NCBI GenBank assembly: GCA_022606425.2
Contig: JAHDVF020000211.1
Coordinates: 558,001 to 622,000, forward strand
Length of the DNA stretch: 64,000 nt
Reading direction: 5' to 3'
Source of the DNA: Lepidostoma basale
Lineage: Eukaryota > Arthropoda > Insecta > Trichoptera > Lepidostomatidae
In this document: one piece after another, positions 1 through 64,000 of the stretch
Layout of the letters: the number at the start of each line of letters is the position of its first letter
How positions within the stretch are numbered: position 1 is the stretch's first letter
Translations under genes and position numbers: made by a program
The notes under the pieces: generated by a model
What the model saw: only the letters and a program-made list of their open reading frames with translations
What the model was told of the DNA's origin: nothing
The model's database searches: none

Positions 1-151
1 TGATAGGTAGCTAATCCATCGACATTTTAGTATCGCATGAAATCTATACCAGACCAAAGACAGTGTGACAATCACACTGCCATCGCTGGGAATCGAACCC
101 GTGGTCTTGGGTGTAGCAATCATAGTTCTCACTACTCTACCACAAAGGTCA
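1..151 (-). mobile_element. SINE-1 copy, tRNA-derived
   Basis: On the minus strand this begins with a tRNA-like head: an A-box-like stretch in the segment near 140-150 and a good B box (GGTTCGATTCC) near 91-101. The body shared by all SINE-1 copies follows (GTGTGATTGTCACACTGTC, then a GATAGATTGGCTACCTATCA-like end). The window edge cuts the 3' tail off. It is a pol III retroposon remnant, not a working tRNA gene, because the cloverleaf does not close. Confidence 0.85.
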
Positions 152-297
152 TCTATTATTTCAGCTTAATTTAGGAAACAGCAAAAATTCTTGTTCATTT
201 TTTTTAATAAAATAAATACCACATTATGTAAATAAATTAAAAAATATATCTACCATATTCGCCTCTGCACTTCGTTAATTCCAAATTAATTAAATTA

Positions 298-1247
298 ACT
301 AACTAACTAACTAACTAACCATCACGCCGTCTCCCCGAAGGGGTAGGCAGAAAGAATGGACTGCCACACCTTTCTTTCCTGACATATTTCTCTCGCTTCC
401 TCAACATTCATACATCGTGTCATGCACGCGCGTCGATTTCTCTGACTCCTCACATGGCCGACATTCAACATTTGATTTATTTGATCGTGCCACGTTTTCC
501 TCGGTCTTCCTCTATTTCTGGTTCCATTTACATCATTAACATATAATTTTTTTACCATTATTTATTCATTCATTCTTTCCATATGTCCAAACCATCTTAA
601 TGATCCTTTCATTATTTTGTTCAAGACACCATCATTCGCACCGCATTCACTTCTTATATTTTCATTCGACACTCTATCATACACAGAATATCCACATTCG
701 TCTAAGAGATCTCATTTCTACTGCATTTATTCTACTTTCATCCTTCTTTTGCCAGTTCCATGCTTCGCTTCCATACATAAGGGTCGGTAGAAGAACACCA
801 TTGTGCACTGCCATTCTAGCTTTTTTGGATAGGTTTTTGCTTGCGATGACAACTTTAAGTGCACCATTCACTTTGTTGCCTGCCCCAACCCTTCTTTCAA
901 TATCCCTCTCCACTCGCCCATCTCTTGTAAACATACTACCTAAATACACGAACTCAACTACTTGCTCCAAATTTTCACCATTCACGCTAATGTTGCAGAC
1001 TGTCATGGTTTCTTCCTTTTCAAAAAATCATTACCTTGGACTTATTAACATTCATCATCAGATCATTTCGCATGCATACCTCATACATACAATTCACCAG
1101 GACTTGTAGTTCATGCTCGTTGTCAGCAAGTAGGACAGCGTCATCCGCATACAAGAGACAGCTTACTGACACTCCGCTCATTTTGGCACCTACATCCAAC
1201 CCTTTCAGCTCTCTCATACAATTGTCCATATACAATGCAATTAAATT
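298..1247 (-). pseudogene. LINE-A fragment: reverse transcriptase C-terminal half, 5'-truncated
   Basis: Read on the minus strand, this encodes the end of a non-LTR retrotransposon polymerase, which copies its own RNA into DNA at a nicked target. Visible in order: a YADD catalytic box (1140-1151) in the context LLYADDAVLLAD, then VHNGVLLPTLMYGSEAW near 770-820, then the C-terminal RGRPRKTWHDQ and CMTRCMNVEEA stretches, ending at SAYPFGETA and a stop at 322-324. The reading frame is broken into at least three pieces. The upstream end near 1247 is abrupt, as expected of 5' truncation. A (GTTA)n tail (298-320) follows the stop almost directly. Clade is uncertain; RTE-like is my best guess. Confidence 0.85.
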
Positions 1248-1624
1248 AAAATGCTTCGAAATTATACAACACATAATGTTATCATTTTTATCACAGAAAT
1301 AACATACATATTCCTAGTTGTCATAACTATTTATCATTGTAAAATTATATGTAGTAATTAATATTGATAAAGAGTTATGACAACTCGGAACATATCCGGT
1401 TATTTCGTGATAAAAAATGAGCGCTGTATAATAGAAAAGTGTTAATTGAATATATTTACTTATATTTATTTATCATTGGATATTAATTAACTTACATCAC
1501 TGTGTATTATTTTTTCGTAAATGCTGTAAACAAAAGTAATTGATCGGAAATACGCTATTTTTTTATTAAAATATTTTTAAGGTCAAAATTAATTTATTCA
1601 TGATAGATTGGCAGTTTTCTCACG
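1248..1624. other. AT-rich stretch, nothing recognised
   Basis: No coding, repeat or RNA signal seen. The 1300-1400 part holds an imperfect inverted pair (CATATTCCTAGTTGTCATAA and its near-complement at about 1375-1395), so it may be a decayed foldback. Confidence 0.4.
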
Positions 1625-1890
1625 AGATGTATACCATCATCATCGTCATCTGCTGTCGCTCGTTTCCGAGGAAGACTCTCCTTCACGGCTGTGTCTCTCA
1701 TGTGGCTAATGAGCCCAATCCTGGAACCACGTTCTGGGGCATCTAGAGCAGGAGCCGCCACCGTTCCCGATGATCTCTCCTTTCTTCTTCTCCTCTCTGC
1801 GTCTTCGTCTATACGCTGTACTTCAAAGCCCTGCGACCTTTATCTTGTTATTCTCCACCTTGGTCTGTCTTCTGCAGTTTTTTTCGCAGC
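1625..1890 (-). pseudogene. LINE-C 3' end with C2H2-finger remnant
   Basis: On the minus strand it matches the better copies at 51.9 and 23.2 kb: a stretch rich in K/R and E (the EAKRR-like tail), then proline-rich DNA, then the remains of a C2H2 finger (SHMRTH-like) and a GATGATGATGG-type 3' end. The finger is disrupted here and several codons are lost. Confidence 0.7.
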
Positions 1891-2098
1891 ATCTACCATG
1901 TATACAAGGGGTTCATCAGTTAACAGTATAATTTTACAGTGATTAACTTTTTTTAACTATTCATGTAACAACTTAATTGTAAAAAAAATCTTTTCTTTGT
2001 TCGCCATATCTTGTGTTGTAGATGTTTTATTTGTCTTTTTCTTTTTTATAAACTCGTACTTTGTATATACAACACTTACTTAATTTTTTTTTTAATTA

Positions 2099-2143
2099 AA
2101 TATCAGACATGTTTCGGACAACCGGTCCTTCCTCAGTGATATT
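2099..2143 (-). ncRNA. Hammerhead-ribozyme-like motif (HH-a, left arm)
   Basis: Minus-strand order: stem I strand AATATCA; core CTGAGGA; one extra A; stem II GGAC-CGGTT-GTCC; GAAA; palindrome ACATGT as stem III; C as the cleavage-site base (GUC); then TGATATT, a perfect 7-bp complement to the first strand. All invariant hammerhead core bases are present. The single A between the core and stem II is not in the textbook consensus. Similarity is seen by eye; catalysis is inference. Confidence 0.6.
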
Positions 2144-2256
2144 ATAAAGATACATATTTAAAATATTATAAAATTGTTTACAAATATGATCAGTTTTTAG
2201 TCAAAACTGATCATATTTGTAAACAATTTTATAATATTTTAAATATGTATCTTTAT

Positions 2257-2301
2257 AATATCACTGAGGAAGGACCGGTTGTCCGAAATATGTCTGATAT
2301 T
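2257..2301 (+). ncRNA. Hammerhead-ribozyme-like motif (HH-a, right arm)
   Basis: Mirror copy of the left-arm motif: AATATCA (2257-2263), CTGAGGA (2264-2270), A, GGAC/GTCC stem II (2272-2284), GAAA (2285-2288), then TATGTC with one change in stem III (T for C at 2289), and TGATATT closing stem I (2295-2301). The change weakens the ACATGT palindrome in this copy. Confidence 0.55.
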
Positions 2302-2399
2302 TAATTAATATTTTTTAAGTAGTGTTGTATGTACAAAGTATATAAAATAGAAAAAGATAATTGTAAAAAAATATGTTAAAATGTATACTTAGTTAACAT

Positions 2400-2520
2400 C
2401 CACTAATGTTTGTGTCTTCGACCGGTTTCGACAGCTCGCTGCCATCTTCTGATAGCTGCTGCCGGTGGACCTGCCGAAACCGGTCGAAGACACAAACATT
2501 TTTTTCAAGGATTTTATCTA
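2400..2520. mobile_element. HH-c foldback, short and rearranged
   Basis: The outer arms ATGTTTGTGTCTTCGACCGG (about 2406-2425) and the matching complement near 2475-2500 face each other. The left arm holds, on the minus strand, CAGAAGA-T-GGCAGC-GA-GCTGTC-GAAAC then CGGTC: a hammerhead-like core with T3 changed to A. The right arm keeps only the last part, CTGCCGAAACCGGTC. Other HH-c pieces are at 36.3, 50.9 and 51.2 kb. Confidence 0.65.
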
Positions 2521-2600
2521 AATATACATTTTAAGAGATTTTTTTTCATTTTTTATATCATTATTTTAAATATTTACCATTGTCATTAATATCAATAGAA

Positions 2601-2807
2601 TTATTATTATTATTTTGTTCAATCGCTCTATACATCATGACAGCGCGAGCCAAATCGATGTACAGGGTATAGCTATCGTATTGATTCTCGTGATATGTGA
2701 TAGATAGCTAATCTATCGCCATTTTATTGTCACGTGAATTCTTCACCAGATCAAAGACATCGTAACAATCACACTGCCATCAAAGCACTTACCACCCTGC
2801 CACGAAG
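2601..2807 (-). mobile_element. SINE-1 copy carrying the LINE-K type 3' tail
   Basis: The SINE-1 body is present but its B box is deleted (near 2780-2790). Instead of the usual TTGGGTTCAAACGACC tail it ends, on the minus strand, with ACATCGATTTGGCTCGCGCT, TACATGAT-like sequence and an (ATT)n run at 2601-2616. The same ending is found on the LINE-K fragment at 23.9-24.2 kb and on the SINE at 44.5 kb. Confidence 0.75.
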
Positions 2808-2819
2808 AAGGTGGAGTTT

Positions 2820-3490
2820 TACATCAATACTCAAATAAAAGAGAATACTCGTATAATAATGTCCTCCTGTTAATTTGGAGATATTTCGTGTAAAAGTGAA
2901 TTGTTTTGGTCAATTTAACTGTTGCCGCACTTTATAATAGTTAATTGTGACACGTAATACGCTTGTACTGTTTTGCTGTTAAAATTATATTAGTTTTATC
3001 GTTTTTATAAAGAATTTTGACAGGTGTAAAAAAAAAATTCATTTGTTCCAATGACAATTTGAATAATTTCTTCAATATTATTTTTAAGTTCTTGCTGGTT
3101 AAGTGCCTAATTACAGCTAATTTAAAAAACGGTGGATACGTGTAACATAAATTAAATAAACACAAAAGTCCGGATCGTCCATGTCAACATGTGCAACATC
3201 GAAAAAAAACATTATGTGTTATTACATTATGTGCTAAGTTAAAAAAACGGTGGATTGGTGGAACATAAATTAAATAGTCAATATGTGCACCATCTAAAAA
3301 GAACAATTTGTGTTAAATTATTTTTATTTTGTTATTTTATTTTATATCATTGTATTTTATATTGTTTGTTTTAGATTTATTTTGTGGGTGTCGGACGATC
3401 GAAGTGTGCGCGGGAGATGCCTATTGGTGGCGATGAGGTTCGCAACCCATCACACCGAGTCTCTCGCGGGGCGAAAAGAGAAGGATGGAG
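2820..3490. other. Mostly AT-rich stretch without recognised features
   Basis: A short imperfect direct repeat (AAAAAACGGTGGAT... at about 3124 and 3243, with ATAAATTAAATA and GTCAA/CATGTGCA following) suggests a local duplication. The 3385-3490 part is more GC-rich and may be the upstream part of the LINE-A copy that follows, but I cannot align it. Confidence 0.4.
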
Positions 3491-3494
3491 TGCC

Positions 3495-3585
3495 GCATCA
3501 GTAAAAGTGTGACAGTCCATTCTTTCTGCCTACGCTTTCGGGGAGACGGCGTGATGGTTAGTTAGTTAGTTAGTTAGTTAATTTA
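3495..3585 (+). pseudogene. LINE-A 3' end
   Basis: Only the last codons remain (GTGTGACAGTCCATTCTTTC... to GGAGACGGCGTGA, stop near 3551-3553) followed by five GTTA units. It is a severely 5'-truncated insertion. Confidence 0.75.
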
Positions 3586-3589
3586 AGGT

Positions 3590-4200
3590 ATTCGTGTGCA
3601 ACTGATAATGAAATGCACATCAATTTCTCAGAAGTTCGTAACTTGAAATGGCGACCATGCCGAGTGAGTGTATCGAGTGTCCGTATAGTGCACACATGGG
3701 TACGGTTTGTTTTGAAATGTTTCTATTGAATTGCATTATCTTTCGCCGGCCAGTATCACTAGTGACGCCATAATGCGTTCCATACTGGTCTAAAGTAAAG
3801 TAACCCGATGTTATTGTCCGGCCCGTTGTCACACGTCCATTTTTAAATGTATGTGTAATGAGTCCGCTCGTCCATTTTTTAAGCTATTGTCTTGGGTTTT
3901 CAAAACAGTTGAACTCTGCCATTTGCTTTGGTGACACCAAGCGCACAAAAGACGCGGGAAATAAAATCTCGAGTGGCCCAAAAAGGCGACAGTTTGCGTT
4001 TTTAGATCGACAAGTAAACATCGCGAAGTGCCAAAAGAAAACATTGCCTTACTGCTAATATTCAACTTAATTTTCTTTTCTGCAAACCTTGGTTTGTGTA
4101 CCAACATCAACCTTTTTTAAATCTAAACAATATTTTCCAGTTTAATAAAGTCCATAAACAGTAACATTGTGTAAATTATATGAAACAGTGTCACATTAAA
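3590..4200. other. Single-copy-looking stretch with short ORFs of unknown status
   Basis: This part is less AT-rich than its surroundings and matches no repeat elsewhere in the window. An ATG in fair context at 3648 opens a 41-codon frame (MATMPSECIE...) to 3773, and a 93-codon minus-strand frame spans 3829-4110. I recognise no domain in either. It could be host sequence or an unrecognised repeat. Confidence 0.3.
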
Positions 4201-4204
4201 ATGT

Positions 4205-4365
4205 TTATAACGACGAATTGTTATGAATTAAAACACTTTTTTCCACTTTTGAGTTTATTTTGGTAAAGGTATTCGTATAAAGTGGAAAAAACAATGTTTT
4301 AATTCATAAAAATTCGTCATCATGGAATTCCGCAGTGTTAACGCCTTAAGTTTGTCTATCTAAAA
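4205..4365. mobile_element. HH-f foldback, centre-deleted copy
   Basis: The arms GACGAATTGTTATGAATTAA (4212 on) and TTAATTCATAAAAATTCGTC (about 4299-4318) are inverted around a shortened centre. The hammerhead-like part seen in the HH-f copy at 35.9-36.1 kb is missing. The right boundary (GTTAACGCCTTAAGTTTGTC) matches the inverted left boundary of that copy, which defines the element ends. Confidence 0.65.
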
Positions 4366-4369
4366 ATGT

Positions 4370-4945
4370 TTATAATTGAGCGTTTGTTTCTCGAAAGTCA
4401 AGAGCATTTATTTAATTGAAAGCTGATTTTTGACAATAATTTTATTTAATTAGAAAAATCAAAAGTGGTATCTTTCAACGAGTTTTATTTATAAACGTTC
4501 ATAAGAAAAGTAAGGTTAGATTAACAATATAAATTTACAATTGAATGTGAAATATTGGTGCATTACTGGCTACTTGAATATTTTATATTTTTTTCATATA
4601 CCTACATTATCATTTTATAAATATTTCCTTTTGCGAACATTGTCAATTCCTTATTTTTTTTTTATTATTTCGTTTTAACTAGCACGATAATATTTGTATA
4701 TAATATTGTAAAAAAAAAGTTATTTTCACATTTGATTTAAATTATGAAAATATTGAATCAGTATTGTGATCTAGGGGGCAATAGATTAAATTTTGCCCAT
4801 CTTTCATAAATCGCATGATTGTTTTAGATAACTAATATTAACACATACTTTGAAAAAGTAAAAAGAGTTTTAATGTTGAAGGTAAATCTTTTTTGGAAGG
4901 TGAAAATTTCTTCTTTCTTCTCCGTTAATATGAACATTTCTACTT
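4370..4945. other. AT-rich stretch, nothing recognised
   Basis: Low-complexity A/T runs; no coding frame, RNA signal or repeat family assigned. Confidence 0.4.
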
Positions 4946-4949
4946 TTCT

Positions 4950-5170
4950 TTTTCTTTCGGCCGTGTCAGGTCCCCCCAACGTTTTCGATCACTGTAGCAA
5001 AGACATCTCTGTCCTGCGCCACTTGGAACAGATTTTGTATTCTTGTCATTCCTGTCCATTCTTTTATGTTCCGCAGCCAGGACAACTACCTTCTACCAAC
5101 TCCCCGACGTCCCTCCACTTTACCCATTTTAATCAGTCAAAGGAGGTGGTATTTTTCTCCCCCTTTTCTA
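4950..5170 (-). pseudogene. LINE-B 3' end
   Basis: The minus-strand frame encodes the conserved end of an endonuclease/RT-type LINE: GKV-G-RGVGR-QL-WL-NIK-WTG...VAQDR-AFA, with several substitutions and a frameshift. The best copy is at 47.5 kb. Here the 3' end lacks the AAGAAGAAG tail. Confidence 0.7.
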
Positions 5171-5364
5171 CTTATTACAGAATATTTTGCTTCTGAAAAT
5201 GTTAAAGCGGAATATTTTATTATTAATTTACATACACGTTGAAAGATCAATAACAAAAAGAACGAAATATATATGCAAAGTTGAATGACAATATACGAAT
5301 ACGTGATATATTCAAATTCATACGTATTGTAGTCTGATACAAAATGAATGGAAGCGAATAGTCT

Positions 5365-5838
5365 GATACACTAATGTATGGAAGCGAAGCATGGAACTGG
5401 CAGAAGCAGGATGAAAGCAGAATAAATGCGGTAGAGATGAGATCCCTAAGACGTATGTGTGGTAGAACGATATACGACAGAATCTCAAATGCTGATATAA
5501 GAAAGGAATGTAGAGCGAAGAAGGTATTATGAACAAAATAATGAAAGGATCGCTGCGTTGATTCGGACATATGGAACGCATGGATAGAGAAATAATGGTT
5601 AAGAAAGTATACGTTAATGGTGTAAATAGGGTACGGAGTCGAGGCAGACCGAGGAAAACCTGGCATGACCAAATTAATCAAATTTTAAAGGTTGGTCATA
5701 TTAGAAGTCGGAGGAATCGACTCGCGTGTATGACTCGTTGTATGAATGTGGAGGAACTAGAGAGGTTTGCCAGGATAGAGTAATGTGGCGCTCCATTCTC
5801 TCTGCCTACCCCTGCGGAGAAACGGCGTGATGGTTTAT
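5365..5838 (+). pseudogene. LINE-A fragment, divergent subfamily
   Basis: It starts at YGSEAWNWQKQDESRINAVE in the RT C-terminus (5365 on) and runs through the GHMERM-like stretch, RGRPRKTWHDQ (5640-5672), CMTRCMNVEE and the SAYPCGETA stop near 5828-5830. Two frameshifts interrupt it (near 5510-5560). The GTTA tail is decayed to GGTTTATTTG. Base changes shared with the 8.1-kb copy (TGTATGACTCGTTGTATGAA) mark a subfamily. Confidence 0.8.
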
Positions 5839-5839
5839 T

Positions 5840-6700
5840 TGTTTGTAAAAATGAAAAAAATATCTTTCCATGAATATTAAATATTAAAAAAAAAACTCTT
5901 TTCAATTCTCTCAATTGTGATTATGAGTAAATGTTTTTTTTAGTTAGTGATTAACTTTGAGTATTAAAAGTTATTTCGTATTGTGCTCAGTTAATCTATT
6001 TTTCTTGTGCGCACTTGACGTCTGGACGTTTTATTTTCACTTTTTTCTAAAATCGATATTGCACATACATTTTTAAGAAACTTCAAAAAGTTTTAAACTA
6101 AAACAAATGTCATTTGGCCCCGTCTCTCTTCTATAATACTCGACTTATCCCTCTATCGTTTTAACATATTTATTATATTATAATAACATATTTATCTATT
6201 TCTTCAACACACATTCCTTCACTTGACGTCTCAGAGTTCGGTCGTCTGATTTTCTCCCGCTAATGAATGAATTAAAACTGTTGTTCACTTGTTTGCTGAA
6301 GATTATTCTTCATCGAATATGTGAGGAAATTTCAAATATGAATATGGATTTTCATCATATAAAAGGATTAGAGCTGAACCTCTGTAAGCCAGAAGATCCA
6401 AGTCCAAGTCCAATTTCTTCAACACATATCATGTCGTGTTTCCCCTGTACTTGGATCTTTCTAATTTTTGTCAAATTATTTATTTCTGATTTTTAAAATG
6501 GTGGAAAAAACAGCTTTTCAATTACCTACTTGCAAGTAAATTTTCCAAATTAATAAACAGATTGAAAGGAACAGTTATCTTAGGAATCTATTCGTAAGAC
6601 AATTCTTGTGATGCGCTTTTATATTATTTGTCCTGACAAATTGCAGTAAAATCAGTAATCATTGATGTTTTGTGAATAAGTGCTAAAATATTGTGACAAG
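5840..6700. other. AT-rich spacer, no assigned element
   Basis: Nothing convincing. Two similar short stretches (ATTTCTTCAACACACATTCC near 6198 and AATTTCTTCAACACATATCATG near 6412; ACTTGACGTCT near 6014 and 6222) hint at an old duplication. Confidence 0.4.
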
Positions 6701-6709
6701 TTTATCAAA

Positions 6710-6802
6710 ATGGCGGCCACTGAGACTGTTCGGAGAAATAATAAGCAAGCTGTAATTATTTACAAGAGCGTCAGTGAGTACAGTGAGTATGATTTACATT
6801 AA
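6710..6802 (+). other. Possible host first coding exon (weak)
   Basis: An ATG in strong context (CAAAATGGCGG) opens a 30-codon frame, MAATETVRRNNKQAVIIYKS then SVSEYSEYDLH-like residues, ending at 6800-6802. Two consensus splice donors, CA|GTGAGTA, lie inside it at 6774 and 6783, so a spliced exon ending there is conceivable. There is no homology I recognise and no visible downstream exon within the window. Chance is a serious alternative. Confidence 0.2.
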
Positions 6803-6869
6803 TTAAATTGAATAATTGTAAAATGTGTGGGGCTCGAATTAGGGTGGCCCTTGGAATATAGACAAAAAA

Positions 6870-7090
6870 AATATTTTCTAGAAGTTTTATTATATTTTAT
6901 GGGAATGACATGTTTCGCCACTCTAAGGCATTATCAAATGTGATTATATTAGATCAAATGTAACATTTGATAATGCCTTAGAATGGCGAAACATGTCATT
7001 CTCATAAAATATAATAAAATTTCTAGAAAACTGACGTTTTCATTCGTATTAATTATTTAATATGGAGTTTTACGTCATTGTTCAAGAAAC
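6870..7090. mobile_element. HH-g foldback
   Basis: The arms TTCTAGAAGTTTTATTATAT (6877 on) and the matching complement ending near 7030 surround TGATAATGCC...GGCGAAACATGTC in each arm. The right arm extends into GACGTTTTCATTCGTATTAA and GGAGTTTTACGTCATTGTTC. The core reads TTGATAA instead of CTGATGA, so it is a degenerate hammerhead-like motif. About 15 HH-g pieces are spread through the window. Confidence 0.75.
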
Positions 7091-7254
7091 AATAAATAAA
7101 TAATTTTATATTTTTATATGTCTCACCCCCCCCCCTCCCCCCCTCTTCTTAAAGGCTAGTAAATAACTGGTATGTTTTTTTTTTGTTTTTTTTTAATAAT
7201 TACTCGTGCCCCAAACGGGATGAAAATTGAATATAATTAATTATTTTTTTTATA

Positions 7255-7542
7255 TTTTTTATATACTTTGTATATACAACACCGTCTTTAATTTTTTTTA
7301 TTTAATTACATATCAGACATGTTTCGACAACCGGTCCTTCTTCAGTGATATATTAAATTGATTCATAATATTTGTTATAACAAAAGCATAAACGTTCCAA
7401 AATAAATCTTTATAACATTTGTCAAAACTGATCATATTTATAAACAATTTTATAATATTTTAAATATGTATCTTTATAATATGTATCACTAAAGAAGGAC
7501 TGGTTGTCCGAATTATGTCTGATACGTAATTTTTTTAAGTGT
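7255..7542. mobile_element. HH-a foldback with longer, diverged centre
   Basis: The left arm starts at TATATACTTTGTATATACAA and carries a minus-strand motif at 7310-7351. The right arm carries a mutated plus-strand motif at about 7483-7525 (CTAAAGA core, GAATT for GAAAC). The centre holds extra AT-rich sequence not in the 2.0-kb copy. Confidence 0.75.
7310..7351 (-). ncRNA. Hammerhead-ribozyme-like motif (HH-a)
   Basis: Minus-strand order: ATATCA, CTGAAGA, extra A, GGAC-CGGTT-GTC, GAAAC, ATGTC, TGATAT. Stem I is 6 bp and perfect. Stem II has lost one C next to GAAA, shortening it by one pair. The stem III palindrome ACATGT and the GUC triplet are intact. Confidence 0.5.
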
Positions 7543-7559
7543 CCGTTTTTTAGGGTTTT

Positions 7560-7985
7560 TAAGAAAACCCTTAAAAACCGGAAAATATCAATCAATCTGA
7601 AACAAAAAGTCTATGAAGCCTGCATTCTGCCAGTTGATACTTATGGTCTTGAAACTGTAACATTGTCCAAACAAAGTGCCGAGAAACTACGAGTGACCCA
7701 AAGAGCCATGGAAATAGCCATGTTAGGAATAAGCCTAAGAGACAGAGTCAGAAACGATACGGTGAAAGAAAAAACAAAGGTCACTGACATCATCCACCGG
7801 GTGGCGACTCTTAAATGGCAATAAGAAGTGCAGGGCGACCGCAACTACAGTGGAAGGATGATCTGAACAGACACGTCGCAATAACCTGGATGCAGTCTGC
7901 ACAGGACGGAGTGACATAGAAGCGAATGGAGGAGGCTTTTGTCCAGGAGTGGACAGGAATAGGATGAGCAAGAAGGAGAAGAAGA
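7560..7985 (+). pseudogene. LINE-F RT C-terminus and 3' end
   Basis: Frame fragments read INLKQKVYEACILPVDTYGL, ...AMEIAMLGISLRDRVRNDTV (7700-7765), then after a frameshift near 7825 a QW-DDLNRH...EEAFVQEWTG-like end. This is the connection/C-terminal part of a non-LTR retrotransposon polymerase. The related piece at 30.6-31.1 kb shares LRDR-RN and the DR--WR ending. Confidence 0.75.
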
Positions 7986-8139
7986 AGATTTTCATGTCGT
8001 CTCCACTCCAAGAAGCCAATAAAATATGGTCTTGACCGTTCACGGAAATAATTTCTGGAAGTCTATCAACCTTAATGTTTCTAGTTATTGTTAGATGCAG
8101 TCTCCCATTCCAGTCCATTAACAATATCGGTGAAGATCG

Positions 8140-8285
8140 ATTAAAAATCGGAAGAATTGACGTGCGTGTATGACTCGTTGTATGAATGTGGAACAAGCTA
8201 TTAGAGGGGGTCAGGATAGAACAGTGTGGCGGTCCATTCCCACTGCTTTTCCTTCCAGAATCACTGTGTGAAGGTTTTTTGTTAT
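8140..8285 (+). pseudogene. LINE-A 3' end, degenerate
   Basis: The sequence from about 8157 (GACGTGCGTGTATGACTCG) to the GTGTGAAGG end near 8273 corresponds to the last 40 codons of LINE-A, with many substitutions and no GTTA tail. Confidence 0.65.
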
Positions 8286-8289
8286 TAAT

Positions 8290-8665
8290 AGTTTACATAA
8301 AAAGGTTTATTCCAGAAACTAAGAAAGATAAATCAATTTTTGTAAACTGACCTTTGCTTGTCTCGGTAATACAATATTATGCATGTACTCAAAAGTTTTT
8401 TTTTCCACGTTTGTTTGTACATATTATTTAACAAATACAAAACCGTGTTCCGACGAATTCTTTGAAGTGATCATTCAAAGTCACCAAAATATCATTAATT
8501 TTCATTTTCATACCTTTGAACTTAGTTCGTGTTTGTATGAAAAACGTAATTTTTAAACACCCATACCTAGGTTAAATGTTTGCATGCCCTGTAATATTTT
8601 TATGAAATTATAATATTATATTTTCAGATATTATTTTAAAAAATACATTTTAAATACCATCACAT
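8290..8665. other. AT-rich spacer
   Basis: No feature seen. Confidence 0.4.
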
Positions 8666-8669
8666 ATAC

Positions 8670-8835
8670 TTTGAATGTCGGTCACATGAGGAGTCGGAAA
8701 AATCGACGTGCGTGCATGACAAGATTTATGAATATAGAGGAATCGAGAGACGTATGTCAGGACAGAACAGTGTGGCGTTCCATTCTTTCTGCCTACCCCT
8801 CCGGGGAGACGGCGTGATGGTAAGTTAGAAGTTAG
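8670..8835 (+). pseudogene. LINE-A 3' end
   Basis: It corresponds to the VGHMRSRKNRRACMT... end and the SAYPSGETA stop (near 8814-8816), followed by a decayed tail (TGGTAAGTTAGAAGTTAG). Confidence 0.75.
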
Positions 8836-8989
8836 ATATATACTTGTTACTCTCAATTGAATTTTTAAATCCACATATATTTACAAAAGTTTTCTTTGAT
8901 TCCTGGTTATTAATTGAAATAACAAATCAGTCAATTTTTCTAATTTAATTAAAAATAGAATTACACGGGGCAATGTCAATTTGAACAAA

Positions 8990-9150
8990 AAAACACATTA
9001 AAATAAATACGAATAAAAACGTCTATTTTCTAGATGTTTTATTATATTTTATCGGTATGATATATTTCACTTTGATAATGCATTAACAAATCATTTGATA
9101 TTGCCCTAGCAAGGCGAAACACGTTTTTCCCATAAATTATAATTACTAAC
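8990..9150. mobile_element. HH-g foldback, decayed
   Basis: The left arm ACGTCTATTTTCTAGATG and the right-arm CATTTGATATTGCCCTAGCA, GGCGAAACACG remain recognisable; the centre is shortened. Confidence 0.6.
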
Positions 9151-9159
9151 TTTACTACT

Positions 9160-9290
9160 TACTCCCACAGCCGTTGTCATCCACTGCTGGACAAATGCCT
9201 CCCCCATACTTCTCCACTCATTCCTGTCATGTGCCTTTCGCATCCAAACACTAGCAATTCTTCGAATGCCATCGGACCATCGCATCGTGT
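9160..9290 (-). pseudogene. LINE-F 3' end
   Basis: The minus-strand frame encodes RWSDGIRRIASVWMRKAHDR then NEWRSMGEAFVQQWMTTAVG, the typical conserved end of this LINE type. It is cut at the right side by the HH-b-type sequence that hosts the mariner. Confidence 0.75.
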
Positions 9291-9308
9291 GAAATAAATG
9301 TTGAAGTA

Positions 9309-10603
9309 CAAGGGCGGTTTTTATAAGTCAGTGACTTTTTGAATAAAGGATGTATTTTTCGGCACATAAGCCGTTTATTTCTCAACATAGTCTCTTTTTA
9401 GCTCGATACGTTTTGTCCAGCGTTTTTCCAATTTTTTTTTTCCTTCCAAAAAAAATGTTTTCTCGAGGCCCTCAAAATAGGCGTTTGTTTCAGTGATGAC
9501 CTCTTCATTCGACCCAAATCTCTTACCACCCAGCCATTTCTTCAGGTTTGGTAACAGAAAATAGTCGCAAAGGGGTAAATCTAGAGAATATGCCGGACGG
9601 GGTAGCAGTGCGTAGCCCAATTTATGGATTTTTGCCATGGCGACTACACACGTTTGTACCCGTGCATTGTCTTGATGGAACAGCACTTTTTTCTTCGTCA
9701 AATGCGGTCGTTTCTGCTTCAAATCAATATCGAATCTGTCCAAAAGCTCTGAATAATATTCGCCGGTGATCTTTCTATCCTTTTCAAGGTAATCGATGCG
9801 AATGACATCACGTGCATCCCAAAAAACTGTGGCCATGACGTTGTTGGCCGACAAACCCACCTTTGCCTTCTTTAGTGCACGTTCACCCGGAGAAACCCAC
9901 TGTCTTGATTGTTCCATGGTCTCTGGTGTAGTGTGATGGATTCATGTTTCGTCTACGATAACGAATCGGGGCCAAAACCCTTTCCGATTGCATTTGAACA
10001 TCACCAAACACTCCTTTGAAGTGGTCACACGGTTGCGCTTATGGTCGAGTATGAGCAATCGCGGCAGCCATTGCGCGGATAGCTTTTTCATGTCCAAATA
10101 TTCATGTAAAATGTGATGTACTCGCTCAGTTGAGATGCCTACAGCCTCAGCCATCTCACGCACTTTCATTCTCCGATCGTCCAATTTTATTCCATGGATT
10201 TTATCGACAATTTATGGCGTGACGGCCTCTTTTGGGCGACCTGAACGTTCGGCATCACTTGTGCTGGTACGACCATAACAGAACTCAGTAAACTACGTCT
10301 TAACCATTGAAATTGATAGTGCAGAATCCCCATAGTATTTATCAAGCCTTTGCTTGGTTTCGGTGATGGTTTTTTTACGCAAAAAATAATGCTTAATCAG
10401 CACATGAAATTAACTTTTTTGCATTTTCGTTACAATTCATCGGATTGTTTGCTTTCAATGGCTGTCAAATACAAACAAATGGTGCAGCCTTCTCAAAATT
10501 GTACAGTAGTCTATTCATAGATGGCAGTTGACGGGAGTAGTATTGCATTTAAAGTTACTGCGCGGGAAATTCAAAAAGTCACTGACTTATCAAACTGCCC
10601 TCG
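9309..10603 (-). mobile_element. Complete mariner-family transposon, inactive
   Basis: Terminal inverted repeats of about 36 bp (9309-9345 and 10566-10603; both contain AAGTCAGTGACTTTTTGAAT on the inward strand) are flanked by TA duplications at 9307-9308 and 10604-10605. The length of about 1.3 kb fits mariner. The flanks join into a sequence (GTTGAAGTATCAAAGTGTTTC) that occurs uninterrupted at 30.05 kb, showing the empty site. The transposase is dead (next entry). Confidence 0.9.
9375..10450 (-). pseudogene. Mariner transposase pseudogene (DD34D)
   Basis: The intact protein would bind the terminal repeats and cut and paste the element into TA sites. Visible from N to C terminus: helix-turn-helix remnants (KTITETKQRLDKYYGDSALS, 10310-10400), the linker GRPKEAVTP, a second HTH (MKVREMAEAVGISTERVHHI, about 10100-10180), the first catalytic Asp in VDET (near 9942), the second in HQDNA, and the third 35 residues later in LCDYFLLPNL, followed by the usual WLGGKRF...DYVEK end with its stop at the 9375 side. 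In-frame stops replace a Trp near 10293 and a Glu in the linker near 10210, and the frame breaks between 9917 and 9942. The PD of the YSPDLAPSD motif is altered (YSLDLPLCD). Subfamily not assigned with confidence. Confidence 0.9.
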
Positions 10604-10619
10604 TATCAAAGTGTTTCGG

Positions 10620-11040
10620 TCAAAACAATGGGTGGTATGATTAAAATAAGTGCTAAAAATTTTACGGTTGGTAGCAATGTGTGTTTTGTAATCTTGGATA
10701 TGTAACTTTGGCTTTTGATAAAATAAACTGATTGATTTATTGATTTGATTTGAACTTGTTATCTTCCTCAGCGTTTCAGAGATCGTTGAAGTCTCCAGCT
10801 TCAGGCTAGTTTTGTTTTATAACCACCTAAACCTCGGTCGAGAAAGATAACAAGATACACGGATATACCAAAAAAATACATTCAAGTGAAGTTTAATTCC
10901 TTTGCACTCCTTAATCATTTTTGTTTTACCTGCCACCAATTGCTTAAATAATTAACAAATTAATAAATAAGGAAAATCTCCATAAAAAACCGTATTAAGA
11001 CAGATTGTTGACTCGTAGAGTGTGTTATAACTATTATCAA
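10620..11040. other. Spacer with a possible LINE tail
   Basis: AAACTGATTGATTTATTGAT followed by TTGATTTG (10723-10752) resembles the TTTGA-type tail of LINE-J. The rest is AT-rich and unassigned. Confidence 0.35.
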
Positions 11041-11525
11041 AATTAATTAATAATATTAAACACGATTGTTTAATGGTTTTACTTGGATTTAATTTATGTA
11101 AATTATATAAATTGTGACAAATTTGTGTTAACTTTATATATTGAACCTCAAAAATTCCTAGTAATTCAGCAGTAAATTGAAATGTTACTGTCTATCCTAA
11201 TGAATTGACTTTAAAAATTCCTAGAAAATTCAGTTGTAATGTTACTGTTGAACCTCAAGAAATTCCTGGAAATTCAGCTCTTAATTTCCCTATAACACAC
11301 CATTAGTAGAAAAACCTTAAAATTGTTTTATTTAACAACTCAAAAATTTGCATTATATACTTTCTCCCCCACCCTTAAGATTTCTAAATTCAATATAAGG
11401 ACTGACTGTTTGGCGATTAGGTTCAGTTTGAGAATGCCCTCGCAAGGCGAATCAAATTTGTCACAATTTATATAAATTAAATCCAAGAAAAAACACTTAA
11501 CAATCGTGTTTACTATTATAAATTA
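11041..11525. repeat. Foldback-like repeat with internal direct repeats
   Basis: Inverted arms at about 11045-11125 (AAACACGATTGTT...GGATTTAATTTATG...TTGTGACAAATTTG) and 11450-11525. The inner end of the right arm reads GAATGCCCTCGCAAGGCGAA, recalling the GCC...GGCGAAAC part of HH families. Between the arms, AAAATTCCTAG/AATTCAGC/TGTTACTGT blocks repeat two to three times (11150-11280). Confidence 0.6.
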
Positions 11526-11952
11526 ATAAAGCGCTTCATGGAATGGCACCAAGTTATATATCTGAACTCTGCATAACAGACAGCCTGAATTCAAGGAAAT
11601 CCACACTTCGCTCGGCGAAATCCTTAGCAATAGGAAGATTAGTTGAGCCGAAGCGTTGCCCCAATACAAATTTCGGGGATCGAGCGTTCGCGGTAGCCGG
11701 TCCATCAGCTTGGAACAATCTCCCTTCACACCTCAGATGCATAAATGATCCGACAGATTTCAGATCTAAATTGAAAACCCATATTTTTCATATTTCATAC
11801 CCAATTTAACCATTTATACTTTGTTCTACTATACTTTTTAAGCGGTCACATTTAGATTTTTAGATTTAAAACACGTCTTAATGCGCCCTTGAGGTGATTA
11901 CATCACAAAAACGGCGCTTTAAAAGTTAGCATATTATTATTATTATTATTAT
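11526..11952 (+). pseudogene. L2-like LINE 3' end, copy 1
   Basis: The frame 11543-11809 encodes ALHGMAPSYISELCITDSLN, ...FGDRAFAVAGPSAWNNLPSH and FRSKLKTHIF, the hallmark C-terminus of CR1/L2-type polymerases. The 3' UTR contains CGCCCTTGAGGTGATTACAT, CGGCGCTTTAAAAGTTAGCA and an (ATT)n tail to about 11952. The 5' side is truncated. Confidence 0.85.
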
Positions 11953-11954
11953 AA

Positions 11955-12544
11955 TTATAAATGGAGTTTTACAAAACTAATACGAGTACCTCAACCATCA
12001 ATAAATTATCAGATTTTTTTAAAAATTGCTTTATATAATGTCGAGTCTAGGTCGTCATAAGACTGATACGGGTTAATAAATTCAAGATTTAATTTCTCCT
12101 ATGCCTATAAGGTATTATATTCTTAAAACTTCGCTTAATAAATGATCAAAAAAATTATAATAATATATCCAGATGTATACCCGAAATGGCAAACGCTGGG
12201 TTTTTTTTTGGTACCACCGTTCCGTATGATTATCTTCTCGGAGGTTTTCCTGGATTATCAACAATATTGTATGCTCAACATTACCAACTACTTTGTAGCG
12301 CGAGTATAATGTATAAAAACAGAGTTCAAGGCTGGTGTGATGCCAAAGTACCTTCAGTATCACAATAATGGTAGTAATTATTCTTGGGATTGATGAAGTG
12401 TACGAAGTATCTTTTATCTCGTAACAACAGGAATAAGAACCTTTCAAAGTGTAAAAATACACAAATAAATCATTTGAATTCTCCTTACTTGCGCCATATT
12501 CTGAAGTTTGTTTCATTTCGTTTATTTTCATTATTATTATTTAT
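11955..12544. other. Spacer; no supported gene
   Basis: A 138-codon minus-strand frame (12115-12531) and a 60-codon plus frame (12186-12368) exist, but neither shows a known domain. The plus strand around 12200-12310 is moderately GC-rich and could be an unrecognised repeat. Confidence 0.35.
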
Positions 12545-13195
12545 TATATTCCTTCGTTGTGTCACGACTAGATTATTGTAATGGAATTTATGCAAACATT
12601 CCAAAACAACAAATAAACAAACTTCAATCTGCGTTCAACGCAGCAGCAAGGCTCATTAAAGGCATTCCAAAAAAGTCCCATATAACACAACATCTCAAAG
12701 AACTTCACTGGCTTAAAAGTCCAGAAAGAATCCAGTATAAACTCTGCTGGACAGTCTTCAAAGCGCTACACGGAATGGCACCAAGTTATATATCTGAACT
12801 CTGTATAACGGACAGCCTAAATTCACGGAAATCCACACTTCGCTCGGCGAACTTCTCAGCAATAGGAAGATTAGTTGAGCCGAAGCGTTGCCCCAGTACA
12901 AATTTCGGGGATCGAGCGTTCGCGGTAGCCGGTCCATCAGCTTGGAACAATCTCCCTTCACACCTTAGATGCATAAATGATCCGACAGATTTCAGATCTA
13001 AATTGAAAACCCATCTTTTTCAATACCCAATTTAAACAATTATACTTTGTTCTGCTATACTTTTAAACCGATCGTTTTTTAAGCGGTCACATTTAGATTT
13101 TTAAGATTTAAAACACGTCTTAATGCGCCCTTGAGGTGATTACATCACTAAAACGGCGCTTTAAAAGTTAGCATATTATTATTATTATATTATAA
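12545..13195 (+). pseudogene. L2-like LINE 3' end, copy 2 (longer)
   Basis: The frame 12508-13035 includes SRLDYCNGIYANIPKQQINK, AFNAAARLIKG, HITQHLKELHWLK, YKLCWTVFKALHGMAPSYIS and the FGDRAFAVAGPSAWN block. This is the thumb/C-terminal region of a CR1/L2-like reverse transcriptase, intact over about 160 codons. The 3' UTR and (ATT)n tail match copy 1, 1 kb upstream, very closely. Confidence 0.9.
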
Positions 13196-13204
13196 TTATG
13201 TATG

Positions 13205-13555
13205 TACTTAAAATCATATATCATTAAACAAAATAATTTTATTTTTTGTTTCTTGAACACTGATGTAAAACTCCGTATTAAATAGTCAATACAATTGAAA
13301 ACGTCAGTTTTCTAGAAGTTTTATTATATTTTATGGGAATGACATGTTTCGCCCTTCTAAGGCATTATCAAATGTTTCATTATTTTTGTTGTTACCATAA
13401 TTTGATAATGCCTTAGAAGGCATTATCAAATGTTTGATTATGTTTGTTATTACCATAATTTGATAATGCCTTAGAAGGGCGAAACATGTCATTCCCATAA
13501 AATATAATAAAACTTCTAGAATTCTGACGTTTTCATTCGTATTAATCAAAATAAT
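13205..13555. mobile_element. HH-g foldback with duplicated centre
   Basis: The outer arms run from GTTTCTTGAACACTGATGTA (13249 on, left) to the GACGTTTTCATTCGTATTAA end (right). The centre contains the unit GGCATTATCAAATGTTT(C/G)AT...ACCATAATTTGATAATGCCT twice in tandem (13363-13470), so three core copies lie in a row. Only the outermost right core retains GGGCGAAACATGTC. Confidence 0.75.
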
Positions 13556-13559
13556 ATTG

Positions 13560-13740
13560 TATTAAATAGTCCATTGTTTTGGCCGGAACACAATGATACC
13601 TTAACATTTTAAAACTGTTAAATTAAATAACTTTGTTTTTGTATCACAATTTTATTTTACGCGACAGCTGTTTCATCAACCTATGTTGACATCATCAGGT
13701 GTTACAATAATATATCAAATGTCAAATTTTCGTGATTTTT
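13560..13740 (-). mobile_element. HH-b element, single arm
   Basis: It contains GTCCATTGTTTTGGCCGGAA (outer end, also at 30.08 kb inverted), an AT-rich arm and the motif at 13661-13705. The opposite arm is missing. Confidence 0.7.
13661..13705 (-). ncRNA. Hammerhead-ribozyme-like motif (HH-b)
   Basis: Minus-strand order: GTAACAC, CTGATGA, extra T, GTCAAC-ATAG-GTTGAT (stem II, with T at the last position where other copies have C), GAAA, ACAGCTGT-type palindrome (CAGCTG), C, GC. The core is complete. Stem I pairing with the downstream GCG is poor. Confidence 0.5.
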
Positions 13741-13899
13741 AAATCTTTATGTGTAATTGTTCCTAGGTATGTCAATTTGAATAATTTCTTTGATATAATT
13801 TTTAAGTTCTTGTACATAAATATTTAGTTTCAAAATAATGTTATTTATTATTTCTTGAACTATGCTGTAAAATACTTTCGTATGAAACACTTAATTTAT

Positions 13900-14130
13900 G
13901 GTGTGACATTTTTAAATATAATAAAAAACATTTGTATAATTCGTATAAAAACCACTTTATTCGTTATAAACACCAACCGGTTTCGCCCCCGCCGGAGCTT
14001 CGTAAGGGTAACAGAATATATTGAATAGTATATTTTGTTGCCCTGAAGAAGTCCCGGCGGAAGCGAAACCGGTTGGTGTTTATAACGAATAAAGTGGTTT
14101 ACATACAAATTTTACAAGTTTATTATTATT
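13900..14130. mobile_element. HH-d foldback
   Basis: The arms ACCACTTTATTCGTTATAAA (about 13951 on) and the exact complement near 14078-14100 flank a 25-base AT centre. Each arm contains GAAACCGGTTGGTG preceded by a GC-rich hairpin. The best motif is in the right arm. Confidence 0.75.
14038..14080 (+). ncRNA. Hammerhead-ribozyme-like motif (HH-d)
   Basis: TTGCC, CTGAAGA (14043-14049), extra A, GTCCCGGCGGAAGC hairpin, GAAA, ACCGGT palindrome, T, GGTG. Stem II is imperfect here (the left-arm copy reads GCTCC-GGC-GGGGGC, which pairs better). The cleavage triplet would be GUU. Confidence 0.4.
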
Positions 14131-14134
14131 TTAT

Positions 14135-14225
14135 GCTGTGAAACTCCACATTGAATAATTAATATGAATGAAAACGTTTGTTACCTAGAACTTTTATTGT
14201 AGTTTACGAGAATGGCATGTTGTCA
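14135..14225. mobile_element. HH-g left-arm fragment
   Basis: TGAAACTCCACATTGAATAA, GAAAACG, TAGAACTTTTATTGTAG and GAGAATGGCATG in order match the inverted outer half of HH-g; the core is absent. Confidence 0.6.
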
Positions 14226-14229
14226 TCAT

Positions 14230-14930
14230 TATTAAATGGTAATTTTTTTATAAATATCATAATAAGCGTTACAAACCTTGGTGGGTCTAAGCTTCTTTAA
14301 AAAAATCGTCTTCAGCGTAACAACCATCGATGGGTGTTAGCTTCCTTTAAGAAGCGTTTTTATCCTTTTCTGTCTCTGTCCTTTTTATCATTTTCTGTCA
14401 CGCATCATCCTACCATCACAGTCTCGGTCTGCCAACGCTCTTTCGCTCTAATGTTTCATTAAAAACTCGTATTTAGGGGGCTCTAAATCCTCCATACGCA
14501 CGGTGCAAATGCCCTAGCCAACGCAAGTTACAATAATTTTAATAAACTTGACTGACGACCATTTTGTACATATAATCCAATATATAAATGAGGCGTTAAC
14601 ACTGTCATATTCGTTTCAAAATATAAGCAATGATAGGGACTCGAATGACTAGAAGTACCACGAAGGGACCCTGCTGAAAGATATATATAAAGATGCCTAT
14701 AAAATACCGTGAATCGCCACCTTGCATAACAACAGCAATTCTTCCAGTTGCTCCGACTCCCTGGCGTCCTAGAGTGGTTCTCGGGATCCCGCGAGTCCTG
14801 GGCAATGTGATCACTGACCTTTTCATCAGATCATAACAGATAGAGAGAAGGCGTATAGTGTGTCTTCGACGCCAAAAACCATGGCCTATCAGCTAAGCGA
14901 AGGTAACCCCTACAGAAAACCCCTGGAGAA
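14230..14930. other. Unassigned, moderately GC-rich stretch
   Basis: Two similar lines (GTTACAAACCTTGGTGGGTCTAAGCTTC-like at 14270 and AACAACCATCGATGGGTGTTAGCTTC-like at 14320) form a short direct repeat. The 14640-14930 part contains a 73-codon minus frame without known domains. It may be an unrecognised LINE body upstream of the LINE-B end that follows. Confidence 0.35.
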
Positions 14931-14935
14931 GGCAA

Positions 14936-15048
14936 CCAGAAACCAATCCAGTAACATTTCCCAAGAAATCATTGTGGCAAGAAAGCATTCGCCACAGCAA
15001 TCGCTAACATCGGAGACCTGACACGGCACTGTAAGAAGAAGAAGATTT
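14936..15048 (+). pseudogene. LINE-B 3' end
   Basis: It encodes AFATAIANIGDLTRHCKKKK, the terminal residues of LINE-B, and ends in GTAAGAAGAAGAAG at 15030-15046. Confidence 0.65.
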
Positions 15049-15049
15049 T

Positions 15050-15484
15050 ATCAATATTCAGATTTAAATAAGACCAAAGAGTTTTTTTATTTTTTTTTAT
15101 TTAAAGATTACATCAGATCCCTTCCATTATTATAAAGTATCAATTCATAATTATATGACGAGTGCTTCACACTACGAGGTGATGTGATCTACGAGTTTGA
15201 TTTGCTAAAAAATGTGTCAATGTAATTTTTTTGTTTATAATGCAAATAAAAAGTTTTATATTGTATAGAATAATAATGTTTTTGAACATTTTTCTGGACA
15301 ATATTTTAAAAATAGATTGCACTCCCTCTTTATAATTAAATAAATAAATATGACAGTTTTCTATAAATTTCAATTTATTAACCCTTAATTGTATCGATTG
15401 AAAGTATTTCCCAATTGATATTATCAATTTTCCTGCAAACATGGATTAGTTTTACCCACAAAACGTACTTTTTTTTAAAATAAT
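15050..15484. other. AT-rich spacer
   Basis: No feature recognised; a 91-codon minus frame (15167-15442) is low complexity. Confidence 0.4.
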
Positions 15485-16145
15485 TTTCAAATCAAATCAA
15501 ATCAAATCAGTTTATTTCATCAACAGACATTACAAAATTTATTTTTAAGGCATCTATTGAGAACAGGTAAAATAATATATTATAAATATAGTATACTACC
15601 AGAAACGTATAAGAGATGGTTCAACATTAGGAAGACAGGATACTCTCCAGAATTAAGAGTATTTGCCTTCTGAACGTACTTTCACTAACATGAAAGACGT
15701 CGATCTCCGAGGAGACCGCGTTCAGCAGACTAATTGCTCTTCCCACCGGTGTCCCCAGAGGCAGATTGGTTCTGGCAGCCGGTAGGTAAAACAATCTGTG
15801 CTGTCGCTGTCGGAGATATCTATCGGGGACAAAAAGCCGAACACCCTCCAGTACAGCCGAGTTCTCGAAGTATCCCCTAATTAATCTAAAGAAATGGGTA
15901 ATTAGATGTCCATCTCTTCGAATCTCTTCGAAGCTGTAGAGAATTGGTTCCGAGCATTCCCAAAAGAAATGCCGTGGGATAGAGCCAAGGATAGCTACCA
16001 TACTCCCTCATGTAGAGATACCTCAGAAATTTTTTCTGAACCCTCTCCAGCATAATGGAATATCTCGCCTCGTGAGGACTCCATATCACAGAACCACTTT
16101 CGAGTCTGCTCCGAACCAATGCGTTGTATAGGACTCTGAGTTTGC
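15485..16145 (-). pseudogene. LINE-J C-terminus with TTTGA-repeat tail
   Basis: On the minus strand: VRSRLESGSVIWSPHEARYS, LERVQKKFLRYLYMREYGSY, LLGMLG, then after a frameshift near 15900-15950 GVRLFVPDRYLRQRQHRLFY, LPAARTNLPLGTPVGRAISL and a stop near 15630. This is the post-RT region of a Jockey-like LINE. The 3' UTR ends in AAATCAAATCAAATC repeats (15489-15508, plus-strand reading). The same UTR is seen on the plus strand at 62.7 kb. Confidence 0.85.
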
Positions 16146-16324
16146 TGTTTGTAACGTCTTTTGAGTTAATAAACTGATTTGATTTGGTTTGGTTGATTTT
16201 TCTTATTATTCTTCTTATAGGTCTGAGTCAACTTCGTGGTCGTGAACCTTCTTGTAGTCGGTTTCAGGCTATATTTTGGGATTATATTTTTTTGCATACG
16301 GGAAACATGTATATTTACTGAAAC
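16146..16324 (+). repeat. LINE-type tail and short spacer
   Basis: GAGTTAATAAACTGATTTGA followed by TTTGGTTTGG (16160-16190) resembles the polyadenylation-site plus TTTGA tail of LINE-J, here in plus orientation and abutting the minus-strand copy. Confidence 0.4.
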
Positions 16325-17250
16325 TAACTCGTGTCATGCACGCGCGTCGATTTCTTTGACTCCTCACAAGGCCACCGTTCAATATTTGATTTATTTGATC
16401 GTGCCACGTTTTCCTCGGTCTTCCTCTATTTCTGGTTCCATTTACATCATTAACATATAATTTTTTACCATTCTTTCCATATGTCCAAACCATCTTAATG
16501 ATCCTTTCATTATTTTGTTCATGACACCATCATTCGCACCGCATTCACTTCTTATATTTTCATTCGACACTCTATCATACACAGAATATCCACACATTCG
16601 TCTAAGAGATCTCATTTCTACTGCATTTATTCTACTTTCATCCTTCTTTGCCAGTTCCATGCTTCGCTTCCATACATAAGGGTCGGTAGAAGAACACCAT
16701 TGTGCACTGCCATTCTAGCTTTTTTGGATAGGTTTTTGTTTGCGATGACAACTTTAAGTGCACCATTCACTTTGTTGCCTGCCCTAACCCTTCTTTCAAT
16801 ATCCCCCTCCACTCGCCCATCTATTGCAAACATACATACCTAACCTAACCTAACCTAACCCTTCTTTCAATATCCCCCTCCACTCGCCCATCTATTGCAA
16901 ACATACTACCTAAATGCGCGAACTCAACAATTTGCTCCAAATTTTCACCATTCACGCTAATGTTGCAGACTGTCATGGTTTCTTCCTTTTCAAAAATCAA
17001 TACCTTGGACTTATTAACATTCGTCATAAGATCATTTCGCATGCATACCTCATACATACAATTCACCAAGACTTGTAGTTCATGCTCGTTGTCTGCAAGT
17101 AGGACAGCGTCATCCGCATACAAGAGACAGCTTACTGACACACCGCTCATTTTGGCACCTACATCCAACCCTTTCAGCTCTTTCATACATTTGTCCATAT
17201 ACAGATTAAATAACCACGGGGACATTACGCAACCCTGTTTGACATAATGA
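16325..17250 (-). pseudogene. LINE-A fragment: longest RT piece in the window
   Basis: The minus strand encodes, from 17250 downwards, QGCVMSPWLFNLYMDKCMKE, the YADD box (17109-17120), NKSKVLIF, VNGENLEQIVEFAHLGSMF, NLSKKARMAVHNGVLLPTLM, then RGRPRKTWHDQ and CMTR near 16330. The QGC and YADD motifs are the RT palm; the rest is thumb and connector. A 71-bp rearrangement with CCTAA repeats (16785-16906) breaks the frame. The end is truncated before SAYPFGETA, so there is no GTTA tail. Confidence 0.88.
16785..16906. repeat. 51-bp duplication separated by telomere-like (CCTAA)n
   Basis: The block starting TAACCCTTCTTTCAATATCC occurs at 16785-16835 and again at 16856-16906. Between them is CCTAACCTAACCTAACC and one more unit (16839-16860), the insect telomere repeat TTAGG read on the other strand. 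The LINE sequence at the junction already contains CCCTAACCC, which could have served as seed or microhomology. Confidence 0.85.
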
Positions 17251-17600
17251 AAAAATATTATGTTTATAATTAAATGTAAAACAGCTGATTCACCATATTG
17301 AAACCAACGTATTCGTATAAAGTGTATACCATAGTGAGATTTCAAAGTTAAGGTCACGTGATTGTTGTGCAAATTTCGCGATTATGCTGAGACTAGCGTC
17401 AATTGGTTTCGTAAGCAGTGCCTACCCACTCACTGGTCAAGTCCTCTCCACGAGCAAATGGTGCAAAGATCAAGATATTTGTATTCATTTTTCTCGTTAC
17501 ATTGCACATCGGAAAGTTTATATTTAGTTTATTCGCGTGACGTATACGTTTGTAATGTTGTATTGGGTATCTGCAAAGTATCTTCACTGATACAACTAAC
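17251..17600. other. Spacer, nothing recognised
   Basis: No repeat family or coding domain assigned. Confidence 0.4.
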
Positions 17601-17604
17601 TAAC

Positions 17605-17745
17605 CATCGCCCCGTCTTTCCAAATGAGTAGGCAGAAAGAATGGATCAGCAAACTGTTTTATTTCCTGCCATACTCCTCTAGCTTTCACAACATTCATGC
17701 TTCCTTAAAAAGTATCGACCTCTACCAAACCCTTAATTTATTTTT
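17605..17745 (-). pseudogene. LINE-A 3' end, degenerate
   Basis: AACTAACTAACCATCGCCCC at the 3' tail side, then the complement of the ...AYSFGKTG-like C-terminus with numerous substitutions. Confidence 0.65.
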
Positions 17746-17749
17746 ATTT

Positions 17750-18230
17750 TTAAACTAGTTCAAGTTCAATAGCTTATTGTCAGCCATGTTCACATTGTTA
17801 ATCTAAAGTACATTATGTATTAGTATTAATGTACGTGATTTTTCGAACCTTTTGTTTCTATGTCGATTTAAATAAGTCCTTTGTAATCTTTTTGTAGTTC
17901 TTAAATAATCTATATACCTACCTGTAGTCTTAGTTTTATAATTGTACTTCTCCCGTTAATAATCTTATACCTGTATTCTTAATTTTAACTATGTCCTTTC
18001 TTTATTACTCAACATACCTGTATTCTCATTTATAATAGTGTCCTTCTTTCATCAAAAAGCTATTACAATACTTACCTGTATTATTAAGACTGATCACAGA
18101 CTTAACTCGTCTTAGGCTTAATTTTTACCGTTGCTCATAAAATGTTCATAGATTTAAGTAAACTGTCTGTAATAAAAACATGTATTGGAATTTATTCCGT
18201 TTATAACAATAAATAAATAAATAAAATAAA
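17750..18230 (+). repeat. LINE 3'-UTR-like region with degenerate tandem units
   Basis: ACCTGTA(T/G)TCTTA-like starts recur at about 17921, 17971, 18017 and 18079, giving a degenerate 40-60-bp period. The segment ends with AATAAATAAATAAATAAAAT (18206-18225), as a polyadenylated LINE or transcript 3' end would. The parent element is not identified. Confidence 0.45.
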
Positions 18231-18231
18231 A

Positions 18232-18285
18232 ATGTCATGCACACACGTCGACTTCTCCGACATTTAATATTCAATAATGTATCGT
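18232..18285 (-). pseudogene. LINE-A remnant
   Basis: TGTCATGCACACACGTCGAC and TTCTCCGACATTTAATATTC match the CMTR-region complement only. Confidence 0.5.
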
Positions 18286-18339
18286 CTCATTACTGCAATT
18301 ATTAATTTAAATAATAAATGAAATAATGGTTAAGAAAGT

Positions 18340-18490
18340 ATCTGTATCATTATCATTTGATAATGCCTTAGAACGGCGAAACGTGTCATTCCATATGATA
18401 TTTATAAACTCCTAGAAGACAGACTTTTTTATTCATATTAATTTTTTTATATGGAGTTTTACATCATTGTTCAAGAAACAAAAAATAGTG
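18340..18490. mobile_element. HH-g right arm
   Basis: CATTTGATAATGCCTTAGAA, CGGCGAAACGTGTCATTCC and the outer ATGGAGTTTTACATCATTGT end near 18450-18475; the left arm is missing. Confidence 0.65.
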
Positions 18491-18519
18491 GAATACCGGG
18501 TAAAATATGACACGATGAT

Positions 18520-18697
18520 TTTTTTATACACCGGGTCGTTTGAACCCAGTTAGTAGCCAATCTATCGCCATTTTATTGTCACGTGAGTTCTACGCCAGGC
18601 CTAAGACAGTGTGACAATCACACTGCCATCGACGGGAATCAAACCCGGGACCTTCGGTATGGAAGTCAGGGCTCTAACCACTCTGCCACGAAGGTCC
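18520..18697 (-). mobile_element. SINE-1 copy with internal deletion
   Basis: The A box (CACTCTGCCA on the plus strand near 18680) and B-box complement (GGGAATCAAACCC) are present. The segment between the body and the TTTGAACCCA tail is shortened by about 50 bp. Confidence 0.8.
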
Positions 18698-18699
18698 CT

Positions 18700-18890
18700 A
18701 CGTGAGGAGTCGAATATTAAATGACTCCCACGTGAGGAGTCGAAGAAATCGGTGTGCGTGCATGACACGATCTATGAATGTTCAGGAATCGAGAGAAGTA
18801 TGTCAGGAAAGAACAATATGGCGGTTCATTCGTACAGCCTACCCCTTCGGAGAGACGGCATGATGGTTAGTTATTAAGTTAGTTTAAGTG
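18700..18890 (+). pseudogene. LINE-A 3' end with small local duplication
   Basis: ACGTGAGGAGTCGAA occurs twice (about 18699 and 18730) before the ...CMTRSMNVQESREVCQER-like end; the stop near 18862 is followed by a GTTAGTTATTAAGTTAG tail. Confidence 0.7.
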
Positions 18891-18899
18891 GGTGTAAAT

Positions 18900-19475
18900 A
18901 TCGCTGATGAACTGCTCTATGACCCATATCGTGCTGCTTTTTATGAAGGCGTTTAATTTGTAATGGAATTCCTATTTCATTTTCAAATTTCGAATATTAT
19001 TCGGATTTTGATTAAATTAGATTTTTTATCGCTTGCTTTGTTGTTTATCGTCCAATATTAAGACTTTAAGCTATGTTTATGAATAAATTTCAAAAATATT
19101 GAAATCGTTTAGATCATTTAACGCCACCCTATACTATCATATGACTACCCATTATCTTTGTTTAAATTTAACTTGAGAATTGAACACTATTTTTTATTCA
19201 CTGTTTTTGGTATTACCCATTCTCTAAATCAACAGTGTTTAATAAATCTGATAGATTACAGGTATACTAATGTACACGCGCTATTGTACTTTGAAACTTG
19301 AAAACAATTATTGAGAATTTGTTTATCATCATTGACAATCATATTTTGATCTTCCATATTGATTATGATGGAGTTATTAAGGTTGGGTTATATGCTAATT
19401 TGTTCAATTAAAGAGTGTCATATCTACATAATTAATGGAAGAATATGTTTGTTGTGTACATTACTAATTATTTGG
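18900..19475. other. AT-rich spacer
   Basis: Nothing recognised. Confidence 0.4.
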
Positions 19476-19828
<353 letters not shown>

Positions 19829-20105
19829 CTTCTTTCGGTGCCATGTCAGGTCCCCGTTGTCGATCACTTCAGCAAAGGCATATCTATCCTGCGCCACTTG
19901 AAACAGGTTCTGAACACTTGTTATTCCTGTCCACTCTTTGATGTTCCGCAGCCAGAACAGCTGCCTTCTACCAACTCCCCGACGTCCGTCCACTTTACCC
20001 ATTAATATCAGTCGAAGGATGTGGTATTTTTCTCCCCTTAACACATCACCCAAATAGGAGACCTTTCTAATTTTCACACTCAGCAGCTCTCTATTATCTA
20101 TAACT
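19829..20105 (-). pseudogene. LINE-B C-terminus
   Basis: The minus-strand frame is good: [68 protein letters not shown] then LTWHRKK. This is the basic, Trp-rich tail after the RT domain of an endonuclease/RT-type LINE. Its 3' end (ACCGAAAGAAGAATATATA) runs straight into the TA array. Confidence 0.85.
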
Positions 20106-20109
20106 CTCT

Positions 20110-20930
20110 CTTAGAATTAAAACTTATTACGATTGTACAGTAAACCAAGTTTCCAAAGGGTAGAAAATCTTTACTTCCGTGAATATTACGCGGGTTGCAA
20201 CTAGTATGTATTTAAAGTTGCAATAAGAGAGATATCCCAAAACTTGATAAACACCCATTGCAAGTTTAAATAGCTTACGCAATTTAGGGAAAGCTATTAT
20301 GAAGTAACACTGTACTTTTCCTATACAAAATAATGAACAATCATTACATTTTTAGTATGAGCTACCCGACGCATTCTTCCAATCAAGAATAAAATGGCGC
20401 TACCTTGCGTAATATTACCACAGGGACACGACATTATAGTTAATTAGCATCTTATGCAATAGGGTGAAATTGTGAATAGCCAACGTACTTTTCCGCTATG
20501 AGATTCCACATTAGGAATGTTGCCAGACCCCTTCACGGTCAATAGCGTCTATTTTGTATCAATTTGTCTACTGAACAATTAACGTTTGATAATACGCATC
20601 CATTAATAGATGTTGTAAACATCTCAGGTGAAGGCCCCTAGACGCGTGCAGAGCTAGGTCAATTGTATAATAAAAACGCCTAATAATAATCTTTCATATA
20701 TGGCTACAAGTAAGAATATACGAACAGCTTAACAACTCGTGCAGAAATATAGCTCTGTAATTCAGATCAGCCCACACATACACGTATCATACACGTAATG
20801 CTATCTCGACTTTATCTCGATCCTTGGTCCAACGGCCTCGATACGAACAGGATTTTAATGGGGCAGGGCGTCCCGGCTATACGTGGCCAATCCAAACCTT
20901 GACGTTATCTCTCGAAGTGTAAATTTTATG
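20110..20930. other. Low-repeat stretch, nothing identified
   Basis: No match to other parts of the window. The part 20780-20910 is moderately GC-rich without an open frame. It is a candidate for unique sequence. Confidence 0.4.
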
Positions 20931-20937
20931 TTTGTTT

Positions 20938-21090
20938 AACGTGAGGAGTCGGAGAAATCGACGTCCGTGCATGACACGAAGTATGAATATTGACGATGCG
21001 AGAGCTATGTCAAGAAAAATCAGTGTCGCGGTCTATTCTTTCCCTTAAGAGAGACTGCGCGATGGTTATTTAGTTAGTTAAGTTTATTAA
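20938..21090 (+). pseudogene. LINE-A 3' end, degenerate
   Basis: From GTGAGGAGTCGGAGAAATCG (20941) to GAGACTGCGCGATGGTTATT with a short GTTAGTTAAG tail; 12-15 bp are missing in the SAYPFG region. Confidence 0.7.
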
Positions 21091-21169
21091 CAAGCTTATT
21101 TAAAAATTATTATATCAAAATATGAATCTCTTTAACTCTCATACATTGTGATATTTTTTTTTTTACAAA

Positions 21170-21775
21170 TGCTTCTTCTTCTTCTTCCTCTTAGTTTCGG
21201 TCTTATGACCTGTTTGTGACGGTGGGCTGTCCTGGGATGATGATGTCCAGCCATCTCTCCATCTCTTTGGCGACCTTCCTTGTAATCTCTTGCTGCTTGG
21301 GTTTTCATCTTTAACAATTTTTGCAATTCTTGTATTCTCCATGCGGGCCACGTGGTCTCTCCAAAAGCGCTTTTTGCTTCTTCCCCATACACTACATATG
21401 TCCTCAACACCACAGACTGATCTTATCGTTTCATTTCTGATCCGATCTCCAAGGGTTTTGCCTGCGATAGAGTGTAGGGTTCGCATTTCTGCTACTCTAA
21501 GAAGGTTCTTAGTTCTATTGGTATCGACTCTGACCTCTATGGAAATACGTCATGATGGGGCGAACACATGCCTTGTATATCTTGACTTTACTTTCGGTTA
21601 GCATGTATTTGTTCGTCCATGTGGTGTCGCGAAAGCAGCCAGCCACGGTTGTCGCTTTGTTGGTTTGTGCTTGCACCTCGTCATATAGGTCACTGTAGCT
21701 ACCGATCTCTATGCCTAGGTAAGTGAATCGCATGACTTGCTCAATAGGTGTGTTATCGATGATCAGTTTACATGA
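21170..21775 (-). pseudogene. LINE-E RT C-terminus
   Basis: Minus strand: QVMRFTYLGIEIGSYSDLYD, ...TESKVKIYKACVRPIMTY, LRRVAEMRTLHSIAGKTLGD, RIRNETIRSVCGVEDI, FWRDHVARM and RSPKRWRDGWTSSSQ, ending in AAGAAGAAGAAG (21171-21190). This is the thumb and C-terminal part of a non-LTR polymerase, disrupted by a frameshift near 21500-21530. The N-terminal RT domain is absent. Confidence 0.85.
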
Positions 21776-21777
21776 CC

Positions 21778-22115
21778 TAAACTAACTAACTAACCAACAT
21801 GCCATCTCAACGAAGAGGTAGGCAGAAATAATGGACCACCGTTCTTTCCTGGTATACTTCTCTCGCTTCCTCAACATCACACATCGTGTCGTGCGCTCAC
21901 TATGACTTCTCTGACTCTTCACATAACCGACATTTAATATTTGATTGATTTTTACGTACTACATTTTTCACGGTATTTATCTATATCTTGTTCCTTTTAC
22001 ATCGTTAACATATACTTTATTGTCGTTATTTTTTGTAGTCATTATTTCCACGTGTCCAAACCAATTTAACGATCCTTTCATTCATTTGTTCGTAACATAT
22101 TCATTCCCTTCTTAT
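21778..22115 (-). pseudogene. LINE-A 3' part
   Basis: The tail CTAACTAACTAACC (21782-21796) is at the left, then the complement of the ETA-stop end, CMTR region and RGRPRKTW (very degenerate, 21950-22000) up to the FGHVE stretch near 22060. Confidence 0.75.
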
Positions 22116-22308
22116 ATTTGTATTCAGTGTGTACCGATGTTCCATATTTTTAGTAAACAGTTACTCATTCTAGGAATTGAAGGTCAATCCAAGGCCACGT
22201 CAGATATTAACCGATATTTTTTTTCCATCACAACTGGTTATGTGGACAGTCATTACTAAGATGCAAAATAATTACGAAAAATTACTGGACCACAAAACAT
22301 ATCAGCAT

Positions 22309-22548
22309 CAGTGGCGGTACTCCCATAGAAGCCCGGCTTGCGTTTGAAATTTTGAATCAAAACCTCTTCTGGCTTGCAGAGGTTCAGCTCTTGTGGCTAT
22401 TCCTCTTACGTCTGGTGGGAACATTGTTGGAAGGTGATTTGGTGAGTTGTTGGTTAATGCAGGGACATTATTACTTAGATTTGGGGTTATGATTCAAAAT
22501 TTCTGACGCAAGCCGGGTTTCTGGGCTTCTATGGGAGTACCGCCACTG
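22309..22548. mobile_element. hAT-type MITE with 8-bp target duplication
   Basis: 240 bp with inverted ends CAGTGGCGGTACTCCCATAG extending to about 50 imperfect bp, starting with CAGTGGCGG as hAT elements often do. Exact 8-bp duplications ATCAGCAT flank it (22301-22308 and 22549-22556). No coding capacity. Confidence 0.9.
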
Positions 22549-22599
22549 ATCAGCATGTGTCCATATTCAGAAATCTTACATAGACCACATGATTTAACA

Positions 22600-22890
22600 C
22601 CTAGGTTCTCAAAGTGGGCGATAATGCCCCCTTGTGGGCGTTTAAGACTTTCAGGGGGGCAGTAGAAGACCTAGAAAAAATAAAGAGCTTGAGCAGATAA
22701 AAAAATATAGTAGTAATAAAAAGACAAAAAAACACGCTAATCACTTAGGTACTAATAAAGCAAATTAAACTTAAATATTGGTTTATTTTGTTATTGTATG
22801 AATTCTTATCATTTTCCCTTTTTTGGAATAACTTTTGTGGGAGGGGGGCGTTGAACGTTTATTTTTCTTGTAAAGGGGGCGGCGGTCCAG
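22600..22890. mobile_element. Non-autonomous element related to the one at 46.2-46.9 kb
   Basis: It begins CCTAGGTTCTCAAAGTGGGC and contains GGGGGCAGTAGAAGACC, CACGCTAATCACTTAGGTAC and GTTATTGTATGAATTC, in the same order (inverted) as the element at 46221-46868. The right end near 22880 (GGCGGTCCAG) is diverged. Its tip and size fit a hAT-like MITE. Confidence 0.65.
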
Positions 22891-22994
22891 AAAAAAACTT
22901 CGAAATTGGATGTTTGGAATTCGATTAAATTTCTCGTCTTCTGTCATCTGGCATATAATTGAAATTGATTTCAGTGTGTGTATTTTATAAAACC

Positions 22995-23640
22995 CTTATG
23001 TATGGAAGTGAAGCTTGGAGTTAACAGAAGAAAGATCAAAGTAGGAAAAATGCCGTAGAAATGTGATAACTAAGTAGAATGTGCGGAATAACAATGTATA
23101 ATAGAATACTAGACGAAGGAGTATGAAAGGAAGGTAAGGCGGATGAATGCGTGAATGAATAAATAAAATTAAGAAAGGGTCAACCAAGATGATTTGATTA
23201 AAAAGATATTCATAAGTAGTGTGAAGCAATTGAAGCAAGTGAAGGCACGCAAGACTTTGAAGCAAAGCGCAGAGACGACGTCGCAGAGATGAGGAGAAGG
23301 AAAAGTAGAGACCACTGGGAGACGGTGACGGCTTCATTACGAGCGCCTTCCCCTGCCCCAGATGCCCCAGTATATGTGGGTCCAGGATCGGGCTCTTTAG
23401 CCACATGCGGACCCACAACCGTGAAGGACAGTCTTTCTTGGACACAATGGACAGTCGAAGATGATTATGATGAAGCAATAAGAACTCTAAGAAGGTCAAG
23501 AAAACCTTACATGAATGATGGCCATGTTTGAAGTCGGAATCCATCAACATAGGCATAGTGTATGAATGTAGAAGAGATATGTCGGGATAGAACAGTGTGG
23601 CGGTCCACCCTCTCTGCCTACCCGTCCGGAGAAACAAAAT
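22995..23640 (+). pseudogene. LINE-A fragment, interrupted
   Basis: It begins LMYGSEAWS (23000), continues with a heavily mutated RT end, is interrupted at about 23215-23480 by LINE-C sequence, then resumes with RSRKTLHE-like codons and ends at SAYPSGET near 23636. No GTTA tail remains. Confidence 0.75.
23220..23475 (+). pseudogene. LINE-C 3' end inside LINE-A
   Basis: Reads KTFEAKRRDDVAEMRRRK, then in another frame PCPRCPSICGSRIGLFSHMR-like codons: two Cys and a SHMRTH His pair form a C-terminal C2H2 finger. It ends in GAAGATGATTATGATGA. In this LINE type the finger follows the WE-A-DR-WR stretch. Confidence 0.75.
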
Positions 23641-23944
23641 TATGTTATAAGCGGTTATTTTTAGTCATTTTGCAAATTTTGGTACCGATAAAAAAACTTT
23701 AATTGAAGTCCCGCAAGGACCTATACTACGGCCACCCTGGAAGGAGCCTTGCTTGGTGCTTAGGGATACGCTGCAAGCAAACTAGTTAACCATTTTACGG
23801 CGTATAATCGCAATGGCTACATTACATGCTTCATGCCACGCTACGTGACTCAAAGTGAAAAAAAAAACTTATCACCTAACATTGCACTAAGCGAATAACT
23901 TTACGGCTTTAGCCTTAAAGTTTTTTCGCCAATGGATGATGTTA
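23641..23944. other. Spacer
   Basis: No supported feature. CGCAATGGCTACATTACATG and neighbouring sequence look unique. Confidence 0.4.
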
Positions 23945-24245
23945 TTATTATTTTGTTGAAAAGCGCTTCACATTATAACAGCGCGAGCCAAATCGATGTA
24001 AAGGGTGAAAAAACGAACATCAAAGGTAATGTACATAGAACCATATGCCAATTATCTCCTTGTTGCCCTACCGTAAGGGCATTCGCGAATTCGCTATAAT
24101 TGCATCCAAATGGTCTATCTCTTTTGCTACCTCATTTAAAAGACGAATCGCTTTCAATACAGGAGAACTTCGAATGGCCTCTGTGCGGTAATTTGGGGCA
24201 TAAATAAGATATGCTCCCTTGCGAACGTATGGGGAACGTATAGAT
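23945..24245 (-). pseudogene. LINE-K 3' end, donor of a SINE-1 tail
   Basis: The minus-strand frame reads RKGAYLIYAPNYRTEAIRSS, PVLKAIRLLNEVAKEIDHLD, AIIANSRMPLR and stop, alignable by eye with the LPAARTNLP...ISLLNAVSSEIDVF end of LINE-J. After the stop the 3' UTR contains TTTACATCGATTTGGCTCGC and a GTTATAATGTGAAGCG-like stretch, then an (ATT)n end at 23940-23955. The same ending is attached to SINE-1 heads at 2.6 and 44.5 kb. Confidence 0.7.
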
Positions 24246-24489
24246 TTAGTTCACTCGGTTATATCGTCAAAACCACGTAATCAAGGCCAATGCATAATGT
24301 CTGTAATCAGATAAATCGAAATAAACATTTGGATTTGTATTGGCAATCGATTTCTGCGCAAATGATCTCGCGATAATCAAACTTACCGGCCTCTAAATAA
24401 TAATAACGTGAAGTCGCATAGCATTTAAATAATAAATGTTACTATTACAAATCAAGTTGATACATAATCTTTTAATATTATTATCACCA

Positions 24490-25095
24490 TTGATGTCCTC
24501 CCACTTGCGGTCATGCCATTTGCGGTCGAAACAATTTTTGGACCCACTTGCGGTCAATAAATATGATAAAATGCAAATAACGTCAGGGTTTATCTTACTT
24601 GCGGTCAAGAAAATAACTTTATAAATCGATAATTCATATTTCTGATCAAATCATCAGGTAGAAAAAAATAATGGTCGAATAGCTCTCCATGCTAGTTTTC
24701 TTTATTGCGTAGGTAGGTGTTTTTTTTACGATTATTTTTTCACGTATTGGCTAGAACACTCAAGTATCACCAAAGAAATTTGGAACTGTTATGGTAAGAA
24801 ACACAGAACGAACAACGCCGTAGAAGGTTGGGTTAGGTTAGGTTAGATCCTGGAAAATCCCAATGTCACAAGAGATTCAAACAAATGTCTAAAATCCATA
24901 GCTTATATTCAAAAACTTGAATAAATAATTAGATATGTAGGTAAAATATTATAACTTGAATTATAAAAACTTAATGCACTTTATATGTATTTTAAATAAA
25001 CGTATTAGAAATTATTCAATTTTCTTTGACCGCAAGTGAGGTCACTCCTCACATTATTTTCTTTTAATAATATCGATTGACCGCAAACGGAACTA
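24490..25095. mobile_element. Putative element with inverted subterminal CACTTGCGGTC repeats
   Basis: The motif (C)ACTTGCGGTC occurs at 24502, 24545 and 24597, with a variant TTTGCGGTC at 24519. The other side carries it inverted at 25028-25038 (GACCGCAAGTG) and as GACCGCAAAC at 25079. Arrays of one motif facing inwards from both ends are typical of transposase-binding subterminal repeats. The ends and target duplication are not clear. The interior has no gene. Confidence 0.5.
24826..24846 (+). repeat. Short telomere-like (TTAGG)n run
   Basis: GGTTGGGTTAGGTTAGGTTA: about three TTAGG units. It lies inside the CACTTGCGGTC element. Confidence 0.8.
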
Positions 25096-25130
25096 TTTCG
25101 TTTATACTGACTTACATTAACTTAACATGT

Positions 25131-25369
25131 CGACCTTAGTGGCAGAGTGGTAAGAGCTCTGACTCCCATACCGAAGGTCCCGGGTTCGATTCCCGGCGAT
25201 GGCAGTGTGATTGTCACAATGTCTTTGGTCTGGTGTGAATTCACATGACAATGAAATTGCGATAGATTGGCTAGCTATCACATACCATGAGAATTTTTAA
25301 TATAATTGCTAAAACTAATGTGTATACAGTAATTGGGTTCAAACGACCTGTTGTATACAAAAAAAATAA
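25131..25369 (+). mobile_element. SINE-1, full length
   Basis: A box TGGCAGAGTGG (25142-25152), B box GGTTCGATTCC (25181-25191), body GTGTGATTGTCACA, then GATTGGCTAGCTATCAC, tail TTGGGTTCAAACGACCTGTT and poly-A. It is one of the most complete copies. Confidence 0.93.
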
Positions 25370-25414
25370 CATTAACATTTACTATGGGTTTCATTAACTT
25401 TGGGCTGATATTGA

Positions 25415-25600
25415 CAGTGAATGCTGGGAAAAGACTGCAGAAGATAGAACTAGAAGGAGAATACTTCGAAGCACAGTGTAGCGACGACGCCTCGGAGCAG
25501 AAGAAAGAAGAGACCATCGGGAGACGGTGGCGGTTCCACTGCCAACGTCTTCCCCTGTTCTAGATGCTCCAGAGTGTGGGTTTAGTATTGGACTCTTTTT
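25415..25600 (+). pseudogene. LINE-C 3' end
   Basis: NAGKRLQKIELEGEYFEAQC, DDASEQKKEETIGR, then finger remnants. The WE-TAEDR stretch known from the 52-kb copy is mutated. Confidence 0.7.
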
Positions 25601-25853
25601 CCCCCCTAATTGTTTTCTTTATTATTATCTTTGCTGTTGTTTAGCTCACGGATAGTTTAATTTATTTCTTTGTTTACTTAAATCTGTCATGTACAGAAAA
25701 AAGTGTACAGAGCTGACATAGTCAAGATTTGTTGTCTATTGGCTATCTCAGAAAACCTCAGGCGGCATTCAGATTTGAGGTATGTCTATTGGGAAAATAA
25801 AAAGCTCTTGAAAAAAGGTTTATAATGTAAAAATAATTGTATTCCCTTAATAT

Positions 25854-26083
25854 CGACGCCCTTTGTGACAGAGTGGCAATAGCTGTGACTGTCACATCGA
25901 CGGCCCCGGGTTTGATTCCCGCCGACGACATTGGGAAAAAAAATCTCACCCTGGCTTTGGTCTGGTAGATTACATGTGACAATAAAAATGGCAATAGACT
26001 ATCTAACACATGTCATGAAAATCAAAAGCTTAAAATTTTACATAATATTTGGATTCAAATAACCAGTTGTATACAAAAAGGTG
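25854..26083 (+). mobile_element. SINE-1, diverged
   Basis: The A box (GACAGAGTGG) and B box (GGTTTGATTCC, one change) are recognisable; the tail GGATTCAAATAACCAGTTGT is also mutated, so this copy is older than the one at 25.1 kb. Confidence 0.85.
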
Positions 26084-26164
26084 GAAAGAAACAGGAAACT
26101 ACCACATTAAAACGCCCAAATGGCATCCCAAGAACCAGTATAGTGGTTAATAAACTTTGGCGCA

Positions 26165-26460
26165 ATCCAGTGATATGATAAAGATATTTAAAATATTATA
26201 AAATTGTTAACAAATATGATCAGTTTTGACAGATGTTATAAAGATTTATTAAATCATATTTGTAAACAATTTTATATTATAATATTTCAAATATCTTATA
26301 TTGTTATAACATCTGTCAAAACTGATCATATTTGTAAACAATTTTATAATATTTTAAACATCTTTATAATATCACTGAGGAAGTACCGGGTTGTCTGAAA
26401 CATATCTAATATTTCTTTTTTTTAAGTTAGTGTGCATATACAAAGTATATAAAAAAGAAG
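26165..26460. mobile_element. HH-a foldback with rearranged arms
   Basis: It contains the CAAATATGATCAGTTTTGAC and GTCAAAACTGATCATATTTG blocks several times, then the right-arm motif at 26368-26413 (AATATCA, CTGAGGA, A, GTACCGGGTTGTC, TGAAAC, ATATC, TAATATT) with four changes, and the outer end CATATACAAAGTATAT. Confidence 0.7.
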
Positions 26461-26564
26461 AAGACGAATAAACCATACAAAGTACCACACAAAGTATGAT
26501 GAACAAAGAAGAAATAAAAAATTGTAGTTTGAAACTATCGGGATAATGAAATTCATTTCATATG

Positions 26565-26627
26565 CTTCTTCTTCTTAAAGTGTCCTGTCAGGTCCCCCCG
26601 ACGTTGGCAATCACTCTGGTAAACTCT
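26565..26627 (-). pseudogene. LINE-B 3' tip
   Basis: CTTCTTCTTCTTAAAGTGTC and CTGTCAGGTCCCCCCGACGT, GGCAATCACTCTGG: the last 20 codons and AAG tail of LINE-B on the minus strand. Confidence 0.65.
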
Positions 26628-26789
26628 TCATATGCTTAGTATCCTTAATTTATCGATGATGCTTGTAGCCATCGTCAGTTGAGTTTTCATTTCTAAAGAT
26701 AGCTGGAACGTCGTCAAGGAGGAACGACCTATTCAAGTTGTCTTTTTCCAGCTTCCATTTATCGCTGACAAGCATCGGACAGTGCAGAA

Positions 26790-26850
26790 GAATGCATTAG
26801 CATATGAGAACCCACATTCGTGAAAGACAGCCGATATGATGATGACATTA
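26790..26850 (+). pseudogene. LINE-C finger remnant
   Basis: Encodes a HMRTHIRERQP-like piece of the C-terminal finger and the GATGATGATGA 3' end; upstream sequence is unassignable. Confidence 0.5.
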
Positions 26851-26859
26851 ACTTAGTCC

Positions 26860-27255
26860 AACAATAAATTATGAAATGAATTAAATTGAATCAATTGATG
26901 TATTGTGAAAAACTGTTTTCTAAAACAAATTTCCTAAACTTCACACAAGACTGGCTATTGTTGCAACCTTGGAGTAAATCACGAATGAATTTTTTTCATC
27001 ATAATTAGTCGCTGCCCGTCGAAACATAATGTACTTTTTAATGTATTCAATCAATGGAAAATGTTTAAATAATTGTTGTGTTTTGTGTGTGTTACAACCA
27101 ACACATCCGGGGTACATTGTCATAAGTGCCGACTGTCAATACGTGTTTCATCGCAACTTCTATACAATGGTATACCTTCCTCTTGCTAAATGTGTCGAGC
27201 AATCAAAATAATTTCAATTTTAATTCTCTTCTTATTCTTAGTGTAGGCCTAGTGG
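26860..27255. other. Spacer
   Basis: No feature supported. Confidence 0.4.
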
Positions 27256-27259
27256 CCTG

Positions 27260-27715
27260 TTTCTTAAGAGGAATTGGCATCCTGCGAAGTCGACTCCCAG
27301 CTGTCGATCCATGGTGGTGGAGAGGGTGCAGAAAAAATTTCTGCGATACCTCTATCTTAGGGAGTATGGATATTACCCGTGGCTCTTTCCGACTGATTTC
27401 TTGCTAGGGATGCTAGGCTACCAGTCACTCGAGAGAAGACGAGACATTCACTAGGGTGTTCATTTCTTTCGACTGATAGGCGATTGTATACACAACTCAG
27501 AAATCCTGAGTGATGTACGTCTGTTCGTCCCTGATAATTATCTTCGACAAAGGGGCCATAGATTGTTTTATCTCCCACGATGCAGAACCAACCTGCCGAT
27601 GGTTATGCCGGTAGGTAGAGCAATATCTTTGTTTAATCGTATCACCTCGGAGTTTGACGTATTTTGTGATAGTTTGGCTTATCTGAGGGAAGTACTATAT
27701 TTATTATAATTGTAT
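27260..27715 (+). pseudogene. LINE-J C-terminus
   Basis: VEVRVQKKF-like start, LRYLYLREYGYYPWLFPTDF, LLGMLGYQSLERRRD, stop in frame, FFRLIGDCIHNSEILSDVRL, FVPDNYLRQRGHRLFYLPRC, RTNLPMVMPVGRAISLFNRI and a stop near 27705. It aligns along its length with the minus-strand copy at 15.5-16.1 kb. One in-frame stop or frameshift near 27450 inactivates it. The UTR continues to about 27870. Confidence 0.85.
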
Positions 27716-27879
27716 GGTATATTTATTTTATTAATTTGTCATGCATCTTATATGTTTCTCGCTCTTTTTATTAATTTATAATGTATTACTTATTATTGTG
27801 TATCTCTAACTTGTATCTTTAGTGTATTGGAAAAAAATCTGTAATGCTTTAGGTATATTTAAAATAAATAAATGTAATA

Positions 27880-28310
27880 AATGAAATCTCTTTGGTGATC
27901 TGCCCGGGGGTCGTCTACCATGGGGCTGGCAGTGCAACACAATGAAGGGGTGTCTAGATGGATCCATTCTCCCCACGTGTACATACCAGTATCTTTTCCT
28001 TTGCCTTCCCCACCTAAAGACATCCTCGCCCTCGCATATCTCTCTTATCCGTGTATTCCTCTCTTGCAGTGTCTTGCCAGATTTATTTCTGAGCGTCTTC
28101 ATTTCTGACATTCTGAGCGGGTTTTTTGTAATTGTGGTGTCCGCCCTGCACTCGATCCTATATGTCATGACAGGTCGCACACAAGTCTTATAAATTCTCA
28201 CTTTGCTGCTGATCTTCATGTCAGGGTTTTTCCAAATTCAATTCTTCAAGCATCCTGAAATGATCGCCGCCTTGTTTACTTGCTCCATCACTTCTCACGG
28301 TAGATCCGTT
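27880..28310 (-). pseudogene. LINE-E RT C-terminus
   Basis: Minus strand: SSKVRIYKTCVRPVMTYRIE, MKTLRNKSGKTLQERNTRIR, EICEGEDVFRWGRQRKRYWY, VHVGRMD, RRPPGRSPKRF. Frame kept for about 110 codons, then lost. Confidence 0.8.
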
Positions 28311-28379
28311 TTCCCACACACACACTCATTTTTCATTAACAGAACAATAACTGATTTATTTTTAATATTTCATTAAATT

Positions 28380-28458
28380 TTTAATATTACAATATAATAG
28401 CTAAAAAAAAAACAAATACAGTAATTGGGTTCAAACGACCTGTTGTTTACAAAAAAAG
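28380..28458 (+). mobile_element. SINE-1 3' tail only
   Basis: ATATAATAGCTAAAAA, then AATTGGGTTCAAACGACCTG and TTGTTTAC-A(n): a very short 5'-truncated copy. Confidence 0.7.
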
Positions 28459-28459
28459 T

Positions 28460-28884
28460 TTCGATTTTGACACAACCTTTTTCGATTTTTAAATTTAAAC
28501 AATGAATTAATCAGGCTGAAACAGAATCGTCACTTATATATTAAAACATAGGTGGAGATAAGTCTAATCTAACGAAAAATATTGTATTACATCCAGAATA
28601 TTTCTTTAAAAAAATATGTAAAGTGCTGTGAAAATATGAATTGAACACAATTTTTTAAAGTATTTTGTATATGAAACTAAAAATTTGAAAATCGGATTTT
28701 ATTTTTTTAATTCAGCATTATCAATAATTTATAAATAAGAACAGTTATTTCATTCATTGATTTAGATTTCATTCGTTAATATTATTTACTGACGAAGCGT
28801 ATAGCTTATATATATAAATTCAACTTATATTATTCAATGTCAACAATTTTAAAGAGTAAATTAAATTTGATATTGATGAAAACG
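28460..28884. other. AT-rich spacer
   Basis: Nothing recognised. Confidence 0.4.
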
Positions 28885-29000
28885 TAAATTTTCTGTTGTA
28901 TTTTATGGTAGGAACGTGTAACGCCTTGCTAAGGCATTATCAGTGTTGATCTATTCATATTATATGTCCTAGCACGGCGATACATGTCACTTTATAAAAA
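28885..29000. mobile_element. HH-g foldback, decayed
   Basis: GTAAATTTTCTG, TTTTATGGTAGGAACGTGTA, GCTAAGGCATTATCA and the opposite GTCCTAGCACGGCGATACAT remain. Confidence 0.55.
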
Positions 29001-29799
29001 CACACGTTAATCGATTATTCCGACTTTGAACATGGCCATATTCAATTAATTTATATATTTGGTTATTCCGTGTTTTCCTGGACCTTATTTACTCTCTTAA
29101 TATTCACACTACTTGTATATATATTTTTTTATCTATTCGTTCTATAAATCCAGATAATCGCATTGCTCGGTTTCACCAATATTTCATATTTAATAAAGAG
29201 TTTGTGGCATTTTTTAAGAAAATTAATTTAACAATTTCTTGATGTTCATTGCAAACAATGAAAAAATTAACTTTATTCCATCAGTTCTAATCAATCTCGC
29301 CAACTCGCTATTCTCTTCTTTTTCTAGGATAGGATGCCTTTCTGAATACGCCGAACTTAACTTAACAAGTGTATTAATAAATATGTTTATATTAAAGATT
29401 TTTTCTGCATTATCAACCGATCACCAAGATCGCCATCGATTGAACTTACATATATGAAAGCATGTTACGAGTAATAAAAGCCTCGTATTTTTAATGCACT
29501 CACACATATTACATTGGGATTATTTTTAAAAATAGTGAGACCATTTTTTATTAGAATTTATTCCGCATTATTGTTAATACCCGGACATGGGCGGTATTAA
29601 AACTACTTGACAACAGATAAAAGCAGAGGTTATATGATAATAAATCAAAGTACAGTGACATAATAATTATAATTTCTGAATATACTCGTATACACAGATA
29701 CAAACAATATTTTAAATCACCATATTGCATCACCAATGATGAGCATTTAGAAGCAAACTCTTTTATTGAAATTTGCCTAAAATAATGTTATTAAAACAC
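29001..29799. other. AT-rich spacer
   Basis: No coding or repeat signal beyond A/T-rich DNA; short frames (29239-29457 plus, 29551-29736 minus) have no recognisable domain. Confidence 0.4.
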
Positions 29800-29874
29800 G
29801 TTTGACAAGTTAATTTTTACTGTTAAAATTTAAAACACTTATAATATCACAATTTCTTTTTATTCACTGAGAGT

Positions 29875-29922
29875 GTCGCAACAGCTGATTCGCCAACCGA
29901 TGTTGGCATCATCAAGTGTTAC
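29875..29922 (-). ncRNA. Hammerhead-ribozyme-like motif (HH-b, left arm)
   Basis: Minus strand: GTAACAC, TTGATGA, extra T, GCCAAC-ATCG-GTTGGC (perfect 6-bp stem II), GAAT for GAAA, CAGCTG palindrome, TTGCGAC. Two core positions are changed (C3 to T, A15.1 to T). Confidence 0.45.
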
Positions 29923-29942
29923 AATAAACTAGACAGTTTATT

Positions 29943-29990
29943 GTAACACTTGATGATGCCAACATCGGTTGGCGAAACAGCTGTCACGAC
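29943..29990 (+). ncRNA. Hammerhead-ribozyme-like motif (HH-b, right arm)
   Basis: GTAACAC, TTGATGA, T, GCCAAC-ATCG-GTTGGC, GAAA, ACAGCTGT palindrome, C, ACGAC. Only C3 departs from the invariant hammerhead core; stem II is perfect and the GUC triplet is present. Confidence 0.5.
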
Positions 29991-30184
29991 ACTCAGTGAA
30001 TAAAAATAAATTGTGATATAATAACAGTGTTTTAAATTTTAACAGTAATAATGTTGAAGTATCATAGTGTTTCGGCCAAAACAATGCGCTATTTAGTTTT
30101 TTTGTTTGTTAAAACTAACCGGTTTCGCTCCAGTTTATTTTATAGCCCTGACGAAAACTAGTCAAAGTGTTCTCATGGTATTTT

Positions 30185-30395
30185 TAATAATGCCACACTA
30201 CAAATTAAGTGCTTCAAACGGAAGTTTTATTAAAGTTAATGGGAATGACGTGTTTCGGCTTGCTAAGACATAATCAAATGTCAATCAAATTTGATAATGT
30301 CTTAGAAAGGCATGTCATTTCCATAAACTATAGAGAACAGACGTTTTCATTCGTTTTAATTATTTAATATGGAGTTTTACATAATTGGTCAAGTA
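30185..30395. mobile_element. HH-g foldback
   Basis: CGGAAGTTTTATTAAAGTTA, GGAATGACGTGTTTCGGC, CTAAGACATAATCAAATG, then the inverted half GATAATGTCTTAGAAAGG with GCGAAA deleted, and the outer GACGTTTTCATTCGTTTTAA. Confidence 0.65.
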
Positions 30396-30597
30396 ACAAT
30401 AAAATTAAATATACCAATTCTAAAACAATTTTCTATAAATAATGAGTTACCTCTTCATGCATATCGAAGGGATATGGAATGTGGTTAAAACAGGAAACGA
30501 ATAATAATATATTTTGTTTATTTCCTTTATGGTTTATGAATATTATAGTATAAACGTATTAAGATGAACTTTCGAAAATTAAATTAAATTTAACGCA

Positions 30598-31070
30598 TCT
30601 GTGGAATCCATGCCACAGAACGTCATCATCACCCGTCTGTTATGTACTGCTGAATCCTTTTCCAAAGCACGCCACCGCCTCCTATCCATTGCCGCTCCCA
30701 TCCATCCATGTCCAGCAATCCTCTTCAGATCGTCGGTGCAGCGGGCAGGAGGACGTCCAACTCTGCGGAATGCGGTTTCCACTTTAGAACCCGTCTCTCC
30801 CATCGGCCCTCGGTTCTTCGACAGATATGGCCAGCTCATCGCCATTTCAGCCCGCCCATCCTCAGAGCCATCTCAGCCACCTTGTTGTCGAATAAATTCG
30901 TTTCTAAATCTGTCCCTCAAAGTTATTCCAAGCATGGCTCTTTCCATGGCGAGTTGGGCGACCTGGAATCTGTAGACTAGACCTCTTGTCAGTGTCCACG
31001 TTTTGACTCCATAAGTCATGACTGGCAAGACGCACTGGTTGAAGACTTTAGTCTTGAGAACATGTAAAAA
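30598..31070 (-). pseudogene. LINE-F C-terminus
   Basis: Minus strand: FNQCVLPVMTYG, VAQLAMERAMLGITLRDRF, RNEFIRQQG, AMSWPYLSKNRGP, GRPPARCTDDLKRIAGHGWM, GAAMDRRRWRALEKDSAVHN. This is the same arrangement as at 7.6-8.0 kb (LRDR-RN, then DD--R-AG--W---A-DR--WR). One frameshift near 30850. Confidence 0.85.
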
Positions 31071-31270
31071 TCAAAACAGTGTTTTTTTTATTTTGATTAA
31101 TATATTATACACAGTTTCGTAAAAATGTATGTAGATATATAAAATAACGAATTTATTGCTACTGTATTTTCTTGGTAGTTTTGTTGTGCGATTCGTTGAA
31201 TGCTTGTTAAATTACCCAGGATGAAATTTGTCAATTATTTATTACCGTCATTGTGCATTCTATAATTTAT

Positions 31271-31532
31271 CTTTTTTTTTTTTTTTTCTTTTTTTTTTTT
31301 TTTTTACGTATACAACAGGTCGCTTGAACCCAATTACAGTATACAATTTGTTTAAGCTGATATATTGATTCTCGTGACATGTGACAGGTAGCCAATCTAT
31401 CGCCATTTTATTGTCACGAGAATACTACGCCAGACCAAAGACAGTGTGACAATCACACTGCCATCGCCGGGAATCGAACCCAGAACCTTCGGAATGGGAA
31501 TCAGAGCTCTTACCACTCTGCCACGAAGGTCG
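31271..31532 (-). mobile_element. SINE-1, full length with long poly-A
   Basis: Plus-strand T runs (31271-31305) represent the poly-A tail; then AACAGGTCGCTTGAACCCAA, the body, B-box complement GGGAATCGAACCC and A-box complement CCACTCTGCCA, ending GAAGGTCG. Complete. Confidence 0.92.
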
Positions 31533-31789
31533 TCTTGCCATTGTGGGGGAAGGTTTGGCCGACTTTGTGTCGATTCCAGAGGCGCCGGGTATTATAATTA
31601 CAACAACACACCTGGAGGTACCTTTTTTGCTTTAAATTATAAAAAACTTCTAGAAAACAAACATTTTAATACACATTAAATATATGTATTATAATACCTA
31701 TAGAGTTTTATATCATTAAAAAAAACTTTAACCTCTTCTATATTCGGCATAACTTAGTGTTGCGGATTCATTGAACAATGTTTCTTTTT

Positions 31790-31900
31790 TTAACTTTGTA
31801 CACAACACCAACTTTATTAAAAATTAAAATAAAATAAAACAAACATGTTTCGGACACAGAAACCCTTCATCGGTGATATAAATATTATAAATAGTAAACA
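31790..31900 (-). mobile_element. HH-a-like left arm, diverged
   Basis: CTTTGTACACAACACCAACT at the outer end; then, on the minus strand, ATATCAC, CGATGA for CTGATGA, A, GG-rich hairpin GGGTTTCTGTGTCC, GAAACATGTTTG (31841-31880). The layout is kept while stem II has a new sequence. Confidence 0.55.
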
Positions 31901-31949
31901 ACATAATAAGGAACAAATATATGACAAATGACTGCATGCAAGTAAAATA

Positions 31950-32124
31950 AAAGGATCACTTGGATGGTTTGAATATATGGAACGAATGGATGATGGTTAA
32001 ATATCTCTTAGACGCATGTGTAGAAAACTGTGTAAGCTTTCCGGACGTTGAGCGCCCTTGAAGTGAATCTTTCACAAAAATGGCACTATATAAATCATCA
32101 TCATCATCATCATCGTCATCATCA
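31950..32124 (+). repeat. LINE-A remnant, L2-like 3' tail and ATC microsatellite
   Basis: AAAAGGATCACTTGGATGGT and ATATGGAACGAATGGATGAT (31950-32000) come from LINE-A. GAGCGCCCTTGAAGTGAATC and ATGGCACTATATAAATCATC (32050-32096) are an L2-like 3' UTR, ending in (ATC)n to 32124. Confidence 0.6.
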
Positions 32125-32510
32125 AGATAGAGTGTCGAATGAAAATATAATAGGTGAATGCGGTGCGAATGAAAGTGTTAAGATCAAAATAATGAAAGGA
32201 TCATTAAGATGGTTTGGACACATGGAAAGAATGAATGAAGAAATAATGGTAGAAAAAAGTATATGTTAATGATGTAAATGTAACTAGAAATAGAGGGAGA
32301 CCGAGGAAAACGTGACACGATCAAATATATCAAATATTGAATGTCGGCCACGTGAGAAGTCGGAGAAATGCGTGCACAATGCGAAATACATGCGTGCATG
32401 ACACGATGTATGAATGTTAAGTAAGCTAGAGTAGCATATCATGAAAGAAAAGTGTATCAGTCCATTTGTTCTGCCTACCCCTTCGGGGGGACGGCGTGAT
32501 GATAGTAAGT
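32125..32510 (+). pseudogene. LINE-A 3' part
   Basis: DRVSNENIIGECGANESVKI, KIMKGSLRWFGHMERM (32180-32232), RGRPRKT, then CMTRCM and SAYPFGGTA near 32480-32500. One or more frameshifts after EIMVEKS; the tail is reduced to GATGATAGTAAG. Confidence 0.8.
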
Positions 32511-32519
32511 TTAAGCTAT

Positions 32520-33051
32520 AAAATCATCCAAACATGAGCAATAGAGGTCCTTCCGAAGAAACGGCGCGATGGTTGATTGATTAGTTAATAAGTATTTTAA
32601 ATGTTAAAAAATAATAGTGTTTCAGAATACACATATTATTTTTAATAGAACAAGTATTGTTAATATGTGTACTCAAATTAAAATGATTTTTTAATTAAAA
32701 CGGTCCGTTCAATTTCCTTATATTTCCTACGTAAATTTAATTAATGATTCATCGCGTTTGTATTCCTTAAGGAAAACATTTTGTTTTGACCGCACAGGCT
32801 ATCGCGATGCAAGCTTTCAGACTCTCATTTCCACACTTCTCACAGCTGACCGTTAAATAAATACCTCGAATAGCGCGGGAAATCCTCAGTTCGGTTCTTG
32901 CATCCGAGGAGACAGCCGCGCCACTCGCTCGCCACATAACCTCCAAATCAAACCCGGTGTTTGTATACAGTCTATTGTTATCCATTGGTGTACGTTGACA
33001 ACTGAACAGTGCTCCCATACTAACTTCCAGCATGCCATGTGAGTGTATCAA
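32520..33051 (-). other. Stretch with a 94-codon minus-strand frame of unknown status
   Basis: 32767-33051 (minus) encodes MIHSHGMLEVSMGALFSCQR and continues for 94 codons with six Cys, ending CAVKTKCFP. No known domain, signal peptide or repeat match was recognised. The segment is visibly less AT-rich than the 33-34 kb DNA beside it. It could be a host exon or promoter region, or chance. Confidence 0.25.
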
Positions 33052-34214
33052 TTATATATAATATTATCTTTTAGATTAAACAATTTATAATAAAAAATCA
33101 CACTGACATTTTATTTATGTTTCAATCCTAGAGATTGATTTGCATCAAGTCTAATATTGTATTCTTGTATTTGCTGGTTTTTAGGATGCCACTTGTGAAT
33201 TATTTGATGTGGTAGTTGCCCATTGATTTCCACACAAAACTTTTTAAATTAATTCATTTATAACTAAAAATCATATATACAATGTAAATTATGCTAATAT
33301 ATAATATATTCATGAAAAACAGAAAGAATTTCCTATTTCGGAAACATATAGAAATGTTCATTACAAATTATTTATCTATATTTTTTATAAAAACATAATA
33401 TTAAGGAAAGAACGACATTGTCAAAGTAATTTTTTTTTAATTCGTTTAAAATATAACAGTATACATTTGAACATTTAATGTAAAATAGGCGCTAAGTACT
33501 TAATAAAACAAAGTATGCAGTTTCGTTATATTATATAATAGAACGAAACAACTTATTTAGTATTTTTTGTGTACTTAGTTACTATTTTACTTCGACCATT
33601 CAGTTATATCGTATACCATATATTATGTATTGTGCAAATATATTTATTAATACAATAAATATAATAATGACAACAATGAATGTATCCGTTTATTTTATAT
33701 AATAAAAAAAACAATATTCTACGAGTGTTTTATTACGAGTTTTGTAAATTAGTTCTAATAAATAATTTATAACGATTGCTTATTTTATATAAACATATAT
33801 TTTAACATAAAAATCGACGTAAAATTCATTTTCTCGTTTTTCAAATTATAACGGTGTTTATTCATTCACTTCACACATTGAAGTCATCTAGGTTTACCTA
33901 AGACACAGACTTGTTTTTCTATTCACGCAAAACAGTTCTACTCAATTTATCTACGTTACAAAATTTTGAGGAAAAACAAAAAGAAACAATATTAATATAT
34001 ATTATGATCTTTATTTGACTCACCATCATCTTATTTACATATTTTCCGTTGGAAAATACATGTTTTTTTTATAACCCAACCCCAAATGAGGGTGATAAAT
34101 CGGCGATTACTGATACGATATTATGGAACTTTGTATATTCTTCTTGAGTATTTCAATAACATTGTTCTTGAAAAGTCCTACAAATTAATCATATACAATT
34201 TTTTTATTTTAAAA
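33052..34214. other. Very AT-rich spacer with one weak foldback
   Basis: An imperfect inverted repeat at about 33480-33592 pairs GTAAAATAG, CTAAGTAC and GTTTCGTT with their complements across an AT centre. Nothing else is supported. Confidence 0.4.
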
Positions 34215-34390
34215 TAAAATATATATACTTTGTATACAACACTCACTTATTAAACAAATTACAATAAAATATCAAACGGACCACCCAGCCCTTCCTCAGT
34301 GATATAATATAGATATTTAAAATATTATAAAGTTGTTTACAAATATGGTCAGTTTTGACATGTTATAAAGATACTTTGTATTTTAACTAC
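34215..34390. mobile_element. HH-a left arm, mutated
   Basis: ATACTTTGTATACAACACTC, AAATATCAAACGGACCACCC, CCTTCCTCAGTGATAT, then the inner CAAATATGGTCAGTTTTGAC. The GAAAC part of the motif is lost (AAACGG for the expected complement). Confidence 0.6.
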
Positions 34391-34419
34391 GGAATTTTGA
34401 TTATATTATACTCGTATTT

Positions 34420-34790
34420 GGCGCCAACTTGTTTCGCTTGCATACATGCTTCAAAAAATCATTAAAAATATCTGTGTTGCCCAATTTGTTTCTATTTTTA
34501 TTTTTAGTTGTATTTTTTAAATAAACGTTTTTATTTATCGTTTCTTAAACAGTCCGTTTTCTTGAAGTATTATTATATAATATTATATTTTATGTGAGAC
34601 ATTTGATAATATAACTTAGACAGATGAAACAGTCATTCACATAAATTATAATAAAAATTCTAGGACTCAGACGTTGTTATTCATATTAATTAAACGTTTT
34701 TACATTACCCTGATGAAGCTCGAGTACAAGCGAAACTTTTTGTGTCAAATATAAATTCAATTCAGGGGTTAATATATAATACATTGTGTT
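34420..34790. mobile_element. HH-e element enclosing an HH-g copy
   Basis: Left HH-e arm (GCGCCAACTTGTTTCGCTTG, 34430-34450) and right arm with the motif at 34703-34752 are separated by HH-g sequence (about 34530-34700: TTGAAGTATTATTATATAAT, ACATTTGATAAT, AAACAGTCATTCACATAAAT). HH-g therefore sits inside or against HH-e. Confidence 0.5.
34703..34752 (+). ncRNA. Hammerhead-ribozyme-like motif (HH-e)
   Basis: ATTACC, CTGATGA (34710-34716), extra A, GCT-CGAGTACA-AGC hairpin, GAAAC, TTTTTGT then GTC. Core bases are complete; stem II is only 3 bp as it stands and stem III is not a clean palindrome. Confidence 0.35.
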
Positions 34791-34929
34791 TATTTCATTT
34801 GAAATATTTATTCCTTTGAAATGTCTCGCTAAAAAAAGTTAGTGCTGTATATGAGAATGTAATAATATTAACTTAATTAAGTTTTTGCATTTTAAAATTT
34901 TAAACAAACCATAAATTCATAACATTAAC

Positions 34930-35260
34930 AAACCATAAAATAATAAAAGGATCATTAAGATGGTTTGGACACATGGAAAGAATGAATGAAGAAAGAATAG
35001 TAAAAAAGTATATGTTAACGATGTAAATGGATCCAGAAATAGAATGAAGACCGAGGAAAACGTGGCACGATCAAATAAATCAAATATTGAATGTCGGCCA
35101 TGTGAGAAGTCAGAGAAATCGACGCGCGTGCATGACACGATGTATGAATGTTGAGGAAGCAAGAGAAATATGTCAGGAAAGAAAAATGTGGCAATCCATT
35201 CTTTCTGCCTACCCCTTCGGAGAGACTGCGTGATGGTTAGTTAGTTAGTTAGTTTTTTTT
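34930..35260 (+). pseudogene. LINE-A 3' part
   Basis: IKGSLRWFGHMERMNEERIV, PRKTWHDQINQI, NVGHVRSQRNRRACMTRCMN, VEEAREICQERKMWQSIL, SAYPFGETA then stop (35230-35232) and (GTTA)n. It is among the best preserved C-termini, with one frameshift near 35005-35055. Confidence 0.85.
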
Positions 35261-35284
35261 TAATTCATAATAAAGAATATTATT

Positions 35285-35430
35285 AAAAACTAACTAACTA
35301 ACCACATCCTCACATGGCCGACATTCAATATTTGATTTATTTGATCGTGCCACGTTTTCCTCGATCTTCCTGTATTTCTGGTTCCATTTACATCGTTAAC
35401 ATATAATTTTTTAACCATTCTTTCTTCCAA
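35285..35430 (-). pseudogene. LINE-A 3' part, tail-to-tail with the previous copy
   Basis: AACTAACTAACTAACCACAT (tail), then directly the complement of the NVGHVR...RKTWHDQ region; the last 40 codons are deleted. Orientation is opposite to the copy ending 30 bp to the left. Confidence 0.8.
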
Positions 35431-35885
35431 ACACTAATTACAATTATATTTTTATAATATGTGATGTGTTCGACTCCCTTTTAGGAAGTTTTTTCGATTT
35501 AATATACTTTCTACACACACTTAATTAGCAAAAATTCATTTTTTTTAAACTGTATTTGAAGTATCTTTGTATGCAAATAGATAATGAAATAAAGCTGATT
35601 TAACATTACACATTTAAGCACGTTTTCAAATCAGATTGTTTAATAATACGAACACGAATTGAGTCTCATTTGTCATATTACGTGCAATTAGTTACGATAA
35701 AAAAAAATGTACATTATGAACAAAACACAACAAATTATCGGAAGTAGTTTTTATGACTTCTTCATCTAAGCTTCAAGTTAGTTATTAACTTCAGTTCCTT
35801 GATACCAAAATTGTACGTAATATAATGATGAACAGAAGTTATTGTCTGATCGGTAAATGTAGCCAACTTTATTTTTACTACAAAT
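35431..35885. other. AT-rich spacer
   Basis: No feature recognised. Confidence 0.4.
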
Positions 35886-36126
35886 CATAGACAAACTTAA
35901 GGCGTTAACACTGTGGAATTCCATAATGACGAATTTTTATGAATTAAAACACAATTTTTTCCACTTTTGCATTTATTTTTCTCGACATGTTTCGAAGGCA
36001 TGCGTTCGGGAGAATGGTATAAACTGTTTATATCGTTCTCCCGGCGATGAAGGTGTAAGCCTTCGAAACATGTCTAGAAAAATAAACTCAAAAGTGGAAA
36101 AAACAGTGTAATTCATAAAAATTCGC
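35886..36126. mobile_element. HH-f foldback
   Basis: The arms TTTTTATGAATTAAAACACA and TTTCCACTTTTG...ATTTATTTTTCT are mirrored on the right. The inner parts read, in outward orientation, CCTTCGAAACATGTCTAG and CCTTCGAAACATGTCGAG with GGCGATGAAGG upstream. The centre GGGAGAA-CGATATAAACAGT pairs with itself. Here GAAAC-ATGT-C is kept but the CTGAnGA half is only GATGA. Confidence 0.75.
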
Positions 36127-36139
36127 TACTACAAATGTT

Positions 36140-36310
36140 GTCTACGGGTTCTATTTTCTAGAAGTTTTATGAGAATAACATATTTCGCCTGTCTAAGGTA
36201 TTATCGAATGTGAACGAAACATGTCATTCCCATAAAGTATAATAAAACTTTTAGAAAATAGAAGTTTTCATTCGAATTAATGACTTAATATGGAGTTTAA
36301 CATCATAAAT
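36140..36310. mobile_element. HH-g foldback, short
   Basis: TTTTCTAGAAGTTTTATGAG, CTAAGGTATTATCGAATGTG and CGAAACATGTCATTCCCATA then GAAGTTTTCATTCGAATTAA. Confidence 0.7.
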
Positions 36311-36324
36311 AATGAAAATAAAAA

Positions 36325-36400
36325 AGCCATCAGAAGATAGCAGCGAGCTGCCAAAACCGTTCGAAGACACTAACATCAGTGGATTTTAACTAAATATATA
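36325..36400 (+). mobile_element. HH-c right arm
   Basis: CATCAGAAGATAGCAGCGAG, CTGCCAAAACCGTTCGAAGA, CACTAACATCAGTGG: the HH-c motif with GAAAC mutated to AAAAC. Confidence 0.55.
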
Positions 36401-36519
36401 ATACATTAAAAAATATATATAATTTCATGATGGACAATGAACTTCTACCAAGAAACTTCGAATTACAATATATTTTTTTTGACGTTTAACATCATTGTTC
36501 AAGAAACTATAAATAATAG

Positions 36520-36590
36520 TAATAATTACGCTAATTTGTATAGCGCCGTTTTCGTGAATAAATCACCTCAAGGGTGATCCAAAAGATGAG
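36520..36590 (-). repeat. L2-like 3' UTR fragment
   Basis: ATAGCGCCGTTTTCGTGAAT, AAATCACCTCAAGGGTG: complement of the L2-like 3' end seen at 11.9 and 13.1 kb. Confidence 0.6.
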
Positions 36591-37102
36591 GGTACCACAG
36601 AGACGACTTACATATCTTTACATGGCGTAATAAATAAAAATATTAATAGACTTATTAAATTTCCATCTACTAAACGCCCCTTAAAAAATATAACTTCAAA
36701 AAGAAAAGACAATGTTCACAATTTGAGAAAGACAGTGAAAAAACATGACATCCCCAAAGTGATAATTTGATTATAATAATATTATCAATTAATAATGATT
36801 ACTTCGTTATTTTAAATATTGTGTTTTTTTTATCATTTTCCACAAATCAGTAAATCTCGTGTATCTCAAGGCGAAACAATTCAACATTTCTCGGTAAACA
36901 AGTAACCGAATGATTCACATACATTTATGTTCCAAATGTTTATCCTTTTTAAGGAAGAGTACTCGTATGTATTAAATACATTTGCAATTACTCAAGTCCA
37001 AGGAAGCACTTAGTTATACACTTTTTTAAGTATTGATTATATCACAGTTATTTAAAAATACTATTTATTTGATTAAATACATGTAGATGATCAATAAGGA
37101 AC
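36591..37102. other. AT-rich spacer
   Basis: No supported feature. Confidence 0.4.
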
Positions 37103-37896
37103 TTAACCGTCGCGTTGCCATGTGGTAAATTGAGTTTCCACTGCCAATTTAAAGTTGATTTTCTTAAAACCTATGGACCCTAATATTATAAAAAAAATTG
37201 TAATCCTCCATTGAAGTGTTCTCAATATTTCGTAATAAAAAAAAAGCAAAAAATTACTTCCTTCATCCCAAAAAAAAATATTTTCTAAGACTGCCCTCAC
37301 CTTCATTCGTGTTAAGGTAGAATTTGTTTTGCTAATATTTACAACTTTATCAAAAGTGACAAATACTTACTCGCTGTTTTGAACGTATTATAAATTATAT
37401 CTTTGGCTTTTTCAATATGTACGTAATAATACCGACTGTAGACGGAAACGCAGGACGCAACTTAATAATATCAGAACTGTGAAAATATTAACACTTTACC
37501 AAAAGGGACAAATATTAATACGTACTCGTTGTCTTGAACGTACTATACATTTTGCCTAGGTGCCTTTATCATACGTAAAATCTCGTAAAGTCTAGCCGCG
37601 CCGGCCGCCGCGCGGCGCTTGTCTTTACTTGCGTGTCCAGTCACTCGTATGCTATGACGCATTACATATCAGAAATCGCATGGTTCCAGAAAAAAATTAA
37701 TAATGATATGTTTTTCAAATAATCCATGTATGTTATAGATATCGATCTATTCCTAATGAAATTCCCTACAAGATGACATAAATTAAATTTTGATTCATCG
37801 AGTCATATGCTTGATATTTAGATAAAGTTAGCGGTAAACTGAATTTACCACATGGGAGCGAGCGTTTTGTTTTGAACACGGTACGTTAAGGGTTAA
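37103..37896 (-). mobile_element. TTAA element, copy 1
   Basis: About 790 bp bounded by TTAA (37103-37106 and 37893-37896). Oriented opposite to copies 2 and 3. The ends read CCCTTAACGTACCGTGTTC on one side and CCGTCGCGTTGCC on the other; both continue to CATGTGGTAAATT(C/G)AG, a short inverted similarity. TTAA target choice and CC tips fit a non-autonomous piggyBac-like element. A GC-rich island (GCGCCGGCCGCCGCGCGGCG) lies near 37590-37615. No transposase. Confidence 0.7.
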
Positions 37897-37899
37897 TAT

Positions 37900-38135
37900 G
37901 ATACCGGATAAGTAAAACAACATGCCATAGCCAACATAGATAAAGCTTAAACACGCTAATTGTTATGTACCCATACTTTGAATGCTGGATTTTTTGTCTT
38001 ATTGTTTTTTGTAATGTAATGTTTTAAATAATCATGTTTAACTGTTAATATACAGGTTGCGGTAGCATCACTTCATTTTTTCAAAACTTAATAAAACCTA
38101 TTGTATTTTTGGAAGGTCTATTATTCTGCTGAAAA
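37900..38135. other. AT-rich spacer
   Basis: Nothing recognised. Confidence 0.4.
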
Positions 38136-38139
38136 TTAG

Positions 38140-38625
38140 AGCGGTGAATTTTCAACCCTGTGTTTTCTACTCCGGTCTCAATCTCATGATTGGTCTCCAG
38201 CAAGGCGACGCATCTCCTCTTCCACTCCGCTCCGTCCTCGGCAACTCTCATCAACTCCGCATAACAGATGCAGCCCATATCTCAGAAAATCTGGTCTAGG
38301 TACTCCTGGCGAGGTCGTCCTCTGCCAATCGATCCCTCGACCATTCCCTCCAATAAATCATACAGGAAACATTCGTGTCGCAACACATGACCAATTCATC
38401 TCGCGCTTCTCCGCTATGGTGTTCAACATGTGCCTATTCTCTTAAACTCTGCTGAGAACCTCCTCATTTGTAACGTGGTCCCTCAATCGCAATCGGTAGT
38501 TCCACATTTCAAACGCCTCCAGTCTATTACGCTCTCTGTGTAAAATGTTATAATTTTCAATATCTCACTTCTACACCGGCCTTTCTTTAAAACGGATTCA
38601 AGGTTGTTTAGAGCTCTGGAGTGTC
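38140..38625 (-). pseudogene. LINE-H 3' end
   Basis: Minus-strand fragments include ELVMCCDTNVSCMIYW-like, RDRLAEDDLA, ELMRVAEDGAEWKRRCVALL and ETNHEIETGVENTG. The order (short RT connector, GR-R--W stretch, A-DR--WK--V) fits the C-terminus of a non-LTR element. Many stops. Less certain than the other LINE calls. Confidence 0.55.
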
Positions 38626-39344
38626 TTGTGTTCATTGAACACAGGTGTATAACGAAGTTCTCGTGATCTCTGCGAGAATGCACTTTTGCATGTACACGTA
38701 ATTGCAGATTTTGCATGCGGAAATATCGTTCACGTCGCTAACAATTATTTATTGTTCTGGGTAATGAGGAGTTGCTTCTCGCTGTGAGCACAGAAAGGGC
38801 ACGCGTGCATCGTTATCAGCCTTGTCTGTCTGCGAGTGGTTTAGCATTGTTGCCTATGTCCGCGGTTTCTGTTGACAGGCATGAGACATCACCTATTTAT
38901 ATTATAGAAGCTTCCTTGTATAATATAATACTTCCTCAAGACGTGATTTTATACATCTTAACCATTTATCATATTTTTCTGTCATTTTAAACTTATTTTG
39001 AAATTGTTTTTATAACTTGTTGATGGTTGTAAAAGTATTCATATATCTACAATATATTAGAAAATAAAATCAGAAAAGAATGAAACATTTTCTCAATCTA
39101 TCAAATATTGAAGTGCATTGAAGCTTTCATATACAATATATAATTTATAATCATAATAATAATTTAATCATAAACTAAAAACAAACAATTTTATAATAAT
39201 TTTGAAAGGAGATTTGTATCACAGTTTTATCCACTGTATTTATTAAATAATTTTAATAAAAACAGTGGATAAAAGATGCTTTTGTACCCTGAAACATATT
39301 TGTATTAATATTGAATTTGTATTTTAAATAAAGTATTGTTTTAC
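38626..39344. other. Spacer with a small hairpin
   Basis: TTTTATCCACTGT...ACAGTGGATAAAA (39226-39274) forms a 13-bp stem around an AT-rich loop. A more GC-rich stretch at 38760-38890 has no recognised content. Confidence 0.4.
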
Positions 39345-39470
39345 AAATTAATAAATGGTGTTCATCTTAATACATGAGAAAGGAGAAGGTCACCTCCGAA
39401 ACATGCAGTGTAATTTTTTTTTTTTTGTAAAAATTTTTAATAAATAAAGTTGTTGAAATATTGTTTAAAA
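39345..39470 (+). mobile_element. HH-h-like arm, degenerate
   Basis: GAGAAAGGAGAAGGTCACCT, CCGAAACATGCAGTG then an A/T-rich arm with TAATAAATAAAGTTGTTG, resembling the outer arm of HH-h at 59.8 kb inverted. The core reads TGAGAAA rather than CTGAAGA. Confidence 0.45.
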
Positions 39471-39574
39471 AAATCTTATAAATTTACAATAGAATTTCAG
39501 TGTTAAGGCCTTAACCTTCAATAAAGTTAAAATTGATTGTATTGTATTGATTATATTATTTTAAAAATCACATT

Positions 39575-39660
39575 TGACAAAGCCCATAATGCCCTAGCCA
39601 TTAGAAATATGTACCTCCCATAAAATGTCATTAAAACTTTAGAAATCTGACGTTTTAATC
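39575..39660. mobile_element. HH-g remnant
   Basis: CATAATGCCCTAGCCATTAG, AAATATGTACCTCCCATAAA, TTTAGAAATCTGACGTTTTA follow HH-g order with many changes. Confidence 0.45.
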
Positions 39661-40704
39661 AATTTATAATATATTATATGTAGTAACGTTCAATAAGAAA
39701 ATAATAAAGATAAAAGTGAAAAAATGTCACTAAAAAAATGTCCTATAAAAAAAAATTAAGAATTGTCGTAAAATTTAACAAAATTTCCAGGAAACTGAAG
39801 TTTATAAAATCTTAAAAATTGAGTTTTTTTATAAGTTTCAATAATTAATAAATTAATAAATATTTCTAGTGCGTTAAACAAATTTTATTATGTAATATAC
39901 GCTATGGCTCGGAAAATATCAAACTAAGCTTTTCAATTAATAGAACATTGGTACATTTTGTTTTATTTTATTCCGTACTACAAATTTAAATTAACTTTCA
40001 GCAAATTCATGTTATATAATGTATTATAGATTAATTTTAAAAGAATACACGATTTCTGTAAAATTAACACTAATGCAAGCATATACGAATTTGCTATTTG
40101 TCATATATGTGTGTGTGTTATATCGTTTTTTACAACCTTTATATCTTCTAATTTGGAAAAAATTAAATTTATTGTAATCCACAAGAAACGTGTGATAAAA
40201 AAAGTTTAAACTAAAAATAAGAATCATGGAACACGCCATTCGAATTATAAACTGTTTGGATTTTATAATGTGACAATAGCCAACTTATAAACCGGATTCA
40301 TGACGTTTATTGTTATTTATATATATTCTAGAGGCTCCAAAGAATTTTATTGTACGATATCAGGATATTGCTATCCTCCGCAAGAACTACACGTATTGCA
40401 CAATATTAACTCATCTTAGAATGTTAAAAAATGATCTCATGTTTAAATCAGATTTATTTTCCTAATTTTCCTTGTGGACAGCTTTTTTATCATATTCGTT
40501 AATGAAGCATTATTTTTTATTACCGTCAGCGTTAATTTTATAATCATTTCCGTGTAAGAATGAGTATTGTTTTATTGAATTAATCAAGTTTTATTAAATT
40601 ATATTCCTTGTTATTATTATACAATAACATTATGTGACGCCATTTATCTGCAATTTTTTTTAGATTTTAGTTTTACGGAAATACTTTATTTAATTATATT
40701 ATGT
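39661..40704. other. AT-rich spacer
   Basis: No coding or repeat content recognised over about 1 kb. Confidence 0.4.
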
Positions 40705-40820
40705 AATAATGAGTGAAGAGTGGAGAAATCGACCTGCGTCCTTGACACGATGTATAAATATTGAGGAAGCGAGAGAAGTATGTCAGGAAAAAAATGTACG
40801 GCATTCCATTCATTATATTT
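40705..40820 (+). pseudogene. LINE-A remnant
   Basis: GTGAAGAGTGGAGAAATCGA, CACGATGTATAAATATTGAG, GCGAGAGAAGTATGTCAGGA; truncated before the stop and tail. Confidence 0.65.
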
Positions 40821-40894
40821 TATTAATGTGAAACACCATAGTTAATCTATAATATATAGAAACATAAAAAAGGTGTTATTGTTTAACACATTTT

Positions 40895-41275
40895 CGAAAT
40901 TTATTCGATCATTTCTCGGCGCTACATCCCGGTGGGGACTTGGCCTCCTCCACAACGGTCCTCCACTGACTTCTGTCTCTGGCCATCTCTCTCCATTCCC
41001 CAGCTCCTTCCATTTTCTCCCAATCTTCTTCTACGCAATCCGCCCATCTTTTCCTCGGTCAGCCTCTTGGTCTCTATTCGCAAGACACCCATCTGGATAT
41101 AATTGGTGGTGTTCTACCCTCTGGCATTCTTTCCACATGGCCAGCCCACCGTAGGCGTCGAGACTTGCAGAATCGCATTACTGTTTCCTGGTTAATCAGT
41201 ACTTCAAATTCAAGGTTTCTTTTAATTCTGTTAGTCCCATCCTCCAGCTTGGGTCCAAAATTTTTCTCAGTTTCG
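40895..41275 (-). pseudogene. LINE-G 3' end
   Basis: Minus strand: NRIKRNLEFEVLINQETVMR, FCKSRRLRWAGHVERMPEGR, PRKRWADCVEEDWEKM, REMARDRSQWRTVVEEAKSP. RLRW-GHVERM, RGRPRKRW-DCVE and A-DR--WR mark the C-terminus of a widespread insect endonuclease/RT LINE type. Two or three frameshifts. Confidence 0.85.
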
Positions 41276-41479
41276 AAATTTATTGGATACCGCCATAAAA
41301 TATAACGAGTGGTATTTTATTTTAGTTTAAATCCGCAATATGTTTTAATAAATCTTTTCTTGTTTCCGTTTTTTTGGATCCCTCGATCATAAATTCAAAC
41401 CTTTTTATTCACACTTATGTACCTCCAGTCATCATAAATATACATATTTTAAAAGGTTATTTTGTTTATATTGTTTACC

Positions 41480-41800
41480 CTCCAAGATCCCGCTGCCAGT
41501 GCAATCGCGGACAGTATCAGGACGAAACATCTAAGAACAGCAGAAATAAAAACATTGCGACCTATCGTGCGCAGAATCCCCAGAGGTAGGATACCTAACT
41601 GAGAGATACGAAGAAGCTGCAATATTGATGACAGTGTGAGATTGATAAAGCACAGACTACGTTAAGGTGATAAAGACAGCGAGAATTCCCAAGATCTTGA
41701 TACACACGTCTCCATCAACCACCAAAGAGATGAGAGACAGTTGGACTTCTTCATCACATAACAAAAATTGATATCCTCTGTGAATAAATTGCAAGATCAA
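41480..41800 (+). pseudogene. LINE-E 3' part, degenerate
   Basis: RHLRTAEIKTLRPIVRRIPR, GRIPN, EIRRSCNIDDSVR and, in another frame, TTKEMRDSWTSSSHN correspond to LRRVAEMRTLHSIAGKTL...RWRDGWTSSSQ of the 21.2-kb copy. Confidence 0.7.
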
Positions 41801-41994
41801 CAAAAATAATAAAAACATGATGAAGATCCTCCCTATTGTTAACCTTTCGAGTAACATTTAATGGATAAATATGACGTAATTTGCAGATTTCTCGTGTATA
41901 ACTTTGCATTCAATATATTAATATATTGTGCATCTATAATATCACAATGAGTATTGTCATTAACGCTGTTCACTACATATTGTAATGAACAACC

Positions 41995-42110
41995 TTCTTA
42001 AATATAATTAATATTAATGAAAACGTCTGTTTTCCCAGAAGTTTAACTACATTTTATTTCAATGACATGTCATGTTTTTTCTTGCTACTCATTATCGAAT
42101 GTAGGTACTA
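41995..42110. mobile_element. HH-g remnant
   Basis: AATGAAAACGTCTGTTTTCC, CAGAAGTTTAACTACATTTT, TGACATGTCATG, TACTCATTATCGAATG: left half only. Confidence 0.5.
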
Positions 42111-42319
42111 CTTATTCTTGGATTTACTTTTTCACTGACATGTCCATGAAACGTATGATTATTAGCGACTTTGTCCTTTAATATTGTCACGATCATACCT
42201 ATATTTACGTAAAAACATATCGGCCATTTCATATAAAGTTTTCAATGGAACGATTTCATAGGAATATAGTTATAACACATAAATATTAAAATATTATGAT
42301 CTGATTAATTTCAAATGAA

Positions 42320-42440
42320 TGTGTAACACCTGATCATGCCAAGATCGGTAACGAAACAGCTGTTATGTTTTTATTAAAAATAAGTTTAAATAAATTTTGA
42401 AAATTTAAGTGTTTCAAATTCAATTGTAAATCAATTTTAT
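42320..42440 (+). mobile_element. HH-b right arm
   Basis: GTAACAC, CTGATCA, T, GCCAAG-ATCG-GTAAC, GAAA, CAGCTG, TTATG (42323-42365). The core has one change (G8 to C) and stem II is damaged. The arm continues with the HH-b AT-rich sequence. Confidence 0.55.
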
Positions 42441-42744
42441 ATATCTGTTTATTTCCGCCTACACAATGGATTATATTATATTACCAAATACGATAAAATA
42501 AAATAAAATGTTTTGTATATTAATGACACTTGCAAAAAATAGAGACAATAGTTGAATATACTTATTTATTGCGACTTGTTCTTTATTCAAATAGTTTGAT
42601 TAAAAAAATATACCTGTTCTAACACATTTTTTTATCCATTTGGCGTGACAATCTTAAGAGTTGACCTTAATTCATTCGTTTAATATTCAGATACATTATA
42701 TGATATTTATAGGAACAATAAACAATATAGGAATTTAAGAAAAA
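42441..42744. other. AT-rich spacer
   Basis: No feature recognised. Confidence 0.4.
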
Positions 42745-42980
42745 CTTGCGAAATAGAGGATATCGTTCAGTGGAGTAAATCCAGAAGAAGATACTGGAGG
42801 GACCATGTATCCCGAATGGATGGTGACAGACTTGCATATACAGCCGCTTATTAAATCCCCTCCGGACACCGCCCACCTGGAAGACCGCCTAAGAGATGGA
42901 GGGACAGCTGGATCTCATCATCCGACGAGACATGACTGTGTAACAGATCGTTAGATCTATTAAAAGAAGAAGAAGAGTAA
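42745..42980 (+). pseudogene. LINE-E 3' end
   Basis: EIEDIVQWSKSRRRYWRDHV, SRMDGDRLAYTAAY, stop, PSGHRPPGRPPKRWRDSWIS and SSDET, ending in AAAAGAAGAAGAAGAG. It aligns with the end of the 21.2-kb copy. Confidence 0.8.
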
Positions 42981-42984
42981 TAAT

Positions 42985-43514
42985 AATATATGATAAAGCA
43001 AATAAATTAAATCATTTCATAAATAAAACAATGGTCTACTTATAGCAATCTTATAGAACTATCAACAAAATATTTTTTCTAGGATTTGACAATTGATGAA
43101 TACAAAAAACAAAACAATCCGTCTGGTTTTTATGTTCTCAATTCATAAATAATTCATTCTCTTCATCGGTAGGTCACTCTCAAAGTCGCCCAATACTTTT
43201 GACTAAAATTTCCTTCGAGGCTAGATCTACACCACAGACTTCACCACAGATATCGCGAGAAATTCAATGACGCATAGACTATAAGCGCGGTACCTTGATA
43301 GAGTAATGTGCCCACACTTATGAATATTGACCTCAGTCAACTTAACGCGTGTACATTTCATTTGTTTTACGTGATCGAAATATCTAATGCTCAAATTTAC
43401 TTCTTCTAATTACGTCATCGGATTATCTGTGGAAAGCCGCCATTTAATATTGATTTAAATAATGGATTTTATCGTTGAATGGCTAGTGGTACAAGTAAAA
43501 AAAAGTGTTAAAAA
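42985..43514. other. AT-rich spacer
   Basis: Nothing recognised. Confidence 0.4.
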
Positions 43515-43590
43515 CGCAACGAAAAAATGTTTAATATGAATAAAAATGTCCGTTTTCTATAGGTTTTATTAGATTGACGTGTTTTACAGT
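43515..43590. mobile_element. HH-g remnant
   Basis: AATATGAATAAAAATGTCCG, TTTTCTATAGGTTTTATTAG, TTGACGTGTTTTACAG. Confidence 0.4.
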
Positions 43591-43613
43591 GCTTCAGCCT
43601 TAACCATCATTGT

Positions 43614-44384
43614 TTAACCCTTAACGTACCGTGTTCAAAACAAAACGCTTGCTCCCATGTGGTAAGTTCAGTTTACCGCTAACTTTATCTAAATATCAAG
43701 CATATGACTAGATGAATCAAAATTTAATTTATGTCATCTTGTAGGGAATTTCATTAGGAATAGATCGATATCTATAACATACATGGATTATTTGAAAAAC
43801 ATATCATTATTAATTTTTTTCTGGAACCATGCGATTTCTGATATGTAATGCGTCACAGCATACGGGCGACTAAACATCGGGTATAAACTTGTCTGCGCGC
43901 AGCGGCCGGCGGGGCGAGGATAAAGGCACCTAGGCAAAATGTATAGTACGTTCAAGACAACGAGTACGTATTAATATTCGTCCCTTTTGGTAAAGTGTTA
44001 ATATTTTCACAGTTCTGATATTATTAAGTTGCGTCCTGCGTTTCCGTCCACAGTGGTATTATTACGTACATATTGAAAAGGTCAAAGATATAATTTATAA
44101 TACGTTCAAAACAGCGAGTAAGTATTTGTCACTTTTGATAAAGTTGTAAATATTAGCAAAACAAATTCTACCTTAACACTAATGAAGGTGAGGGCAGTCT
44201 TAGAAAATATTTTTTTTTGGGATGAAGGAAGTAATTTTTTGCTTTTTTTTTATTACGAAATATTGAAAACACTTCAATGGACGATTCAATTTTTTTTATA
44301 ATATTAGGGTCCATAGGTTTTAAGAAAATCAACTTTAAATTGGCAGTGGAAACTCAATTTACCACATGGCAACGCGACGGTTAA
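43614..44384 (+). mobile_element. TTAA element, copy 2
   Basis: Bounded by TTAA at 43614-43617 and 44381-44384. Compared with copy 3 it has a deletion of about 25 bp near 43917 (the ACTTTACGAGATTTTACGTA part). Internal imperfect direct repeat: ACGTTCAAGACAACGAGTAC near 43948 and ACGTTCAAAACAGCGAGTAA near 44102, each followed by a TTTGTC/CTTTTGGTAAAG-like block. Confidence 0.72.
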
Positions 44385-44518
44385 TAATCTGTGTAAATAA
44401 AAGTGGTTTATATATTGATCAAATAACATATCTAAATATATTTGTTCTTAACGCCCTATTCTATCAACTCAAAAATTAATGATTCGTTTTCCAAAACAAT
44501 GAAAATACAATATATTGT

Positions 44519-44724
44519 TCCGGGTTCGATTCCCGGCGAGGGCAGTGTGATTGTCACACTGTCTTTGGTCCGTGTCTTTGGTGACGTGACAATAAAGTGG
44601 CGATAGATTAGCTTCCTATCACATGTCACGAGAATCACTATGATAGCTATAATACCCTTTACATCGATTTGGCTCATGCTGTCATGATGTAAAGAGTGAT
44701 TCAACAAAATAATAATAATAATAA
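44519..44724 (+). mobile_element. SINE-1, 5'-truncated, with LINE-K tail
   Basis: It starts at the B box (GGTTCGATTCC), has the normal body, then CTATGATAGCTATAATACCC, TTTACATCGATTTGGCTCAT, a TGTCATGATGTAAAGAG-like stretch and an (AAT)n tail to 44724. The tail matches LINE-K, not the usual SINE-1 tail. Confidence 0.8.
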
Positions 44725-44725
44725 T

Positions 44726-44770
44726 CTTCTTCTATCGGTACCGTGTCAGGTCCCCCCAACGTTGGCGATA
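44726..44770 (-). pseudogene. LINE-B 3' tip
   Basis: CTTCTTCTATCGGTACCGTG and TCAGGTCCCCCCAACGTTGG: the last codons of LINE-B, inserted in the SINE's (AAT)n tail, which continues on the other side to about 44788. Confidence 0.65.
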
Positions 44771-44794
44771 ATAATAATAATAATAATTATAATA

Positions 44795-45000
44795 AAAGCA
44801 AACGTTTTCTAGAGTTTTTATTATATTTTACGGAAGTGATATATTTCGTCTCGCTAGGATACCATCAAATAATACAATATTTAATTATATTATAATTGTT
44901 AATGTCGCTTCCATAAAATATAATAAAACTTCAAGAAAACGGAAGTTTCATAAAGGTTTAATATTTAATTTGGGGTTTAACATGAATATACAAGAAACAA
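44795..45000. mobile_element. HH-g foldback
   Basis: AAACGTTTTCTAGAGTTTTT, ATATTTCGTCTCGCTAGGAT, then GTCGCTTCCATAAAATATAA, ACTTCAAGAAAACGGAAGTT and a TGGGGTTTAACATGAATATACA end. The core is lost. Confidence 0.6.
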
Positions 45001-45039
45001 TGGAAAAAAATAGTTTAGAGTATATAATAAATAAATTAA

Positions 45040-45265
45040 TAACTGTTTAATTAAAACACTGTTATAGAATAATGATGGGTTTTTTTTAATTGTCGCGACA
45101 ACTGTTTCGCAACCAATGTTAGCATCATCAGGTGTTACAATCAACTGTTCAATAAAGTTGATTGTAACACCTGACGATGCTAACATCAGTTAGCGAAACA
45201 GCTGTCGCGACAATTTCAAAAGAAATAAAATCAGTTGTATTCTATATGTGTTTTAATTAAACAGT
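45040..45265. mobile_element. HH-b foldback, both arms
   Basis: The arms meet at CAATCAACT-GTTCAATA-AAGTTGATTG (45138-45174). The left motif (minus, 45092-45138) reads CTGATGA, T, GCTAAC-ATTG-GTTGC, GAAAC, AGTTGTC. The right motif (plus, 45174-45212) reads CTGACGA, T, GCTAAC-ATCA-GTTAGC, GAAAC, AGCTGTC, GCGACA. Confidence 0.82.
45174..45212 (+). ncRNA. Hammerhead-ribozyme-like motif (HH-b), core intact
   Basis: CTGACGA (N7 = C, allowed), extra T, perfect 6-bp stem II GCTAAC/GTTAGC, GAAA, ACAGCTGT palindrome, C17. Compared with the 29.9-kb copies, stem II changed at two paired positions with pairing kept (GCCAAC/GTTGGC to GCTAAC/GTTAGC), a compensatory change. Confidence 0.55.
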
Positions 45266-45401
45266 AATTGTTAAAATTTTGAATTGTTTCCGCTAAAACA
45301 ACGGATTATCTAATAAACAAATTGTATAATAATTTAATCAAATTTTATTGTTATTCAAAATACTTGGTATATAATAACATGATAATATTATTTATGAAAA
45401 A

Positions 45402-45580
45402 ACTAACTAACTAACCATCACGAGACTGACACACTTTTCGTTCCTGACATATTTCTCTCGCTTCCTCAACATTCATACATCGTGTCATGCACGCGCGTCG
45501 ATTTCTCTGACTCCTCACATGGCCGACATTCAATATTTGATTTATTTGATCGTGCCAAGTTTTCCTCGGTCTTGGTTATT
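45402..45580 (-). pseudogene. LINE-A 3' part with internal deletion
   Basis: AACTAACTAACTAACCATCA tail, 40 bp around the SAYPFGE codons deleted, then the complement of CQERK...CMTRCM...HVRSQRNRR and RKTWHDQ. Confidence 0.82.
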
Positions 45581-45584
45581 TATG

Positions 45585-46085
45585 AATAACAAACATAATA
45601 ACACATTGGCCACGCCAACACTCAAATCAGATAATTGAGAATATGAAAATGGCAGTGAAATATTTTATGTACCTGAACTTTGCTTGAATGTCTTTCTACA
45701 AATTGGATTATTCTGACTTATATCACTCTTCTCATAAATAGGTGATATTATTTTCAAACACCTTATACTTATACTTATACTTACCTGTTTTACCTGATAA
45801 TCTGCATATATACTTACACCACGTAAGAGGATAAGCTGTTTTGAAGGACATCTTCTGTCACCTCGGTACACTTACTTAAAATCTGATTGCAATATTAAAA
45901 CTCTACTATGATTGACAGACAGAAATTGAAGGTTCATAAAAGTATTTGGTTTCCTCTACTTATTGCATTGAGGAACTAGTTTTGGTGAAATAATAAAAAA
46001 TTTAAGATTTTAATGTTATTTAACGCAAGCAAAATTCTTTTATAATACTCACAATAATATGCACACCTAACAAAAGTATTATAAC
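45585..46085. other. Spacer
   Basis: Small tandem repeat CTTATACTTATACTTATACT (45766-45785). No other feature. Confidence 0.4.
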
Positions 46086-46220
46086 CTTAATTAAAACGAA
46101 TGAAAACGTCTACTTCTTCTAGAAAATTTATTATATTTTATGTGAATGATATGTTTCGCCTGTCTTAGGCATTATGAAATGTAATTGATATCATAAAGAC
46201 ATATGCCAATGCCTTTAGAC

Positions 46221-46868
46221 CATAGGTTTCCAATCTTTACTGGGCCACCCCCCCTTTTACAAGAAAAATAAACGTTTAACGCCCCCTCCCATAAAAGTTA
46301 TTCGAAATATGGGAAAATTATTACAATACATACAAAAACAAAATTAACCAATATTTAGGTTTAATTTGCTTTATTAGTACCTACGTGATTAGCGTCATCT
46401 CCCAGCGTAGCATGGCCATTACCGTGGTGATGGCCATGCTACGCTGGAGGATTGATCTGATCTCAAGTACCTATCCACACCTCCTCGACTTTGGTCTCCC
46501 CTGGAAACTATGCGAAATGTTAGAGATCGAGTGTGAATAACCGATAATGTGATCGAGTGTGGATAATATTGATGCATAGGCTAACGTGGAAGGACACCTC
46601 GCCAACCCGTCTGGCAAGCGTGGCGTTGTAATGCCAACCACCCCCCGTATGACATTTCATACGTGGAGAAGTATGGGGGAGACCTATGTCCAGCAGTGGA
46701 CGACAACGGCTGTTAAAGAAGAAAGAAGATTAGCGTGTTTTTTTTGTCTTTTTAGACTATATTTTTTTATCTGCCCGCGCTATCTATTTTTTATGGGTCT
46801 TCTACTGCCCCCCTGAAAGTCTCAAACGCCCACATGGGGGCGTTATCGCCCACTCTGAGAACCTAGGA
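46221..46868. mobile_element. hAT-like non-autonomous element
   Basis: The ends CATAGGTTTCCAATC and, inverted, CCTAGGTTCTCAGAG are similar. The flanks CTTTAGAC (46213-46220) and CCTTAGAC (46869-46876) differ by one base and fit an 8-bp target duplication. The related copy at 22.6 kb lacks the inner insertion, which confirms its limits. Confidence 0.65.
46396..46727 (+). mobile_element. LINE-F-type short retroelement with 5' hairpin
   Basis: Exact 9-bp target duplication GATTAGCGT (46387-46395 and 46728-46736). The 5' end is a perfect 18-bp inverted repeat (46402-46419 with 46430-46447). The 3' end encodes TWRSMGETYVQQWTTTAV, the LINE-F terminus, then AAAGAAGAAAGAA. The middle is not recognisable RT, so this is a SINE-like or strongly truncated LINE insertion. 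Confidence 0.8.
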
Positions 46869-47030
46869 CCTTAGACAGACGAAACATGTCGATCGCATAA
46901 AACATAATAACTTTTATAGAAAATAAACGACGTGATGATTCGTTAGTTAGTTAGTTTGAGAAAATAAAATTATAATTCATATTAAATATTTAATATAGAG
47001 TTTTCATTATTGTTCAAGAAACAAAAAATA

Positions 47031-47500
47031 TACATTTATACACGCTCATGTTAACATCACCGTTCCTAACCACCACGCCCCAGATTCACATTATGAATTT
47101 TATTGTTGTTTCAACTGTTTTATTCTTTTTTATTTTTTTCAATTAAATTTTACAACTTCCAAATTCATCTTATCATACTTTTTTTGTTAGTCTCCTCTTA
47201 AAACAATAATTATCGTCAAACCCACGTCCAATTAGACACACCAGTTTTTTGGATCCATCTAGAAAAAAAATGTTTTCATTTGAACCAAGGTCAATTCAGC
47301 ATTATCCGTGTGTGTATACATGTATGTATTTTTTTAATAGCGCAATATTATAGTATGTCATATGATAATGGTATTAATCATATTTTTTACGGCTTCTTTA
47401 TAACAATGCGTATTCATGTAAAATGTTTAACATTTTTTCATTATGATAAAAAACTATGATTTGAAGTATAAAAAAATGTAGGCTGTTATAAATATTGTTG
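47031..47500. other. AT-rich spacer
   Basis: No feature recognised. Confidence 0.4.
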
Positions 47501-47504
47501 TATC

Positions 47505-48440
47505 TTCTTCTTCTTTCAGTGCCGTTTCAGGTCCCTCCAACGTTGGCAATCACTACAGCAAAGGCATCTCTGTCCTGCGCCACTTGGAACTGGTTCTGAA
47601 CTCTGGTCATTTCTGTCCAATATTTTATGTTCGGCAGCCAGGACAGCTGCCTTCTACCAACTCCCCAATGTCTCTCTACTTTACCCATTAATATCAGTCG
47701 AAGGAGTTGGTATTTTTCTCCACTTAGCACATGACCTAAATATGAGACCTTTCTAACAACTCTCTATTGGCTCTCTATTGGCTCTGGCTCTCTGTAGTAA
47801 GTCTGCATTACTGACCCTATTGGTCCACGGTTTACGGAGCATTCCGCGTTATATCCACATCTCAAACGCCTCCAACCGGTTCATAACATTCAGAGTCCAA
47901 GTTTAACAGTTATATAATAGAATAGACCATATATAACATTTAATCATTCTTTGTCGGAGTTTCAGGTTAAGATTATCGTTGCAAAAGAAGGTTCTCATTT
48001 TATTAAATGCAGCTTGTGCAACTTCAATTCTGCATTTTATTTCAATATCCGGGTTAAGTGCTTTAGTTATAATACTGCCAAGGTATTTAAATTGGTCGAC
48101 CATTTCAACATTCGCACCATTCAGTTGCAGAATGGATGCAGCATAATTAAGTTGCCCAAATGTCATCCATTTGGTCTTCTTAATTTTGATTTTCAAACCC
48201 AGATCGCCTCATGCTTTATCAATTTGATTTAGGAGTTCTTGAATATTGGGTTTACTGTTAGCTAAAATAACTGTGTCATCAGCATACCTGATATTATTAA
48301 CAGTTAACCCTATTAACCTTCACTCCCAGTGTGTAGTTTTCAATATATTGGAAGACTTGATTGGAATAGAAGTTAAACAAAGATTACAAAATGCAACCTT
48401 GCCGAACTCCTCTGCGTATTGCTTTTTCGTCTATAAACTC
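47505..48440 (-). pseudogene. LINE-B fragment: RT thumb to 3' end
   Basis: Longest LINE-B piece. From 48440 downwards (minus): QGCILSP-like remnants near 48400, IRYADDTVILANS-like residues near 48255-48285 (complement of GTCATCAGCATA, the palm Asp-Asp box), KIKIKKTKWMTFGQLNYAAS, LQLNGANVEMVDQFKYLGSI, LRQRMIKCYIWSILLYNC, then after a gap [40 protein letters not shown] and VAQDRDAFAVVIANVGG. This spans palm motif to C-terminus of an RTE-type polymerase. It is inactivated by frameshifts near 47900 and 48200. Confidence 0.85.
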
Positions 48441-48720
48441 ATTTACATGTCTAATCTCCGCAGTTTGATACCAGTAGAGATTCTTAATATATGTTGTATA
48501 ATACATTTGATTTTATAATTTTGCGATATACAAATTGATCTGAGTTTTAGTAACATTTTTTTTAAATACGAATCACCACACATAAATATTATTTAAAATC
48601 TTATCACACACCACAAAAACTCGTTACACTCTTTAAAATGTTACGATTTAATTACATTGAATAATGAATCATTGATAATGCAATATTTATCCAAATATTT
48701 TAAACTTTCTAGCTCAGCAG
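48441..48720. other. AT-rich spacer
   Basis: Nothing recognised. Confidence 0.4.
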
Positions 48721-48886
48721 AGATGTTGGTGACTTTTTTTTTTTTAGCTCATTCGGAATAATCGAATGTTCGATTTTTCACGAATGCCCTAAAAAAAGGT
48801 CGCCAACCAAAAATATCCCGTCAGATTTTCACTAAAAAGCTGAATGAGCTAAAAAAAACAAAAATAAAAAAATGTCACCAACGTCT
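48721..48886. mobile_element. Small MITE
   Basis: Inverted ends AGATGTTGGTGAC and, at the right, GTCACCAACGTCT, extending through poly-T to TTTAGCTCATTC, about 35-40 bp in all. 166 bp, no coding capacity. The target duplication is not evident. Confidence 0.7.
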
Positions 48887-48966
48887 CCTGGGCTGATTTA
48901 CAAAAGAGTCGACTCTTTCGCAATTCACGACTTCCGGCTATAACTAAATATTTTTTTCATTATGTT

Positions 48967-49004
48967 TTTGACCGCGGCACACCGGTTGCGGAGCACTGCT
49001 CTAT
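48967..49004 (-). mobile_element. hAT-type terminal fragment
   Basis: The complement reads CAGTGCTCCGCAACCGGTGT then GCCGCGGTCAAAAAC, the tip style of many hAT MITEs. The other end is not found. Confidence 0.5.
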
Positions 49005-49014
49005 AGTATACAGA

Positions 49015-49200
49015 TTACTACACATTCGCCTAAGAGATCTCATTTCTCCTGCATTTAGTCTACTTTTATCCTTCTTCTGCCATCTCCAAGCTTCACTTCC
49101 ATACATAAGGGTCGGCACTAAAACTCTATTGTGCAATTATTGACTGAATATATCGAATGAAGCAAAGATGGCAGTGCACAATGGGTGATTTTTAATTAGT
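49015..49200. pseudogene. LINE-A pieces in opposite orientation
   Basis: 49018-49137 is the complement of LVPTLMYGSEAWRWQKKDKS then RLNAGEMRSLRRM (minus). It is followed at 49155-49190 by AKMAVHNG (plus), the residues that lie just upstream in the intact element. This is an inversion within one copy. Confidence 0.7.
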
Positions 49201-49204
49201 TAAA

Positions 49205-49780
49205 TTATTAATAGACGACTTTACTTGAAGTTTAAAAAAATCTACGAGGGTGCATGTTACGATGTATTACGAATGTAGAGGAAGATGTTATGAGCGTGCA
49301 TGTTACTATACATGAATGTATTATAGATAGGTAGTGAGTTAGTTTCCTTATTATTTAATTGCGCTAAACCTGAACGCATGTTTTAGTATGGCCCTACTTG
49401 TTTACGTTATAAAATAATTTTATTCAGAAATCCCGCCTATCTAATGAACTTAATAACATTTGGTCCCCCAGCTCCGTTAATTTTCAAGTTGAACCACAAC
49501 AACAGAAAACATAGAAAGTGACGTCACGGCCGTCGGTACCCGATTAGCAAAGGACGAAGGAGTAGCACATGGCCTGGCGGGTCATCACACAGCACATCAC
49601 ATTAGCATTCACGTCTTGTGGGAGGTTACGGGCTACCTGGAGAACTCTTCACAAATCAAAATTAATGATTTCTTATGCAATCGGTATAAAGTGAAGCTTT
49701 GAACAAGAAAACAAGAACCGGGTCTTTCATTGAAGTGAAGGAGATTCATCACAATATATGCGTGAGAGATTCTGGCACGT
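49205..49780. other. Spacer with LINE-A debris
   Basis: GAGGGTGCATGTTACGATGT and ATGAGCGTGCATGTTACTAT (49246 and 49288) are two decayed CMTR-type pieces. The 49430-49740 part is single-copy-looking and unassigned. Confidence 0.4.
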
Positions 49781-50682
49781 TAAAGCCGTGCCACATTGTT
49801 ATAAACAAGCTCTCCACATCGGTCTCCACCAGCGGTTTAAAACTGTGTAGACACTTGTTTTAAACCAAAATTCGTTTGACCCTTGTGTAGCGTGTGGATC
49901 GCCTGTTGTAAACACGCATTCCACATGTGTGGCTGTAGATTCCACCAGTCAAGGTCAGTTGCATAGCGGCGTCGCACAATGTTTCAAATTCCTATATTAC
50001 GAGCTACTTTTCTTTTTTCTGTAAAAAAAATATTTTGACATTTTTATTCTTATAAAATTTATATGTCTGTTGACTTCTACGATAGAAACACATATATCTG
50101 TCTGTCTATCTCTCTGTCTTTACATAAATTAGGTATTTGAATAGCGTATTTCGTAAGATTTTTTTTTAATTTGAGACCGTAAAAGGCCCTTTGCAACTCG
50201 ACCTTGAGTATAAAGATAGAAAGAGAAGTATTTTTTTAATTTTTAATATTAAATTCATAGGTACATATCAATCGGTTAGCGGCGAAACAATACGACTGAA
50301 TCGGTTTTGTTGTTGCATGGAATTAGGTAGGTAATTTAGGGGTTGAAATTTCAACAAATCGGCCTCAAATTTATTGTGTGAACTGGATGACTTATACTCT
50401 TCCCTAAACACTCATAATTAGCCATTTCCATGTCATTGGGTTTTTACCAAAAGTAGCTCGTAATATCGCACCTTGAAACACTGTGCATCGGTGGAGTGCG
50501 GACGTATACGAAAATAGTGTCTACTGTGGATGCCACACCAACCGTGGGCTCCATAAAGGCGACCCCTGTGGATAGCTTGTTTTAAACCAAGTGTGGACGC
50601 TACACCAACCGTGGGCTCCACAGCTCTCCACCAAGGTCACCCCTGTGGAGAGCTTGTTTCAAACAGTGTGGCACGGCCTTTA
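49781..50682. mobile_element. 0.9-kb inverted-terminal-repeat element, unclassified
   Basis: Left end TAAAGCCGTGCCACATTGTT, AAACAAGCTCTCCACA. The right end (complement) is TAAAGGCCGTGCCACACTGT, then AAACAAGCTCTCCACAGG. Near the right end the unit ACACCAACCGTGGGCTCCA occurs twice (about 50536 and 50603), each followed by CACCCCTGTGGA-like and GCTTGTTT sequence, i.e. an internal copy of the terminus. Target duplication not seen. No transposase frame. Confidence 0.65.
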
Positions 50683-50849
50683 CAAGCGAAACTTCTTAAC
50701 TTTGAGTCTAAGACTTATATTTTTTATTAAATCAATCGGTGATTTATTAATTTTAAAGGAGAATGAAGAAAGAATGGTAAAACAAATCATTGTAAATAAT
50801 AATGTTTAAATAATATGTTTAACATTTACATGTAGTTAGTTTAATTCCA

Positions 50850-50905
50850 CGTGATTTAGTGGCTTCGGCCGGTTTCGGCAGCTCGCTGCCATCTTCTGGT
50901 CTCCT
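50850..50905 (-). mobile_element. HH-c arm with hammerhead-like motif
   Basis: Minus strand: CAGAAGA, T, GGCAGC-GA-GCTGCC (perfect stem II), GAAA, CCGG, CCGAAGCC. T3 is A and the stem III palindrome reads ACCGGC. Confidence 0.6.
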
Positions 50906-50984
50906 GATATATTTTAAATATGTATAACATTATAAAAATATGTATTGATTTCCATATTCATATTCAATAATTAATACATTCCAT

Positions 50985-51165
50985 ATTCAATAATTAATAC
51001 GAATGAAAGCGTGTGTAGAAGTTTTATTATAGTTTATGGGAATTACATGTTTCACCTTTCTAAGGCATTATCAAATGTTGGACATTAACCTTTCTAAGGC
51101 ATTATCAAATGTTGGACAATAAAACTTCTCTAGAAAACCGACGTTTTCGTTCATACTAATTATAC
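50985..51165. mobile_element. HH-g foldback, rearranged
   Basis: ATTACATGTTTCACCTTTCT, AAGGCATTATCAAATGTTGG (twice, 51062 and 51098), then ACTTCTCTAGAAAACCGACG. Both inner halves have the same orientation. Confidence 0.65.
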
Positions 51166-51184
51166 TTTTAAAAAATATTAATTT

Positions 51185-51265
51185 TATTCCACTTTTTTTT
51201 AATTTCCATCTATTTCGTCAGCTCGGTGCCATCTTCTGAAGCTGCCGAAACCGGTCGAAACTAAA
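51185..51265. mobile_element. HH-c foldback, minimal
   Basis: Left, minus: CAGAAGA, T, GGCACCGAGCTGAC, GAAAT. Right, plus: CTGAAGCTGCC, GAAACCGGTCGAAA. Both halves meet at CATCTTCTGAAGCTG. Confidence 0.55.
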
Positions 51266-51269
51266 CTCA

Positions 51270-51935
51270 AGCAGTGTACAATTAAATACATATATCATTA
51301 AAGATTTTTTATATGTTTTAATTATTTACAATCGTGAAATTTCAATTAACATATTAACTAATATTCTCAATCACGTGAATCGTAGCATCATAAATTTCAT
51401 AATGTTTTATTTATATATTTTTTTATTAATCACCAATAGTCGAAAGTATATAACTTACCTATCCCAATGTGAAATAAATTGATAACCATATAAACATTAT
51501 AATAATAAAAAAGTGATAATCAGCGTCATCACATTTTTATAATAACATAAATACGATTACTCTTAGCATATGAATCGAAAAAATATTTACGATTTGATCT
51601 TGAAATATACTTGTTTTATACATTTTAATATTAATAACGTTGTTTTATCTATAGTTGTAAAATAAACTCTTGTATATTTAATTATTCCCAAGTAGGCGTA
51701 TGCGTGATTTAATCTACTTTGCTTGAGAATTACAAGAATTGAAATCGTAGTTCAGCACTCTTCATTTTTAATGATCGTGGATCTCGCATTCGTGATTATA
51801 TTGTTATTTATGATATTGTGTGATGGATCAACTTAAAGGTAAGGATTGATTATCTTAAACATGAACACGGATGCATTATTATTGCTAGACTGGATTAATT
51901 ATAGACTATAAAATAGACGTACGCTTAAATAACTT
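51270..51935. other. AT-rich spacer
   Basis: No feature recognised. Confidence 0.4.
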
Positions 51936-51939
51936 ATAA

Positions 51940-52320
51940 AATCATCATCGGCTGTCCCTCGTGTCCGAGGAAGACTGTCCTTCACGATTGTGGGTCCGCA
52001 TGTGACTGAAGAGCCCGACCCTGGACCCACATATTCTGGGGCATCTGGGGCAGGGGAAGGCGCTTGTAGTGGAGCCGTCACCGTCTCCCAGTGGTCTTTC
52101 CTTTCTCCTCCCCCTCCTCTCAGCGGCGTCGTCTCTGCGCTTTTCTTCAGAGTCTTGGGTGCCTTTATGTACTGCTATTCTTCACCTAGGTCTGTCCTCT
52201 GCAGTCTTTTCCCAGCAATCACAGTCGATGCCAGTCTTTTGTAGGTTTCCTTTAAGGGAGTCGCTAAAGCGCTTCCTCTGGCCACCGTGTGAGGGTTTTC
52301 CTTGGGTAAACATTTCCTTT
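51940..52320 (-). pseudogene. LINE-C C-terminus with C2H2 finger
   Basis: Best LINE-C copy. Minus strand: GKPSHGGQRKRFSDSLKGNL, QKTGIDCDCWEKTAEDRPRW (52180-52300), then VHKGTQDSEEKRRDDAAER-like codons and, in another frame, PCPRCPRICGSRVGLFSHMR, THNREGQ: Cys-X2-Cys and His-X3-His of a zinc finger at the extreme C-terminus, as in one broad group of animal endonuclease/RT LINEs. It ends ACGAGGGACAGCCGATGATG. Frameshifted at least twice. Confidence 0.82.
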
Positions 52321-52369
52321 TGTTTAATAAAGCTTTGTTTCAACAGCTGATTACTCTGAATTGTCATCG

Positions 52370-52565
52370 CAAACAATAGTCTTTCCAATAAAGCTAAGAT
52401 GGCTGTCCACAAAGGTGTTCTTATACCGACCTTTTAGTATGGAAGTAAAGGATGTGGAATAATAATTAATTATGCAAGTCGAATAAATGAAATGAATTAG
52501 ATCTTTAAGACGAATGTGTCCATCCTCTCTGCCTATTTCTCCAGAGAAACGGCGTGATAGTTTGC
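52370..52565 (+). pseudogene. LINE-A, internally deleted
   Basis: KAKMAVHKGVLIPTF then YGSKGCG (52388-52460), RINEMN, SLRRMC, and directly SSSLPISPEKRRDS for the SAYPFGETA end in another frame. About 400 bp of the middle are missing. Confidence 0.7.
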
Positions 52566-52650
52566 GAGTGTTTGTTTTTTTCTTATTACAAAACAGTTTT
52601 ACTTATTTTCTTAATTTACAAAATAATTGGCAATGTTACATACGAATATC

Positions 52651-52858
52651 GTTTTTTTTTCTTGTATACAACAGATCGTTTGAACCTAATTACTGTATAC
52701 AATTAATTTTAGCTATTATATTGATTCTTATGACATTTATTTATTTTATTTATTTTATACCGAAGACGGTGTGATAATCACACTGCTATCGCCGGGAATC
52801 GAACCCGGGACCTTCGGAATGGAAGTCAGAGCTCTTACCACTCATCCACGAAGGTCGA
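52651..52858 (-). mobile_element. SINE-1 with central rearrangement
   Basis: TTGTATACAACAGATCGTTT tail, a TTTATTTTATTTATTTTATA run replaces part of the body, then GGGAATCGAACCC (B box) and TACCACTCATCCACG (A box with one change). Confidence 0.85.
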
Positions 52859-53035
52859 CTAAATGTTTTAAAAATTTAAAGACGCTTGTTTTTATTCATC
52901 ACTTTATTTTTGTTTTATCAAAAAAAACGGTTTCGCTCCTTGTCGTCCGCTAATTAATTTTACTTGTTCTTAAAGTTTCGATAAGTTTTTAAGGCACCTA
53001 CGGTTTTCATTTACGGTTATTTTCAATTTTTTTTT

Positions 53036-53570
53036 CTAACCATATTCTGTTTCCAATTTGCATCTTCGTCTCTATTGAGATACAATTAATCCTTGAATTG
53101 ATAACCCGCAATGGGTAAAATCCAGTATTCGTCTAAAAGTATTTATATACATTAATTTATACGTCTAAAAGTATTTATATACATATTGTAAAAACAAAAA
53201 CTGGTCCAAGTTATAGCATATAAATTGGACTGACATCTCCAGGCGTTATCTAGCAATACGTTAATGGCGGTAACCTTTCACATTGCGTTAATAAAAAGAT
53301 CTTCTGCTTAATGCTTAAATCCAATCTTCATAGATGGCGCTAGTGTGTAGATTGAAACTAACATGTGAAGTTTGGTGTTACATATTAACATATATACAAC
53401 TTCCAAAAAGTTGTCAGACATGGTGGTCGTAAGAAAGGTGGAATGGGGATGTTGTATTACATAAAGCGTGCGCCAACCCAACCAGTGACAGGTCATAAGT
53501 CCTGTAAACACCTCGATCACCATATTCTGTTTCCTATTTGTATCTTCGTCTCTATTGAGATACAATTAAT
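53036..53570. repeat. Repeat R, with terminal direct duplication
   Basis: ATTCTGTTTCC and ATCTTCGTCTCTATTGAGAT plus ACAATTAAT occur at 53043-53095 and 53525-53572. Between them: ACGTCTAAAAGTATTTATAT (tandem pair at 53130/53160), GGTGGAATGGGGATGTTGTA and ATTACATAAAGCGTGCGCCA. A second R copy is at 63.4-63.7 kb. A retroelement end or a tandem unit is possible. Confidence 0.55.
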
Positions 53571-53574
53571 AATT

Positions 53575-53940
53575 ATTATTTTCACTATTTACATTGAGAA
53601 GAAATTTCTATAGCCGTCATTATTTTTCAAAATTGTTTACATTGTTTCTGTTAGTACAATAATTATATGTTTTATGAATTCTTCAAAATGACTTCGTAAC
53701 CACAACAGTTTTACGATCATTTATTTATTTTTAATATAAAAAATGAAGTTATTGCAATCACAATATCACACCTGTGGTTTGAGGTTTATGATACTAGACT
53801 TGTTCATTCTACAATAGTAATCTATTTGCTATTAGAAATTATAATAAAATGCTTTTTATTATGTATATATCTATACGATCGTAATAAAAACCGCATTGTA
53901 ACATTAATATATACATATTTTTTAAAAACTATATATACTT
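53575..53940. other. AT-rich spacer
   Basis: Nothing recognised. Confidence 0.4.
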
Positions 53941-53942
53941 GT

Positions 53943-54050
53943 ATAAAAAATAGGTCGTTTTAACTCAATAACGGAATACAATTTGTTTTTAGCTATTGTA
54001 TTAAATCTAATGACAAGTGATAGGTAGCTGATCTATCGTAATTCGGTATT
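53943..54050 (-). mobile_element. SINE-1 3' half
   Basis: AAAAATAGGTCGTTTTAACT, AGCTATTGTATTAAATCTAA, AAGTGATAGGTAGCTGATCT; the tRNA-like head is absent. Confidence 0.7.
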
Positions 54051-54067
54051 CTATCATACAACCTTTT

Positions 54068-54195
54068 TTTCCTGCACCTTCTTCTTAGTGATCTTATTTC
54101 TACGGCGTTTATCCTGCTTTCATCCTTCTTTTCCCAGCTCCAAGCTTCACTTCCATACATGAGGGTTGGCACTAGAACTCCATTATGTACTTAAT
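54068..54195 (-). pseudogene. LINE-A internal piece
   Basis: The complement of VHNGVLVPTLMYGSEAWSWE, KKDESRINAVEIRSLRRR. Both ends are truncated. Confidence 0.75.
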
Positions 54196-54224
54196 TTATT
54201 ATTATTAAAAATCCTTAATTAATT

Positions 54225-54458
54225 ATTATTAAAAATCCTTAACAAATCGGGTGGTGGTCTAGGGGATAGAACGCTTGACTCCTAATCTAGGGGACTTGGG
54301 TTCGAGCCTGGACACGACCAGATTCCTTCTTCATAATAATGAGCTATTTTCTGCTCATATTGAAGATTGTAAAATAAATTCTAATATCATTGATTTAAAT
54401 CTTTGATGTTAGTCTTTTTTTTTAAATAAAAAAAAAAATAAAATAATTATTAAAAATC
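54225..54458 (+). mobile_element. tRNA-Arg-like retroposon with target duplication
   Basis: The head (about 54251-54320) resembles a tRNA: 7-base arms GGTGGTG/CACGACC (one mismatch), a perfect 4-bp D stem TCTA-GGGGA-TAGA, an anticodon-type loop CTCCTAA (as in tRNA-Arg CCT) and a B box GGTTCGAGCCT, ending GACCA. T and anticodon stems pair poorly, so it is not a good tRNA gene. An unrelated tail and A-rich end follow, and ATTATTAAAAATC flanks it (54225-54237 and 54446-54458). Confidence 0.65.
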
Positions 54459-54459
54459 A

Positions 54460-54909
54460 ATTGTTTTTATACACATTATTGATTCGTGGATATAAGCGTG
54501 AAAATAAGTATTTTCCGAATTTAATATGTTGACACAAATCTCCATTACTAACTTAATAGGGATATCTCCGAAACATCTGTTGTACACAGGAAAATGGTTA
54601 TACCCAAGCACTTAGGATGAAAATCAGAAAATCAATCAAAATCATCAAACTATGAAAATCCACAAACATTAAACACTTCCCTATATAAGTCTATATAATC
54701 GCTTTACTATACAGACTTAACCTTAATCTTCAAAAAAATGTGCAATTAACCATAATTTAACTACATATATTATCTTGTATATTCCGTGTCTCTTGGTATC
54801 CTCTTATATATAATATACCCAAGATCCCAGACAAATATTCTACTAGCATGAATTTCATAATTTAACTAATAAAAAACCCAAATTGATTGACTGATGAGGA
54901 TACGTCATT
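54460..54909. other. AT-rich spacer
   Basis: Nothing recognised. Confidence 0.4.
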
Positions 54910-55704
54910 TTAACCCTTAACGTACCGTGTTCAAAACAAAACGCTCGCTCCCATGTGGTAAATTCATTTTACCGCTAACTTTATCTAAATATCAAGCATA
55001 TGACTCGATGAATCAAAATTTAATTTATGTCATCTTGTAGGGAATTTCATTAGGAATAGATCGATATCTATAACATACATGGATTATTTGAAAAACATAT
55101 CATTATTAATTTTTTTCTGGAACCATGCGATTTCTAATATGGAATGCGTCACAGCATACGAGCAACTGGACACCAAGTATAAACTTGTCTCCGCGCAGCG
55201 GCCGGCGGGGCGAGACTTTACGAGATTTTACGTATGATAAAGGCACCTAGGCAAAATGTATAGTACGTTCAAGACAACGAGTACGTATTAATATTTGTCC
55301 CTTTTGGTAAAGTGTTAATATTTTCACAGTTCTGATATTATTAAGTTGCGTGCTGCGTTTCCATCCACAGTCGGTATTATTACGTACCTATTGAAAAGGC
55401 CAAAGATATAATTTATAATACGTTCAAAACAGCGAGTAAGTATTTGTCACTTTTGATAAAGTTGTAAATATTAGCAAAACAAATTCTACCTTAACACGAA
55501 TGAAGGTGAGGGCAGTCTTAGAAAATATTTTTTTTTGGGATGAAGGAAGCAATTTTTTGCTTTTTTTTTTATTACGAAATATTGAGAACACTTCAATGGA
55601 GGATTACAATTTTTTTTATAATATTAGGGTCCATATGTTTTAAGAAAATCCACTTTAAATTGGCAGTGGAAACTCAATTGACCACATGGCAACGCGACGG
55701 TTAA
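54910..55704 (+). mobile_element. TTAA element, copy 3
   Basis: Bounded by TTAA at 54910-54913 and 55701-55704. Nearly collinear with copies 1 and 2; keeps the ACTTTACGAGATTTTACGTA segment deleted in copy 2. A 60-70-codon frame ending VETQFTTWQRDG at the right end is shared by copies but is unlikely to be functional. Confidence 0.72.
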
Positions 55705-56237
55705 TAAAAAATACTTTTCAAAATCGAATATCATCAAAATTTCATTAATCTTTCCGTCAGTAGAGTTCCGTCAGTGTAGTTACTATAGTTTTATTATAGA
55801 AAACAGCTTTTCTATTATATGCACTTAAATAAAGAAGTTTTTTAAGGCTACTTAATTCCCACTATTCTGTATTTACCCACGACGTCACACGTCATAACGA
55901 CGTCAATCATTTCAAATGTAAAATAGGCTATTTTAAATTGTTGGATAATGAAATACTATGCTTTGTGGGTACAAAATGTTGAATTTAAACGAAATGGATT
56001 TAAAACCACTTAATGATTTTGAACGAGCAGTGTTCGCGAGCGGTGCGTATGTATCGTATCGCGCCAACCCGAGCACTGCTCGCGCGTTTCGACTTGTTTT
56101 CTTTACATAAGGTAAACTAACGAACAACGACAACTTTCAAATTATGTAAATTCTTTAAATAAAAAATAAAATCATCTAACATTTTTGGTTAACAATTTTT
56201 ATTATTATATCACCCGAGTATTATATTAATATTTTCA
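55705..56237. other. Spacer with a GC-rich inverted pair
   Basis: CGAGCAGTG (56023) and CACTGCTCG (56083) flank a GC-rich stretch with TTCGCGAGCGGTGCG. No gene recognised; it could be a decayed MITE or promoter-like DNA. Confidence 0.35.
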
Positions 56238-56905
56238 ATGGCACATATCAGGGCTTGTTAAGTCTGGTTTCTTCCAACTGAGACAGCTAAAGCACATACG
56301 GAGATGTTTACCTGTTGGTGAAGCTAGTACCCTCGTAAATTCTTTTGTAGTGTCACGGTTAGATTATTGCAACGGAATGTACACTGGATTGCCAAATAAT
56401 CAATTAAGCAGAATACAAAGCGTATTTAATGCTGCTGCCCGATTGATTATGGGGCAACAAAAATACTGTCATATCACGCCGCTCCTGAAGGACCTTCATT
56501 GGCTTAAAATCCGAGAGCGAGTAAAATATAAATTGTGTTTGACAGTGTTTAAGGCTCGACACCAGAGAGCGCCAGCGTATATATCGGACCTCTGCGTGAC
56601 ACCCATGCCAACGGAAAAGCAATGTTCACTCCGATCAGTAGAAACAAGTGCAAACAACATAGCTATTCCAGTCAGAGCCAATAAAGCATGTTTCTATGAT
56701 CGTGCTTTCAGCGTTGCGGGTCCGTTGGCGTGGAATAGCCTCCATGTTAGTATTAAGTATGAGGATAGTGACGTTAAATTTAAGAAACATCTTAAGACTG
56801 CACTGTTCGGTCAGTCATTTCCTAGTGCGCCCTTGGAGTAATTGATTTTACAAAACGGCGCACTTAAAATACAAATCATCATAATAATAATAATAATAAT
56901 GGCAA
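56238..56905 (+). pseudogene. L2-like LINE C-terminus, copy 3 (different subfamily)
   Basis: One uninterrupted frame from about 56242 to 56841: HISGLVKSGFFQLRQLKHIR, VVSRLDYCNGMYTGLPNNQL, FNAAARLIM, HITPLLKDLHWLKIRERVKY, KLCLTVFKARHQRAPAYISD, FYDRAFSVAGPLAWNSL, KKHLKTALF, stop after PLE. This is the post-palm part of a CR1/L2-like reverse transcriptase, about 200 codons without a break, diverged from copies 1 and 2. The 3' end has GTGCGCCCTTGGAGTAATTG, ACGGCGCACTTAAAATAC and (ATA)n. Confidence 0.9.
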
Positions 56906-56909
56906 AGAA

Positions 56910-57185
56910 ACGGTAATCCTGTGGGATAACGGTCAATTATAATAATTAAATCGATTTTTTTAAATTATATTGGTAATTTATAGAGTTCATATTCGCTTGG
57001 CACAGCCAGGTCGCGATTTAGCCGCTTCGTTTGCTTTTATTCGGAACGGAGGAAAAATACACGTAATATTTTTAGCTGATCTGTCAAACCGTCTCGAATC
57101 TACGAAAATACTTTAAGATGCCATTGTTCAAATTGTTCGCTGTTAAAATTGTTACACTCCTCTTTCTTATTTTATGTATAATATG
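56910..57185. other. Spacer
   Basis: No feature recognised. Confidence 0.4.
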
Positions 57186-57189
57186 TTAT

Positions 57190-57615
57190 TCTTCTACTTC
57201 TTCTCCTTAGTGATGATCTTGTAATCTGTTAAAATATCAAAGTTTGTCCTGTGACGAAGACGTGCAGCTTTCTCTCCATCTCTTTGGTGGTCGTCCAGAT
57301 AGTCGGCGGCCCTCTGGAGTCTCGCGCATCATGATCTTGGGTCTCCTCGCTGGGTCCGTCCTCTCGACGTGGTCCATCCAGAATCGTCTTCTCTGCGTAG
57401 TTCATCTCATAATATCGTCAATTTTGTAGAATCTGCGAATCTCTTATTTGGGTACCCTACCTCTCCTTAAGGGTTCTACCCACGATATGTCACAATGTTT
57501 TCATTTCTGCTACTCTAGGGAAAGTTTGGTTCTGACAGTGTCTGCTCTTGCTTCGATTTCGTAAGTCATTATGTGTCTGACGCATGTTTTGTCGATCCTG
57601 ACTTTGCTATTTATG
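57190..57615 (-). pseudogene. LINE-E RT C-terminus, degenerate
   Basis: Minus strand: KVRIDKTCVRHIMTYEIEAR, ADTVRTK, RRRFWMDHVERTDPARRPKI, MMRETPEGRRLSGRPPKRWR and ESCTSSSQDK, then GAGAAGAAGTAGAAGAA. Several stops. Confidence 0.78.
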
Positions 57616-57619
57616 TAAG

Positions 57620-57803
57620 TTATTATTTATTTTTAAGAAATCCATTAGTAACGCAAGCCTCTAAAAAAATACTAATACAGTTTTATTTAAACATAACATT
57701 ACACGCATTCATTTGTAATAATACGCTAGGTATAATTTAAAAGTATTTTCAATAACAAAATATTCAATTTTCTGACGTAATTTCGAACAACTTTCGAAGA
57801 GTG
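57620..57803. other. AT-rich spacer
   Basis: Nothing recognised. Confidence 0.4.
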
Positions 57804-58030
57804 TCGACCTTCGTGGCAGAGTGGTAAGAGCTCTGACTTCCATACAGAAGTCAAGGGTTCGATTCCCGGCGATGGCAGGGTGGTTTTCACACTATCTTTG
57901 GTCTGGTGTAGAATTCCCGTGACAATAAAATAGCGATAAGTTAGCTATCTCTCACATGTCTATATAATAATAGCTTAAAACAAATTGTATTCAGTAATTG
58001 GGTTCAAACGACCTGTTGTATAAAAAAAAT
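57804..58030 (+). mobile_element. SINE-1, full length
   Basis: CGACCTTCGTGGCAGAGTGG, B box GGTTCGATTCC (57857-57867), body, TTGGGTTCAAACGACCTGTT and poly-A. Confidence 0.92.
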
Positions 58031-58081
58031 CGACGTATTCCTCTCTCGCTCTCTTGTATACAAAATATTCTCTTACTAATG

Positions 58082-58420
58082 CGTATCTTCTACTTTCGAT
58101 GCCGTGTCAGGTCCTCAAAACGTTGACGATCACTACAGCAAAGGCATCTCTATCCTGCGCCACTTGGAACAGGTTCTGAACTCTTGTTATTCCTGTCCAC
58201 TCTTTGATGTTCTGCAGCCAGGACAGCTGCCTTCTACCACGTCTACTACCCGACGTCCCTCCACTTTACCCATTAATATCAGTCGAAGAAGGTGGTATTT
58301 TTCTCCCCTTAGCACATGGCCCAAATATGAGACCTTTCTAATTTTCACACTCTAAAACAGCTCTTTATTGGCTCTGGCTCTCTGCAGTACGTCTGCATTA
58401 CTGACCCTCTCGGTCTGATG
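58082..58420 (-). pseudogene. LINE-B C-terminus
   Basis: Minus strand: [40 protein letters not shown]-type frame break, [43 protein letters not shown] follows at the 3' end. Confidence 0.8.
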
Positions 58421-58517
58421 TGTATGCATGAAAATAAAATGTATGATGTTAACATTTTACTGCAAAATATGTATTAATAAAAGTTTATATATAAATTGTA
58501 TAGTATTATATAGTTTA

Positions 58518-58790
58518 TATATCGTCGGTTCAAAGGTAGGTAAAACTCATTAAGTGATATTTTGGTCAAAATTTTGATTTTTGCATTTTCTGCATCAGAT
58601 TTGTGAATTCTACGTCAGGAAATAATCACCAAGTGTTTTTATTAAAGAATAACTGTTATTCTTTAATAAATACACTTGGTGATTATTTTCTGACGCAGAA
58701 TTCACAAGTCTGATACAGACAATGCAAAAAAATTGTTTTTACCAAAATGTCACTTAATGAGTTTTACCTTTGAACCGACGATATAAATAT
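58518..58790. mobile_element. Foldback MITE with near-perfect arms
   Basis: Arms of about 130 bp meet at TAAAGAATAA-CTG-TTATTCTTTA (58643-58665). The termini are ATCGTCGGTTCAAAGGTA inward, flanked by TATAT-like sequence on both sides. No hammerhead-like core; it is a separate family from the HH elements. Confidence 0.8.
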
Positions 58791-58849
58791 ATAGTTTATA
58801 TATAAATTTTATAGTATTATGCTACTTTGCTGTAGTATTATTATTGACG

Positions 58850-59210
58850 CGCGTGCATGACACGATGTATGAACGACCTTCGTGGCAGAGTGGTTACGAG
58901 CTCTGACTTCCATGTCGAAGGTCCTGGGTTCGATTCCCGGCGATGGCAGTGTGATTGTCACATTGTCTTTGGTCTGGTGTAGAATTCACGTGACAATAAA
59001 ATGGCGATAGATTGGCTACCTATCACATGTTACGAGAATCAATATAATAGCTAAAAATATAAAAATTTTATACTGTAATTGGGTCCAAACGACCTGTTGT
59101 GTACATAAAAAAAAAATGTTGAGGAAGCGAGAGAAATATGTCAGGAAAGAAAAGTGTGGCAGTCCTTTCTTTCTGCCTACCCCTTCGGGGACACGGCGTG
59201 ATAGTTAGTT
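58850..59210 (+). pseudogene. LINE-A 3' end split by a SINE
   Basis: ACGCGCGTGCATGACACGAT and GTATGAA (58850-58873), the SINE, then TGTTGAGGAAGCGAGAGAAA to SAYPFGDTA (59117-59200) and TAGTTAGTTAG. Joining the two parts gives the normal LINE-A order. Confidence 0.85.
58874..59116 (+). mobile_element. SINE-1, full length, inside LINE-A
   Basis: CGACCTTCGTGGCAGAGTGG, B box, body, TTGGGTCCAAACGACCTGTT and poly-A. No clear target duplication at the junctions. Confidence 0.93.
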
Positions 59211-59214
59211 AGTT

Positions 59215-59784
59215 TATATATAAAACTTATACATAGTGTGCTAAGGTAGATTTGCATTCTCAAATTATTGAAGAGAGCTTATTTAGAAAAAAAAATTAGG
59301 AGGATCCAATAAAATGGATGACGTCAGTGTATTATCGGATGGTATAAATTATTTAAATACTCATAGCACAACAAAACACTTCACAAATGATTAGCGCCTA
59401 AAAAACTAGATAAACAAATTAATCGTGACAGCCTCTCAACTCCCCTCTCTGCGATTCTGGTGTGGAGGACCACATCCGAAGTCTGAACAAAGTTTGACCT
59501 TTTGGTGTTTACTCGCGTTTTGGCTCCCAAGTGCACAGAAAACATCAATCGTTAACCGCCTCCATTCGCAAATAATTCTGAAGCACTTTTGAGACAATAA
59601 AATTTTATTGCATAAAATTATACTTTTTTAAAACCAATTAATGCAACTTCTCAAGGCGGTTTTATCCATTATATTTCGTACATATTTTAACACCAACAAT
59701 AAATATTATATTTTTTTCTGTCGTATATGTTCGTTCCGAATCCGTAGCAACAGAATAATGAATATGCCCAGACATATATTTGGA
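59215..59784. other. Spacer, some single-copy-looking DNA
   Basis: 59430-59560 is less AT-rich but has no supported frame. Confidence 0.4.
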
Positions 59785-59910
59785 TATACTTAGGAAATTA
59801 AAAATAACTTTGTTTAATCCAATAATTATTAAAAAATATTAAAAAACACGACATGTTTCGGAGGACACCTCCATCTTCAGATGTAAAAATACAATAAAAA
59901 CCAAACAATG
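59785..59910 (-). mobile_element. HH-h element arm
   Basis: TAACTTTGTTTAATCCAATA at the outer side, then the motif at 59846-59884. Only one arm is present. Confidence 0.6.
59846..59884 (-). ncRNA. Hammerhead-ribozyme-like motif (HH-h), complete core
   Basis: Minus strand: ACAT (stem I, pairs with GTGT), CTGAAGA, extra T, GGAGG-TGT-CCTCC (perfect 5-bp stem II), GAAA, ACATGT palindrome, C17, GTGT. No departure from the invariant core apart from the extra T before stem II. Confidence 0.6.
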
Positions 59911-59999
59911 AAAGACTAATATAAAAACGCATTTAAAATTCGATACGATAATTCAAATTTAAAAATTAACCTGGGCTATTTGTTATAAGTACTCATATA

Positions 60000-61285
60000 T
60001 TAGGTCCTTACATATGAAATTGGCGTTTTGCCGTACTGGCAACTTTGATCTCAAATATCTTCTCTTTGGTTAGGAATTCCAAATTCAAATTTATACAGCT
60101 ATTTACTCAAGTATTTGTGTTTCGAAAATTATAATTCATTTGTTTTTTCCTCAATTGTTTTTTTCTTTGCGTCACTCAGTTTACAAAATGGAAAACTTGA
60201 AATATCGCGTTATTTACGAGTACGAGTTCCACCGTGGCACCAGTGCTGCAGAAACGGCTCGAAGGATTAATGATGTATATGGCGACGGTGCCGCAAAAGA
60301 AAACACAGTGCGTTTTTGGTTCCAACGTTTTCGTTCTGGAAATTTCGACCTGCAGAACAAGCCCCGTGGACGGCCGGAGACCAAAGTTGATAATGAAGAA
60401 TTGAAGGCTATTGTGGAAGCGGATCCATCGCAAACCACGTTCGAGTTAGCTGCAGGCTGCGGTGTTAGTGATAAAACTGTTTTAATCCACTTGAAGCAAA
60501 TTGGGAAGGTGAAAAAGCTTGAAAGGTGGGTACCTCACGAATTGAGTGAAGCAAATCAACAAACGCGCGTTGACTGCTGCGTTGCATTACTCAACCGGCA
60601 CAATAATGAAGGGATTTTGAATCGAATCATTACCTGTGATGAAAAGTGGATCCTGTATGATAATCGGAAGCGCTCATCGCAATGGCTGAACCCTGTCGAA
60701 CCAGCCAAACCATGCCCCAAGCGAAAATTGACTCCAAAAAAGTTACTTGTGAGCGTTTGGTGGACTAGTGCTGGTGTCGTTCACTACAGCTTTCTTAAAT
60801 CTGGCCAGACGATTACGGCAGATGTCTATTGTCTGCAACTGCAAACCATGATGGAAAAGCTAGCTGCTAAACAACCGAGGCTGGTTAATCGCTCTAGGCC
60901 ACTGCTGCTTCATGATAACGCTAGACCACACACTGCACAACAGACGGCTACCAAATTAGAAGAGCTTCAATTGGAATGTCTAAGACATCCACCTTACTCT
61001 CCGGACCTTGCCCCAACAGATTACTATTTTTTTTCGAAATTTGGATAACTTCTTGCAAAGGAAAAAATTCAACTCCGATGGGGCAGTCCAAACCGACTTC
61101 AAAGATTTTATTTTTCCCGTCCGAATGGTTTTTTTAGTAAAGTGATCGATGAACTACCTATGAGATGGCAAAAGTGCATAGATAGCAATGGTACATACTT
61201 TGATTAAATAAATATATTATATTTAAAAAAAATCAACTTTATGTTCCTCCCATACAAAACGCCAATTTCATATGTAAGGACCTTA
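60000..61285 (+). mobile_element. Second mariner-family transposon, complete ends
   Basis: Inverted repeats at 60000-60030 and 61255-61285 (both contain GGTCCTTACATATGAAATTG inward) with TA at 59998-59999 and 61286-61287. 1286 bp. It is a different lineage from the 9.3-kb mariner, with other ends and transposase. Confidence 0.93.
60188..61207 (+). pseudogene. Mariner transposase, DD34D, broken near the C-terminus
   Basis: The start at ATG 60188 (CAAAATGG context) is preferred over the in-frame ATG at 60140 because MENLKYRVIYEYEFHRG is the usual family start. Domains: first HTH (residues 1-55, TAARRINDVYG-like), linker KPRGRPETK, second HTH (60-110), catalytic triad Asp in TCDEKW (about 154), LLHDNARPH (about 248) and PTDYYFF, 34 residues between the last two. 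The frame runs open for 287 codons to 61048. One extra T in an 8-T run (61027-61034) then shifts it; a second shift near 61106-61119 restores the original frame, which reaches LPMRWQKCIDSNGTYFD and TAA at 61205-61207. All three catalytic Asp are intact. The lesions lie after them, so loss is recent or mild. Confidence 0.93.
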
Positions 61286-61289
61286 TATT

Positions 61290-61680
61290 ATTATTATTTA
61301 TTAGTTATAAAAAAATAATCAGAACGAAATTCAAAATAATCCAGAAATATTCTCGGGCCCGCGCATCGTGTGCATTTCGAATTACTTTCAGAGAGAATCG
61401 AAGTATTCTTCTCTCACTCTCTTTTATTCAAAATATTTTCGTACTCATTAATGATGACATCTAGGTTTTTGCCTATTAATTTTATGATACGTATGGTATA
61501 AATATTTACTTTGGCAAAATGTACAATGTTTTTATATTATTGTAAATATTTCTTAAAATTCTTTTTTTATGAGCAATCATCGAAGAAACAGGATTTTTTA
61601 ATTAAATTTGTGATGATCTGAAGGCTTCCAAAACATATTTTTTTATCATTTCGTCCTGTATCATTATTAAAATACATAAT
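61290..61680. other. AT-rich spacer
   Basis: GATCTGAAGGCTTCCAAAAC (61617) loosely resembles an HH core but lacks the stem; otherwise nothing. Confidence 0.35.
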
Positions 61681-61926
61681 TTTTTTTTTTTTTTTTTTAA
61701 CATATTTTTGTAGAAATCGGGTCGTTTGAACCCAATTATTGTACACAAGATGTTTTTTTAGCTATTATATTGATTCTCATGACATGTGATAGGCAGTTAA
61801 TCTATCGCCATTTTATTGTCACGTGAATTCTATGCCAGACCAAAGACGGTGTAACAATCACACTGCCATCGAACCCAGGACCTTCGGTATGGTAGTCAGA
61901 GGTCTTACCACTCTGCCACGATAGTC
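61681..61926 (-). mobile_element. SINE-1 with damaged B box
   Basis: Poly-T, GGTCGTTTGAACCCAATTAT, body, then ACTGCCATCGAACCCAGGAC: six or seven bases of the B-box region are deleted; A box CACTCTGCCACG present. Confidence 0.88.
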
Positions 61927-62035
61927 ATCATGTTGTTAGTTCATATCGTTTTCTTTACAGTGAAGGAACACTTTATTCGAAGCATGTTCTTCTTGTCGCA
62001 CTACATCTCGGTTAAGGGATTTGACCTCCTAACGA

Positions 62036-62262
62036 CGATGGTAAGAGCTCTGACTTCCATACCGAAGGTCCCGGGTTCGATTCCCGGCGATGGCAGTGTG
62101 ATTGTCACACTGTCTTTGGTCTGATGTAGAATTCACATGACAATAAAATGACAATAGATTGGCTACCTATCACATGTCATGAGAATCAATATGTTTAGCA
62201 AAAATAAATTATATACAGTAATGGGGTTCAAACAATCTGTTGTATACAAGGCGAAAAAAACA
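62036..62262 (+). mobile_element. SINE-1, 5'-truncated
   Basis: It begins just after the A box (GGTAAGAGCTCTGACTTCC), has a perfect B box and the normal body and tail. Inverted relative to the copy 110 bp upstream. Confidence 0.9.
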
Positions 62263-62264
62263 TT

Positions 62265-62645
62265 TAAAAAATTTATTTTTCTGTATTGTGTTTATTGAAT
62301 AAATTTGCGTTTCGGCGGGACATAGAGGAAATGGGTAGTTTGAATGTGGCCTGGATCCTTCTTGTTTTTCTTTAATCACAAAACCCCAGTAACGTAAGTC
62401 CCGCATGAACGAGGGACGGGCCTAGGGATTGATTGACCGAAGCTGACGAAAGGCGACGTCCGCCTATAACAGCTTCAGAAAAGCGGTGGGACTCCTCTAA
62501 GTCCCTGTGAACTTTAAAAAAATGGGAAAAAAGTCTTTCAAGTCTCCTCTAGTCTTTGGCGCAGTTGGTCCATTGATTTCTGATCTACCTCTTGGTCATC
62601 TGGCATTCTTTTAATATGACCACCTCATCGTAATCGTTGAGACGT
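62265..62645. other. Spacer, possibly LINE debris
   Basis: TGGTCATCTGGCATTCTTTT, AATATGACCACCTCATCG (62594-62631) resembles the GHVERMP region complement of LINE-G, but it is too short to assign. Confidence 0.4.
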
Positions 62646-62649
62646 TATC

Positions 62650-62815
62650 AATTGTATTCCTAAAGTAGAACCATCTCTCATGCGTTCTTGGTAGTATGTA
62701 CCTAATTATGTTTTACCTGGTATTTTATAAAACCATTATTATATTTTATCTGTTCTCAATAAATGCCTTAAACCTTAATATTGAGAAATAAACCGATTTG
62801 ATTTGATTTCAATAT
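62650..62815 (+). repeat. LINE-J 3' UTR and tail
   Basis: TTCTTGGTAGTATGTACCTA, ATCTGTTCTCAATAAATGCC and AAATAAACCGATTTGATTTG match, inverted, the UTR of the 15.5-kb copy. Confidence 0.7.
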
Positions 62816-62819
62816 TTCG

Positions 62820-63335
62820 TTCTTGTTCATGATTTCTTTAGATTCTGTATGTCTAGTGTGTTCATAATTTTTCACAAAATCTTCATTCAAATATTGCTCA
62901 CTTGCTTTTTCTCTCTAGTTCAAATATTACCTTCGAAACGCGTGGATATAAATAAACTAATAAATATGTATTTTTTTTGTTTTGGTTCATATGCCGTTTT
63001 CGTTATTGCCTCTTCGTTTTGCTCTGGGAAAATTAATGAACGTTGTCAGTTGTGGGCATACTAAAGTTTTTACTGTGTAGAATAAATCAATAGTATATGC
63101 AATATTACTCTATTAAATGCCACATAAAAGGGATTCGAGGCGAATGCAAACACCACTCAACTCTATCTAATGTCAATAAATTCGCATAACTTCAACAGCA
63201 ACACTATGAACTTCACTAAATTGTTCGCAAAAATCGATATACCCTGTTATCCTAATCTCTCATGTATCCTAAGAACACATGTTTATAATTAATATGTATC
63301 CTTTTTGTGTATTTTGATACAGATTTTAATAATAG
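62820..63335. other. AT-rich spacer
   Basis: No supported feature; a 71-codon plus frame (62849-63064) has no known domain. Confidence 0.4.
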
Positions 63336-63399
63336 TGTGTTAACCCTTAAACAAACAGATGGACTCCATCTATCCAATTTAATTGTCCAATAGATGGAC

Positions 63400-63720
63400 A
63401 ATTAAAACTGACACGTGAAGATAGATATGGATTTGAAGTATATATACATCTTCCAAAATTTGTCATGCATGATCATAATAACAAAGGTGGAATGGGGAAT
63501 GTTGTAATTACATAAAGCGTGCGCTTAACCCAACCAATGACATATTCAGTTTCCAGTTTGCGTCTTCGTCTCTATTGAGATACAATTAAATTTGAATTAA
63601 CCACCCTTTGGTGAAAATCCAGGATTTCGTATACAAGTATAGGTATATATTCACAAATATTTATAAGTATATCATTGTAAACACATAAAATTAATAAAAA
63701 CAGGACTAAAAATACAACAT
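63400..63720. repeat. Repeat R, second copy
   Basis: AAAGGTGGAATGGGGAATGT, ACATAAAGCGTGCGCTTAAC, CGTCTTCGTCTCTATTGAGA, TACAATTAAATTTGAATTAA in the same order as the end of the 53-kb copy. To its left TTAACCCTTAAACAAACAGA (63340) has a TTAA and CCC start. Confidence 0.55.
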
Positions 63721-63734
63721 CAACGGTTGGCAAC

Positions 63735-63850
63735 ATAATAATAATAATAATAAATTGGATGATTTATAGAGCGCCATTTTTATGAATTAATCATCTCAAG
63801 GGCGCTGTAGCTCCATTTTATGAACTGGTTGAAGATAAACATTTTAGTTA
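63735..63850 (-). repeat. L2-like 3' UTR
   Basis: (AAT)n, TTATAGAGCGCCATTTTTAT, GAATTAATCATCTCAAGGGC: complement of an L2-like 3' end. Confidence 0.65.
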
Positions 63851-63925
63851 AAGTGAACATTTTGGTTCAGAATAAACGTTTTTGTTGAAAATAAACATTT
63901 TTGTTAAAAATAAAACATTTTAGTA
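63836..63925. repeat. Degenerate tandem repeat
   Basis: Units of about 22 bp of the form AAACATTTTAGTTAAAGTGA / AACATTTTGGTTCAGAATAA / AACGTTTTTGTTGAAAATAA / AACATTTTTGTTAAAAATAA. Confidence 0.75.
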
Positions 63926-64000
63926 TGGGGGCTGCACCTGACGCAGTCGATCAACATTTGCATCAGGATAGGACAGTTTGAACAGGTGCGTTTTGAGCCT

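Follow-up and report, generated by a model that had tools for sequence, protein, structure and literature searches.

Hammerhead-like foldback families of Lepidostoma basale as probable ends of Penelope-like elements

The insertion mode of Penelope-like elements (PLEs) is poorly known. The closest described systems are the GIY-YIG PLE families of Adineta vaga (PMC3846280) and the Poseidon element PAc of Anolis (PMC11167929), which is called the first PLE active in vitro. In the excerpted text of these two reports, target-site duplications (TSDs) are 8-10 bp long and an optional tail of ~31 bp occurs on one of the inverted pseudo-LTRs. PAc contains a hammerhead, and both target strands are cut and extended in vitro; in the excerpts of that study the in vitro start sites do not differ between the strands (PMC11167929). 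Minimal hammerheads with little helix III are described in PLE terminal repeats (PMC6155905, in part), U3-A8 cores are known in natural hammerheads (PMC3088659), and animal retrozymes are small non-autonomous hammerhead retroelements organized in tandem units (PMC7229834, in part). A genome rich in small, well-bounded PLE ends would offer a natural record of insertions.

We analysed a 64,000-nucleotide stretch of Lepidostoma basale DNA (hereinafter the window), in which an initial annotation had described recurrent hammerhead-like layouts, and loci outside it. A descriptor comprising the core, one A/T, a stem-loop, GAAA, a palindrome and H17, composed post hoc after the sequence had been seen, finds 12 matches in the window versus a mean of 0.04 per shuffle over 300 dinucleotide shuffles. 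A covariance model (CM) trained on 20 copies from outside the window, drawn from families A, D, E and T, recovers 19 window sites at E<0.01, among them the two that the initial annotation rated best (2100-2142 and 59844-59886, both on the minus strand). The Rfam search suggested in that annotation (release 15, window, E<=5) returned no hammerhead match. MicroRNA-like scores in the Rfam scan of the window coincide with the foldbacks, and compared with the Rfam hammerhead models the window motifs are minimal and have non-standard stems. The features of the window are as follows.

59844..59886, minus: family E hammerhead; CM 59.7 bits, E 1.4e-17; descriptor match; letters ACAT CTGAAGA T GGAGG-CCTCC GAA ACATGT C
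59775..60001, minus: family E monomer, single copy, untailed (short) 3' end
2100..2142, minus: family A hammerhead, left arm; CM E 5.8e-13; stem I AATATCA/TGATATT, 7 bp
2258..2300, plus: family A hammerhead, right arm; CM E 1.3e-11
1988..2357, no strand: head-to-head pair of family A, tailed on the left and untailed on the right
1974-1987 and 2358-2371: 14-bp direct repeat of this pair, TAATTGTAAAAAAA
7310..7351, minus: family A hammerhead, left arm of a pair; CM E 3.2e-10
7483..7525, plus: family A hammerhead, right arm, its partner; CM E 5.9e-6
31836..31879, minus: family A-like hammerhead, CCGATGA core; CM E 5.2e-6
4211..4362, no strand: family G head-to-head pair, common E/G tail at right end
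4198-4210 and 4363-4375: 13-bp direct repeat of this pair, AAAATGTTTATAA
35886..36126, no strand: family G head-to-head pair, left end tailed
35876-35885 and 36127-36136: 10-bp direct repeat of this pair, TACTACAAAT
6901..6943, minus: family T motif (TTGATAA core), left arm; CM E 2e-11
6961..7003, plus: family T motif, right arm; CM E 1.8e-12
13335..13377, minus: family T motif, left arm; CM E 1.3e-13
13454..13496, plus: family T motif, right arm; CM E 8.9e-11
18351..18393, plus: family T motif; CM E 1.7e-8
51038..51080, minus: family T motif within a family C pair; CM E 6e-10
46142..46184, minus: family T motif, decayed; CM E 9e-7
30241..30283, minus: family T motif, decayed; CM E 8.7e-6
36171..36213, minus: family T motif, decayed; CM E 9.3e-5
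45091..45137, minus: family B motif, left arm; CM E 0.002
45165..45212, plus: family B hammerhead, right arm, CTGACGA, ACAGCTGT; CM E 0.0036; descriptor match
29944..29991, plus: family B motif, TTGATGA core; descriptor match; CM E 0.044
13657..13704, minus: family B hammerhead, CTGATGA core; descriptor match; CM E 0.053
14037..14080, plus: family D motif, right arm; CM E 0.016
13969..14012, minus: family D motif, left arm, CTTACGA core; CM E 0.33
2347..2451, minus: family C arm, CAGAAGA core
36305..36440, plus: family C copy, CAGAAGA core
50749..50928, minus: left family C arm of a pair enclosing T sequence; CAGAAGA core
51240..51332, plus: family C arm, 5'-truncated, right arm, its partner

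The pattern extends to a wider sample. A core-only pattern that demands no pairing has 166 matches in 321 kb (the window and loci L001-L050) versus 21 in reversed sequence, and stem II has all three of its outer pairs in 87 of these 166 versus 15% with swapped partners. The 24-mer of family E has 58 exact copies, with none in reversed sequence. An extra base separates A9 from stem II in 70 of the 71 descriptor rows in 286 kb (the window and L001-L028, loci picked for holding this 24-mer), the 71st row being a second reading of an already counted site (L016, 7869).

The fixed bases had been equated with the hammerhead core, a layout backed by the core itself, three helices, covariation and exchange of the C3-G8 partners. 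Base pairs covary across families: 90.9% of 198 cells are paired overall (77.8% in stem I) and four of five measures of covariation lie above the shuffled and slid controls, with little support from stem III, which is nearly invariant. Stem I pairing played no part in choosing the copies, and its partner strand, absent from the initial list, forms a 7-bp helix in family A. The conserved core CUGANGA ... GAA is present in families A, B, D (L013 copies) and E; its ascription to every family holds for five of the 12 window descriptor matches, the remainder reading TTGATAA (six) or TTGATGA (one). The family with GGCAGC/GCTGCC stems (C), likewise assigned CTGAnGA, instead has CAGAAGA in those window copies for which the core was read (2451 and 50898, minus; one within 36305-36440, plus), and its copies at L011, L014 and L024 outside the window have other non-CTGAnGA letters. 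Families T and K carry TTGATAA, a U3-A8 exchange, and a second PLE (PLE2) has a CTGTCGA core that a relaxed scan finds in 8 of 11 PLE2 loci. The changes to CAGAAGA and CTGTCGA would be expected to lower or abolish self-cleavage. The window motifs are predicted hammerhead ribozyme sequences. Conservation of the hammerhead does not clearly exceed that of the adjoining sequence in a sample of 30 arms, a few of them from family A: the mean major-base share is 0.92 in stem I/core, 0.83 in stem II and 0.94 in GAAACATGTC, compared with 0.89 upstream and 0.84 downstream.

Family E is linked to a PLE. Its sequence runs on into a PLE reading frame, and downstream of the PLE1 endonuclease, in the sense orientation, its motif is present at E<=1e-9 in seven of nine PLE1 loci (L032, L033, L038, L040, L042, L045, L048, L053 and L054, in which only the endonuclease part of PLE1 was read); L042 has a weak motif (E 0.0034), and L048 has none. 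PLE2, from the same genome, encodes RVT_1 and GIY-YIG in a single frame (494 and 758 aa). The two strongest of the 62 retrieved GIY-YIG matches with long frames, C102 and C729, were rejected, their sequences reading as bacterial UvrC-like proteins.

The initial annotation counted at least eight unrelated-looking families in the window. We find seven there (A, B, C, D, E, G and T), family K being encountered outside it only; they appear unrelated because stems and flanks do differ, but a PLE-end architecture is common to them. Families E, A, G and T have two-position 3' ends, the spacing of ~45 nt between the alternatives corresponding to the PLE 'tail', and the tail of family E is also present on family G. 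Family C shows weak similarity to the PLE2 end (66% over 110 nt, E 4e-5). Families A and T have only end architecture in common with PLEs, head-to-head order is the sole PLE trait noted for B, D and K, and no PLE ORF linked to A, B, D, K or T was found in the loci examined. From anatomy or weak similarity, B, C, D and K would also be PLE families. An obligatory association of family T with another family was rejected: 38 of 137 insertions have a neighbour within 150 nt versus a random mean of 43.7 (sd 6.5), so density accounts for the adjacency.

The arrangement of copies is strongly oriented. Among 38 same-family two-match clusters (11 clusters with three or more matches are left out), 30 are (-)(+), none (+)(-) and eight tandem, and all eight families are represented among the 30. 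Of 27 inverted pairs, 23 combine one tailed with one untailed end (16 of 18 in E, 2 of 2 in A and 5 of 7 in G). Target-site duplications enclose whole pairs: direct repeats of at least 11 nt flank 5 of 18 E pairs versus 1 of 302 mismatched flank pairs, and repeats of at least 8 nt flank 10 of 18 versus 8.6% of the 302, leaving eight E pairs with no repeat of that length. Some direct repeats at E pairs are low-complexity sequence. Single-arm copies exist, with variable 5' breaks and a fixed 3' end. Most copies seen, in at least eight families, are end-only pairs that lack an ORF. We consider it very probable that the motifs are PLE pseudo-LTR/3'-end hammerheads and that the foldbacks consist of short PLE ends, truncated on the 5' side and arranged in head-to-head pairs, which tells what the hammerhead foldbacks of this genome are. 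They constitute no new class: PLE hammerheads, head-to-head pseudo-LTRs and the optional tail have all been published before.

Other origins fit the data less well. Chance or plain repeat background, with which the Rfam result and the post hoc descriptor would agree, retains hardly any probability given the descriptor excess over shuffles, the 24-mer counts, the signal from a model built without the window and the covariation above controls. DNA transposons (MITEs) with a hammerhead-like hairpin by coincidence in their terminal inverted repeats would also have inverted repeats, TSDs and variable centres, but not every copy here is bounded on either side by fixed terminal inverted repeats, and single-arm copies, 5' breaks that vary while the 3' end stays fixed, two alternative 3' ends and the continuation of E into a PLE frame make this very unlikely. 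Retrozymes, as tandem hammerhead retroelements, share the short non-autonomous form and could explain the eight tandem clusters; the 30 inverted clusters, the lack of dominant tail-to-head arrays and the linkage of family E to PLE1 render them highly improbable.

A different proposal keeps the PLE identity and changes the mechanism alone: the end of a cDNA (or antisense RNA) folds back and is copied, a self-priming that the excerpted PMC3846280 favours, on an antisense template, for rotifer Penelope elements. In 8 of 18 E pairs the break points of the two arms agree to within 10 nt on the monomer, a coincidence not expected if the arms were truncated independently and a point against our reading of the foldbacks as truncated PLE ends, and the arms of one family A pair are 99% complementary over 106 nt. 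Fold-back copying should, however, yield equal ends, whereas 23 of 27 pairs are unequal, and arm lengths differ greatly in L014, L017 and L027. We regard self-priming as rather unlikely.

Returning to foldbacks as PLE ends, the predominance of one-tailed pairs suggests two reverse-transcription starts per insertion, one per start site. AT-rich target DNA would be nicked on both strands by the PLE protein, each nick priming reverse transcription of PLE RNA at an internal start site. The start sites would be divided, one strand using the distal (tail) site and the other the proximal site, and the two cDNAs, shortened toward the RNA 5' end, would become joined in the middle. The ribozyme may trim multimeric transcripts. 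We tentatively propose, as a possibility slightly short of an even chance, that PLE integration involves two cDNAs per event, one per target strand, with the dimer halves starting at the tail and proximal sites respectively; the one-tailed pair would be the normal product, and end-only foldbacks a MITE-like class spreading through this asymmetry and keeping varied hammerheads. The in vitro result for PAc, in which start sites do not differ between the strands, counts against one start site per strand. With one-tailed ends and a single duplication for each inverted pair, the idea of two ordered starts per insertion can be tested directly.

A literature text search for GAAACATGTC gave nothing relevant among the matches listed, and titles and abstract starts among the matches listed for hammerhead, foldback and transposable element contained no hammerhead foldbacks. 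The one-tailed/untailed pairing in 23 of 27 pairs is possibly new. Compared with the available descriptions of Adineta vaga PLEs and PAc, the elements here share an RT and GIY-YIG ORF, head-to-head inverted pseudo-LTRs and short TSDs; unlike in those descriptions, end-only ORF-less pairs predominate, and the tail measures ~45 nt rather than ~31 bp. The ORF of PAc starts at stem II, as far as the excerpts describe, whereas in E and PLE2 the frame opened by the stem II ATG, read by eye, ends in a stop ~11 codons on, and a start there was rejected. Retrozymes are described as tandem, and the elements here are mainly inverted pairs tied to PLEs. The minimal PLE hammerheads in the excerpted literature resemble these copies, in which we additionally note the extra base after A9. 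The TTGATAA core of families T and K matches U3-A8 hammerheads, the exchange being fixed here across whole repeat families.

The hammerhead-like layout that the initial annotation had read in the window is real: a descriptor composed post hoc, which asks for the core followed by one A/T, a stem II of 3 bp or more, GAAA, a stem III that is palindromic and H17, retrieves 12 copies, whereas 300 dinucleotide shuffles average 0.04. Across 321 kb (window plus loci L001-L050 of the same genome, with family E over-represented because L001-L028 were selected by presence of the family E 24-mer), a relaxed pattern that does not require pairing gives 166 matches versus 21 in the reversed sequence, and the outer three pairs of stem II are complete in 87 of the 166 versus 15% with partners swapped between matches. 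The core is less uniform than the CTGAnGA first ascribed to all families: five of the 12 window matches carry it, six read TTGATAA and one TTGATGA. The GGCAGC family does not have the CTGAnGA assigned to it, reading CAGAAGA in the three window copies with the core read, with further departures in L011, L014 and L024. One extra base separates A9 from stem II in 70 of 71 descriptor rows, the 71st being the same site read twice; to go by its title in the reference list of PMC6155905, De la Pena and Flores (2001) reportedly described a viroid hammerhead whose core has an additional base.

To assess covariation, we aligned 20 copies from outside the window that belong to families A, D, E and T (43 columns, gap-free), pre-filtered for pairing of stems II and III and for C-G, U-G or U-A at C3-G8 and hence partly selected; stem I pairing played no part in the selection. 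The 18 distinct rows give 198 cells, of which 90.9% are paired (shuffled 66.3%, slid 31-48%); in 48 cells both partners have changed (shuffled 17.2, slid 3-17). Both-side changes affect 8 pairs, which is no improvement on the shuffled 7.2 and is reached by 196 of 500 shuffles. Stem I is 77.8% paired and all four of its pairs show both-side changes, while stem III is nearly invariant and carries little information. Position C3-G8 is C-G in 12 distinct rows, U-A in five and U-G in one; the U3-A8 exchange is known among natural hammerheads (PMC3088659, in excerpt). A covariance model (CM) built from the 20 copies yields 28 window matches at E<=1, of which 19 fall under 0.01, most of the strong ones belonging to families that also trained it. 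Both copies singled out earlier as the best are recovered, 59844-59886 (-) as the top match and 2100-2142 (-) among the others, and the Rfam hammerhead model, proposed as a further check, gives no window match at E<=5.

The family E 24-mer occurs 58 times in the 769-Mb assembly and never reversed, and, while the 5' break of family E copies varies, their 3' end is defined. Searching the genome for GIY-YIG endonucleases, with 150 of 541 candidates scored, returned at least 62 matches. Sequence stretches covering 27 of these were examined and sorted by translated endonuclease into two Penelope-like elements (PLEs), PLE2 at 11 loci and PLE1 at nine, and bacterial UvrC-like genes at two; at L041, L044 and L046 translation gives no clear endonuclease frame. 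Because PLE1, read from its endonuclease onwards, continues into the family E monomer, with a sense family E motif (E<=1e-9) at seven of nine loci (L032, L033, L038, L040, L045, L053 and L054), family E constitutes the 3' end of a PLE. A weak motif at L042 (E 0.0034) and none found by the CM at L048 weaken this linkage and slightly lower our confidence in the PLE explanation. PLE2 encodes RVT_1 and GIY-YIG in a single frame, forms head-to-head pairs at L030 and L031, and carries a deviating motif, CTGTCGA...ACCGGTC, ~710 nt past the start of the endonuclease match at 8 of 11 loci (relaxed scan); these motifs score only 14.1 bits (E 0.067) with the CM. The substitution of CTGTCGA for CTGAnGA is an A6 change, kept across copies (L029-L031, L034, L035, L037, L047, L049). 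Long frames at L051 (G000:C102:22500-24000) and L052 (G000:C729:134400-135900) resemble bacterial UvrC, and the assembly seems to include bacterial contigs (symbiont or contaminant), 1.64 Mb and 251 kb long.

Same-family clusters of two hits (L009-L028 and window; 11 larger clusters excluded) are head to head, (-)(+), in 30 of 38 cases, tandem in eight and (+)(-) in none, and all eight families are represented among the 30. Direct repeats of at least 8 nt surround 10 of 18 whole E pairs (three of the 10 appear low-complexity) compared with 8.6% of 302 mismatched flank pairs, and repeats of at least 11 nt surround 5 of 18 compared with 1 of 302. Together, the eight monomer queries account for 6250 of the window's 64000 bases, and the following window pairs have direct repeats:

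1988-2357, family A pair, 14-bp direct repeats
4211-4362, family G pair, 13-bp direct repeats
35886-36126, family G pair, 10-bp direct repeats

Other features of the window are:

9375-9941 (-), Mariner-type transposase frame (Transposase_1)
12505-13035 and 56230-56841, LINE-like by eye, no Pfam match
16845-17381 (-), LINE-like reverse transcriptase fragment (RVT_1)
19476-19827, (TA)n run of ~350 bp
31459-31530 (-) and 52784-52855 (-), Rfam tRNA matches barely over cut-off, perhaps SINE heads
58490-58813, 324-nt palindrome, 84% self-complementary, without hammerhead motif
60074-61048 (+), Mariner-type transposase frame (Transposase_1, HTH_48)
61676-62276, 601-nt inverted repeat (~120-nt arms, 216-nt spacer), its letters tRNA-like by eye

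Family E 3' ends lie either at ...CCTAAGTAT (short) or ~45 nt beyond (long). The same tail is found on family G, whose hammerhead differs; family A has a tail of its own (~46 nt), and family T 3' ends form two groups, at query 55-69 (18/63) and 95-124 (30/63). When every left end is matched with the next right end in families E, A and G, 23 of 27 pairs combine a long end with a short one (E 16/18, A 2/2, G 5/7), compared with ~13.5 under independent equal-share choice (binomial P(>=23) = 1.6e-4). Tail-only arms were scored long (L005, L026, one G arm of L027); the E count omits L004, where the left end could not be located, and the ambiguous L023 and L025; G-probe matches beside E tails in L004 and L006 and partnerless ends are likewise omitted. 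The four exceptions are L014 (long/long), L019, and family G in L022 and L023 (short/short).

These counts are compatible with two separate reverse-transcription starts per insertion, the products of which would be joined in mid-element. According to PMC11167929, the protein of PAc, a hammerhead-carrying Anolis Poseidon PLE, cleaves both target strands in vitro and extends them; it is a predicted dimer and uses two adjacent internal RNA start sites, accounting for the tail, with no strand difference in start site seen in vitro. The shared E/G tail contains a TGGAATTCCA palindrome (e.g. window 4322-4348), possibly a stem-loop resembling the PAc start site. Against two starts, eight of the 18 E pairs have both arms broken at the same monomer position to within 10 nt (L001 is not decidable), which fold-back copying, a live rival as the origin of the pairs, explains more easily; to give matching breaks, two starts would require annealing of the cDNA ends at short palindromes.

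PLE hammerheads are usually minimal, without helix III and tertiary contacts (PMC6155905, in excerpt), and the PAc hammerhead required protein for cleavage and was dispensable for insertion in vitro (PMC11167929). In 30 E arms, core conservation is only slightly above that of the upstream flank. Because the motif in a foldback transcript would base-pair with its own complement, any ribozyme activity is likelier in transcripts that are solo, tandem or multimeric.

Within the open-licence literature searched, the one-tail rule as a number is absent from the parts seen of PMC3846280 (Adineta vaga) and PMC11167929. Hammerheads in PLEs and the inverted pair architecture are already known; our counts add to PMC11167929 that the two ends of one insertion usually come from different start sites.
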